Source of the DNA: Polytrichum commune | Lineage: Eukaryota; Streptophyta; Polytrichopsida; Polytrichales; Polytrichaceae | Assembly (NCBI GenBank): GCA_950295325.1 | Contig: OX485803.1 | Location: forward strand, 77,141,554 to 77,205,553 | Direction: 5' to 3' | DNA: 64,000 nucleotides | In this document: piece after piece, positions 1 through 64,000 of the stretch | Layout: the number at the start of each line of letters is the position of its first letter | Numbering within the stretch: the stretch's first letter is position 1 | Notes under the pieces: generated by a model | The model's input: the letters and a program-made list of their open reading frames with translations, nothing else | Told to the model about the DNA's origin: nothing | The model's database searches: none | Program-made: the position numbers and the translations under genes

Positions 1-455
1 ATAATCATTTTATACTTGAAGTACATAGTGTAATCTTATTATATCTCAACACTTATTGGTGTCCATACCTAACTTCAAGACTTGCACATATACCACTCAA
101 TATATACATGTCTATTTAAGAAGAGTGACCACAAAAGGCACATATACATTTGTAAATAATTGTATCATACTTAGTGTCACCTAGATTACATAATCTATGT
201 ATTATGCCTATTGTCAAGCAAATCAAATATTTTCATCTGGAAATGTAATGCCTCTAATGACATTACCATTATGTTGTAATTTTATGCTATATGATTGTGG
301 ATAGTCTCCCTCCTTGCAATGGTTGTAACATGTCCGTTTAAGACCCGGTTAACTTACAATGTTGGGGGAAGTTGGAAGTGCCCACATTGCTTTGAAGTTG
401 TAAATTCATGTGTGAGTACGTAAAAGAAGTGACCCAGCCTTAGCCGTCCCTTGCC
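1..455. other. AT-rich intergenic DNA, no gene seen
   Basis: No reading frame in this stretch resembles a known family. It is AT-rich. The last 30 bases lead into the foldback element but are not part of its inverted arms. Confidence 0.5.
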
Positions 456-1755
456 GGCTAGGGTGAACCAACTCCCACACTCGTACCCTCGGGGGATGAA
501 GGCCTCACGGATGACACTGAAAACTTCATCCTTCTTTATGGGGAAGCCCCCCCTTAGAAAGGGGCAAGCCTCCAAGGAAATTTCTGAACCCGACCGAAAA
601 TTGCTACCCGCCCCGCCCAACTTCAAAAAGAATATTGCTCTTGCATTCTTGAAGGCCGCTTGACTACAAATCCCATATTGAGTGCACTTCGCCTTCAAGG
701 TCTAAAATCCAATATATATGTGCACTTCCAATTAGTAAATAAGCAATTCATTGGGATTTCATTCCGGAAATGAAACCATCAATGAAGCATGTAATCAACT
801 TGGAGGTCAAATAAAATTACAAAATCCTCATTAACATTGAGGTTATAATTTTTTTGACTTACCATTTGAAATTGTCTTTGTCATTCTAAAATGACACTTA
901 AATTTAGTGTGCTGATTTAGTATGTATATTTTATAATATTTTAGTAACGCCGCCTACTTTCACAAGTATTCATACATATTCAAACCAATTAAGTGTGATT
1001 TAATGTCATCAAGTCTAATTAATTCTGATGAATCCTATTTAAGCCCAAATAAATCAGAAAAGTGTGCTTACCAAATTAAGTAAGACTAATTAATTATAAT
1101 TTTTAATTACTGTAATTAAATTCATTTACTTCCAGTAATTAACTGAACCAATTCATTCCAGTAATTCATTTCAGAAATTTTATTTATTTATTTATTTATT
1201 TCCAGTAGTTTAATTTATTAATTAATTTTTGTATGAATACTTGTGAAAGTAGGCGGCGTTACTAAAATATTATAAAATATACATACTAAATCAGCACACT
1301 AAATTTAAGTGTCATTTTAGAATGACAAAGACAATTTCAAATGGTAAGTCAAAAAAATTATAACCTCAATGTTAATGAGGATTTTGTAATTTTATTTGAC
1401 CTCCAAGTTGATTACATGCTTCATTGATGGTTTCATTTCCGGAATGAAATCCCAATGAATTGCTTATTTACTAATTGGAAGTGCACATATATATTGGATT
1501 TTAGACCTTGAAGGCGAAGTGCACTCAATATGGGATTTGTAGTCAAGCGGCCTTCAAGAATGCAAGAGCAATATTCTTTTTGAAGTTGGGCGGGGCGGGT
1601 AGCAATTTTCGGTCGGGTTCAGAAATTTCCTTGGAGGCTTGCCCCTTTCTAAGGGGGGGCTTCCCCATAAAGAAGGATGAAGTTTTCAGTGTCATCCGTG
1701 AGGCCTTCATCCCCCGAGGGTACGAGTGTGGGAGTTGGTTCACCCTAGCCGCCAC
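456..1755. mobile_element. Foldback element with two ~520-bp near-identical inverted arms
   Basis: The left arm (456-975) is repeated as reverse complement at 1231-1755, with a 255-bp AT-rich spacer (976-1230). The arms look almost identical base for base, including a GC-rich stretch (about 540-620), an AT-rich inner part and the inner end GTAACGCCGCCTAC. Both arms carry a 70-codon reading frame that differs at only one residue between arms, so it is a by-product of the arm sequence rather than a gene. Degenerate relatives occur near 24480-24600, 38010-38720 and 39805-40330, which makes this a dispersed family. The high arm identity means recent formation or recent conversion. No target duplication could be defined. 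It may be a foldback transposon or a MITE with very long inverted repeats. Confidence 0.85.
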
Positions 1756-1757
1756 TT

Positions 1758-1868
1758 AGCAAGTAAGGGTAACCAACTAGTTAATTAGTAAGTAGAGTAA
1801 GGGTAACCAACTACTGTAGTTATTTAGTAAGTAAAGTAAGGGTAACCAAATAGTTATTTAGTAAGTAG
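1758..1868. repeat. Tandem repeat, about 40-bp unit, three copies
   Basis: The motif AGTAAGGGTAACCAA followed by TTAGTAAGTA is repeated three times directly beside the right arm of the foldback element. Confidence 0.7.
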
Positions 1869-2736
1869 GCCTAGCCTACCTAGCTGCCTAGCCCACCGAG
1901 CCCGCCTAGCCACTAGGCCCGACACCACCCTAAAGCCGGCCTCCCCGAAAAAAGACATGAGGCCCACGGCCCCACCCCGCCTTGGTGGCAGGCACCATCC
2001 CCACCCCCCCGCCCCGCCACCTAGGATCATTGAGGCTCTTGGATGGGCCTTGGTGGATCAACGGTCCGGATGCACCATGCTCGCAAAATCAAGAGGTTCA
2101 TTCACAGCGCCTCAGTGACATGGTTTGTCCACACGGCATGTTTAGCATTGCAAATGCACTTGGTCCGACTCTGCCCATTTTTAGGGGACACTCTTCTTGA
2201 GCAACCTATACAAAGGGCTTGCCAAGTGTGGATAAAATGTATGTAGTGATTAACTACCTGTAGGTTGAACGCAAGTTGGGTAGATTTTGTCCAATAATTA
2301 ACATATTAGAAAAAATCTTACGCAATCTATAAGAACATTTTTTTAAAAAGGCAAATATGTACATGTATATTTACTCATTTAGGCACATAGCATATCCTAC
2401 ATACAAATGCATGCACTCTAAATCATTTCTCATTCATTCATGACTTTGGATTGAGCTTTCCTATACACTAATTTCCCTAAAATTGAGGCATTTTGATGAT
2501 TGTTTCATTTAGGCCATCTAGCCCAATAATTTCTAGTAAAATTAGGCTTAAATGTTTTGAATAGTTTCCACCCAACCTACTATTAGCCTACAATAATCCT
2601 AGGAACGACTGTATGCCTTGACAGTTCTTGGTGTTGGGAACTCTTGGGCCACAACCACTTTTTGGGATTAGGTTTGATTCCTTTGGCTGATAATCACATG
2701 TCCATGATTATATACTACACTAAATATGATATCTAG
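1869..2736. other. Intergenic, no gene recognised
   Basis: A short C-rich stretch (about 1870-2010) is followed by AT-rich DNA. Short open frames near 1982-2246 have no recognisable features and overlap one another. Confidence 0.4.
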
Positions 2737-3060
2737 TGTCACCAGTTCTAATTGTCTTGCTCAATACTAATTGTAAATTGTTGGTATAGTGTCACCAACA
2801 CTAAATGTTAACCCAACATTATTTGTCATTCCTTTGTAGATTTTTCAGAGGATTACAGATTTACCAAGTGATTTTTCATCCAAATTTCAATCATCTATGA
2901 CAATATTTCATCACAAGTTGCTGACAAGAGAAGGTAGTGTTTTGGCCACTGGATGAACTCATCCATCACCCATGACAAAATTTGTTCGCTTACTCATAAG
3001 AAGTGTCACCTGAAAAGTTACCATAGTGACATATGGCACAAAACATCATATTTAGTGTAA
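2737..3060. repeat. Dispersed repeat R1, copy 1
   Basis: This stretch is clearly similar, in the same orientation, to 46836-47200. Shared landmarks are GTTGCTGACAAGAGAAG, CATTCATAAGAAG-like and AAAGTTACCATAGTGACAT. It lies just downstream of a dead Gypsy reverse transcriptase, so it may belong to that retroelement, for example as an LTR or untranslated part. This is inference. Confidence 0.65.
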
Positions 3061-3079
3061 CTTAGTTCATGCATGCCAA

Positions 3080-3560
3080 TGGAACATTTATGAGGCTTGA
3101 GCTTCAGACCTACTTGGATAAGCTTCTAAAAGATAGCATGTAGGTCTTTGGTGCGATCCTCAAATGACATTTGAGTTCACATTAATGTCGTCTACATAAA
3201 CTAAGGCACATTGCCATCATAGGTTGCCTAATACCACATCTATTAATCTTTGGAATGTGCTTGTGGCATTGCACAATCCAAAGGGCATGGTGGTGTATTT
3301 GTGTAACCCTTCCCTACATACGAAAGTTGTTTTCCCCTTATAAGACTCATCCATGGGTACCTGCCAAAAGCCCGCAACGAGATCAAGGGAGGAATATATG
3401 ATGCCCCCCTAGAGTTGGTCCAGTGTGTCAACAATTATGGGCAATGGGTAGGTTTCCTTTTAGGTGAGTGAGTACAAGCATTGGTAATCTACACAAAAAC
3501 AAACGGGTTGTCATATCTTCTCTTGTGACTAGCACAATTTGTTTACTTCTACTCTAATAA
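3080..3560 (-). pseudogene. Degenerate Ty3/Gypsy-type reverse transcriptase
   Basis: Read on the minus strand, the sequence gives typical Gypsy reverse-transcriptase blocks in order: YSSLDLVAGFWQVPMDE (first catalytic Asp in the LDL block), KTTFVCREGLHKYTTMPFGL, CNATSTFQRLIDVVLG and ALVYVDDINV (the YVDD catalytic box near 3190-3205). A stop codon sits between the VVLG block and the YVDD box, and frames are lost upstream, so this is a relic of a retrotransposon pol gene. Normally this enzyme copies element RNA into DNA in a cytoplasmic particle. Remnants of the same element probably extend to higher coordinates (up to about 5900), where I could not recognise clear gag or protease blocks. Confidence 0.8.
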
Positions 3561-6053
3561 TTTTTTCTTTCTTTATGGCTTTCTCGTGTAGCATATTGCT
3601 TCACTAGTTTGCCTTAAGTCTCAATGTTGTGAGTAGCCATGTGAGTCTTTCCCAAGTCAGTGGGCCCAAGACTATAAATATTCCCAAATTCCACATAATT
3701 GATTTGGCTACGTAGTTTTTTTTGCTCAATAGTCAACGTCCTTCCTACTTGTAGTTCCAACATTACTTTAGAAATAGTTCTTTGTCTGCAGGGTGACGAG
3801 TATTGGCTTTATGTCTTCTTGTACATGTGTGGTGGCAAACGACACTTCAAATTGGTGATGTATGAACAATTCGGGAGTTTCAATTCCCAATCCACCAATT
3901 GGGGGGGGGGGGGGGACGCAAGTAAATTGCTCACCTTTGTCAGTGGTATGCTTCAAGTTCTAGCTAAAACTTGCCTTTTTCTTCCCTTAAATGGGCGTCT
4001 AAGTGGCTTCGTAACGAGGAGCTTCAATTCAACCCTATGTGCTCGATCATACATCCCACGTGCCGTGAGGCAATGGTGGTTGCATGTCTATTTGCGTAAG
4101 GGTTTTACTATGACATAGTGTCCTTCTAGGCATACTATTGCCATGTGTGTATTATGATGTTACTATGAGAATGGCGCAATTTCAAAGTCTTTGATCGCTC
4201 TGCCTTATAAGAATTGGTGTGACACTAGTATGGGACATTCTATCATCATTATAGGCTTGGTAATATCCCAAAGGTGTAGTTGTGGGTTTGGCACTTTGAA
4301 AAATGGAAAAAGCGTCCAATTGAAAGATTTCGTTGTCTTGCCTTCATGAACAATCCATTAAGGAACTTGAAAAAATAAAAATACCCAAAACCAACATAAA
4401 ATAAAAATACTTATGAAACACCTACATCAAATTGCCATCAAATACCTCACATATTTAATACTAAACAAAAGAAAGTTAGACAACAAACAACCTCCGGTAG
4501 ACCCCCCCTAGGGATGGTGTCACACGCACTTTGAAAAACTAAAGGAGCCTACCTTTTGAGAGGAAGTACCCTTACAGTGACGCTTGGTCAAACATGATCA
4601 CATTATAGAGGAACGGGCTCCCATTCACGTCAGGGTAAAAAGAAACCCATACATTACTTTTATTTATTTATTTATTTATCCTTGTCTTGCCAACCCTTGG
4701 AATTGGATTTTGAAGTTGTTTACACGAGATACATGCTTGCATTGTTACACTCTTTAGCTAAACTATCACAAGTTCACGTGTCATCCTCATGGTGAGGGTT
4801 TGCAATCGTATGTCTAGTGTACATCGTGTTTGCTCCAACCAATCCAATCCCAAAAGAATTCGGTCACGTGTGCTCGAACCCTTGCTACCACCCCTACTAC
4901 CACCCCTTACACCCCAATTTGTACATTAACATCCCTTTCAGTTTGTTGGTGTTGCATCAACAATGATCGTCCCTTTCAGTTTGTTGTTGTCACATTCATG
5001 TGGGATTCATCAATGTTTTTTTTATTTTGAGTAAGGATGCAAGTTGCACTGGTATCATTTTGAGATTACAACCAATGTCAACAATGCATGGCATTTTGAT
5101 GCCCTTGATGCCACATCATATGATCCAAGGTTTGATATCCTTACCTTGAGCATGTTTCCTTGACACACAATTCAATAGCTTGAAACATGCGGACATGAAT
5201 TATGATTCAATGGGTATGGGTTTGTATGAGATGATTTATATCGTCACCCATTCATGACGTAGCGTTTTAGTTTATAGGTTTTCCAACTCTTACATCAATT
5301 TTTTTGGCTGCAACCTTGGCTTTTAAATTTGAGATCATATTTAAAACATAGGATCTGTAGTTAGGATTTGGAAATTGCAAAAACCCGGGAAACAATCGGG
5401 GGAGGCTTAAAAGGTAATTTGTATAACATCGCGGTGTCACATATAAATTTTATTAGGTCAATGACATGATTATCTCATGTTATTTCATATTTGAATTGAT
5501 AATTGCGTTATGATTTATAGGGTAAAGTCTCACAAACTTTCATAGCATTACATACAATTATGGCGGTCACTCAATTCACATTATTTACCCCCGGCAATAA
5601 TATGGCAATAAAGTCATTTTAATTTTACCAAGTGTGGTGGTCAAGCTTAGGCACAACCATCGACAATAGTCTTGCATCTACTATCCCATTTTTGTCTCTT
5701 TACCAAACCAAGGGCATTTTGGTATAGTCAATAGTCTTGGATTAATCAACCTTTTTGATGTAACTTGGAAATGGCAGTGTAGTCATCCTTACATGATTGT
5801 TGATATTCCTTCATTATTTTTTTATCTAATTAAGTTTTCAAAAAATATTCTTTTAATGCACCTAGGCCAATATATTCCTCGGTTGTAACCACAAAGGAAA
5901 TATTGTCACCACAATATTGTCAATGGATCATGACAAGGTTTCTTACTTCATCCTCTTTAATTAATATTCATTATGATCTCAAGTTTGTTTGTTTGTTTGT
6001 TTTTTTTTTTTTTTTTTTTTTTCTAGTTTCCATCCATCAATCCAATCCCAAGA
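3561..6053. other. Probable decayed retroelement body, no intact gene
   Basis: This lies upstream of the minus-strand reverse-transcriptase relic, where gag, protease and linker would be expected. Only short broken frames are present. It includes a run of 15 G near 3901-3915 and a T-rich tract ending near 6022. Confidence 0.4.
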
Positions 6054-7130
6054 CTATAGCCTAGTCAATTGAATTACCATGATGCATACAAATCCAGATC
6101 TGTCGCGCACCTCTCCATGAGGAGTGCCCGAAACACCATGGGCACAAGGGGGACCCCGGAGTGACACCCGGGACTTGTGGCGCCGTTGGTGAGAGGGCCC
6201 AAGTGATCCTAGTGTGGGTGAGGGCCCCGGCGTTGGGAACGCCTCCCACCCACGGAGACTAGGAGGCACAAGGGTAAGGTCATGAGCTTTATGTAGCTTA
6301 TGGCGTGTAGATTCCATAATGCTCAAGAACACCTCAATCGGAGGTGTGAGCTAGGAGTTATGGCAATTTGTGTGGGGCGCTGTCCCAGGACAGCGCCCTG
6401 GTACAGCAGTGGCCTGGGAGCGGCTCCCGGGACTGCTAAGGTTTGAAGAGGCATAACTTCCTCAATACTTGGCTGAATGAGGCAAGTGAGGAGTTCATCG
6501 GCATCTACGTGAGGCGTAGATGAATTTGGAGTGGTTGTTGGTTAACATCAAACATCGTACAAGGAAGTTATGATGGTCTGAAGCTGCTGGGGGCTTCTTG
6601 GCCCCAACTCTTGGTAGAGAGACAAATGGTTTCTTGACGGTGGGGTAGGGGCGCTGTATAGAGTCCTAGAGGCTTATATGGGTGAGGTGGTGTGGCTTCA
6701 CCCACCCGAGGCCGAACAACATGGCCTCCATGGGCTTTGGCCCAATGTGAGGCCATAGTTGCCTAGTACGCTTCGGGTTGTTGTAGTGTTGCTTTGGCAA
6801 CGCGATGATCAACATAAGATTGGACTTCCATGGATGGAAGTCCACATCTAAGAATTGGTTACCGATTAAGGGGTGAGTCCCGAAAGCAAAGTAGGAGGGT
6901 TGGTTCCCCTCTTATGAACTATAAGGTCCGGGGTAGGAGGAGCTAACCATTAGCATGGCGGAATGAGAAGGGTTAGCGCTCGTAACCTTTGCTAGAAATG
7001 AAAGTTGGCAAAATTATTAAGGGGACTACCAAGGGTTGCGACAAGATCACTTATTAACTTTCAGAACTTGCTGGAATCCAATCTTACCGGCTCTTGCCTT
7101 CCTCATGGACCTGTCACAATCCATAGCCAT
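6054..7130. repeat. GC-rich hairpin-bearing repeat region
   Basis: This region is clearly more GC-rich than its surroundings. It holds a perfect 11-bp inverted repeat with a 2-base spacer (6375-6398, GGGCGCTGTCC/GGACAGCGCCC). A second nested hairpin follows at once (about 6404-6438, with GGGAGC and GCTCCC arms inside AGCAGT/ACTGCT). No convincing coding region is present. It may be a retrotransposon LTR or untranslated remnant, but no second copy is visible to confirm that. Confidence 0.5.
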
Positions 7131-8329
7131 TCTGTAATAACCTTCACCCTTCCACAAACTACTGACCTTTCATGAGTCTCTTATCTTCTAGAGATGTCAT
7201 CTGTAACAATCAATGTACAATGTTTGATATACTACAATGGCACACAGTTGCTAGTTTCTTCTTGCAATTGATTTTTTGATTTTTTGATTTTTTGCAAATT
7301 TTGCCCAAACAAAAAACCACCCCCCCGCCTTAAAAAAAAGGGTAAAAAACTCTCAATGCAAACTCTCCCCGGTTTCTTAGTGTTAGGAGATGTCTCAAGA
7401 GTGAGCGGAGCTTACTGAAAAGTATAAGAAAAAACCTCTTCAAGCTTACCAAAACAAATTATGCACCCTACAAACACCTTAGAAACATGTACGATAAATA
7501 AGCATGCACTCATGAGTTTAGTATCACTCAAAATAAATATTTAGCCCTCAATAAAATATTTGTAAGGTCAAGATTATCTACTCTTGCATATTAAAATGTG
7601 AACACATGACACTTGCCATTAGTATGCTCAATAATATCTTCCACTTGCATACTCAAAGACAAAACTCTCATCTCAATTAACCAAATGTGCTACGCTAAAT
7701 GTAACAACGTAAATAGATTTACACTTAAAGAACTACTTATGTTGACAATCAATATCATATTGACAATTAGCGGACGTGGCGCTTTGAGACCTCTACGTTG
7801 ATCCTCTATGTGGCATCTATTTACGTCCTTTGCAAATAGTGTATGTGACACTAAATACCATAACCGGTGTACTACTAAACCTGTCATAGTAGGTAGCACT
7901 CTTAAAATCTAATTTAGTGTAACAACTTCCAAACCAAAATCACCGGCCAGGCGGTTGCATTTTCTGACAATGGACTTTGTCATAGGAGCTTAAATAACTA
8001 TCCCATGGACAGAAGGTTAGTAGTATCATTCTAGAAGCCAAATCAGAAGGCCGCACAGTACTTAATGGAAATCCCTCCTAAGGTAACATATTGTACATTT
8101 GAGCCATGCTCCCTGCTTACCCAATATGGTAGATGGTTGCTTAATGGTTACTTTTTTTTCTGACTATACTGATAATGCCAATTAGTGTGTGTTTCTATTC
8201 AGAGTTATGCAGTGTTATGAGTATTTAATGAGAAATGTAATAGTTTACCAAGAAAAAGTCATTTATGTTCTATAATGTCCGAACAACTAATTAAACTCAT
8301 GAATAAGATATGAGCTACAAGACAACATG
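7131..8329. other. Intergenic, no gene recognised
   Basis: AT-rich sequence with short, featureless open frames only. Confidence 0.4.
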
Positions 8330-8755
8330 TACATTGGAGTTAGACAACTCCGTATTTAGTGCATTGGAATTAAACCATTTCATATTGAGAACATGTGCAC
8401 ATGAGTTAGACAATTCTCGATGAGGTGCACTGGAGTTAGACCACTCCAAATTTGGAAAGATGAATGCTATTCATTAGAGTTAGACAACTCTCAATGAATA
8501 GATAAATCTAGTTGGAATTAGATAGTTCCAACTAGAGGAATGATTGGACGAACCAAATTGGAATTAGACAGTTCCAACTAGAATAAAGGATGGATGAATT
8601 AAGATGGAATCAGACGATGAGGTGCACTAGAGTTAGACCACTCCAAATTTGGAAAGATGAATGCTATTCATTGGAGTTAGACAACTCTCAATGAATAGAA
8701 AAATGTAGTTGGAATTAGACGGTTCCAACTAGAATAAAGGATGGATGAACCAATG
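8330..8755. repeat. Array of small hairpins sharing a TTAGACAA-type loop
   Basis: At least eight modules have the form arm, then TTAGAC or a variant, then complementary arm. Examples are GGAGTTAGACAACTCC and AGTTGGAATTAGATAGTTCCAACT-type stems. In several modules the outer arms are extended, as in ATTCATTGGAGTT paired with AACTCTCAATGAAT. The array abuts the truncated TNL copy. A second array of the same kind is at 44640-44890. Confidence 0.75.
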
Positions 8756-8756
8756 A

Positions 8757-10078
8757 TGGATGACATATAGTACCTTGGGCATTGAGCGTTTTCAATTTGG
8801 GAAAATATTTCATAGTAGTGGGTAGTTCATGTAATGCGATGCAGTGCTCAAGGTATATTTCTTCTAGATTGATTAGATGTGAAAACGTCTTTGGTAACTT
8901 TGACAATCCATAATGACTAGCGTCAAATGTCACCAATCTTTGAAGCTTTCCAAACAACACAGGCAACTCTCTCAACATTGCACATTGGTGAAGTTTAATC
9001 ACTCTAAGGTTGTGTAGTTGGGCAATGGATTCAGGCAAATCTTCCAAACATCTGCACCAATATAATGACAAATGCTCAAGCTCTTTTAGGTAGCCGATGG
9101 AATCAGGCAATGTCTTCATAGTACTGCAAAATGCCAAATCCAATGTTTGTAGCCTTGATAGACTTCCAATATCTCCAAGGAGTTCTTTCAATATATTACA
9201 GTTGTTGAGTAACAATATGCGTAATTGTGGAAAAGGTACATGATGTGCAACATTAAAACCAATTATGGGATGTGGATTTCTAATAATTTGACAAAGCTTT
9301 CTCATTATGTTGGATTACTATCCAAAATCTTGAAAATGTTGCATAAACTAGAAATAGTGTTTGAATCAATTATAATAAGTAAAAATTTCCAAAGACATGA
9401 AACATTTGTTTTTCCTAATGACACCAAGATTAAAAACAATTGGTTAGGTACAATGTAGTACATAACATTATTCTGATTCATAACAATGTTTTGTGGGACT
9501 AAAAGTATTTTGCAGACTATTCCTCACATTCAGATCCATAATAGTGTTTTGTGGAACTAACAATTTTATGGAATATTCCTCATTCAGACTAAATGTGGGA
9601 ATATTCTGCAGAATAATGTCAATCCCACATAACATTGTTATCAATCTGAACAATGTTCTGTAAGCATTCAAAAGTAAAAATTAATTCATTTCCCTCCACC
9701 ACGGTCCTTGAGGTCTCAAGATAGCTTCGTTCTCTAGCAACATGCGATTGCCTCATCACCACATCCCTTCCCATATCACACAAAATGTCATGCATTGATA
9801 TTTTGTGCTCATCACCGTTTATTTTTATCAAAGACTTATCCCTCAATATACGCAAGGACAATTGTGGAGACCTGTATGAATCACAAGACTCCCATATCTT
9901 CATAGCATAGTTTTCGTCCATGCCTGCTAAAAAACAACTTAGGCCAAGAAACATTTCCTGCTCTTGGTTATTAAGAGAGTCATAACTTATTTTGAGTTTG
10001 TTTGAAATGTCAACATTCATCCTCAAATCCTTGCATGCATGATGCCAACATATGACTTCATTTGGGGTTTTCTTGTCA
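8757..10078 (-). pseudogene. Truncated TNL receptor pseudogene (part of NBS plus start of LRR)
   Basis: This is a paralogous fragment of the TNL gene at 53935-62912. The part at 9700-10078 matches the end of its NBS exon and keeps LKISYDSLN, a FLGLSCFLAG variant and the MHD motif (ISMHDILCDMG). The part at 8757-9240 matches the first ~160 residues of its LRR exon. The fragment begins in the middle of the NBS exon and ends within the LRR exon. The intron and small LRR exon in between are mostly deleted, about 1 kb relative to the parent. Two splice signals are changed: the LRR acceptor reads AT instead of AG near 9240, and the donor GTAAGT of the NBS exon reads ATTAAT near 9695. The frames are still long, so decay is recent, but no functional receptor can be made. 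Confidence 0.88.
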
Positions 10079-10732
10079 TACCCTTTTAGAATGACCCTTG
10101 TGGTGTCGGCTCCTTGTCTCGAGGTGACTGAAAATACTTAAAGGGTGTCTAAAACCATCCCAACCTAATTTAAAGAGTGTTGGTAAATACTCCGTATTGA
10201 GTACAAAGTTTAGTTCATCTAAAAATGAGTGTCTAATGTAGGAGCAAGTAGGTGCACCATGTGTTGGCAACCCATCACTATTAGTCGGGATATTTCTAAG
10301 AACAAGTGGGTGTATCATGGGTTGCCAACCCATGACTACTCGTGTTGTTATTTTAAAGAAATTAGCATGTCATTTTATTAAGCCATTTAAGGCTCTTTGT
10401 CCTCTCACCCTCTCCTCTTTGTGTGAGCGGTTCTTCTCCAACCTCCCGGGTTCTTCTCTTCCCTCTTCATTATTTCTCCTACACTCTCACATGTGTCATA
10501 TTCTCTCACATCACTCACCTTGCATTAATTTTTGCAAGGTATTGTTTAGTGTCTCTTAGCAATTGCAAAATTGAAGTTTAGGGAGTACATGATTTTTTTT
10601 GAAATCTTGCAACTTGCACTTGTTTTTGTGAAATCAATTTTATGTGAATGAAGTGTTGTGCATATACTTAGACTAGATGCTTCTTGTAGTAGACTTTGGG
10701 AGTATAGGTGTGGAATTCGAATGGAAGTTGTT
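10079..10732. other. Intergenic, no gene recognised
   Basis: Homology to the TNL gene stops at about 10078. The remainder has pyrimidine-rich stretches (about 10390-10520) but no supported exon. Confidence 0.4.
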
Positions 10733-11149
10733 AACATATAACTAGTTGGACTTGGAAACACTAGAATCTTGAGTGATTATGCCCAAAAATCTTCCCGGAC
10801 ACTAATCAATCATGTTTTGGAGCAGAGCGAAGGTAGATGAGTCCATTGACGATCAATTGCATCTATTGATATTGTCAATGTATGTCGAAATCTTCCCGGA
10901 CACTGATAAATCCTGTCTTGGAGCAGAGCTAAGGTAGATGGGTCCATTGACGATCGATTGCATCTACTGATATTATCTAGCACTAGATCCAATTTTCATC
11001 TGTTCAAAGATTAGTTTCTGATCCAAAGTCGCGAGTACCATAGCCAATTGATTCCTGTTGCAGCCTTTACTTATAAATGTACAGATGACATTATTGACAC
11101 TAAACCCACTAGGATTTATGGGAGTGACAAGTAGGTGATGATTTGCACT
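10733..11149 (+). repeat. Target-locus repeat, unit 1 left part
   Basis: Matches 35571-36150 in the same orientation. Inside it is a ~108-bp internal direct repeat that starts AATCTTCCCGGACACTGAT. The match breaks off exactly at the left end of the 24-kb element and resumes at 35226 on its far side. This shows that the element was inserted into a tandemly duplicated host sequence. Confidence 0.88.
11147..11149. other. Left target-site duplication (ACT) of the 24-kb element
   Basis: ACT here is repeated at 35223-35225 and occurs once in the uninterrupted paralogous site at 36148-36150. Confidence 0.8.
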
Positions 11150-11150
11150 G

Positions 11151-11173
11151 ATGGGGATATTAACTAAAATGAG
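11151..11173 (+). repeat. Left terminal inverted repeat of the 24-kb element
   Basis: 23 bases identical to the reverse complement of 35200-35222. After one mismatch three more bases (CAA) agree. Further in, both ends carry GGGAACGTG-like motifs. Confidence 0.88.
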
Positions 11174-11809
11174 CCAATTGGGCCATTATGAGACAATTCG
11201 TACCGATGGGAACGTGCATTGGGAACGTGGTTCACGAGTAAATACCCGTGAATTGCCATCATTGACAAGGTTAAGAACAAGAGGAAGGTCATCAACATAG
11301 ACTAGGGCACTATTTCATGCACATTGGTGTATATATATAAGCTAAAATAATGCTTATTCTAGCCCACATAAAAACTTAGCCCAGTTGTCACCATGGGTGT
11401 TCACTCGTGACCAACCAACACCCCGCAACAGATGAGCCTAGTATATCCATAATACAACATAAGTCGACACCACTAAGGAACAACCATGCGCATGTCAACA
11501 AATGTATGCAAATATAATGGGTCTAATCATAAAAGCTATCATGGGCACTTAATACTACTCAGAGAATACAAATACATCTAACCACGAGTGAACGCCCGTG
11601 ACCAATCAACGCCATGCAACACACGATGCAAGATCCATAACACATGAAGGAAGGTCTACATGTCATATCCGACTACACAAATGAGAGTCAAAAAATCATT
11701 TGATTGAATCATAGATGCCACAGTGGGCACAAAAAATGTGAACAAAGTATATGAATTGTTGTATCCACGGGTGAACACCCGTGGAAAATCTATCACCATA
11801 AAGGTCCGG

Positions 11810-12394
11810 CTATCTACAAGAGGAGTATGAATCCTTAATCATTTTCAACATCTTGTCATGAGGTTGTCTTTGAGCTATAGTACATTGCTTGCGCTTGACT
11901 TCTTCAAGCCGTTTTTTCTCCTCCATCAAAACTGTAGCTTCTCGAAGTTGTTTCACCCTTGCAACCACGTAATCAGACATGGATGAGGTGGTATTGGGTG
12001 AACTACACCTCCAACATCCAGAACTATTTCCCGAGCCCGTGGGCTCACTGGGGTGAGTGGTTTGGAGAGAAAGGTGTCTCTTCACCCGAGCGCGTGTGAC
12101 CGGACCCGCAACATCGACCGGAACAACCTCCTCAACCGCGACCGGAACAGCCACCGCAACCGCGAGCGCAACATCGCGTGTTTGGAGCATATGTGTCTAC
12201 CACAACAAACGACAAATTCATATTAGAATCCCTGGGATGAAACACAACTAAAAAAATTGGGATTCATGTGGAAAATGAATTACCTTAGGGCATGGAGATG
12301 TCACTTCGGCGAAGTCGGCGTTAGCATCCGGAGGACGTTGTCGACATGGTGAACTGGCAATATAGTTCTTAGGTCGCGTTTGGAATGGGGAATG
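11810..12394 (-). CDS. Small coiled-coil protein gene near the left end of the 24-kb element (3' exons)
   Basis: Two exons join in phase 0. Exon 12394-12284 has acceptor CCTAACAG and donor AAG|GTAATT. Exon 12196-11810 has acceptor GTGGTAG and ends in a stop. The first encodes a Pro/Ser-rich stretch (HSPFQTRPKNYIASSP...). The second encodes an Ala/Val/Pro-rich run, then a basic, charged, helical C-terminus (VARVKQLREATVLMEEKKRL) that looks like a short coiled coil. The first exon was not found between 12400 and 12880. No known family is recognised. It could be a separate accessory gene of the element or alternative 3' exons of the large minus-strand gene just upstream. Confidence 0.5.
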
Positions 12395-12878
12395 CTGTTA
12401 GGATACAATAACATAAGAGTCCATGGAAGAAGGACATTATGTGCAAAAGGAGCCCGTCCGTTGCCCCGTAGTAAAGATGAACATGTTCAAAACATATGAA
12501 TTATAGCCGACTAAGTCCTACATATTAAAATTCGCTATGACAACCATAATTCCCAAAAACACAACTAACATTGTCCAAGTGGCCTGATACATTCATTGAA
12601 TCAACTACCACATTGCCACGGGTGAAGACCCGTGGGACAATGCCAGACATTCACTGTGGTTGGAAATAGTCGGGTATTCTCTAACACCGCAGTGTTGCAA
12701 AGTAGTAGAATCCCAGTGAGATACATTCATGACCATGACATGATTGCATGAAGAAAATCCACAAAACCAAAACAAGTTTCAAATGAAGTTGAAAGGCAAC
12801 AAAGTTTCAGATCCACTCATTTCAAATACAATGTACCGATAGTGCAAATGTGCACTATAGGCGGCCCCAATAGGGAAT

Positions 12879-15800
12879 CTACATTAACATCTGAGCCTCT
12901 GGAACCATACGGGCAGAAGTCAGTATTTTATGTCTAACTAATGATTGCTTATAAATCAGAGAACTTGGCAGCTCTAGATTGAAGGGTCCCTGTCCTGATG
13001 GATAAGGGTTGCTCCCCACAAAATCTGGCACATACTGTTGAGAACTCAAGAGCCTTTGCAGGTAACTATGCACAGTATCCAAGCTTTGGTTTGACATAAA
13101 TGGTACAGGGTTAATGTAGCTCCCAGGAGGGTTTGGGATGCATTTGTAAGGGGAGTCATCAACAAGTAATGTAGTCCTATGACTGGGTTGCTTCGTATGC
13201 GGCACTGGATGCGTCCGGCTCCACTCAAAAAATGCGCACATGTCTTTCATGAAGAAGCTTGAATCAGCATTCATAGGACTAGGAAGAACTTGTCCTCTCT
13301 CATCCTTCAGAGTGTGACACAATTCTTTCCCAAACACATACTCTGGATGTCTACAACCATTGAAGAAGTGCCGGACAATTGGCTGAAGATTCTTCATAAG
13401 CTTCGACGACCAGATGACAACATGGAAGTTTGAAAGAACAAAACGCAGAAAGCGTCCCAGTCCTCTCCTAGGTATGAGGGCACTATATGGTAGAAAAAGT
13501 GGAGCCAACTCCCCAGTTATCTGAGGGCTATGTTGTGATTCAAGAGTCTTCATGGTGTTGACATTGTCGCACTTTGTTGACCTCACCTGGATCCCGTTCA
13601 CATCCAGCACTAACCATATCTTCTCTCTCCGATGGACAACAGTGGTTGGAGAGGTGAGGATCTGGCGATGACAAAATTGAAAGTCATTGTAAAGGATTTC
13701 TATCTAAGGAAAAAGTATATTCTACATGATTTTTATCAAATGAAACAACACGTTGGGTACACATGAGTATGCAAGATAAAAGAATGCCTCCACATTTATG
13801 GATTAGTTTTGCGAGATCGAGTAAAATATCGTACCGAAGGTGGTATTCCGGCAGTGGCTGTATGACCTGTGACCACATGCACACATGACTTATGAGATCC
13901 ACATGCTCAAACCCATAATCTCCCACGGGTGAACACCCGTGGGCACAATATCAAAAGTCCCTTATATAAATATTACTCGAGAGATAACAATTTATATGGA
14001 AATTGAAAAGTATAAACAGGTGGTCCCACGGGTGTTCACCCGTGGGACCAATTGCATTCAAATAACACTATATATGATACCTTGAGCTTGGCTTAGGGGG
14101 GGATCCCCACCATGTGCAGGGTCGTCATGAGAACTCGGTGGAATGACATCCCGTTCTGCCGCAACCAACACCTGTTGCAAAGACACTTTTAGAAATCTTG
14201 ACGACTTTGCTTCCAAGATAAACACAATATAGCATTGGAAAGGGAGTATGTATTACCATTTCGGACGATGCCGGTTGACCCTCAGCAACACGTTCGACAT
14301 GAGGGCTTGAGGACTCCGCAACTGCAACATTGACTTCCCTCCTTGGAGACTCTGGCACTCCAGTAATGTCAATGATCTCCAACGTAGAGTCCACAACACT
14401 GCCGGCTTGAGCGGCCGAGGACCCCGCGAATTGACCTCGTTCATCACGATGTTTGGGAGCTTCGAACGCTGTCCATCTCTTTCTCATTTTCTTTAATGCA
14501 GCGGCATGAAGAATATGTTTCACCTTCACTGCTTCACAAAACGCTGGTGTGGAGAGATAAGCGAACATCTTGTGATAGTCGTACGACTTGTACAAATGCG
14601 CAAGATTCAATCGCACGTTCTCGGGCACATCTACCAAGTATTTGTCCACAAATGGGGCAAAATGCACCTTGTCCTTCCCATCCGATTCCTTGCCCATGTC
14701 AGGTCTCCCAGCAAACACCGGGTGAGGGTCATCAACAAAGTTGAGTTTCACTCTGTTGTACCCAGGCTTCCCATAATCCTCATCCTCGGAATCATCCGTC
14801 ATGTAGTCAGCAAACGTCCCCCGAACCCGATGTGGAACTCGATCTCTCACCTTCACCCTCACGTCTAGTTCTACGCATCTTTCGGGCACATCGTCATCAC
14901 TATCCAAGCATATGACTTCGGTTCGAATAACCTCCTCTGCTTCATTGGATGGTGCCGCTACAGTAGGCTCTTCTGCAACCGCAACACCAGGTGAATCACG
15001 ATTTGATCGCCCATGTCCTAGCACCTCGAGAACGGCAGCGGCAACGTCCTCAACAGGTGAGCTGACGTTCAAATCTGTGCTTGTCCCTTCAACATGCACA
15101 GCTTCAGACATGATTGCATCCCGCGGAACATCCTCCACATCCGCTTGGCCAGATTCAACCTCGCGATAAAGACCAGAATGCTCCGTTGCCTCCGAAGACC
15201 GCGAGTGATCTCCAACTCTAGCAGGACGTAGAGATGACCTTCCCCTTCGAGGAGCTTTCATTTTCTTTCTTGCAGTCGGTTTCGATGCAGACCTTGCAGC
15301 AGGATTAGCTGACTGCGGACGCTCATCCTCCTCATATTCTTCCATAGGTTGAACATCTAGTTGTTCTTGACTTTGTCTAGATGTGTCAAACTGTGCAAAC
15401 CCGCGGCCGGGTGTAGATGGGATCCCAGACGAGAAAGATCCCACAGGGTGATGGACACTGTGCTCGGCTTGTGGACGACCAACTTCCTCTAAGTTGGAAG
15501 CATCCTCTTGCCGCTCCTCCTCACCCTCCCCCTCCCCCTCCCCCACGGGTGAACACCCGTGGGGAACCTGCTCCGGGGACATGGCCTCCAAAGAGGCCTC
15601 CGCCATGGCTGACGCCTTGTAATTGAAGGCCTCCTCCTCCACCTCTGCCATGACCTCAGCCATGGCCTCCGCCAGTACGTCGACCATGACCACCTCCTCT
15701 TCCTCTTCCTCTTCGTCTTCGTCGGCCACTTCCTCTTCCTCCGCAGACTCCCCTAGGACAACAACTGGGTCATCTTCCTCCTCCTCCTCCTCCTCTTCTA

Positions 15801-18800
15801 CGTCCTCTTCATTTGTGTCATTCGCACGCTTTCTTCCAATCTCGCGCTCAATGATGGAATCCACATCGATACGCCCTTCTTCCTCTTCCAAATCCTGGGC
15901 AGCGAATTTTCCTTCCTCATTCCACCTTTGTATGCTCCAGTCAACTGCGGCAATCATCTTCGTCTCCGCCACCTCTAGCATCTCTACCGGCACAATATTC
16001 AACACCTTCATACCCAATGCCTGCAAAAACCAAGGCATGAGATAAATAACTTCTCAATCAAATTAGTCTACATCCAAAAGTGAATAGAATTAAACCAATA
16101 GTCCCAACTATTTGTCAACCAACTAATTGTCAGGAAAGCTATCGAGAAGGTGGCTATCAACCAGGTGGATATAAAACAGGTGGATGTCTAGGCCCACGGG
16201 TGTTCACCCGTGGGCCTCCCAACCTGGTTTATGGTTAGGTTATCCAAAACACCATCCAAACCAACGATAATATTCAGAAATTCAAGAACCACTTAGGGGA
16301 AAAGATGCTCATTACTTACAGGTGCCACTATGTGCGCCTTATTGCCTCCACAAATATTGAGAAAAAAATACCCCTCAAGACATGAAGGCTTGATGATATC
16401 TATGTAGGTCTGCATCCTCAACTCCCCCTTGAATAAACACTTGGCCTCCTCATTGGAATACGCCCTTTTCACTGAATAACGTTTATATCGCCCCGGGTCA
16501 TGGACGTCCAACATCTTCCGGCCTTCACAGAGCCGCACAGCCACCTCCGAACTTGATTCGCCCCTATTGGGAAAAATGCAGTTTGTAACCCGAAGAGCAT
16601 TTGATTCGAAGAAGCAATCGCGAGATGCAATTTTCTCTTCTTTAGTGCCATGGTATAAGGCGTCACAAAATCTGGCGTTGCTCGGAAGGTGCGCCTTCAG
16701 CACATTGTGAATGAAATGCCGATCCGGATATTCCGAAATCACAGTCCACAATTGGGGGGAGTTTAAAATGCCTGGGAAATCACGACGAAGACCTTGCAGA
16801 GTGGAATCCATACACTCCTTCACACGCCCCCCAGTGTCTTTTCCCGCCTGGATTCCGGGGAGAAACCTTGTGTCCATGTAAGCGTGCAGGACTGGTGCAA
16901 GCACTGTCCCACCACTGAATTTGTAGTTGTTGTCAATAGACAACACGACATGCTCGGGTCTAACCTCGGTGTTATGTGTACCTAAAATGTTCCTCACTCC
17001 TTCTTTAAACCGGTCCGGAATAGGTACTCTTTTCCTTGTGGGATTCATAGCGCCAAGAAGGTACTCCGCTCCAAGCTAGTCTACAAGTCGTTCTCGCTGG
17101 AGTTTACCAAACTTATTCGCATACTTCCATACTCTCCAACAATCACGATCAATGGTCTCTTTCTGATCGACGTGAACAATGTACAATGGAGTCGGGTCTA
17201 GACAATGTGCCATCGCGATATAAGTTTCATTCTTCTTTTTCCTGTTCATCGCCCAATCGCGCACAGTCTTCAAGGTATGTCGAGGGTGCTCCTCTCCATC
17301 TCTGGTGGTGAGGATTTGATTCGCTGCCATGTCGAGCTCCATCTTTGTCAAGCCCCGAAATTGTTTCAGGTCGTTCTTGACTACCTTCTTCGACTTAAAT
17401 CCCTTTATCTCTTTCATAAGAGCTCCGGTCTTCGGGTCTACATAGTCACCACTCTCGTAATCCTTGAATATCCGCTCCCACTTCCTCCATATGTCATCGC
17501 TCAATACAGGCAAAATGTGCTCCATGATCAGGTTGGTCTCCTTCTCCACGCGGAACGTCCACATGACGCACGTAATGAATGCCTGTATCAAACACCGGCA
17601 ATGTATCAATCTCTATGAAAAAAACCTCCATGTATTTCTAGCAATCACCAACAACATGATAGTCGCCCACGGGTGAACACCTGTGGGAGTCACAGAAATG
17701 AGAAATTCAAAAGTCACAGGTTTGAAAAATACCTTCCACTTGTTAAAAGCTTCCGTGTTGCTGGCCTTCTCGCGTACAGTTCGGTTAGGTCTTCCTCGCC
17801 GGTCTTCCTCACCTAGCGTGCTGAATGCACTCTGTAAATGACGGAAAGTGCTTCCATACTGCATGAACCATTGCAAATCTGGGCCCAAAACTTCAACATC
17901 GTAATTCACCCGTCTGCCCACACCTCCCGATACTGCAGAAGACAATGCACATGTTAGTACTCAGCATAGCCCAATATTATCACGGATTCTATAACTCATA
18001 TAACATTGACGTGCACATAGGTATTGTGGTTATACCTTTACGGGTTGTTTGCTAGTTCTTGCCATCTCAATTCAAATGAGAGAACACTTCGACACCTCTA
18101 TGTACCTGAATGAAACACCAACTGTCTATCACATGTTTATGTCTAAAACCTTCAAATGCTTACAGAGACACACCAAATTTGTCTACATAGAAAATCCAAA
18201 TGACATTTATCAAACAAAATCTCCCACCCAGGTGAGTGCAAAGGCTCACGGGTGAACACCCGTGGGCACTCCTAACCAGGTGAGGGCAAAGGCCCACGGG
18301 TGAACACCCGTGGGCACTCCTAACCAGGTGAGTGCAAAGGCCCACGGGTGAACACCCGTGGGCACTTTCAACCAGATGAGGGGAGAGGCCCACGGGAGGG
18401 CTGATTTTTCACAAAGTTTAAGCTCGTCCACGTCCAAAAACATTGAATTGAAAGGCGAAAAAATCTCAACCCGTCCCGAAACCGGTAATATCTATACAAG
18501 TTAAATCTCTTACAAGTTGGTACAAAATTAGGAAAAAAGAACAGAAAAAAACGAAGATGTCGACATGTGACCACGGATATGTTAGGGACCTTGTGAAGAA
18601 TCACCACTGCCCACGGGTGTTCACCCGTGGGACTCTCCACCTGGTGAGTGCAAAGGCCCACGGGTGAACACCCGTGGGCACATTCAACCAGATGGGGGAG
18701 AGGCCCACGGGTGAACACCCGTGGGCACATTCAACCGGATGGGGGGAGAGGCCCACGGGTGTTCACCCGTGGGCCTCTCCACCTTGTGGGTGCAAAAGCC

Positions 18801-18965
18801 CACGGGTGAACACCCATGGGCACATTCAACCATATGAGGGGAGAGACCCACGGGTGTTCACCCGTGGGCACTTCAAATTTCCACTTTCAGATAACCGCGT
18901 TCACACTAACAGAAAAACTGGGATTTATGTAATGGACACTCACCAGGGTTCTTTGGGGGGACCAT
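12879..18965 (-). CDS. Seven-exon element gene with acidic middle and C-terminal FCP1/NIF-like phosphatase domain; one in-frame stop
   Basis: Exons, all GT-AG and all frame-consistent: 18965-18944 (start, MVPPKNP), 17932-17733, 17582-16320, 16020-14257, 14171-14081, 13866-13835, 13661-12879 (stop). Total about 1384 codons. Residues ~75-495 match nothing I recognise. Residues ~500-800 are very rich in Glu/Asp. The last ~240 residues resemble the FCP1/NIF group of HAD phosphatases: WLVLDVNGIQV (nucleophile Asp kept, the second Asp of DxDx replaced by Asn), then VVIWSSKLMKNLQPIV, and TLLVDDSPYKCIPNPPGSYI (acidic metal-binding motif). Known family members remove phosphate from proteins such as the RNA polymerase II tail. 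Activity here is doubtful because of the Asn. Codon 243 is TAG (17078-17076), with the frame open on both sides. Palindromes occur in introns 1, 2, 3 and 5 and in exon 4. Confidence 0.7.
15543..15562. repeat. Palindrome copy inside coding exon 4
   Basis: This is a full palindrome copy that is read through as PHGCSPVG in the acidic part of the minus-strand protein. It is the clearest case of a palindrome tolerated in coding sequence. Confidence 0.85.
18246..18867. repeat. Palindrome cluster in intron 1 of the minus-strand gene
   Basis: Nine full or near-full copies, plus one half copy at about 18389-18396, lie in the ~1-kb first intron (17933-18943). They are often spaced 47-48 bp apart (18246, 18294, 18342; 18611, 18658, 18705, 18753, 18800, 18848). 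The spacers share ACTCCTAACCAGGTGAG-like text, so the array grew by tandem duplication of a ~48-bp unit. Confidence 0.9.
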
Positions 18966-19293
18966 GTCAAAATTCTTTCAATACGAATGTGGTTTCCTGC
19001 ACAAAACAAAACACAAGAGCATTTGTTTCAAACTATGCCTACATGTGCAATACATTCATACTCTCAAACATCTCAATAGGTAAATTCTGCCCTCACATTC
19101 TTCTTGCATTCTGGTCTCACATTTTTATGAACATAACCTCTTGTCATTCATCTTGCATTCTGATTTGAGCGTTTTTCTCACATTTCAATCAACTCTTCAC
19201 ACCCAAGCATCACACAACTCACATGCAAATCTCTAGTATTTATGGGTTTGAAATTCTTCAAGCAATTCAAACCCTAGTGCACCAGAAATTTGA

Positions 19294-19401
19294 AATGCAA
19301 GCAAGAGGAAGAATGCAAGCAAGAGGAAGAATGCAAGCAAGAGGAAGAATGCATGCAAGAGGAAGAATGCATGCAAGAGGAACAATGCAAGCAAGAGGAA
19401 G
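19294..19401. repeat. 18-bp minisatellite, six units
   Basis: The unit AATGCAAGCAAGAGGAAG is repeated six times with few changes. It lies upstream of the minus-strand element gene. Confidence 0.9.
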
Positions 19402-19779
19402 AATGAAATTGAAAGAGAAAGCAAAAGAGTGAAAGAGAGTGCAAAACATTGAAAGAGTTCAGAAACTTACAAGCTTGTGGGTTCTCAATTCTTCATGATT
19501 GGAACTTCCTTCCACTTGCTTCAAGGTCGCCTTCCTCTTCTCCACATCTCACCTCTACCACATGCTGGATTGAGCAAGAAACAACTATGCTCACCAAGAA
19601 ACTATCACATATTCCAAGAAAATGCACACTGAATCTATTCCAGGGTTTTCTTGAGAAGAGAATAAAGACAAAGAGTACAATAATTGAATGAAGAGAAGAG
19701 AATGAAGAGAATGAAGAGAAGCAAAGCAAGTTCAGAATTGTGGGAGAAGAGTTTTGCAAGAGCATTCCAGAAAAGTGGA

Positions 19780-19855
19780 GAGTGGTGAAGGAAAGAGAGA
19801 AAGAATTGGGAGAGGAGAATGAGAGAGAGAGAGAGAGGGAGAGAGAGGGTGCGAA
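19780..19855 (-). promoter_or_regulatory. Likely 5' leader region of the minus-strand element gene
   Basis: On the minus strand this is a CT-rich tract that includes (CT)n at about 19823-19848, a common feature of plant 5' leaders. A good acceptor (TTTTGTGCAG) precedes the first coding exon near 18996, so a 5' untranslated exon upstream is expected. No clear TATA box was identified. Confidence 0.35.
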
Positions 19856-20029
19856 ATGTTGCCATAATGACGAGCGGGTGGAAGTCGCATGACACATAAT
19901 GCCTCATTAGTACGAAGGGACATGATGGAGGAAATCTCGGGACGCGAAGAGATATGCGATTTGGCGGCTAAAGTACGTTTTGAGGAGGGATGGGCGGTAT
20001 GATGGTATTAGGACGTAGCGATAAAAAAT

Positions 20030-20290
20030 TATTGGTACTTTGTAAGGTTCGCCCTATTGGTATGATAATTATTAGTACTTAGTAAGATATCTAAGTATTA
20101 GTGAGACAATTATTAGTACTTAGTAAGATATCTAAGTATTAGTAAGACAATTATTAGTAATTAGTAAGATAATTGCGTATTAGTAAGATAATTATCAGTA
20201 CTTAGTAAGATAACTCATATTAGTAAGTTCATTATTAGTACTTATTAAGATAACTCATATTAGTATGATTGATATTACTTTTATTGTTAG
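20030..20290. repeat. AT-rich tandem repeat (TTAGTACTTAGTAAGATA)
   Basis: About six imperfect units of roughly 30-45 bp built around ATTATTAGTACTTAGTAAGA. Confidence 0.8.
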
Positions 20291-21931
20291 TAAATTGTCA
20301 TATTCAATCTATTGTTAATATTAGTAAAAATGATTTATAGTGATTAATAGTAATTACCAGTAATAGTAACTAATAGTAACTAATAGTGACTAGTAATGAA
20401 TAATAGTGAATGCTAGTGCTTCATAGGTCATTATAGTCATTAATAATGTTTAATAGTGATTAATAATTATGAATTACTAATGGCTGACTAGTAGTGATTT
20501 ATAGTAATAATAATAATCACTTTCAATCGATAAATGGTAATAGTATTGATAATGCTTAAAATAGGTTCATATTATAACATAGATTCCATACTTTAACATT
20601 CTACTCTGTAACATAGATTCCTATTATAACATACCAAAGTCAATTGCACATTCTCATAATATGCGTGTAAGATGCTCAATCGCGCTTGACATCAAGCATA
20701 GCTATGATTTCCAATTCCTTATTGATGAAGTCGTGAGCATCCATAATAGGCCCACTTTCACCATAGCCCATGAACTCAAGTTCGATTGTTCTCTTGTTTT
20801 CTCTTGGACTATGAACCATTAGAGTTCCAAGAATTCAAAATTTTAAATATAACATATATTATGGCAAAGAAAATAATGGCATGACATAAGAAGCGGCCAT
20901 GGATACTTATAAAGCATCAAAGTTGCTGGCCATTAGAAATCATCACACATAATACTTGCCGCGCATAATGGGTACATGCCCACCTCCCATACCCAATAAA
21001 CCCTACTGGATAGGTAAATACTACTAGGAATGAACATAAATCGTTTAACATAAAAAAAAAATTTAGGCAATTTTAGCATAAATCTCTTTGTGGCTTTGCC
21101 CTCACCCCCATGCATTGAGAATCACTTCATAACTTGGTTTTAAAGTCATTCTCCTAGCGTTTATTCTTGTAATTGTATCTTAAGTTATATTATTACTAGA
21201 TTCATTATGTGCTCTTCATTGGCTAAGATTTTTGACGTTCATAGTCGACATCTAATATGAACACACATGCTTGCGATAACACAAATTCAAGAATGACCTT
21301 CTCAAAGGCACTAGAGTTATCATTTATCCCACTCAAATTTTTGGGTGGGGGTTGGTTGTTTTGCATGCAACACATATGGACTTAGCCAAAATTAGCGGTC
21401 AACTAAAGAGAAAGGACTTTGGAAACTAACATATTGAAGTACAAGGTGATATGCAAGGCCGTGGGAGACATCGGAATCGAAATCATATTGAGAGGATGAC
21501 AAAGGAGGTGGCCAACGAGTGGGCCACATCAAGCACCACATGAATCTCGAGCAATATTAAGATTGCATCTCCATAACCATACCTCATCGATTAAAGGGAA
21601 TTCTAAATGATGGCATAAGATTTACGGAAATGAGAACTTGAATAGGAAATGGGTCAAACACTTCAATGAATGAATTCATGTAAATCATGTGTACTCTATG
21701 AATTGAATGGTTTGTGGAATCTCGTAAAGATACTTTAGCGAGGAGTAGGTTAGGAATACATAAAGTCTTGAGACTCTTTCAAATTGAAATATTGAAATAT
21801 AATTGAATAGAGGAAGAATAATAAGTAGGTCATTCAATCCATGAAAGAGATAAAAATAACTCCATAAGTTATTAGAGATGAGAATGATTTACATGCTTGA
21901 ACACTTAGCTTTGACATTAATGTCTTAGGGA
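20291..21931. other. AT-rich spacer in the centre of the 24-kb element, no gene
   Basis: The part at 20291-20570 is made of TAGTAAT-like simple sequence. The remainder has no supported coding region. Confidence 0.4.
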
Positions 21932-23260
21932 CTCGGGGGGGGGGGGGGGCACTGGCAAAAAACGTAGGAACTACGTGCGATAAAATATAGGGTCTTGTAT
22001 AAAAATTTGGCGTAAAATTTGTAAAATTATTAGATGTAGTATAGGGTGCTTTGGGATTGTGAAACATGATTATATGTAATATAGCATTTGACAAAACATG
22101 ATTAAATTACCTAAGTGGTACATATAAAATAGCATGGACAAAAAGCGATAGTTTCAAAAATTAAATACTTTGCCACCAAAATATGGCATGTTCTATATAG
22201 GAAGGGTTCAAAAGATAAGGGTGAAGGTTGGTACTAAGTGGGGCAATTGTTGGCAACCCATTGACTTGATGAAACGTGCAGTCCAGAACGGAAATAGAGA
22301 GACGCTCTTCCCAACTACTATGGCTTACCTCCATTGGTTAAAAAAACAGCTGGGTCTCAACAAATATAAGTATGTTGAGAGTGACTGTGTGTGGGTTGAT
22401 GTGGATGCTATTCTCTCAACAGTGTCTCTAGTGTATGAATCAACTAGCAAAATCTACACCTTAGATGAGGTAGATGCAAAGTCATTGAGTGAGTTCATTT
22501 CAAATAAAAAATAAAACCTGCTAAATTTGTACTATCTCACACATGTGGAGATATAATTTGGAGAAAGGGCTGAATGATCATTAGTATACCTTGAAATCTG
22601 TAGTAGCCATTTCAGTTCGAGTACCCTCATATCTCCCACATGTGTAAATGGTAGCCTAGCTAGTTTAGGTGGATTTTGCTTGCATGGCGTGGGATTTTCT
22701 ACCAATGTGTAGGATTGGAAGATCAAGGCATCAATTGTAGGGCTTCTGCAAACCTTGTAAATGTGACTTTGAGACACATGTGGCTGGCCTGTTCCCTAAG
22801 ACCTCAAGGTTTCTAACTGTGTTATCCAACACAACTTTCATTCGTTGGCTCGTGTTGCTTAATGACATGTAATTGCAATCTTTTGTTGTTATTGTTTAGT
22901 GTTTTGCTTTGCCCGGACTTCAGTGTGACCCTAAACCCTAAACCCTAGTAAATGTTTGTTTCTCTTACTTTGTACACATGCTTCTAACGAGAATTCTACT
23001 GTATCATACACTTTAAGGAATGGGGGCAATCAGGGGGGGAAAATTGCATATAAGTAATATAGGGTACCATAAAATCAACCATCCAAGAATTTATAATTAC
23101 CAATAGGGTGCAAATAATCACAACAATTTACCATTATTTCAAAAATTAGCATCCCTTATAATCCTTTCTCATAGGTAAATAGCCCCCATTTTAATAGGTC
23201 ATTATCGCAGGTGTATGCAAAATATACAAGGGAATGCCCCCCCCCCCCCCCCCCCCCGAG
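21932..23260. mobile_element. G-tract-ended transposon with 8-bp duplication, nested in the 24-kb element
   Basis: The ends read CTCGGGGG...CCCCCGAG, with runs of 15 G (left) and 21 C (right). They are flanked by the 8-bp direct repeat CTTAGGGA at 21924-21931 and 23261-23268. Inside are the short frame at 22170-22514 and a (CCCTAAA)n tract at about 22929-22947. An 8-bp duplication fits the hAT superfamily, but the ends are unusual. No transposase was recognised, so it is probably non-autonomous. Confidence 0.75.
22170..22514 (+). CDS. Hypothetical 114-residue protein fragment inside the G-ended element
   Basis: An open frame encodes a mixed hydrophobic and charged protein (IGRVQKIRVKVGTKWGNCW near the start, YVESDCVWVDVDAIL in the second half). 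The composition looks like a small beta-rich domain rather than random translation, and it ends in a natural stop. I do not recognise the family. It may be the C-terminal part of a transposon protein carried by a non-autonomous element. Confidence 0.35.
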   Translation: MPPKYGMFYIGRVQKIRVKVGTKWGNCWQPIDLMKRAVQNGNRETLFPTTMAYLHWLKKQLGLNKYKYVESDCVWVDVDAILSTVSLVYESTSKIYTLDEVDAKSLSEFISNKK

Positions 23261-23859
23261 CTTAGGGAACATCAACTTGAATTCTAAAGGCACTGACTCA
23301 CTTAAGAATTATTGGACAAGGATATCATATTGAGATTGGAAATTAGTAAACATATGATCACAGATCCTCAACATAGTTCACATGCCAACCCATACCCCAT
23401 TGTATGCCAGACTATCTCTTCATATGTGAACGCTACATGAGGTATAACTTAGAGCCATGTCATGATGATGGATGAGTTCATCCATTGACCTTCTCATGTT
23501 AGCAACTTGTGATGCAACATTGTCATGGATGATTGCTATATTGTCTACTGTGATATAGTGATAACATACATGTTCATATTAAACGGTTTTGTTAATTCCC
23601 ACTACATTCCCAAGGGTAAGATACTTAAGCTCACTATTGGCAAGTGTCATGTGTTTCATTTTAATATTTAAGAGGAATACATCCTTAAGCATACTAATGG
23701 CATGTCATGTCAAGATTTTAATAAGTGCACTCAAACACCCAGTGTCATGTGACGACACTTACGGTGTTGTTGTTAATCTGCAATATAACATAGCATACCC
23801 TTCAAAATAGGGGTTTCCATTACTGTGGGTTTTTCATTTGTATATTTGGATGAAAATCC

Positions 23860-24420
23860 AATGTAAGGCAAGGAAAGTACAATAATATTACAGTGGGCCA
23901 CACTAAAAATGAACAACAGGACTTAGAATAATATAAGGTATCAAAAATGGCAATGGACATCTTTAAAGTACTATAGGGTATGGAAGAATATGTAATTTGG
24001 AATTATATGAAATGCAAGGCTTTTTCTATTAACCCAAGGTTGAAAATGCTAATGAAATAAATAACCCTAAACCCTAAACCCTAAACCCATTAGTGTGGTA
24101 GTCCACTTAGTGTTGGACCTTACTAGTTGCTCGCCATCTATTTGTGTCCTACTCATATGCAATTAGGAGTCTAGTAACAACTAATTCTCTTTTATCGCGC
24201 ATCCATGTGCAAACAACCACTATTTTATATGGGGTTATTACTTTCAATTTTTTTCTTCACATGCTATGATTATGTAGTTTTCTTAGTTGGGTTAGTAGAA
24301 AAGGGCCTTGCATTAATTACAAATCCAAATAATCGATTTGTTCCATACCCTATAGTACTTTAATGATGCCCAGTGTCATTTTTGACACCCCATATTATAT
24401 TTGCTTTAACATGGGCGGAC
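23860..24420. repeat. Inverted-repeat element with telomere-like motif in its loop
   Basis: The forward arm 23870-24060 (ATCTTTAAAGTACTATAGGGTATGG region) is repeated inverted at about 24240-24420. (AAACCCT)n lies at 24063-24087 between the arms. Relatives are at 27760-28023 and 29783-30131. Confidence 0.75.
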
Positions 24421-24422
24421 GT

Positions 24423-25280
24423 TAAATACCCCCTCACGAACTTTTGGAGGTATCTAATCTGGGTTGGGGCAATCTTGTAGAGAAAATTTCTAAACCCGAC
24501 CAAAAATTGCATTCTTGAAGGCCGCTTGACTACAAATCCCATATTGAGTGCACTAAAATCCGCTTGACTTACCATAAATAACTTATATTTGTCATTCTAA
24601 TGATAGATTAGTGCAAGTGTTTATAAGAGAATAAGGTATAAATAAATGATATGTTATTTGGAATTAGACTCGTGGGACAACGTTATGGATGGGGTATATA
24701 TTACTGAGAAAATCATAAGTTTCTGACTATAGCCTATCTGAATTATTTAATAATTTATCCTCATCACATATTGTATTATCTTTCAAATCACATAGTGTAT
24801 AACCGTTACTTTTAAATAAATATAATTATATGATACTAATACTAATACTAATACTAATACTATTATGCAAATACTAATAATAACAATACTAATACTAATA
24901 TTGAATTGAGTTTTTTAGTTCACCAATTTATCATAAGGTGATATATATTATTGTGCCATATTACAAATGTTTGAACAATCACACATGTGCAAAATAAATG
25001 AATTATGAACAAAAAGATGTCTATGACAACACTTCATAATTATATATTGCACACATTGATATCTTACAATATTTATCAAAATAACCATGTGAAATTCAAA
25101 GCCACATCATGGCCTTGGAAACATCTCATGGGAGGTTGGAAAATAGGCTTAGAGCATCCAAGGCCACATCATTGCCCCTTGCCAACTAATTAATATTTAT
25201 AAAATAACTATGAGGGAGAAAGTAGGTCTTACATGCCAACTCGGAGGTATTTCACTAAAGTAAGCTCCATCCGAGCTTCT
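24423..25280. repeat. Dispersed repeat related to 37438-38050 and to the foldback arms
   Basis: 24480-24560 matches a stretch of the foldback arm (AAGGCCGCTTGACTACAAAT). 24650-25250 matches 37438-38000 in the same orientation, for example AGCCACATCATGGCCTTGGA. A tract of ATACTA repeats lies near 24833-24895. Confidence 0.7.
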
Positions 25281-27759
25281 TGATGGACTCATCCGATTTT
25301 TGTTACCGGATGACTTTACTTGAGTGCCACGAATCCCCGGCCATTTCAAGTGGGCTTGTACGGTTAAGGTATTTGTTGACTTTCATATTTACGGCCTCGA
25401 ATGTCCTTCCCAAAGTGCACATCTAAGGGTACTCATGTAAGTATAACCATGCTATCACATAGAGCCTTATTATAACCTAACATAGTCAATCGCACACTCT
25501 CAAAATATTTTCGGTCATTGTAGGGTCGATAGTGCACATGGATTGACAACCTAAGTACCAAAGTACTAAATTTGAGCAACAACAAATCCCACATGGATGC
25601 AACATCTATGGCTACACGGTCCAAAATTGAGCTTTTATATTCTCCTTAAAGGTGATTTCAAAAATACTTTATGGCAAGTCCACAAGTCATACCCATGGAT
25701 TGGAGCATGACATTATGGAAAGGTTACTTAAAGGTTACTCAAAGGTATTTGACCCCGATTTTAAAGAGTAGTTTAATAATCTCTAAATAGAAATCTCTAG
25801 TCCTATTGTTACCAATGCTTTCGACTTCCCCTCCCTTGGTCTCCCTCCCCTCAGTAGATGTTGTATTGAATCATCCCATGATACCTACCTATGGTGCAAC
25901 AATTAGAGTTTATTGCATTGAGTACTGACTGTTGTTTTGAGAGCTCACATGCTACATAACTAAATAAATTCATTTTTTATTTTAGCAATTAGTTAAAAAA
26001 GACAATTAGTTAACAATTAGTTAACAAAGATAATAAATTTATTTTTTTTATTTTTTTTCCCAAAGCGGGTCACGGGGGCTTATGAGTGGGGCTATGTGCG
26101 TACATGCACATGAAGGTTTTACAGGGGCATGGGCATATGGTTTGCAAGGGTTAATGTATGTGGTTGGGTTCATGCAAGATATGAACCCAAAATGATTCAT
26201 ACGGACTGGTGTAATGGGTCAGGATGGCACATGCCCAAACTAATAAGGTATGTGGGGCTCATTGATAGTTGTAGTTTGAGGAGGGAAACTTGACTAGCTT
26301 GGTATTCTAGCACATGGAAATTGATTTTCATTTGAGCGGAGAAACCTTGGTTTTTATATACATTGTTAGTGTGAACCATAATTTGTTGTATTTACATTGA
26401 GAGCTCATGATGCCATGTTCTTACTATTCAAACCTTGCCCAAAGTTTTCTTAATTTATGGAGATTTTGTTTTTCATTTTTCTAGCATCCCATGATTAAAA
26501 ATCAATCAGTCTAGTCAATCAACAACTAAAGTGCGTCAGTACAAGGATGGCCACGTTTCAACTTGTGTTTTGGGCAACGAGCCGAATCTGCTACCCCCCC
26601 CCCCCAACCACCATTGCCACTCCACATGGGAGTGCTCAGTCCAAAAGATGCTTGAAGATACCGGCAAAACCTTCACCAACGTCAGAGAACTCTATTTTGT
26701 TTCACCAAAACGATTGGTACATGAAAGTGTGCCCTAACTTGGGCTAGACTAATTTGGGGTCAATTCAACTAAATAGGGTTTCCAATAAACTTTGAAAAAT
26801 AACCTCCTTACTACATACTAGTTTAAAGTTTCATTGTTGGATGAATGAGAGTAATATGCTCGTATGCGATAATCCCATTTCGTTGGCCAAAAAAAACATT
26901 GATATGTATATAGGGCCTCACATTAGAAGCCCAAGCCCTTGAGGATGTAAATGCTATCACAAATTCCCCATGCGTAGGCAAAGCCTATCAATCCGAGGGC
27001 AAAGACAAGAAAACTTGCTCACATACAAGCACACCCAACATTCATCCAAAAACATTTTATTTAAAAATTCAATTGGTTTGACACCGTAATTAGCTTCAAA
27101 GTTACGGAATTAGTCTAAACCAAGGGGGTTTAGTTTTATATTTTCTGTCGGATCGATGAGAGGTACTCTTGAATGTGAGGTTTTTCTCCACATATGGAAG
27201 AGCACATCCTGAAAAGGGGAAGAAATTTTTATTAGGAAAAATTGAGTATGTTTGCTCTATAATGTACATGAGTTTGGGGGTGGTGGGGGGGGGGGGGGGG
27301 CTCATTATAGGGCTTATTGCCTTCCTTTTGGAAGCCGGGCTATGTTGGGTGCAACTATCTATTTGGGGCATCCAAGTTTGGGAAGAGGGGGTTGACATTG
27401 CAACCATTGTATCTCATTGCATCTATTAAGGGGTTGTATGTGTTTGTTTTGTATTGTTGTTTCAATGTATGTGTTGTGGCATAAGGTTTAGGTTAAGGAG
27501 TATATGTCCTCTAGCTGCATTGGGAGTTCCAATCACACACGTGGTGTCCAAACTAAGTCTACCCAAACATGTGCATTATCCAAGGACATGTCAAATGATT
27601 GGAGTCGCGTTTTTCTACAGCCTTGTCGATCGGTCAACCTTAAGCCATCATTTCGACATGGGATCTCAAAACGGTCATCCAAAGGGCATAAGTGGTGGGC
27701 CCATAAGTATATAGCGTAAAACCTAGGAAGTGCAGCTAGAAATGTAGTGGACACATACC
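25281..27759. other. Repeat-derived spacer, no gene recognised
   Basis: Only short frames without recognisable features are present. It contains a C run (26596-26608) and G runs (about 27273-27300). Confidence 0.4.
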
Positions 27760-28023
27760 GGGGGGGGGAGGGGGTTGTGATGTATTGGAGTAGAAATATA
27801 CGTGCGAAAAATTGAGAGGGTATATGGGGACGTAAAATGAACAAAATGATTTAGAATAATATAGGGTGTCAAAAATGGCGTTGGACATCTTTAAAGTACT
27901 ATAGGGTTTGAAATAATAGGTAACTTGGAAATATAAGTAATGCAAGGCCCTATCCTACTAACCCAGAGCTGAAAATGCTAAGGAAATAAATAACCTTAAA
28001 CCCTAAACCCTAAACCCTAAATT
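27760..28023. repeat. Arm of the G-ended repeat family ending in telomere-like repeats
   Basis: Begins with a G tract, then TTGGAGTAGAAATATACGTG, and ends in (AAACCCT)n at about 28000-28020. It matches the reverse complement of 29880-30130 and the forward arm at 23870-24090. An (AT)n/(TATG)n microsatellite follows at 28116-28185. Confidence 0.7.
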
Positions 28024-28115
28024 GGTTTATAAATGGATCAACATCTCTAGCATAGTGCTATAAATTTGATGATTTTCCCCAGTGTAAATAGGGCATTGAC
28101 GCCCGAGTTGGCCAC

Positions 28116-28150
<35 letters not shown>

Positions 28151-28185
28151 CATACATACATACATATAGACACACACACACATAT

Positions 28186-29782
28186 TTGTGGCAAAGGAAC
28201 TCTATGGTATGTTGCTACATGTCCAACATCATGATTGATAGAATGACAAGTGATGCTAAAAGATGAAAAATGGGTTGTGCAAATCAAAGAGGTGCCATGA
28301 AAATGGACTCTCTCTCTCCCTCTCTCTCTCTCTTTGGTGGCATTTTGCATGTTTCAGTCAATACATGCAAATTCATTTTGAAACATGTGGCGCTTTCAAG
28401 TCAAAGATGGATTAACCCTAGGCTTGAGCTATTGGGAGAAGGGTCGAATTGTCAAATTGTGTATAATGCCATAGTAGGAGTCTAGGTAGGTATTGAGTCA
28501 TCACATCCTATATCATACTATTAATGGGGGTGGGCGAGGCAAGGTTGTGGCAAGTTGACAAGGCTGGGCATGGTCACGAATCATTGGTGCTAAATTTGAG
28601 GTCACATGAGAAAGTTATTAAATGGGCATCTTGGATAACTTAACTTGATAAAACCACCACAAGCCATTGTGAACCGTTGATGATGAGGTTGAGGTTGTTT
28701 GGGAAGAGTGTTCAACAATCATCTTGGATAACTTAACTTGAAAAAACTGCCGTGAACCATCGGGGTTTAGGTTGAGTTTGAGGTTAAGGTTGAGATTGTT
28801 TGGGAAAGGTGGTCCACTTAACTTCATAATTATAAATTCAAGGTTTTATGTTTTGATGTAATAATTCTCAATGGTCATCTACGATAACTTAAGTACATGA
28901 TTGTGACCTTAGGGTTTTGATGTTTAATGTTTCAAAGTCGTGAACAAAACCAAGAGGTTTATAAAGGAAAGTGACACATACTCCTTTGGTAAGATGAATC
29001 CACAAAAGTGCAAACTCAAATTCATGATTTAACAAAGCAATTTAGCGATAGGTTCTTCCAATTTCATTGGAAATATGAACCAAGTTCATTATTTAAACAA
29101 CCAATTTCAGTACATGTTGTGAACAATTTCATGATTTGGTACCCATATTCAAAACTTCACAAAATCAATTTTAGGAAATGCATAACTCTATTTCACAAAG
29201 AACATTACATCATGTATAGGATTATCCTAGTAAACAAATTGCTCCCTATTCCGCACAACTATACACTACACTCCAAAAACGTTATGCGCTTTGCTCACGC
29301 TACCAACACTCTTCCCATAATCAAACCCCCAACTACACTACGTACACTCTCAAGCCCATGAGATTACGCACTCCAACTATGTTGGGTATGAGTTGTTTGC
29401 TTTGATGTACAATAATCAAAGACCAAAGGAAAAATGACATTGCTTGCTTCTAACTCCAAGGTAGTGTAATGAAGACCAAAGAAAATTTGACATCAAGGCT
29501 AGAGGCTTCCAAGTAAATACAAAACAATGAGAAGGCAAAGAATGCGAAATGAGGCGGCGAGAATTTGAGAAATAAAAAAACCATAAAGTGTGAACTTGAT
29601 ATGGAAGATTCACAAAGTTGATAAAGATAAATGTCCACTATCATGAAATTGAGGTGTGCCACATGTCAAGTCGGTTAAGAAGAATGATCATGGGGATACA
29701 ACAAAACATTTGCTCATGAACTACAACATTGGACAATGGGGTGGAGCGAGGCAAGTTGACAAGGCTAGGAAAGTATAAGTAT
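28186..29782. other. Spacer, no gene recognised
   Basis: Contains short CT and AT simple repeats and two copies of a CATCTTGGATAACTTAACTTG motif (28625 and 28720 regions). No coding region is supported. Confidence 0.4.
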
Positions 29783-30131
29783 CTTGGGGGGGGGGGGGCA
29801 GTGTGTTAAAAAGTTAAGGATATAGGTGCGAACAACCACTATTTTATAGGGGGGGTGTTACTTTCAATTCTCTTATTTTTCTCACAATGATGCTATCATT
29901 ATGTAAATTTCTACTTTGGGTTAATAGAAAAATGGCTTGCATTACTTATAATTCCAAATTACCTATTATTCCATACCCTATAGTACTTTAAAGCTGTCAA
30001 GTGTCATGGTTGATACCCTATATTACTCTTAACTCCATTTATAATTTTTAGCCCCCATGTTTTAAAATACCCTATCATTTGTTCGCACGTATATTGCTAC
30101 TCCAACCAATGACTACCCCCCCCCCCCCGAG
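29783..30131. mobile_element. 349-bp MITE of the G-tract-ended family
   Basis: The ends are CTTGGGGG and CCCCCGAG. Flanks are ATAAGTAT (29775-29782) and AGAAGTAT (30132-30139), a 7/8 match consistent with an 8-bp duplication. The internal sequence is shared with 24190-24420 and 27760-28023. Confidence 0.65.
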
Positions 30132-30139
30132 AGAAGTAT

Positions 30140-30775
30140 ATGAAACTATTCCGAAGTTGCAACACAATGGGCCACAATGCTAGTTGCTCTAAAAGGAGCA
30201 GGCTAGTGTTGAGCTTCAAACCTCGAATTTGGGTGCAATCATATTCCCAAATTAGACTGCAATCATGAAAGATAATAGTAGCTTTGACCGGGTTATCCTT
30301 GCACCTTGCCCACAAAATAGGCATCCTATTCACAATTATAAAATATAAAGGAACTATAACTCTGGTGAGAGAATCCCATGTGGTTGTTAACTCTTGCGGA
30401 TGAAACAATACCTAACCTTCATACTATTCATTTTGCAAGGGTGCCCATCATAAGTGGTGGACCTGTTATGTGTGCACATGTCCTTATGTAATTTTGGCAT
30501 GAGTATGCTTGGTAGTGGTATGAGGTGTATGCAAAGGTTACACAATGATCATTGGTACCGCAAAGACTCTCCTTCGCCTTGTAACAAATTTTCACTCCAT
30601 GTACATACGATGTAGAACCCCACTACCGAAGGTCATCATTATTTAATATGAGGAAGGTTAGAACGTGATTAGCTAATAGCGATAGGAATTGGAGGGAATG
30701 ACGTCTATGTACTTACGAATTTGGAGGGAATGCCTTGTATTTCCTCATGAGAAGTTGATGGCCATGCTCACGACC
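30140..30775. other. Upstream region of the plus-strand element gene
   Basis: No coding region is supported. The last ~150 bp probably hold the promoter of the plus-strand gene. Confidence 0.4.
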
Positions 30776-30784
30776 TATATAAAG
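30776..30784 (+). promoter_or_regulatory. TATA box of the plus-strand transposase-like gene
   Basis: TATATAAAG, followed by a pyrimidine-rich leader (TTTCTTTCTCCTC) and the first ATG at 30854. The spacing fits a start of transcription near 30810. Confidence 0.6.
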
Positions 30785-30853
30785 GCCACCATTTGGAGGG
30801 TCATTTCTTTCTCCTCATTTGAGTCCACCCCCCTTCACCCTTGAGGAGCAACC

Positions 30854-33800
30854 ATGGAGAGCGTGCCTCACATGAGTGAAGAGGTTGGTTTTATAACCCC
30901 AATGTGCATCCACTTTCCCACGGGTGCACCCGTGACAACACTCTGGCCGTACCCCTCCTGTACGGCCAGTTTGCCACGGGTGTTCACCCGTGGGAGACTC
31001 TGGCACCCGGTTTGGGGCCCCCACGGGTGTTCACCCGTGGGAGCTTATGGTTTTTATTTCGGTTATCCTAGCATATGTCAGAATAGAAGTTATCCATATG
31101 CTCATGTGTGTGACAAACTTTCTAGTAGTAGATGTCAGCATGGTAGCCTCCCACGGGTCAACACCCGTGGGAGAATCCGGCACCAGCATGGAAGCCCCCA
31201 CGGGTGTTCACCCGTGGCAGTTCATGATTTGTATTTTAGTTCTCCCTACATATGTGTGGTTATAAGATAGGCATGTATCATGTGTGTGACATACTCAATA
31301 GTTGTATATGCAATTATGCTTATTTGTAAATTTCCTGCTGAGTATGTGAAATATGTTGTCAATGGGTAATTGGTACATATTATTACGAGTTGGGAGTTTC
31401 GTGATGCATTATGATAAATGATGACGATGATATTCGTTAAACTAGAATGTTGACACTATCCTGAATGGCAACTATTTCGCTAGCACTTGGGCCAGCAGAT
31501 GTGACACCTACATGCATAGTAATAATTGTACACAAGTAAGTGTTAGGGGTGATAGTTTTGGTGTTTGGGCTTTGTGGAAACTGGTAATAAGGGTCATTCT
31601 CCCAATGGGGATATGATAAGTAACACATACTTCACTTGAGTTGTGTGAAGTGAGGTGTAGAGCTCACCCCTATATGAATGTAAATATTCTGTTGAGATGT
31701 CAATGTTGTCCCCCACGGGGGAACACCCGTGAGCTTCTGGTCAATGTGTGTTGACATACTTTGATATCGATGTTCAGATTCCACATTACATTGGACTGTC
31801 GAGGACGGACTTGAAGGGGAAGGCCGTTGTGCTCTTTGATGATGAGGGCCATGCTTTGTGTGATGGATTGATTTGCAACACAAATCCGTTGGATTGTGTT
31901 GACAATAGCATCCTAGGGGCTGAGGATGTTGGAGTTATTATCTTGAATCCAACTGACAATGTTATTTCGCGGGATTGGGAGAATACGCTGCACCGATGGC
32001 CACTTTCACTCACCAAATTTGAAGGACATACATTAGCGGAAATATTGTTGGTCCATCATAATGCGACCCGCGAAGTTCAAAGTCATCGGCGCTTGCTTGG
32101 AAAACGCCAATACAACACTGTGAGGATGTGTGCACCTCGGCCACCTGGGAAGAAAATTTGGGGAGCCACTGAGGAGCATGCGCGGATGTTATCAGCGGTG
32201 GATTGTTGTTCCGAGCATTGTTGCCAGGTATTCCCAAGGCCTTTGTTGATGAGTATTCGGGAACACTACTTCGCATTGCCATTCAATGCTCGGAAGCTCA
32301 TAGCCCTGTCGGTGTTCCAATCGATCCAGAAACATGAGCACAACGGACGTGAAATGGTGCAGTTGGAAGGGAGAACAATATGCACTCGAGCATGGATGAA
32401 CATCTATATGATATCAAGGGCACAATATAATAGGAACAAGGCTGAAAGCTTGATGGGGGTTAGATCTCGAGATCATGGAAATACAGGAACTAGAAAACCA
32501 CGGGCGAATACAGTGCAAGCACGAGCCACCCTTGGAGTATTGGTTGAGGGTAGGGCGGGCGCCATGCCCCATATGACTCGGACTCTTCCAACTGGTGAGA
32601 AGATAGGGACGGAGATGCTCCCTGTGGGAACAACGTGGTGCAACCTATTGCAGGAAGTGAACAACTTGGACGGAGACCTAGGGTACACGCCTATCTCCAC
32701 GTCCACCTTCAGCCGCCTACATCGACAACATTTCAAGCAGTATGTTATAAAGAGCTCCGGCGACAACTTCTCGCGTTGTGGAACTTGTGCAGCATTCAAG
32801 GATTTGTTGCGAATACACACAAAGAACAAAGCTGGTCACTTGGCCATCTCGAATGCTAGCCTTCGTCATCTAACATTGCAGGAGGCTCATAGAAACAGTT
32901 ACTATAAAGATAGGATTTTGTCAAAGTATGCTCCCAATGAGGTGCTTTGTATAATCCATGACAAAATGGATTATGGGAAAACGGCTCTTCCCGTCTTCGC
33001 GCACAAAAACAAACGTGTTGACAAATACGAGCGATTCCCCATATCCATTGCGGGGATGATTGCACATGGTCACTCAGATGTGAATTATGCGCATTATGTC
33101 CTTGATATGTACCCATCCGATGCCAACTTCACTATCACCTCGATGATGAAGTTTTTTTGTCAACTTGAGGTACAACCTGTTTGCTCTAGTAGACACATTC
33201 CGATTTCGTCCATAGGTGATCCTTTACACGACGCATTGGTGGTTGGTGTAGAGAAGTGTTCAGGAGTACTTCCCTTGCCACCGCCCGCAAGTATTCCTCC
33301 TACAGGTTTGCCACCCCTCCTCCTTGTTCAAATGGACAATTGTGCGAAGGACAACAAATCAAAATACAACATGTTGTTTTGGTCAGCTCTGACTGCAAAG
33401 GGAAATTTTCGGGAAGTCAGGGTGTCTTTCCTTATTGTTGGACATACGCATGAGGATGTGGATGCAATGTTTGGGAGGTTTGGACAAAGGTTGAAGATTG
33501 AGGATTGCCATACACTCCCAGACCTCATGGCATCGTTCATGGCTGCTGGGGAACCCACTATTGTCCCGTCCTTAATCCACGAGGTTGCAGATTTCAAGGA
33601 ATGGGTGAAGGGATACTACAATGAGTATGGTCAAGATCGACTTATTGGGCATTCCAAGGCGCACCAATTCCGTTTTTATGTAGATCCTCAAGGAGTGCCA
33701 TTGATGCAGTACAAAGTGTATTGTACAGATCCAAGTTGGGTGCTTGATGGAGGAATTGCTCTTTGGAAGGTGGACCCTATCACAAAGAAGACCATGGTCC

Positions 33801-34727
33801 CAACAGGTTACTGGGTCCCTTGTTTGTATTGCTTTGGAAGTGCACTAGAAAAAACATGGTGTGAAGTATGTGGCCCACGGGTGATCACCCGTGGGCAGTT
33901 AGTCCGTGGTATTGCTCCGAGCTCATTGTATGTTTGTTTTTGTAGGGTGCCCCCGTCCCGTTCCAAAAAGGGAGATGAAAGATTCCGTGAACATAAAGCT
34001 TGGGGTGCAAGGTTTTATTAAGTATTGGAAGGATACGGCAGATCAAGATAGTTCGGGTCAATATATGGAGTCCATTGCACCAACAATTTTATATTGGGAG
34101 AATGTGCTTGCGGCTATGGATCAACCTTTACTCCCAACTCCATCTGAACTTAGCGAGCCATTCTGGCCAGCTACACGGTTCTCCATTGCACCAACCCTCC
34201 ATGTGGATAATGTGCATCTACTTGAGGAAAACATCACTGATTATGCTTACGTGGGGCCAGCTAGTTCTCGACCTGTTGAGACCTTCCGTCCCGGCGCACA
34301 TATCAGGGTTGGCCATTATGTGTTACTACATCCTAGTGAGGATTGTCCTAATCCAGTGTGGATGGGACGAGTGATTTCTGAGCCGAATTTGGCACATATC
34401 GGTCCTAATCCTCGTTCCATTGAGATTGTCTTTTATGTACCGGTCCTTGGCCAAAGGAACAAGAAGACCTTAGACGAACGTTATGAGGAATGGGACACGG
34501 CAAAATCTTTTCGATGGACGAGGCTCAAGGACTATGCACCACAACATCAATCCCTAGATTGTGTTGTGGCATCATGGGCAAGACAAAGGAATGCGTCCGA
34601 TGACAATGTTCTCATCCCAGCTCGGCAAATTCTTTTCGCAAAGGATAATTTAGATCGATGCACTAGAGGTGAGAAAATGACTGATGGAGATACTTTCGAG
34701 GATGGGGTACCAACAGAAGACCTCTAG
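30854..34727 (+). CDS. Probable DDE/DDD-type transposase of the 24-kb element
   Basis: The main exon is open from ATG 31748, or from acceptor TTCAG at 31777, to about 33865. An upstream exon 30854-30883 (MESVPHMSEE, donor GAG|GTTGGT) joins in phase 0 at 31778, with an ~894-bp intron holding six palindromes. Numbered from 31748, it has SRCGTC (possible zinc ligands), HDKMDYG (Asp 405/408), LVQMDNCAKDNK (Asp 530) and VGHTHEDVDAMFGRF (Asp 570/572). This spaced D, D, HTHED set is typical of a widespread eukaryotic family of unclear function (I believe the DUF7869 type), thought to have an RNase-H-like transposase fold. The last part (about 33946-34727, with VGHYVLLHPSEDCPNPVWMG) is in another frame across a short intron holding a perfect palindrome. 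The strong donor GAA|GTATGT (33866) with acceptor at 33945 breaks the frame. The weaker donor at 33861 keeps it. Confidence 0.7.
30918..31217. repeat. Palindrome cluster in intron 1 of the plus-strand gene
   Basis: Five copies (30918 short, 30974, 31021, 31151, 31198), with a sixth at 31713, lie in the proposed first intron. The ATGGTTTTTATTTCGGTTAT and ATGATTTGTATTTTAGTT text after the pairs shows duplication of a ~180-bp block. The arrangement mirrors the minus-strand gene. Confidence 0.88.
33875..33894. repeat. Perfect palindrome copy in a short intron of the transposase-like gene
   Basis: CCACGGGTGATCACCCGTGG is fully self-complementary because the spacer is AT. It lies inside the ~80-bp intron candidate (33866-33945). 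Confidence 0.85.
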
Positions 34728-35199
34728 ATTAAAGTTGCCTTGCTCATTCCTGGGTATCTACGGGTGGACTCTCATGGGTGGGCTAGATGGTTGACACCAT
34801 CTAGCATGTTTGGAGCTCAATTTTAATTTTGTGAGCATTAATTAGAGAGCCGTAGACATTGACATTTGTCCCAAGGATGTTCAAACTACCACTTTTAAAG
34901 GCATCTTTTTTTGTGAATTTTCATGTGCATTGTCATATTAGCCAACATGTTTAATATGTGGGAGTCGTCCAATGTCGTCCAATGTTTAATAGTCCACGGG
35001 TGTTCACCCATGGAGTGTAGGCACAATCCTTTTTGTCTTCCTTGATGGGATCCTCCATATTACAATTGATTGTTTGCCCGGTTTCATTGGAACACTTGGT
35101 TTGTGGAGGCTAAAACCTCTACGGGTATTCTCTCGTACAAAAAAATCAATCATTGCGTTCCCATCACGTTCCCCACATTAAAATGAGCGGACCATTTGT

Positions 35200-35222
35200 C
35201 TCATTTTAGTTAATATCCCCAT
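35200..35222 (-). repeat. Right terminal inverted repeat of the 24-kb element
   Basis: Reverse complement of 11151-11173, 23/23 identical. It is followed directly by ACT (35223-35225). Confidence 0.88.
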
Positions 35223-35570
35223 ACTAGCTGACTGCTGCATACACTGTAGGTGCACCCAATAATCAACAAATTTTGTTCTTCAACGTTGGACCTGCTGCGG
35301 CTTCTTCTTCTTGTTCCTAGTATCCTAATCTGTCTAAAATGAAGCTCTTGCTAGAATATCAGAACCAGTTTAAGGGTCATACGATGATTCTGATACGCCC
35401 ATTGTTGCGAATGGAATGACAATACTTGAGGGATCAAGCATGCTGGACACTATTATCTACCAGTGTGACCTACTGTTGACAAGTATGTTCTGTTCTCGGC
35501 TTGTGGTTCGTATAGTTTGTCTGATTAAAAACATGTTAAAATATGAGGACCAATATAAGGGTCATGGTGC
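35223..35570 (+). repeat. Target-locus repeat, unit 1 right part
   Basis: Starts with the second ACT of the target duplication. 35226-35435 matches 36151-36345 (CAACAAATTTTGTTCTT, CCTGCTGCGGCTTCTT, ATATCAGAACCAGTTTAAGG). Confidence 0.85.
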
Positions 35571-36345
35571 AACATATAACTAGTTGGACTTGGAATTACT
35601 AGAATCTAGAGTGATTATGCCCAGAAATCTTCCCGGACACTAATCAATCATGTTTTGGAGCAGAGTGAAGGTAGATGGGTCCATTGACGATCGATTGCAT
35701 CTACTGATATTGTCAATGTAAGTCAAAATCTTCCCGGACACTGATCAATCATGTCTTGGAGCAAAGCTAAGGTAGATGGGTCCATTGACGATTGATTGCA
35801 TCTACTGATATTATCTAACACTAGATCCAGTTCTCATTTGTTCAAAGATTAGTTTCCGATCCAAAGTCACGAGTACCATAGCCAACTTCATAAAAAAAAA
35901 TCAGAGATAAAATAAAAGATAATGAAATACATGTGGTTGTGACTATAGCAGTTCCTTGTATACCAAGAAAACGACCAAAAGCACCTGCTACACAACGCTT
36001 CGTGATGAGCTTCACATAATGGAATCAGCTTTCGTTTATATGCTTTGGGCAACCATTCCTGCAGCCTTTACTTATAAATGTATAGATGACATTATTGACA
36101 CTAAGCCCGCTAGGGTTTATGGGAGTGACAAGTAGGTGATGATTTGCACTAGCTGACTCCTGCAGACATTGCATGTGCACTCAATAACCAACAAATTTTG
36201 TTCTTTAACGTTAGACCTGCTGCGGCTTCTTGTTGTTGTTCCTAGTATCCTAACCTGTCTAAAATGAAGGTCTTGCTAGAATATCAGAACCAGTTTAAGG
36301 GTCAGATGATGATTCCGGTACGCCCATTATTGTGCAGGGAATGTC
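35571..36345 (+). repeat. Target-locus repeat, unit 2 (uninterrupted)
   Basis: A full copy of the host unit with the empty integration site at 36148-36150. It has about 170 bp (35887-36058) that unit 1 lacks. No coding function is recognised. Confidence 0.85.
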
Positions 36346-37437
36346 CCTAACTATTTGAGGGAAGTTTGTGCTTCGAGAAAAATAGTATTTACACATTTAA
36401 GGTTTTTTATTCTTTGCTTACTTCACTTGCTCAAATATTTAGGCTGCGGTGGGTTTTAAGATATATTCTAGTTGAACAACTAAAGAACTCTAATGTTTTT
36501 TAAAATGTTTTTTTTAAAGATTTCAACTTGTTATTTCTGAAATTTAACCGGTTCTTTTGTAACTAACGGTTAGTTTAACCCATTCATTGACTAGATGTTA
36601 TTTTTTGGAATTTTTGTGTAGAATTATGGCATTTATTCCAACTATTCTATCTCCGGTAACCACAGAAATTTGCATGGTTGTTAACACTGTACCGATTCCC
36701 CCAACATTCCCCCAACATTAGCCCTTTTGGATTGTACCATTGCAACAATGGTGGAAGGTCATTCGTAAGGTAATGTTTTAACCATCTTTGCTACTCTTTG
36801 AGGAACAAAAGTTATTTTTTCGTGGTTATACAACTCTAAAAATAAAATGTTGAATTTTGAAGGTAATCGTAAATTAAAAATTTTATATAAACGAATGAAA
36901 TATAATTTTATTATAATACTCTAATTACAATGCATAAATATTTTATACATTCTGTATGATTTAAGATATACATGACAATGAACATAAGATAGACTATCTT
37001 CTAAGAGTTGAATCATTTTGTACTAGATCACTTATGTGACTTTTAATTGGATAAGCATGATGGATTATAAGATAGGATTTATATAATAAAAAATTATGTA
37101 TACTTTTTAGATTTTATAATATAGTTACTACTAGTCCATTTGTGGTGACAAGATATTTATAATAAAGTAACGCAACATATATATATATATATATGTATAT
37201 ATATATTTACAAGATAAGGTATCTAAAAAATCCAATAATATAGTGTGTTCTCTATCACACGTAAAAAGAGTTGAAAAGACGATTTACATAATAACGTTGA
37301 CATAAGTATGAAAGATAGAAATGATAGATTATTGCAAGTGTTCATAAAATGACCAAAGTCAAAGAATGAAGATGAAATATATAACATAAAATAATAAATA
37401 ATAAATATATATTTAAAAAAATATAACAATATGTATA
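36346..37437. other. AT-rich intergenic DNA with (TA)n
   Basis: No gene is supported. A TATATATATATATATGTATA microsatellite lies near 37181-37206. Confidence 0.4.
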
Positions 37438-38720
37438 AATAAATGATATATTACTTGAAATTAGACTTGTGGGACAATGTTATGGATAGGGTACATTCAA
37501 ATAATCTCAAGTTTCTGACTATAGCGTATCCGAGTTATTGTAATATTTTATCATCATCATATATTATATTATCTCTATGATCACATCTTACATATTGATT
37601 TGTTTGAAATCATTTTGATTCTATTACTATATATTTATTATTTATTACATTTAATTGATTTTTTGAGTTCACCAATGTAGTATAAGGTGTTATATATTAT
37701 TTTGACATATTACAAACGTTTGGACAATTACACCCGTGCAAAATAAATGAGTGTTGAACAATATAAAATGGCTATTACAACACGTCATAACCTTATTTTG
37801 TACACATTGACAACTTGCCATAATTATTAAAATAACCATGTGGAATCCAAAGCCACATCATGGCCTTGGAGACAATTCATGGGAGGTTAGAAAATAGGCG
37901 TAGAGCATCCAAAGCCACATCATGGCCTCTTGCCAACTAATTGAGGGAACAAGGGGGTCTTACGTGCCAACTCGGAGGCGTTTCACTAAAGTTAGCTCCT
38001 GCCCGACTTTCAAAAAAACCATTGCCCTTGCATTTTTGAAGGCCACAAATCCCATATTGAGTGCATTTCATCTCCAAGGTCCAAAATCCAAAATCCAATA
38101 TATGTATATATATATATATATACGTTCACTCCCATTTAATAAATAAGCAATTAATTGGGATTTCATATTTGAAGTGAAACCGACAATCAATCATGTAATT
38201 AACGTGGAAGTAAAAAATATTACAAAACCCTCATTAGCATTGAGGTTATGATTTTGTCACTTACAATTGAAAGGGTCTTTGTCATTCTAAAGTGGAACTA
38301 AAATTAGGTTTAATAAAATATTAATATTTTTTATAATATTTTAGTTAATACCTTCTACTTTCACAAAGTATTCATACACACTCAAACTAATTAAGTGTGA
38401 TTATGTGTAATTAAGTCTAAATAACTGTATTAGAAGGTAGTTTTGTGCAAGGCCTAGGTTTCTATGGTAAGTCATAAAATTATAGCCTTATTGCTAATGA
38501 GGGTTTTGTAATATGTTTTACTTCCAAGTTAGTTACATGCTTGATTGTCGGTTTCACTTCAAAAATGAAATCCCAGTCAATTGCTTATTTACTCAATGGA
38601 AATTGTGAACATATATATTAGATTTTGGACCTTGGAGATGGAATGCACTCAATATGAGATTTATGGAAAAGTGACCTTCAAGAATATAAGGGCAATGGTT
38701 TTTTGAAAGTCGGGCAAGAC
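37438..38720. mobile_element. Degenerate foldback-family element
   Basis: 37438-38000 matches 24640-25250. 38010-38345 is repeated inverted at about 38460-38720 with many differences, and both arms are diverged relatives of the arms at 456-975. This is an older member of that family. Confidence 0.7.
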
Positions 38721-39122
38721 GGGCAAAAGTTTTCGGGCGGGTCCCAAAAATCCCGGTTTCTATGTGGGGCACTTGCCCTTGCCCGAATCTACCTCCCCCG
38801 AAAGGCTCCTAGGGAGTAGGATATCGTCCTCCCAGTGAATGGGGAGAATCGGCTGCTAGTTACAGATGAACCAATTAAGTTTGAGAAATAGCTGGTCGAA
38901 GTTCAAGACTTCAGGAAAATAACCGACCATTTTCGAGGAACCTATGGAAAATACCCTGATTTAATAAAGGAAACCTAAAAGATTTCAACATGTAAGGGGT
39001 TGGATTTGAAAACAATAGGATATTGACCGGGGGCCGGTGTAGCATGGGTGGGCACTGGGCAGGCCCTGCATGCAGGGGCTACTTAGCTGCCCATATTTCA
39101 TCTCCACCCTGCCTGGATCTAA

Positions 39123-39652
39123 GGGCCGCTTCACACTATGGCCATCCAAGTCTAGAGGCCTTCGCATAGAGTGGCTAAACTTTGTTGAGAGTTCAAAGGA
39201 ATGGGCTGAAAATAGCCAATAAAATATAATAATTGGAGGCTTCAGACGGGCACAATGTGAAGCCTCCAAAGGCCAAGTCCAAAGTCCAAACCTTTGGCCA
39301 TGAACTCCCACGGCCTCTCAACTTGGACGGCCATAATGTGAAGCCTCCAAAGGCCAAGCCTAAAGTCCAAACCCAAAGGAACATCCCACTTTATTCTTGG
39401 CCCAAACCAACCCCTCCAATCTAACAACCAAGTAATTTTTGTATTATAAAAACCGATGCCTTCTCTTCCATCTGACCCAGACTTCCTTCGAGAGTGCGTT
39501 GCCTTGTTAAAAAAGTAATCATTTTAAATTGCGACGGCCTTTGGACTTTGGCCTTAGTGTGAAGGGTTGAGAGGCCGAACTTTTCGTTTCTTGCAATATG
39601 ATTGGTGGAAATCGACGGCCTCTCGACCTTCGGCCATAGTGTGAAGCGCCCC
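39123..39652. mobile_element. Tourist-like (PIF/Harbinger) MITE, 530 bp
   Basis: The ends read GGGCCGCTTCACACTATGGC and, reverse complemented, GGGGCGCTTCACACTATGGC. TAA occurs on both sides (39120-39122 and 39653-39655), matching the TWA preference of this superfamily. An ~80-bp direct repeat (about 39243-39320 and 39322-39400) and more inverted copies of GGCC..ATGTGAAG fill the interior. There is no transposase. Confidence 0.8.
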
Positions 39653-39804
39653 TAAGTTACACCCTTCATTGTTCGCTTGTTCTTCAAGTTACAGTGTCTC
39701 CTCACCCATAACTGATACAGTGAATGTGCAAGCGTCCTCTTCACTAAGGTAGACGGGTCTTAAATGGTTACTTTTCCCTAGTAAGCCCCCTTCTCTTCGA
39801 GGGG

Positions 39805-40330
39805 GGGGGGGCATTTAAGACCCCCGCATGAACTTTTCGGGGGAGTTAGGTTCAAGCAGGGATAGCCCCCCAAAAAAAATTCCATATTTTCTATACATGG
39901 CCAAACACTTATGCCCGTCCGCATGACTTCAGAAAAACCTTTGCCCTTGCATTTTTGAAGGCCACTTTTCCACAAATCCCATATTGAGTGCACTTCACCT
40001 TCAAGGTCCAAAATCTAATATATATATGTTCCATTCCATTGAATAATTACGCAATTGACTGGGATTTCATTCTCAAAGTCAAACCATCAATAAAGCATGT
40101 AATTAACTTGGAAGTCAAAAATATAACAAATCCCTCATTAGCACTCAATTTATAATTTTTGTGACTTACCATTGAAATGGTCTTTGTCATTCTAAAATGG
40201 AACTAGAATTACCATTTTATTTCCAATATGTTGAATATTATAGTTTAGTTAATACCTTCTACTTTCACAAAGTTTTCATATGCATTTAAACTAATTAAGT
40301 GTAATTGACTGTAGTTAAGTCTAATTAATC
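39805..40330. repeat. Single arm related to the foldback family
   Basis: Shares AAGGCCACTT..CACAAATCC, the CATATTGAGTGCACTTC stretch and the inner CCTTCTACTTTCACAAAG end with 456-975 and 38010-38345. The opposite arm is missing. Confidence 0.7.
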
Positions 40331-40645
40331 CAAATTAAGCCCCATTAATCCGAAAGTATGCTTACCAAATTAATCAAGCTTCGTTATCATTGATCCAAGA
40401 CTACTTAACATTGTGCTGTTTATGTGATTTAGTTACACTTGGAGAAATCTTTTGAGACTTGAAACAGTTAAAATGGAATTGGTAGTCATCTTATCCATGT
40501 ATCTGCAGGGTAGGTGAAGCAACATCCATGTGTACAAATTGAAGTAAATAATAATCACAGATCTCAGTACCTTGAAGCGCCTCTGAGTGTAAACCTTTTT
40601 TTGATTCGTCGATGTGGAAGCTTAAGTATAAGCTTGAAAGTGCAG

Positions 40646-42709
40646 GTGCATGCCCGCAACAAAGGTTTTAAGTCAGAGCGTGAGAAGGAGGAACTGCTAA
40701 AGGACCTGGCGGCCACCTCATTTGATTGTAGTGGTGCAGAGCTGCAAAATGTTTTGTAAGTTTTATTTATCTAATCAGTGGATTTTTCCTATTCTTGGAT
40801 GTACATGTTGTTGTATTCAAGCAAACCTTGGAATCATAGGGTGTGAATTACAGAGTTAGATATACACCTTGGCTTTTTGTGTATGGCTGGATGTTAGCAG
40901 GAAAGGAATGGATGTGACGAGGTCAGGATGCCATAATATAGCTCAAAATACAATTCAAGTGTTTTGCCTTGAAGTTGTTTTGAATAGATGAGGTAGGGTC
41001 CTGATGTGGCTTCTTTTGAGTGGTACAGAAATGAGGCGGCAATTTTGGCAGCCCGGAAAGATAAAGATATCATTGAGAAGGCTGAGATTGACGAAGCTAT
41101 AAGAAGGGTAGGTTTTTGAATCCATTTCTAACAGCTTCATTGATTTTACCACATTTCCGGATGCTTTAGTATCTGGATTGTAATAATTTACATGAATTTA
41201 ATAAAATCATGTATGGTACATAGTTGGTTTCCACGTGCTTTTGGTGAATGAGGGAGAAGCATTAGATCATATTGCATGTACGTTGGACTTTTGATCCACT
41301 TATATTTTTCTAAGTATCACTTTATAATTGTTGGAGGGCTGTTTGAGAAATTGCACCTCACATCTTTCTGGTTTTTGTTGTACCAACAAGCAAGAGAATT
41401 TGCCACTGGGGAAGAAGATGCTGTGGATGCCAGTGGAGAGGCTCGCATGCGTATTGCTTACAGGGAAGCTGCCATTGCTCTGCTGGAGTGTTATTTACCA
41501 AATCCTCATCGCCCATTTGTGAAGGTGCGCTTTGATTACCTTGTAATTTCTTAGATCATCAGATATGATATTGCAAGTGGACTTGCACTTCAGATAAATA
41601 TTGCATGCACCCTCTTCTCTTACTTGTAGGGATTTTACTTCATGATTCTGAACTTGCCAGGTTTAAGGCTTCCTATATGGTTGCTCACCTTCAGCTGTAT
41701 TGGACAGTATCCGCACTTTGTTGTTTGCCTTACATGCAATTTGTTCCTACATTTGCAGACTAATGTGCGGGAGATTGACACATATCCAAATATGGAATAC
41801 ACGGATTCACGAAATCGTGTTTTTGCATACAAATCAGATATTGTTGATTCAATTGTTCGGGCTTGTGCACGTAAGTAGCATCCTTATTTCTTATGAAACT
41901 TGATGAATATGGTTTGTTCAGATTATCCATCTTCTGGCTACTTGGCCTAGGTTCTTGGGTTTTTGTTTCAGTGAGCTGATTCTTGACTGCCACAATCAGT
42001 TCAGCTTCTAGTGGGTTGATACCTATTCGTCTATAATGTCTTCTATTTTTCAAAGTTCACAATGGAATTGAGGATGTACAGGAGGAGGTAAGAAAGTTTA
42101 AATTGGTGTTAAATCAATCGTGACATAAGTAGTGACATGATGCCAAATTCAATCCAGAAATCCTATTGTAGATCTTACAGCACGTGGATATTCACAAATT
42201 TGATAATAGCGTGGGTACTTTTGAATCCAGCAGGAGTTGTTATGCAATCGAGGGCCTACTCTTAATTGTTCCGAGTCTGGTCATTAACCACTCATTACAG
42301 CTGTAAAACTGAGCAGATTTGTATTTCTTATTGACAAGACAAGAAAGGAATAGACAATGCATGATTTGGAATATGTACACACATTTGGTGCTCCAAGGCC
42401 TCGACAGGTATGTACTTGGTTTCTGTTTGTTTTGGGGACTTAGACCAGGTTGAATTTGTTCTGTGTTACTGATCGGTATTGATGAACATTTAAGCAGTAC
42501 TTTGATTTTCAGTTGTTCCTTTTGGATGTAGAATCTAAAACAAGTCACTGGGTGTGTTGGTACTGCAGTTGAGGGTCATCAGCAATGAAACTTGGAAGAT
42601 GCTAGACACCATCCGGGATAAGAATTTGGAGGAGATTAGAGAAAGGAGGGCCACTGAGGATGAGGAAGATAAAGATAGTGACGTCCTTTTCCCACAACAA
42701 TTTTTGTGA
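40646..42709 (+). pseudogene. FTSHI4: Partial FTSHI4-type gene: inactive chloroplast FtsH, C-terminal exons
   Basis: Exons recognised: 40646-40755 (VHARNKGFKSEREKEELL), 41029-41107 (NEAAILAARKDKD; the codon split at the junction is restored correctly), about 41384-41524 (TGEEDAVDASGEARMRIAYR), 41759-41870 (NMEYTDSRNRVFAYKSD), about 42350-42407 (TFGAPRPRQ) and 42569-42709 (LRVISNETWK... ending FPQQFL). Order and sequence match the C-terminal half of the plant FTSHI4 protein, a plastid-envelope FtsH homologue needed for chloroplast development, as recalled from Arabidopsis. Missing are the whole N-terminal and ATPase part and about 150 residues between the fourth and fifth exons. The third exon lacks an AG acceptor at the expected place (AC instead). 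It is therefore a broken duplicate, though the remaining frames are clean. Confidence 0.8.
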
Positions 42710-44639
42710 TTGTATTTTTGACACCATTATTTCATTCACTACAAAGAATTCTGCACGCAAACCTTCCATCGGTTCTGGTTCATTGTTTGTACTCGTTCTA
42801 ACGAGTTCTCCTGAGTTATACATCTGTGAATGGGAAGTGGGATTTGACTGCAGCCTTCATGTTGGGAAAAGTAGCTCACATTATTAATGGTTCAAACTTC
42901 AGTTTGAACCTAAATAGGGTTTCTCGTGTTTGATTATCACTCACTGGTTGAAAGTGTCACCATGGCTTAATGACTTTTTGGTACTCGGGGCCATTTTACA
43001 CATCTGACCAAGGGCAGTCAGAAAATATTGATTTAGATTTCTCATGGTTATGATCAGACTGTCAGTGGTCCAAAAACCATGACCAAGAAAATCCACATCA
43101 CTTTTTTAAAAGCCTTCGTCATGGGACATAGTGCAAAGCCGCCTTCAATAGGGACATAAGCTTATTGGTGCAAATGAGAATATTTTTTTAATAAAAATCT
43201 AACAATCAATATCAGACGAAATATCATTGACTAAATTTAGACAAATATTGTATGGGCTCTTACCACAAAATCCGGGTGATCATCCCACAGGGGGTGCACT
43301 TCATTGTCAAGTTGAACACCACGTGCGATAAAACAAAATCTACTTTTTACATAAAGCATCACCAAAATGGTTCAAAAGTTTATGGATTTTTTTTCATGAG
43401 TAGATATACATGGTATCTATTACATAGTAAAAATTTGTAACCAAATTTGATGATTTGTTTTTTTAATAAAACATACCGTTTCTAACTAGAATGACGCAAC
43501 ATTGAACTAAAATAATTACTACAAAAATGAAGATGACTAAAAATTTCAAAAAAATATACAAAAGATATTACCAATGGTAATGTGTATGTAGAAAAAATAT
43601 CATAATTTTAAAAATTATCTATGGCATGTAATATAGGGTAGCAAACTTTTATCTCACGTGGCTATGAAATGTAAGGGGGTGTGACCCCCCCGTGGATCAT
43701 CCAAGACTTTCCAGTTGTGAACATGTGATAGCCCATGTCACTTCCTAATCCATATTTTGACATGTTCACCCAAGGTTACTTCTATTTTTGGTGACCTTAT
43801 GTAGAACGAAGTGGGATTGCTACTCATCTCTCAACCAAGGACAAATTTTAAAAAAGAGGTGGTCATGGTTAGTGGTCACTAGTGTAACCATGCATTCAAT
43901 TGCTCATCAATACCTCGTAGGTATTTGAAGTACACCACACATTGCTTGAGAGATTGAGCCTCACAATATCACATGGCTTAAGTGTAGGGTTGTGTGAGAA
44001 GGCAATTATGGAAAATCACATGTGTTTTTGTGTCCTCGCTCACAACGTATGGCCCCTTTGTAAATCCATTTCACAATGTGGTTAGAAAGCGTGAATCCTT
44101 GTGTGAACAAAGTAGGTGCAATGGGTATAGCAATTCGGTATCTTTTGAATGGTATGTCTCTATTGGAGTTGGAACTTGTTGCTAGAGAGCTTTGTAACTC
44201 TGGAAGATATGAGTCTTGGGTAATTGACTTGAATTAGTGGACAATTTTCCTACATTATTGAAAAATGCAAAGCTACCATAATGGTAGATTTGCATATTTC
44301 TTTCATTGACATAGGACAATTGCCAAGGACTCATATGTTGGTGGTGCAATAACTTTCATATATAATGTGATGCAACAAGAGTAGATTGTATGCTCATTCA
44401 ACCTAAATGACAACCATACTTTCTCAAGTTGTTGTGTCCATGAATGCATGTTAATATAGAATTACTTGATTTTGATTTGTTTGTTTTAACATGAAATGCC
44501 AAAAGAATCGTACATTGATATTTGTAATTAGTTTGCAAAGAGGTTGCCTCTTTACATGTGATATGCCTTGATTAAAATATTTAATGTTTGGTTATGCAAG
44601 AATGAAAGACTAATCATACTTTGTTGTATTTAGCATGCG
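42710..44639. other. Intergenic, no gene recognised
   Basis: AT-rich. It includes a G/C hairpin near 43675-43691 (GGGGGTGTGACCCCC). No supported coding region. Confidence 0.4.
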
Positions 44640-44890
44640 AGCAGATGGTGTTTGGAGTCAAACAAATCCAAAGAAAGAATTGGGTTAGACAACTCAAAAG
44701 AAAGATTTAGGTCATACAACCCATGAAGGAATTGTGTATGGGAGTTGGACAACTCCCGATCGAAGAACTTTGTGTGGGAGTTAGACAACTCCAACGCAAA
44801 AATATGAATCAAAGTTTTACAACTCCTAGAGGATGGATATTATTCATTGGAGCTAGACAACTCTCAATGAATAAATGAATCTACTTGGAA
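44640..44890. repeat. Second array of TTAGACAA-loop hairpins
   Basis: Modules such as GGGAGTTAGACAACTCC and GGAGTTGGACAACTCC, the same type as 8330-8755, followed by a stem ending TTGGAATTAGATAGTTTTGA. Confidence 0.75.
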
Positions 44891-44934
44891 TTAGATAGTT
44901 TTGACTAGAAGAAAGGATCATACAATGAAAGAAT

Positions 44935-45197
44935 ATATGTATATATATATGTATATATGTATATATATATATGTATATGTATATGTATATATGTATATAT
45001 GTATATATATATGTATATATATGTATATGTATATATATGTATATGTATGTATATGTATATATATGTATATGTATATATATGTATATGTATATGTATGTAT
45101 GTATATATGTATATATGTATATATGTATATATGTATATATGTATGTATATATGTATATATGTATATATATATGTATATATGTATATATATATATATA
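44935..45197. repeat. (TA)n/(TATG)n microsatellite, about 260 bp
   Basis: Almost pure ATATGTATATATGT dinucleotide and tetranucleotide sequence. Long open frames in it on both strands are artefacts. Confidence 0.95.
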
Positions 45198-45727
45198 AGA
45201 GGAAGCTTCAATCTACATTTAGTAAGAATTGAGACTTCTATAAAAGTATCTCTTAGATACTATGGATAAAGATGAATAAGACTGAGTGCCTTTGGGTATA
45301 AGAGAGCTCGGGGGAGGATAGAGGATCATCTTATTGTTTCTCTCCTATGGCTGGGTGGTTTGAGCTCATAGCAATCACAATATTATGTTCAAGTTGTAAA
45401 GCTCTTGTAATGTACAAAGTTTGAAAGTTCTCAATACTAATATTCTCGTGTGCATTCATGATTGTAGTATTCTTGTGTACAAGAGGAACATGATATGACC
45501 CATGCAAATTACCTTTGATCAAAATTAGATTAAAATTCACAAATTGGAGTTGAATTTCATAGTGTTGTTCCTCTATGATCATGCTAACATGATGTGTCCG
45601 CATTCGACACGAGCATATCAAATATAAACCGCAATGCACAACCTTGAGATGATTAGTGTTACGCCTGATATTGTACACATGTCCCCTTGCTACAAGTTGT
45701 AGCAAGGCCTCTTCATATAATATCTAC

Positions 45728-46532
45728 GGGTCCATTCACGGTTGGGGTACTACTTTTGGGACAAAGGACTTAAGGACTATGTCGCATTGGATCTCGGCGT
45801 TTATCATGATTTACTATTATTTGATCAATAAATTTTAAATAGATAAGTATGTAGTTCATAGGCTTTATCAAGAAAGATTTCTTATTAAATAATCACCAAT
45901 AATGGATAAATTCCCTATGAAATGAGTAGATAAGTCATAAAACTTGTAAAGAGGTCGTATGACTTGTTTGGGCCACATCAATGGCAATTTTTACTATTCA
46001 AGTGTACATCAGAGGTTAATTTTTTCATGTTTTGCATCCTAGTACCTTGGTGTAAGTGTCATGTGTGCATACATATATTTTTTAATGTCCAACTCTAATA
46101 CTAAACGTTCATTTTTCATGTAGCCATGATTTTGTGTATTGTTGGCCATGTTTGGTGCCACATGTAAAGTTATACAATTGGTATGCAATACATTTTTGGT
46201 TCTATTGGTACACACTTAAACGATGATTGTGAGGAAAAAAATTGGGATCGTTTTGATTAATTTTTGTTGTCCTTTTCATTCCTTGATCTTAAGGTGAACA
46301 ATTTTGACAACACCCATGAATGTCCTTTAAGGAATCAAAATGATATCTTAGATGACCCTATTCCTTGTAAATTAACTTTGTCGGTGTATTCAATATGGAG
46401 TATGAAATGTAGGTATGATCCAAAATATGCTCCACAATACAAATCTAAGCACACCAAGTATGTAAAGTTGTCTAAAATAGTCCTTAAACCGTTAGACACC
46501 CAAAAGTAGTACCCCAACCGTGAATGCCCCCC
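45728..46532. mobile_element. TIR element with ~33-bp inverted ends
   Basis: CATTCACGGTTGGGGTACTA (45733 onward) is repeated as reverse complement ending at 46526. The ends can be extended to GGG..CCC, with TAC on both sides (45725-45727 and 46533-46535) as a possible 3-bp duplication. No transposase is recognised. The interior has short frames without known domains. Probably a Harbinger-like MITE. Confidence 0.7.
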
Positions 46533-46835
46533 TACATTGATGATCATATTTAGTGAGGGTGGACTAATAATGCGTGTGGGAAAGTGAAGGTGGTACTAAG
46601 TTTTTTTACGCTATGAAATTAGTGCCGCCATAGGATCTAATATTTTGAGAGCCTAAAGTGTCAAAGTGCCGATTTTGTATTGTTGTAGTCAAAGTGGAGA
46701 TCACTTGAAGTACACTCAAGGCGCAAATGAGGAGCTTCTGGCTCAATTTCACCTCAAGGTACAAGCTCGACTAGCTTAGAGAGTTTTCCTAGAACTAACT
46801 TGGAGCCCGGAAATGAAATAACAGAGGAGCTACAT

Positions 46836-47200
46836 TCACTGTCACCAATTCTAGTTGTCTTGCTCAATACTAATTGTAAACCGCGGTGTAGCGTCACCAA
46901 CACTACATATTAACCCAACATTATTTCTCGTTCCTTTGTAAATTATCTGGGGGATCATAGATTCATAGTGTTGCAATTGATGTCACGCACTAAGTGGATT
47001 TTCATCCAAATTTCAATCATACATGACAAGATATCATCACAAGTTGCTGACAAGAGAAGATAGGGTTTTGGCCAACGCATGGACTCATCCATCATCCATG
47101 ACAATATTTGTTCACTCATTCATAAGAAGCGTCATCCGAAAAGTTACCATAGTGACATAAAATACCATATGACACTGAATATCGTATTTACTGCAGTAGC
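46836..47200. repeat. Dispersed repeat R1, copy 2
   Basis: Same orientation and text as 2737-3060. It lies just before the L1 relic. Confidence 0.65.
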
Positions 47201-49185
47201 TATCAAATCCCATACCTCAAGACAGTACGGGTGAAACAGAAAAAGAACTTCGACACTCGTGAGGAATAGGTCAGCACCGCAAAGACAGGGAATTGGTCAC
47301 CGAGAAAGCTCTTGGGCACCAAAAGGAGAGGCTGTGAGGAGGAAGAAGACTCTAAACTGTGATATTTCCAGGAGCCCATCCTCTCTTGTCGTCATCCGTT
47401 TTGCAGGTACTGTAAATTCCGCACCTAGCCCACGACACCCAGAGCAAGTAGATAAGAAGGAGGATGGATTAATTGAGGATTGTGTCCCAAAAACTCAAAA
47501 CATGGACCAATCACTTTGTATATCCGTTGATGTAATTACGATCATCACTCTAACATGTCCAGAGGGCAACATGATTTTTTCCCTCCACCCTCAATTTCCC
47601 GGCCCCTCGTGCTTGCATAGGATGTCCTCTCCCTTCTCAAGCAGATTGGCATATATAGCGCAATTAGGAGGATCTTGAGGTGTTTTGTCAACATCCTCGA
47701 TGATCGATGCGGATGACAGAGCATTGACATTACTTCCACCAAATGTGTTGCAGTCTCTTTGTCGAAGTATTGGAAGCGTGGAGGCAATTCTTCTGGAAGG
47801 TGGAGCTTGATGAGAAGGTACCAAGGTGATGAGTGTGTGTGGCATGAAGTCCTCAGCACGCAGGAAGACCCAACAACACAATGAGGTGGCTCCGAGTTTC
47901 AACTTGTGGAGGAGCTTGAACAGGTCTTCATATGAGGATATAAGCGAGCAAGACCCAGGTGGCATCCTCCGTATCCTCACAATGAAATTACATCCTCTAT
48001 CTATTAATGTTAGGGGATTGAACCAAGATCAGAAAGTTGGGATCATTAGGGACTATCTTAGCAATCTTATGCCTAAGGTTGATGTCATGTATTTGCAAGA
48101 ACATAAGCTAAGGGGTGACGAAGTAGATAGAAATATTAGGATGATATGGAAGAGAGATAATTTTTTATCCATGGAAGCTAGTCCTAGTGATGATGCAAAG
48201 GATAGGAGACAAGGCGTTGGGAGAGGTGGAATTGCTATGTGCTTCCACCCTAGACTTCATCCACTAATTTTGGATAAAGGCTCTCTTGCCGGAAATAGAG
48301 TTTGATAAATTAGATTTAAAGGACTAGAAGGGGGACACCTAAGGATCCTCAACCTTTATGCTTCAAACATGGTAGGTGGAAGGTGTGCCATGTGGCATGA
48401 AATCCTTTGTTGTCTTCCAACATATTGTAGGTGGATTAGGATTGGTGATTTCAACAATGGTGGAGAGCACACTAGAAACGCCCATGTCATCTTGTAGTCT
48501 TCTAATGGGATTTAATGTGGAGCTTGCTTGGGGGACATGAGAAATAAATAATATCGATGATTAATTTTGTACAGGTGGAGATCCAATCTTCTCCCGGGAG
48601 AATTTACATGATAATGGCAGTACTTGCATGGCTTGATAGGTTCTACTCATTCTCTAACTCAACCCAACACCCCTCTTCTCATGTTGTTCATTATTAAATC
48701 ATTGGCAACTCCTCTCTCTCTTATCATCACTTAGTTTCTCTCATAAAGCTTAGTTTTTGGTTCCTAGCGGATCATCTCGAAAGGCTAATGCTAGGTTTCT
48801 TTTAGAAGCCAAGGATCATCTTAAAGCACTGTGGGAAGCACTTCCTCTCCAAATGCCTTTCTTTAACAAACTTAGGATAGCAATTAGGTACTACAAATAA
48901 TTTTGTATTCCTAAAGCAACTGTATATAGACTAGAAGAAAATAGACTTAGAAAGTCCCTTGAGTTTTGGCAAGTCCCACTTCATTCACATCCACATAATG
49001 AAGCGAATTTCTAACTGCATCCTTGAGTGTCAGTTAAACAGAAAGTATCGTGAATGAGAGATGCCGGACAACAGCCATCGAGGATTGTCGGGCTCAACTA
49101 GAAGCTTTTGTAATAAGGAAAGAAGACGGGTGTGGGATTCAATCTAGAAATAAATGGATAGAATTTGGTGATAGGACGAACACTA

Positions 49186-49218
<33 letters not shown>

Positions 49219-49442
49219 AATATTTGGTTAAAGGACGTCTGGCATGGGTCTCATTACTGAGTTGTATAATGAGGATGTGACAGTGGTCTCCTCAAGAACG
49301 GACCTCGCTAGAGTCTGCAACTCTTTTTAGTCCAAACTCTACTCCACCCGGGACATGGATGGACAATGTGACAACTGTTGCGCAGAGATGCTAAGTTGGA
49401 TCCCAAATAAAATTTCCAAAGATGCTTAGAAGGTGTTGAAGA

Positions 49443-49938
49443 CCCAGGTACGCAACTCCCATATTATACGCAGGGGGCATCGTACTTAAAACGGCTTAGA
49501 GGACGGCTTTTGTAAAAATTATATCAAATTAAAATGATCAAAAAGTTGGGTGAAGACCAAATTAAATAAAATGAGATGAAAAAAAAGTTGGGTTGCATAT
49601 TTATTAAGCCTCCATTAAAATTATAAGCCACGAATAGTTGCCTCCCATTAAAATTATAAGTCATTCACAATGTTAAATTTTTATTAAAAAGTCCAAAAAT
49701 TTGGGTAGTTTGACCTATGGTACCTGTATTAAAAAAAATCATATAATTAGGTTTTTAATGCAATTATATGCTTCAAAATATATTCATTTCCTATATATGA
49801 TTACATTTTTTGATTCCTTGTTAGAAGGGCTACAAGGGTTTCCTACATTAAAACAAATTGTATCACTCAATATTGGACTAAAACGCATTATAAGTGATTA
49901 TAATCAAGACCATATAATATGGGAGTTGCGTACCTGGG
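49443..49938. mobile_element. hAT-like MITE 1 inserted in the L1 relic
   Basis: The ends are CCCAGGTACGCAACTCCC and its reverse complement, about 26 bp inverted in total. Both sides carry the 8-bp duplication GTTGAAGA (49435-49442 and 49939-49946). 496 bp, no coding region. Confidence 0.85.
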
Positions 49939-49960
49939 GTTGAAGATTTCCATCACCGAA

Positions 49961-50521
49961 CATGGGTAGGTCACTTAGTGCATTTTAAAAACGACGTGCG
50001 GCATAATATAGAGAGGATTAAAATCATTTGAAATAAAAATTATAAAGGAATTCCAAATAATGAAGGGGCCATTAAATGTAGACAATCTCATTATAAGTAA
50101 GTTAGATGGACATAAAATGTGGGCCATTATTTTTTTGTAAAATTAATATAGGGGCTGAAGATAAGGATCTTAGAAGGTATGTTTAGTATGTTTGCTATGG
50201 TCTCCTATGTGTTTTCTTCATAACTTTGTTTGCAATGGTATTATTGTTTGCACCCTTCTTTGTTTCCATGGTTTCCCTTAACACTCGTCAATGCGTTAGG
50301 AAGTAGATTAGCTTTTATTACTTAAAAGGAATATAGAGTACAAAAAATTGCAGTGACTTGGACAATATAAGTAATGGAAGGGTGCAAACAAATGGGCCAT
50401 TTTTGAAATTTAAGTAATTATAGGGAGGCTTTAATTCAGCCCTTGAAGGTAAATAGCCCCAAAACAAAAAACCCCCAGCCGCACGTGGTGCACAAAAATG
50501 CCTTAGAGTGACCTACCTGTG
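49961..50521. mobile_element. hAT-like MITE 2 inserted in the L1 relic
   Basis: The ends are CATGGGTAGGTCACT and, reverse complemented, CACAGGTAGGTCACT. The 8-bp duplication TCACCGAA lies at 49953-49960 and 50522-50529. Removing both MITEs restores an L1 reading frame across the site (KISITEEQLISSY). Confidence 0.85.
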
Positions 50522-51480
50522 TCACCGAAGAGCAACTCATTTCAAGCTATAGAAAAGTTAGGGATGTATGACTCCTTTATTCTCATGGTTAGAATCATAT
50601 TCAAAGATGTTCCGATATTTGTCAATATCAACAACCAATCAATAAAACCCTATGAACTACATAGGTCTCCATTAAGGGTGTCAATTGGACCCTTACCTTT
50701 TCATTGTAGTTGTAGTAGCTCTGAATACGGCAGTCAATGAAAGGAGACGCCTTATGCAAAGTATCTCTCTTCCTCATAGCAACATCCAACAAATTATTAG
50801 TCAGTATGTCCATGATGCTCCTTCGTAGTGAAAGCAAATGAATATAGCATTGACAATGTTGTTGGGTGTCTCGACAAGTTTGGACTTGCTTCTAGGTTGG
50901 AGACCAATTGGACTAAGAGTGTAGCATACTAATGCGGCCCTGGCATTCCACTAGGGTGGGTGAGGAAGCACTGATGGAACATGGCTCTTTCTAGTGACCT
51001 TTCTAAATTCCTTGGTACTTCATTTCGCCTACAACTTGACTTGAAGAATATTAACCAATTTTTGATATGTCGTATCAAGACCAAACTTCAGTATTGGAAT
51101 TCTGCACACTTGTCGCTTGTTGGTAGAAGCCTCATTATGAACCAGGTGTTGTGGACTATTTGTGCCAACGGAATAACCTCATTTTTAACAACACTTCATG
51201 GCTTGTGGAAAAGATGCACCAAGTCGTGGGGATGCTCTACTTGATTATGGCCGAATTGAGTGGCAAGATACGCTCAAGGACCTTCAAAAAGCTCTCAATG
51301 TTGCGTATCAAGATATTCTTGATGAACTTGATTCAGTTTGGTGTGTTAAAGGACTTATTGTCACTCATAGCAATTTAATGGTTACTTGGAAGAATCGGGC
51401 CTGGATGGCATTATTTCTTGATTTCCTCACAACCCTTTTTTTGGGGTTTTTCCCAAGGTGGTTAAAAATAATCTTCATAT

Positions 51481-52474
51481 TATGCCATGTTAATTCTATT
51501 AACTAGTCTATGTATTAGAACTATAAAGATTTAAATAATAATAGGGGTCTAAAATTATACTCGTGTGGTTTTCTAATTGTTACACATAATAATCTTCCCC
51601 AGGGTCTTATTTCCTCAAATGACGTATTTGTGTACTTGTGACCCAAAATGAACCAATTTTTTCTTCATAAGGAGCTTTCAGTTCTATTACAAATGTTCTA
51701 AAAATTCGTGTCCAACCGGTGAATGTACTTCATCACCACTTGAAGCAATGGAAATACAAAACCCTTGATAATATGAGGTTTCCATGTCCAATTTGTACTT
51801 CTCAATAAATAAAATTTCTAAATAGACTTATAAAGAAGAAATTCATGTAGTTTTGAAATGACTTCGACCTATAATGTCCCAAAATGCATAAGATTTGCAC
51901 ATCAAATCACAACCAAATGAACTTCATAGGAAGAAAACACATGTCCTTAAATAGTATTAATTGTCATTCAAACTAATGTTTTTTTCTTCTATATTATTCA
52001 CAAATAGCCATAATTTGCTCTCATGCTTTGATATACTCCAAGTCTACAAAGCAGTGGAGCACCAAAGTTCCAACCTAAAGGTATGCAATCTTTGATTTGT
52101 GATTCTAAAAAAATTAGTTCAAACTGGAATGTGTTTGCATGGAGTTTACCAAGTTATTTGAGAGAAAATTTTGGATGATTCTGATCTTTAGAACGTTATC
52201 AACAACCTACTTCACAAAGTTTTAAGTTTCTACACTTGGAACGTTCATAGCATTTGAACAATGTGTTTTACTATGTGGAAAAGACCTAAACCTTTAGGAA
52301 TTAATCTAAAATTTTGCAAAATTAAATAAGAGAAATTGCACACATGTCAAGAAGCAATTAATAGGTAATTACTTCTAATTTATTAAGTTTTCATCTTGAA
52401 CAAAGAGCACACAAACAAGTGGGATCTACATATTGAAAGTAACAAGAAAGCCCAAAGTTATGGACATGTTCGCA
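51481..52474. other. Intergenic, no gene recognised
   Basis: AT-rich sequence downstream of the L1 relic with no supported coding region. Confidence 0.4.
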
Positions 52475-52696
52475 TTAGGCATCATGCCCAATATAGAGTT
52501 GCATGGGGTGATCAATCTTGTGAGACTTTGGGAGTCGGTCTGCATTTGCTCCATCATGGCAAGGTTCACACAAATCGAAGTCTGCACACTCTTCACAATG
52601 CCACCGTTGATTTTCAATGTGCATGGAACACCCTTCGCACAAATGTCGACTTGGTTCCCACATTGGGTTGCTCTTGTTGGCGCTATCCTCCTGCAT
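52475..52696 (-). pseudogene. Isolated ZZ-type zinc-finger exon
   Basis: The minus-strand translation has the full ligand pattern of a ZZ finger: CEGC, then CEEC ten residues later, the DFDLCEPC block, and a final HKIDH pair, with the conserved RWHC and DFDLC text. ZZ fingers bind peptide or histone tails, or act as protein-interaction modules, for example in CBP/p300-type acetyltransferases and some ubiquitin ligases. The exon has a plausible acceptor (TTATGCAG before GAGGATAGC, near 52693) and ends in a stop after GHDA. No neighbouring exons of such a protein are visible, so it is probably a duplicated or captured gene fragment. Confidence 0.7.
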
Positions 52697-52885
52697 AACA
52701 ACACTTTTGACTCAATTTGTTGGTCGTATCTACAAATTTGCCCATTGCTATGGCAACATGAGAATACTGTAGTATGTTGTCAACTTGTAAATGTCATGGT
52801 TCTTTCATAGTTCTCTACCTTCATTAAAACAACTTGGATTATAGAATTTCAAGAAGAAAATAAAATGAAGGGATTTCTTCTTCTT

Positions 52886-52916
<31 letters not shown>

Positions 52917-53934
52917 ATGCATAGTTCACATCCATAATGTCCAATTTAACAATCAAATCCATGCAATAAATGCATATGTTTCCTATCCTATAATTCTTTC
53001 CCTTGTCATAAATGTGGAAGAAATTAGGATATAGGTTGTGCAACTAAATCAGTGAAGAAATTGAAGTTTTTTTTATCTAGGTTAGGAGAGGAGAGTATGT
53101 AATATGATTGTTGCAAAAGAAATTCTATTGGAGGAATAGAAAACATGGCTCAAGTTCAAAAACATGTGATGGTCACCTCATGAATTACTAGCGGAAAGCT
53201 TTCATTGTGAATATTTTCTTCATGTCATATAGTCAATCGTGCTCAGACATGAGATTTATTAAATGTATATGATTCTTAGCCTATATATTGCAAAGCAATA
53301 TTGATGAGACCTTGGCAAACATACATATAGTTAGATAGAGACGTCGACTTCCCACGACAAGTGTAAATGAAGAGCCTCTTTACCCAAGGGCTATACTCCG
53401 GTTGACACAATTTATATTTCACCAAGGGGGGAGGAGGAACATCCTCTAAGTTTTGTGTACATGTGCCTCAACCATATATTATTATGGACGCTAATATGTT
53501 AGATTCTAGGACTTTTTTAGTCCTTTGAATTTTAAACAATGTCACTTTGATACATTTTAACGTACAACTTGACTAATTATAAAACTCGGGACCCTTGTAT
53601 TTCCAACATGCTACTTGAGACCCATAATACCCGACATTGAAATTATATTTTCTCACTCAAAGTAATCAAATAAATGAAGAACGAGTTTTGGCATTTTGAA
53701 ATATTTGGGTCACATTTAGCATGTATCAAATTATTGCCACATAAAACATGACATGTTTATTCTCCAACTTTGAATTTATAATAACAATTTTCTTATTTCA
53801 AAGTTGTGTCATGTGCAAAGCTTGATATGTATATAATTATCATTAGTTACTTAATGTTTTGTTAAACCAAATGAGGCATACCAACTTGTGTCTACCATTA
53901 GCTTTTATAAATCAACAAATCAAACCATAATGGG
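52697..53934. other. Intergenic with (CTT)n microsatellite
   Basis: (TTC)n lies at about 52876-52915. The rest has no supported gene and forms the 3' flank of the TNL gene. Confidence 0.5.
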
Positions 53935-56900
53935 TTATTTTGATTTGTTGGAACTTACCTCAACCGTGGTACAAGAGATTTTCATGGGGTCTTCAATGCT
54001 TTGTATGCTCACATTGTTTTCGTTTTTAGAATTGTCACCCAATACCAACCTAGAAAACATCTTGTTCATCATCTCTTGTGGCATGGTGTTGCTCGTACTT
54101 CCAACATGCCCACCCCCTTTCACCGTCATTTGCACCTCTCCTACCTCCCATTTGGAAGTATACACGACACACACTGCAACTTCCTTCACAATATTTGTCC
54201 AACCAAGATATTTGGATGTTGCATACAAACATATCTTATCCCCACACTTTGAATTACACACCAATGAGTTGCCTCTCCGCAATGTGCATATATACACTTG
54301 ATCTTCACTATCAGCATGTCGTAGGTTGAAAAGTTCATAGTTCTCAATTTGCACATTGTCTCGAATAAGCCGTGCCTCTATGGAACAACGAGAATCATAA
54401 CGTCCGTGCTTGTTGATGTGCTTGGACCAACCTTGGTCGTGTGCTACGATGAAAAAAATGATAGCCAAGCACTCCTCTTCATTGGCGATGATGAAATCTG
54501 TGCAACGTTTTGTGTCGCACTCCACATGTATTGGTCTTTGTGTTAAACCCATGCTTGCAACTGGAAAAGAATTATCGTAGTAGCTAATAATTTGACAACT
54601 TGGTTCCATCTGCAATTTCATCAAAGACAAAGAATTAATCTCCTTAACCTTCAACCTTGCACGATCCATACTAATTTCTAAAACTTTGAAAGCACACATC
54701 AAACATGCATTGGGACACAATGATTTATCATTGCATATAACCTTTGTTATAATATTTGATTTGATCCATTTAAAATATTGATACGAATGGACCACAACAA
54801 TCAATGCATTTCCAATAAGATCCACTATCAATTTAATGCTTAACTAAAATATGCAATCAAGGGTTCAAGTTTAGATTGATCACAATACTTAATACAATGT
54901 GAAACTAATACTTACCTTTCTCCAATCATTGTCGTACAAAATGGAAACACTACTTCCACTTAGGTAACACCTTTCCAGGACCACATTTGAGGACAATACA
55001 GAAGAACATTGTAATGTGCTACAACCCGAGAGATTGAGCTCTTTTAAAGCTTCCAAGGACTCTAAGTCATATAAGTGTTTCAATGCTTCACAATTGCAAA
55101 GTGATAAAAATGTGAGCTTCTTCAATTTAGCAATTGATGGAATGAATGCGAGCTTACGACATGCCCCAAGATCAAGGACCTCCAAGGTCTTCGGAAGGCC
55201 TTCAATGGTGGTCAAGTTCCTACAATGTGACATGTTCAAATACTGTAAAGAACCCAAGTTCTCCAATACTTTAGGGGATATCACGATTCGATTGTATTGC
55301 AAATTGAGGTGTGTAAGGGATGTCAATAGACCAAACTGTAAATCACTTCTTGCAATATCCTTGAGCGAACAACCATGAAGATTAAGTGTAGTTAGAGCTT
55401 GTAGTTCTCCAAAGCCTTTTGGGACCTCAATAAGGTCACGACTATAAACCAAGTGCAATGTTTTTAATTGCTTGAGGGAACAAAAACCATCCGGTAGATT
55501 TTGTAATAGATTGTTATGTTCAAGCCTCAACTCCATCAACTTTGTAAAATGTTTGATACATGATGGGAGGCTTTGGACTTTGCTAGAAGACATTTCAAAA
55601 TGATTTAACATCAGCAACCCAGTAATGCTCAAGGGCAATTCCTCCAAATATTTGAAATTTGTCAATGTCAAACGTGTCAAATTGGACAATTCTGAGAATG
55701 AGTCCGGCAATTTGGAGATGGTGGGTTTGTGATGATTGGCACCCAAGTCAATATCCAACCGTAGAAGGTTACGAAGATGGCCAAAGTCATCTGGGAGAGC
55801 TTGAAGTGGACATCCATCCAATGTCAAGGAGAGTAACCTTTGGAGTCCCATCATGGATGAAGGCAATTCTTGCAAATCTTTGAATTTTTTTATTGTCAAA
55901 CGTGTTATGTTGGACAATTTCGAGAATGAGTCTGGCAATTTGGAGATGGTGGGTTTGTGATAATTGGCACCCAAGTCAATATCCAACCGCAGAAGGTTAC
56001 GAAGATGGCCAAAGTCATCTGGGAAAGCTTGAAGTGGACATCCATGCAATTCAAAGAAGCATAACCTTTGGAGTCCCATCATGGATGAAGGCAATTCTTG
56101 CAAATCTTTGAAATTTTTCAATGTCAAATTTGTCAGATTGGACAATTCCGAGAATGAGTCCGGCAATTTGGAGATGGTGGGTTTGTCAGGATTGGCACCC
56201 AAGTCAATATGCAACCGCTGAAGGTTACGAAGATGGCCAAAGTCATCTGGGAGAGCTTGAAGTGGACATCCATGCAATGTCAAGGAGAGTAACCTTTGGA
56301 GTCCCATCATGGATGAAGGCAATTCTTGCAAATCTTTGAAATTTTTTATTGTCAAACGTGTTAAATTGGACAATTCCAAGAATGAGTCTGGCAATTTGGA
56401 GATGGTGGGTTTGTGATAATTGGCACCCAAGTCAATATCCAACCACAGAAGGTTACGAAGATGGCCAAAGTCATCTGGGAAAGCTTGAAGTGGACATCCA
56501 TGCAATATCAAGGAGTCCAACCTTTGGAGTCCCATCATGGATGAAGGCAATTCCTCCAAATATTTGAAATTTCTCAATGTCAAACGTGTCAAATTGGACA
56601 ATTCCGAGAATGAGTCCGGCAATTTGGAGATGGTGGGTTTGTGATGATTGGCACCCAAGTCAATATCCAACTGCTGAAGGTCATGAAGATGGCCAAAGTC
56701 ATATGGGAGAGCTTGAAGTGGACATCCATGCAATGTCAAGGAGTGTAACCTTTGGAGTCTCATCATGGATGAAGGCAATTCTTGCAAATCTTTGAATTTT
56801 TTTATTGTCAAACGCGTTAAATTGGACAATTCCGAGAATGAGTCTGGCAATTTGGAGATGGTGGGTTTGTGATAATTGGCATCTAAGTCAATATCCAACC

Positions 56901-59900
56901 GCAGAAGGTTACGAAGATGGCCAAAGTCATATGGGAAAGCTTGAAGTGGACATCCATGCAATATCAAGGAGTGTAACCTTTGGAGTCCCATCATGGATGA
57001 AGGCAATTCCTCCAAATATTTGAAATTTCTCAATGTCAAACGTGTCAAATTGGACAATTCTGAGAATGAGTCTGGCAATTTGGAGATGGTGGGTTTGTGA
57101 TGATTGGCACCCAAGTCAATATCCAACCGTAGAAGGTTACGAAGATGGCCAAAGTCATCTGGGAGAGCTTGAAGTGGACATCCATGCAATGTCAAGGAGA
57201 GTAACCTTTGGAGTCCCATCATAAATGAAGGCAATTCTTGCAAATCTTTGAAATTTCTCATTGTCAAATCTGTTAAATTGGACAATTTCGAGAATGAGTC
57301 CGACAATTTAGAGATGGTGGGTTTGTCATGATTGGCACCCAAGTCAATATCCAACCACTCAAGGTTACGAAGATGGCCAAAGTCATCTGGGAGAGCTTGA
57401 AGTGGACATCCATGCAATGTCAAGGAGCGTAACTTTTGGAGTCCCATCATGGATGAAGGCAATTCCTGCAAATATTTGAAATTTTTCAATGCCAAATCTG
57501 TTAAATTGGACAATTCCGAGAATGAGTCCGGCAATTTGGAGATGGTGGGTTTGTGATGATTGGCACCCAACGGAATATACAAGCATCGAAGGTTACGAAG
57601 TCGGCCAAAATCATCTGGGAGAGCTTGAAGTGGACATCCATGCAATTCAAAGAAGCATAACCTTTGGAGTCCCATCATGGATGAAGGCAATTCTTGCAAA
57701 TCTTTGAAATTTTTCAATGTCAAATTTGTCAGATTGGACAATTCCGAGAATGAGTCCGGCAATTTGGAGATGGTGGGTTTGTCAGGATTGGCACCCAAGT
57801 CAATATGCAACCGCTGAAGGTTACGAAGATGGCCAAAGTCATCTGGGAGAGCTTGAAGTGGACATCCATGCAATGTCAAGGAGTGTAACCTTTGGAATCC
57901 CATCATGTATGAAGGCAATTCTTGCATATCTTTGAAATTTATCATTCTCAAATCTATTAAATTGGACAATTCCGAGAATGAGTCCGGCAATTTGGAGATG
58001 GTGGGTTGGTGATGATTGGCACCCAACGCAATATCCAAGCATTGAAGGTTACGAAGTCGGCCAAAATCATCTGGGAGAGCTCGAAGTGGACAGCTGTCTA
58101 TTGTCAAGGATATCAAGTTTATGAGTCCAACTATGGTTGACGGCATATCTATAATATAGTTGCACTTTCTCAAATTCAAGTTTTCCAAGTTTGAGAGCTC
58201 TGTAATTGCATTGGATATTTTGGAAGGAGAAGCATAGTTCTTATTATAATTGGGGGTTATAGGTATCGGGCATGCATGATGTTGATCATTCCCAAGAAAA
58301 CCTTCCAAGCTACTATTATGTAGAGTCAATGTCCTCAACCTCTTGAATCCATGTACATTGGAGGGATGTCCTCTACAATTTGTCAATTCCAATACCTCCA
58401 ATGTATCACATAGATATAAAATTGAGGCTTGTGGCATCAAAATAGAATCTTCTTCAATAATGTGGAGCTTCAACACATTGAGATTGTGAAGTTGTTCAAA
58501 ATCCTTTGGAAGGTAATGACATATAGTACCTTGTGCATTGAGCGTTTTCAATTTGGGAAAATGTTTCATAGTAGTGGGTAGTTCATGTAATGCGGTGCAG
58601 TACTCAAGGTTTATATCTTCTAGATTGATTAGATGTGAAAACGTCTTTGGTAACTTTGACAATCCAGAATGACTAGCGTCAAATGTCACCAATCTTTGAA
58701 GGTTTCCAAACAACTTAGGCAAATCTCTCAACATTACACAGTGGCGGAGTTTAATCACTCTAAGGTTGTGTAGGTGGGAAAGGGATTCAGGCAATCCTTC
58801 CAAACACCCGCACCCATATAATGACAAATGCTCAAGCTCTTTAAGGTAGCCGATGGAATCAGGCAAGGTCTTCATAGTACGGCAAAATGCCAAATCCAAC
58901 GTTTGTAGCCTTGATAGACTTCCAATATCTAGAGGGAGTTCTTTCAACATATTACAGTTGTTGAGTAACAATATGCGTAATTGTGGAAAAGGTACCTGAT
59001 GTGCAACATTAAAACCAATTATGTGATATGATCAAAGAGAAAGTTTGGAAAACATTGTTCGAGCATGTTCCATATTCAAATATAACAGATGCATCCAACT
59101 CCATTTGCTACCTAAATGCATATCCCTTCAATTGATATAATAAATCACATATAACTCAATGATTATATATAGTCTTAAATATATAGAAAATTCTATAGAT
59201 AACATAAGGTTCTAATGTCAAAATATTATGGTTTGTGGTGCAAAACAATGGACAATGTTGTAACAAGATAAGCATGTCACATAACCAAATTTGAATATTA
59301 TACCAAAGTCAAAGGCATATATCATATTTTTATAGCAATTATAACCCAAGATGATTGGGGTTCAAAGTGTTGTAATACCTGCTCTCCCGATTTAGTGGGC
59401 CACAACCGAGTCAGATATGGGTTCGAATTTAAATCAAGCACTGCGAGATTGGACAAGTGCATTGTGGATGGTAACTCCAATAGCTTGGAGTTCTCAGACC
59501 ATTTCAACCATCTAAGACTTTTCGGCCATGCCAAAAAATCACCCTCCACATCACATTCTTGTAATATAAGAAACTGCAAACCACACATTGTTGCAAATCT
59601 GCTTGTTGCCACTGTTTCACGAGGTTGGCCTCCGGTTAAATACAATCCTTTAACTCGGTTTGATCCCTGTATTAGTTACAAAGCACAATATAAGAGTGGT
59701 ATGTTCTTTACAAATACATGAGTGTATTAAAAAACATATACACTATGGATTTTGATTAATCATTATTCTACAAAACAACACGGGCATTTGCCCGAATTAG
59801 TCTAAAAGCATTTAGCTCATAGTAGGATGACCTTTGCGGCCCTTAACAACTAATAGACTAGATCTACTTTTAAATTGTCATTCTTATTTGATTCACAACA

Positions 59901-62900
59901 ATGAAGTATTCAACTTACACTAGAGGTGTCCAAAGCACTTCCAAAAACCTCCATCAATGTCAACAAGTGCTTCTACATGATGCTTTGAACTAGACATCTT
60001 GTGAACTATGATTTTTTTCTACATAGATGATATGCCATCCCAAGTATCGTTCATTCCAAAACAAGTAGTCATATATTGGAATGTGAATTTCTAATAATTT
60101 GACAAAGCTTTCTTTATTGAGTTCTCATAATGTTGAATTACCATCCAAAATCTTGAAAATGTTGCATAAACAAGAAATAGTGTTTGAATCAATTATAATA
60201 AGTAAACATTTCCAAAGACATGAAACATTTGTTTTTCCTAATGTCACGATAAAACAATTGGTTAGGTACAATGTAAGCACCACGGGCCTTGGCTTGGTGG
60301 TTAGGGCTCATGGCCCCCAATGAGGAGGTTGTGGGTCCTATTCCCCATGCCGGCGTGGTGCTCACCACCTTAGTCCACCCAACTATGGTGGGGGGTCCTT
60401 GGACCTTGTTGTATGGGTACCTCAAAGCCCTTTGGGGGGATACCATGTCCGGTATCTTCAAGGCACTAGTGGCTAGCTAGGAACTAGTATAGTGTGTCAC
60501 TATAGTGTCCATCCTCGAAAGGGGAGAGTAGTATTGTCCCAATGTCCCCTTGTCCAATGGGCATCGGGTCATTGGCATTACGAACGGACACTTCATTCAC
60601 GCCGGCCCCTTGCTAAAAAGGGACCGGAGTTTCTATCTATCTAGGTACAATGTAGTACATAACATTATTCATACCCATAACAATGTTTTGTGGAACTAAC
60701 TGTTTTTTGTGGATTATTTCCCACATTCATACTAAATGTGGGGAATATTCTGCAAAATACTGTCAGTCATACAGAACATTGTTATGGATCTGAATGATGT
60801 TATGTTAGCATCCAAAAGTGTAACTTACTTGGTTTCCCTCCACCACGCTCCTTGAGGTCTCGGGATTCCACAAGTGGCTTTGCTCTCCAACAACATTTGA
60901 TTGCCTCATCACCACCTCCTTTCCCATATCACATAAAATGTCATGCATTGATATTTTGTGCTCATCACCATTTATTTTTATCAAGGACTTGTCCCTCAGT
61001 ATACGCAATGACAATTGTGGAGACCTGTATGAATGACAAGATTCCCATATCTTCATAGCATAGTTTTCGTCCTTGCCTGCTAAAAAACAACTTATGTCAA
61101 GAAACATTTCTTTTTCTTGGCTATTAAGAGAGTCATAGCTTATTTTGAGCTTGTTTGAAATGTCAACATTCATCCCCAAATCCTTGCTTGCTTGATGCCA
61201 ATATATGACATCATTTGGGGTTTTCTTGTCATACAAAAAAGCTCCCATGACCTCCAATGCCAATGGAAGCCCACCACAAGCTTGAACAACATGCTTCGCA
61301 AGATCATGAAAACCGTCACTTGGTTCCTCACTACAAAATGCATGCCAATTGAATAGCCTTGACGATTCAATAAAGGACAATTCTTTAACTTCATATAATG
61401 CATTTTCATCTTGTCCTTGAGTGATGTTGTTCAACAAATTTCGATCTCGGGATGTTACAAAAACACAACTACCCAAACCCAAGGTCTTGATTTGAGGTAT
61501 GAGAGAGTCAAATTGGCTTCTATTGTTTATGTCATCAATGATAATCAATACTCGCCGACTACCTAGCCGGTCAAACCAATAAGAAACATATTCTTTGTTG
61601 TTCTTGAGATCTTTTTGGAACATGTCATGTACCAATTGTTTTTGTATATCCAAAATAGAATTTTCCTTCACATCTTTCAAGAAGCATAGGCATTGAAATC
61701 TTTCACGTTGCTTTACAAAGTGGTTGTACACTTCTATGGCAAGGGTGGTTTTCCCTATGCCACCCATACCTACAATGCCCATAATCTTAACAACATTGTC
61801 TTGAATCATGTCCATTCTGTCAACCACATCTTTTGTAGACTCTTCCAATGCCACTCGATGACGAGGACTTGGTACATATTGGTATGGAGATAAAACATCT
61901 AGAACCGCATTCACAATTCTTTTCTTGAGTTTGGCTTCATCTCTACAAATGGAAATGATGCCACTTGGTTAAAATATCCTTCAAAACATAAAATCAATGA
62001 CTATGAATTTGTTGAATTATGTTGGAAAACTTACTTGACATTAAAACAACAACTATGTGGAAAGGTCACATATGCTTGAGTTTTGATATTGTAAACTCAC
62101 CCATTGACCTCTGTAAGCATAAATCCTGTGATATTGGCAACCTCCAAGAGAGCAACCTTCCACCGTATGATGTCTTCTTCCCGCCCTTTTGTTTTATGCT
62201 TCATAAATGCATTTGCAAATGGTCCATCATGGGGCCGACGTAGATGCATTGGATCAATATCAAAATATATTGGTAGGATTGGTTTTCCGCTCTTGAGCAT
62301 ATCACACAATTCGTTAAGACAATATTTGGATTCAGCGTAACGCTTTGAGAATATGGCAACATGAACACCAACTGCATTTAGTGCCTCATTAATGGAATGA
62401 AAGGCATGGTGCCCCTTTACTAGGGATTTTGCATCGAGAAAGGGATTGAGTCCGGCAGAGATGAGAGCTTCATTGAGGTGGCTAACAAACGTTAACTTTA
62501 CATCAGGTCCTCGATGGTTCAAGAAAACATTATATTTTTTGTAAGATTGAAAGTTTTTAAAAGAATCATCATCTAACAAAAGTCTTTGTTGGTTGTCCAA
62601 CACGCTTGTTGATGGGCCTGCATCAAAATCCCTTTGGTGCTCCGGATTGGTACCCCCATCATGAAGATATTGTAAAGCATGTCCTTCACTTGGGAAGCCT
62701 TGCAATGTCTTTTGGACCATATGCTTTTGAAAACTATTTGCAATCGGCAAGTCTGGTGAAGAATCTTTGACTTGCAAATTTTGTTGCAAAGCACTTGTTG
62801 TGTCGTTCAATGAAAGAGATGTGTGACCAAGTTCTTGAATACTCCAATGTCTCCCACAAATCCAGTGTAATATGTTCGCTACAAACGACCAACAATGCTC

Positions 62901-62912
62901 CATGGTTTCCAA
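53935..62912 (-). CDS. TIR-NBS-LRR immune receptor with expanded LRR, about 2400 codons
   Basis: Exons: 62912-62101 (TIR), 61942-60829 (NBS), 59666-59379 (short LRR), 58995-54916 (large LRR), 54843-53935 (post-LRR, stop). All junctions are GT-AG and keep the frame. The TIR domain (about residues 125-262) has the NADase-type Glu in CLNEL (about residue 201). The NBS has GMGGIGKTTLA, LIIIDDIN, FVTSRDR, GGLPLALEVMG and the MHD motif in SMHDILCDMG. TIR receptors sense pathogen effectors and produce nucleotide signals that trigger defence and cell death. The LRR part is about 1456 residues, so the protein is roughly twice the usual TNL length. The post-LRR region resembles the C-terminal domain that follows LRRs in TNLs. 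The start Met is provisional: an exon-like frame upstream (63051-62830) may belong to the gene. Confidence 0.88.
55746..58026 (-). repeat. LRR array: ten full 228-bp tandem units plus a partial eleventh
   Basis: Each unit encodes 76 residues (three LRRs), starting GANHHKPTISKLPDSFSEL and containing ELPSSMMGLQRL and GCPLQALPDDFGHLRNL. Units alternate between two subtypes (NFKDLQELP and NFKYLEELP), and some distant units are more alike than adjacent ones, for example those at about 56121 and 57717. This points to expansion in blocks of two or more. The units sit inside one exon without breaking its frame. Confidence 0.93.
60276..60641 (+). mobile_element. tRNA-derived SINE in an intron of the TNL gene
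   Basis: Flanked by a 13-bp duplication TAGGTACAATGTA (60263-60275 and 60642-60654). It has an A box TGGCTTGGTGG (60290-60300) and a B box GGTCCTATTCC (60334-60344) at normal spacing, and a tail TTTCTATCTATC. The paralogous pseudogene keeps the empty site near 9440-9460. It is antisense to the host gene and lies in the intron between the NBS exon and the first LRR exon (59667-60828). Confidence 0.85.
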
Positions 62913-63051
62913 ATTGTATGCTTGGAATGAGATCCCCTCCCCTACTCAAAATAATTTGATTAAGAATGTAGGTCTCCAACTTTGGAACTGCAAACCCTTC
63001 AAAGGTGTTTAGGACATGATCCATCCCAAATGCATCGGCATCTTCAAATTC
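62830..63051 (-). CDS. Possible upstream exon of the TNL gene, unknown domain
   Basis: A minus-strand frame opens behind an acceptor (ATTGTATAG, then EFEDADAFGMDHVLNTFEGF) and reads GGDLIPSIQFGNHGALLVV and SEHITLDLWETLE, which looks like real protein. It overlaps the start of the TIR exon in another frame, so an intron or a frameshift must separate them. I could not place a convincing junction. The domain is not recognised. Confidence 0.4.
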
Positions 63052-63059
63052 CTATACAA

Positions 63060-64000
63060 TGATCTAATGATTATTTTGAATACTTTGATGTGTTCAACAT
63101 AGTATGAACAAACAAGAATATATCAGCAAGCTTCAAGAACATGATTTCAACAAAATCTAGATTTGAATCACTAGAAGCAATAACATCTTGTGTCTTGAAT
63201 GCGGTCCTGGGGAAATGTATGCCCAACTTGAGATTTATAAGGAATAAACAAAGCCCATAAACTTAGTGCGGTTTTCATAGTCTTAGCTTGGTTTCAACAA
63301 TCAAATAATTGACCAAGACAAAATTAGTAAAAATGCAAGAATTGGCTTCTCCAATCCTTATTGATGGTGGAGGATACTCATGTTACATCAAAATATATCA
63401 ACATGCTCTATAATGTCTACAATGTAGCGGATTAAGGCACAAAGTAGAAAACAAAATCATCTATCGAGTCAATGTCATGTGGATAAACTCTTGATGAATT
63501 AAAATACAACCAAACAAATTTAAGGATTACATAGGAACATTGAATGTCCAAAGGCAATGGTAACAAACTTGTGTTAGATATACAGTACACAAGATTCAAA
63601 GGTGTCGGTTCATATTCATTAGAGTCAAACAACTAATAATATGCTTTCATTATGTATGTAATCTCACAACCTAAATTGCATAAACAAGCGGATCTTCACG
63701 AAAAGCTATGTCCCTCTTTTTAATGGAATCTATAAATCTTTACATTACATTAACATAACCTATTTTTTTAATCAACCTAGACAACACATAGACAACTTCG
63801 AGTGTTATTATGATTTATTGTTGTTTGTTGTGATTTTGTTCAATGAAATCGAATTATGAATTGTTGGCCAATATGTTTTCTAAAAAAAATTGATTCTCTT
63901 TACCAAGGATCTAACGTTTCTATCTACAAGGTGAGTATGCATATTAGTGCGAATTACATAACATTTTTTTCTTCTTATTGCTCGTGTTACTTAGTTGATA
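63060..64000. other. Upstream flank of the TNL gene, no gene recognised
   Basis: AT-rich. It may hold the promoter or further 5' exons of the TNL gene, but none can be supported. Confidence 0.4.

Follow-up and report, generated by a model that had tools for sequence, protein, structure and literature searches.

Does the unit at positions 11150-35222 of the 64-kb window (the whole stretch of Polytrichum commune DNA analysed here) represent a transposon, and does it belong to a described class? From its ends, its target site and its two genes, we consider it likely to be a cut-and-paste transposon of a superfamily without a described match, in which gene 2 would encode the transposase and gene 1 an accessory protein that binds a palindrome. 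This superfamily is set apart by Pfam family matches, end sequences and the literature, and a Repbase or Dfam entry for it may exist.

Results

Boundaries and target site

The two ends of the unit are formed by a perfect 23-mer, ATGGGGATATTAACTAAAATGAG, present on the plus strand at the left end and as its reverse complement at the right end (Table 1). A search of the window that tolerated up to 3 mismatches recovered just these 2 sites, where 0.00 were expected. The trinucleotide ACT borders the unit on both sides. When the two flanks were joined with one ACT, they aligned to a paralogous stretch located at about 35570-36360 with no gap at the insertion point, the ungapped blocks being 93%, 96% and 89% identical; some 160 bp are gapped further to the left. 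This empty site is a paralog within the same window and not the corresponding locus of another accession. Paired inverted ends (TIRs), a 3-bp duplication and a matching empty (paralogous) site, three features of a TIR DNA transposon, are present. The 23-bp perfect ends, the ACT duplication and the uninterrupted paralogous target reported by the first-pass annotation were thus recovered at the same positions, as was its private family of palindromes, described below. One unusual feature counts against the transposon reading: the G that separates the left ACT from the left TIR has no counterpart at the right end.

Beyond the 23-bp repeats, the ends resemble each other only weakly. After removal of the first 23 bp, alignment of the 300-bp ends gave a score of 72, which was equalled by 1 of 200 shuffles. 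The motif GGGAACG is found twice at each end, and the exact 8-mer GGGAACGT occurs three times in the 64 kb, always in these ends. Searches of viral contigs gave no match to the 23-mer, a result of little weight, and none to the 20-bp palindrome. The host DNA appears to be that of a land plant carrying TIR-NB-ARC-LRR genes.

Table 1. Features of the unit and of its empty target site (positions in the window)
Feature	Position	Strand	Basis or remark
Left ACT copy of the target-site duplication	11147-11149		Equals right copy; single ACT in the empty paralog
Unpaired G, junction of left ACT and left TIR	11150
Left TIR, 23 bp, perfect	11151-11173	+	Sequence match; extended, 34 nt at 91%
Two GGGAACGT subterminal motifs, left end	11208-11228
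Degenerate palindrome near left end, CACGAGTAAATACCCGTG	11233-11250		Comparison by eye with the 20-bp palindrome
18 copies of CCACGGGTGNNCACCCGTGG	11391-18867		<=3 mismatches
Gene 1 exon 7, NIF/FCP1-like phosphatase domain	12879-13661	-
Gene 1 exon 6	13835-13866	-	Predicted only, from GT-AG borders and phase
Gene 1 exon 5	14081-14171	-	Resembles the end of P0106 (by eye)
Gene 1 exon 4, acidic region and conserved segment	14257-16020	-
Gene 1 exon 3, conserved core	16320-17582	-	One in-frame stop
Gene 1 exon 2, remnant	17733-17932	-
Gene 1 exon 1, histone H3-tail-like	18036-18065	-	Frame broken in the window copy
Palindrome-free middle	18868-30853		About 12 kb
Gene 2 exon 1	30854-30883	+	Predicted
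Five palindromes, gene 2 intron 1	30974-31732
Gene 2 exon 2: DUF7869, D395, D520, D560/D562	31778-33806	+	Numbering of the 676-residue piece
Palindrome, gene 2 intron 2	33875-33894
Gene 2 exon 3	33946-34728	+	Ends at stop
Palindrome between gene 2 and right end	34994-35013
Degenerate palindrome near right end, TACGGGTATTCTCTCGTA	35120-35137		Comparison by eye
Two GGGAACG motifs, right end	35156-35173	-
Right TIR, 23 bp, perfect	35200-35222	-	Sequence match
Right ACT copy of the target-site duplication	35223-35225		Sequence match
ACT of the empty paralogous target site	36148-36150

A palindrome confined to the unit

The palindrome CCACGGGTGNNCACCCGTGG, 20 bp in length, is found 25 times in the unit (11391-35013, up to 3 mismatches) and nowhere else in the window, with 0.02 copies expected from shuffled sequences. 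Upstream of gene 1 it forms arrays with a spacing of 47-48 bp (18246-18361 and 18611-18867), and two pairs whose members are 47 bp apart are found in intron 1 of gene 2. Predicted coding sequence occupies 58% of the gene arms, yet only a single palindrome (1/25) is centred in it. Counting each array as one cluster, 1 of 16 falls in coding sequence (binomial 2e-5, a value that assumes uniform placement and ignores the constraint on coding sequence).

Peptides produced by reading through the palindrome were detected in 8 of the 53 relatives of gene 1 (7 with the strict pattern) and in none of the 91 relatives of gene 2, where 0.12 hits are expected per shuffle of all 144 proteins. Furthermore, the intron-2 palindrome occupies the identical place in the window, in P0129 and in P0132. 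In view of these read-through peptides and of this shared place, the palindrome is an old property of the element family.

No palindrome is found across 18868-30973. The middle region that separates the two genes is touched by five stop-to-stop open reading frames of at least 120 aa, the longest of 166 aa, and its G+C content (0.33-0.40 at 20-30 kb) is below that of the gene arms (0.40-0.52 in 2-kb bins). It contains poly-G/C runs, a long inverted repeat (27762-27974/29908-30128) and one stretch 74% related to sequence outside the unit. This region may consist of nested insertions or accumulated DNA; if it is made of nested insertions, the core element would be nearer 12 kb.

Gene 2 encodes a DUF7869 protein

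Gene 2, on the plus strand, is predicted to contain three exons whose spliced product, 946 aa long, is unbroken. This protein matches the Pfam family DUF7869 (PF25273) with an E-value of 8.7e-45 and 153 bits, the curated cut-off being 26. Three of its 91 relatives are 87-94% identical to it and many others about 40%. The named ones come from Physcomitrium and Ceratodon (32-41% identity) and from Riccia (26-33%); compared as proteins, these moss and liverwort sequences (26-41% overall) belong to the same Pfam family and have the same conserved residues.

In a 67-row alignment, D395 and D520 are present in 67/67 sequences, D560 and D562 each in 65/66. A wider alignment of 35 rows, which adds the three loci L001-L003 described below, leaves D395 as the only invariant position, with D520, D560 and D562 conserved in at least 90%. 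These acidic residues are found in the contexts IHDKMD, QxDNxxxDNKN and GHTHEDID. Their order and spacing would fit an RNase H-like DDE/D transposase, and gene 2 is likely to be the transposase gene. A match to DUF7869 was obtained in 35/35 of the members scanned, and no transposase model was present among the 22 families listed for them up to an E-value of 10. A sequence search of solved structures with gene 2 yielded no relative and no transposase. One of the 35 members gave a resolvase helix-turn-helix hit at an E-value of 0.23. The PF26133 tag attached to some distant relatives was not reproduced in the three that we rescanned and was set aside.

The search of genome contigs led from 74 stretches to the three loci L001-L003, all of them fragments from bacterial bins, which seem to be contaminating eukaryotic DNA. 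L001 encodes a 36% relative preceded by one palindrome of 27 bp; the palindrome of the window type is absent from this locus. In viral contigs, 54 and 70 stretches matched the patterns of the gene-1 and gene-2 alignments, respectively, and none was confirmed.

Gene 1 is broken in the window

Gene 1 runs on the minus strand, from 18065 to 12879, in seven exons whose GT-AG borders and phases are consistent from exon 3 on; exon borders are predictions throughout. In the window, exon 2 has lost about 365 residues that are present in relatives (counted by eye), and its frame is shifted. Since gene 1 is broken, the window copy is at least partly dead and provides no evidence of present activity; gene 2 reads intact. 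The two multi-exon genes pointing outward that had been annotated at first are supported by prediction in number and direction, one of them being broken in this copy. Some relatives of gene 1 are represented by uninterrupted pieces. These relatives number 53: 24 were found by a search with exon 3, and a search with P0115 gave 34 rows, 5 of which (P0115 included) overlap with the former.

Exon 7, spliced in phase, matches the NIF/FCP1-like family PF03031 with an E-value of 4.5e-8. The match was obtained in Pfam alone, solved structures, NCBIfam and PHROGs giving none. The usual phosphatase motif of this domain is DxD, and exon 7 has D-V-N at this position, so that catalysis by the domain appears doubtful. 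Beyond this exon, gene 1 matched no named family, and our searches revealed no DNA-binding domain that we find convincing. The conserved VVNGQHTLAAC stretch of exon 2 includes a motif, NGQHTLAAC, that presumably resembles ParB/DGQHR-like proteins; this reading was dropped, as searches of Pfam, NCBIfam, PHROGs, PADLOC, solved structures, plasmids and phages produced only scattered, weak hits to unrelated families.

For P0001, a relative of gene 2, and for P0092 and P0132, relatives of gene 1, the longest contig listed measures 30,922 bases in each case. Given this equal value, relatives of the two genes probably share one contig.

A histone H3 tail at the start of a gene 1 relative

The gene 1 relative P0128 begins with MARTKQTARK, followed by GITTVPMCTSML. 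After the methionine, this start is identical to residues 1-9 of mature histone H3. An initiator methionine preceding alanine is normally removed, and ART would therefore stand at a free N-terminus, as it does in H3. Such an H3-identical tail is found in P0128 only, from its predicted start, that is in 1 of the 53 gene 1 relatives and 1 of the 144 proteins searched, exon 1 being absent from the protein sequence of most others. Using phmmer, the start of P0128 was aligned to histone H3 in the PDB entry 7uqj with an E-value of 0.92, a value due to the match being only 12 residues long.

In the window, exon 1 is split over two frames, one giving MART and the other QTTRK, with an in-frame stop just upstream of the ATG. 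Exon 1 is followed, at the start of intron 1, by GITTIPMCTSML, in the same register as in P0128, and the segment GITT.PMCTSML of P0128 matches intron 1 of the window. P0128 thus corresponds to an open read-through of this intron. The short H3-like exon is recognisable in two diverged copies, the window and P0128. Of 15 relatives compared, 8 continue into exon 2 with V[SP]GG, a motif close to the STGG of H3; the others begin later or differ.

Short H3-tail-like peptides in non-histone proteins are known from influenza NS1 and from G9a, which are histone mimics. Unlike these, the tail described here is encoded by a transposon, is placed at the very N-terminus and is exact for residues 1-9 in one relative.

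Discussion

Relation to known transposons

PIF/Harbinger elements usually target TTA/TAA, and VANDAL elements produce duplications of about 9 bp and have end repeats that are absent or weak. Membership in PIF/Harbinger was rejected because DDE_Tnp_4 was not matched and because the target is ACT and not of the TWA type. The 3-bp duplication, which is not of about 9 bp, and the lack of a MULE domain led us to reject MULE/VANDAL membership. In the case of CACTA, the 3-bp duplication does agree; neither CACTA/CACTG ends nor Transposase_21/TNP2 were found, and membership was rejected. The first-pass annotation had already observed that a 3-bp duplication, here ACT, is common to the unit and to CACTA and Harbinger elements, that its termini differ from those of CACTA and that its proteins are unlike those of both classes. 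These three points hold, since the ends read (G)ATGGGG and since DUF7869 is the only strong match of the proteins, with no match to a CACTA or Harbinger transposase domain. The large size, which the annotation counted among the features that match no plant class, does not by itself set the unit apart, a soybean CACTA of 20.5 kb having been published (PMC2613891).

This soybean element, Tgmt*, combines its 20.5 kb with a 3-bp duplication and with inverted motifs that are repeated in its subterminal DNA (PMC2613891). The unit resembles CACTA elements in its 3-bp duplication, inverted ends, length above 20 kb, inverted motifs near the ends, and in having a cutting product and a proposed motif-binding product. 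It differs from them in its non-CACTA ends, DUF7869, palindromes located in introns, H3-like tail and NIF-like domain. With PIF/Harbinger it has in common a 3-bp duplication, inverted ends and, as far as the likely transposase of gene 2 is concerned, a DDE/DDD transposase (PMC2213677). In VANDAL21, the protein VANC21 binds a short motif, YAGTATTAY, which is not palindromic and is dense in non-coding DNA upstream, within introns and at the termini (PMC5735166). The unit likewise has an element-specific short motif, mainly non-coding and often in tandem arrays, as VANDAL elements do (PMC5735166); the motif is palindromic here, and gene 1 has no named-family match outside the NIF exon. A literature search across 5.39 million papers found none that names DUF7869. 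Among the matches listed, covered by title and start of abstract, with subscription papers mostly outside the coverage, none described an element with DUF7869 or an H3 tail encoded by a transposon.

Alternative explanations

It could be argued that the unit belongs to CACTA (En/Spm) and has diverged strongly, keeping the same plan while its transposase and ends drifted beyond recognition. Published CACTA elements do agree in plan and size, with a 3-bp duplication, a length of 20.5 kb and inverted motifs in subterminal DNA (PMC4158355, PMC2613891). However, ends beginning with (G)ATGGGG are neither CACTA nor CACTG, the 35/35 matches to DUF7869 are accompanied by no Transposase_21-type model among the 22 families listed, and the palindromes extend beyond end-proximal DNA throughout both gene arms, introns included, all of which makes such an origin improbable. 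We find it equally hard to credit that the unit is non-autonomous or composite, with ends from one transposon and both genes from another, mobilised in trans. The palindrome-free middle of about 12 kb and the broken gene 1 speak for such an assembly, but the palindromes, including the two degenerate ones, extend from the vicinity of each end into the two genes with their introns, and relatives of the two genes appear to share one contig.

A separate question is whether the H3-like exon has any mimic function. Plant transposons capture gene pieces, and part of an H3 gene of the host could have been retained by accident as a promoter and start codon, in line with the presence of the exact tail in only 1 of 53 gene-1 relatives. 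The H3 residues are nevertheless placed exactly at the protein start, the short exon can still be recognised in two diverged copies, and exon 2 continues (in 8/15 relatives) with a motif near the H3 STGG. We therefore regard an accident of capture as rather unlikely.

A model for transposition and silencing

We return to the reading of the unit as a cut-and-paste transposon with its own transposase and accessory protein. The DUF7869 protein encoded by gene 2 would cut at the 23-bp TIRs and insert the element with a 3-bp duplication. The large accessory protein encoded by gene 1 would bind the palindromes, which lie close to both ends, in front of gene 1 and within introns, and could thereby pair the ends or keep the element active, a role similar to that of TnpA in Spm/CACTA or of VANC in VANDAL. 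The H3-like tail would be displayed on the chromatin of the element, most likely engaging or distracting host readers or writers of H3, and may in this way counter silencing. It is from the parallels with TnpA/TnpD of CACTA and VANC of VANDAL that we infer this division of labour, in which gene 2 would cut and join, gene 1 bind the palindromes and the H3 tail act on chromatin. More tentatively, a palindrome-binding protein with a free H3 tail (A1-K9) and a Pol II phosphatase-like domain might coat the non-coding DNA of the element, which would then escape or redirect silencing; we consider this possible and short of probable.

Proteins with DUF7869 are annotated as of unknown function only. 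For these proteins the unit provides a partner gene, defined ends and a duplication together with an empty site, and this is what testing them as transposases needs. To our knowledge, an H3 tail encoded by a transposon and located at a true N-terminus would, if true, represent a novel type of device against silencing. Because it is tied to a private palindrome, this idea is directly testable, and the element suggests a way for a transposon to handle the chromatin of its host.

Sequences inside and beside the transposon

Between the left end of the transposon and the stop codon of gene 1, its minus-strand gene, lies a stop-to-stop ORF of 128 aa (11810-12196). Its Pfam matches are all weak (E 0.025 or worse), and it is perhaps a further exon or gene. 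The middle of the transposon contains a long inverted repeat that terminates in poly-G/poly-C, with partial copies at 23903-24398; this is possibly an element nested inside the transposon. Within repeated sequence, the telomere-type motif CCCTAAA forms short runs at 24063-24088 and 27992-28021.

The inverted repeat in the left part of the window, whose arms are separated by a spacer of ~250 bp, is a foldback-type element, with 74-79% relatives at 37998-40373. LRR and winged-helix pieces at 8715-10137, a short way outside the transposon, form a partial duplicate of the TIR-NB-ARC-LRR resistance gene at 54889-62945. The blocks that align match portions of 58516-61234 at 93%, 88% and 86% identity.

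Coordinates of repeats and resistance gene parts
Feature	Position	Details
Foldback-type inverted repeat	452-976, 1230-1754	arms 525 bp, 99.8% identical
Inverted repeat, transposon middle	27762-30128	arms ~213 bp, 77%
TIR-NB-ARC-LRR resistance gene	54889-62945	
228-bp tandem units in the LRR ORF	55634-58179	ORF 1380 aa long
NB-ARC	60805-61968	Roq1-like winged helix
TIR	62097-62945	

A palindrome upstream of a distant DUF7869 ORF

At L001, a locus on a contig filed in a cyanobacterial bin, a 27-bp palindrome (CAGTTTAGCTCGACTCGAGCTAAACTG, L001:111-137) is located ~400 bp upstream of a distant DUF7869 ORF. Other families may have their own palindromes.
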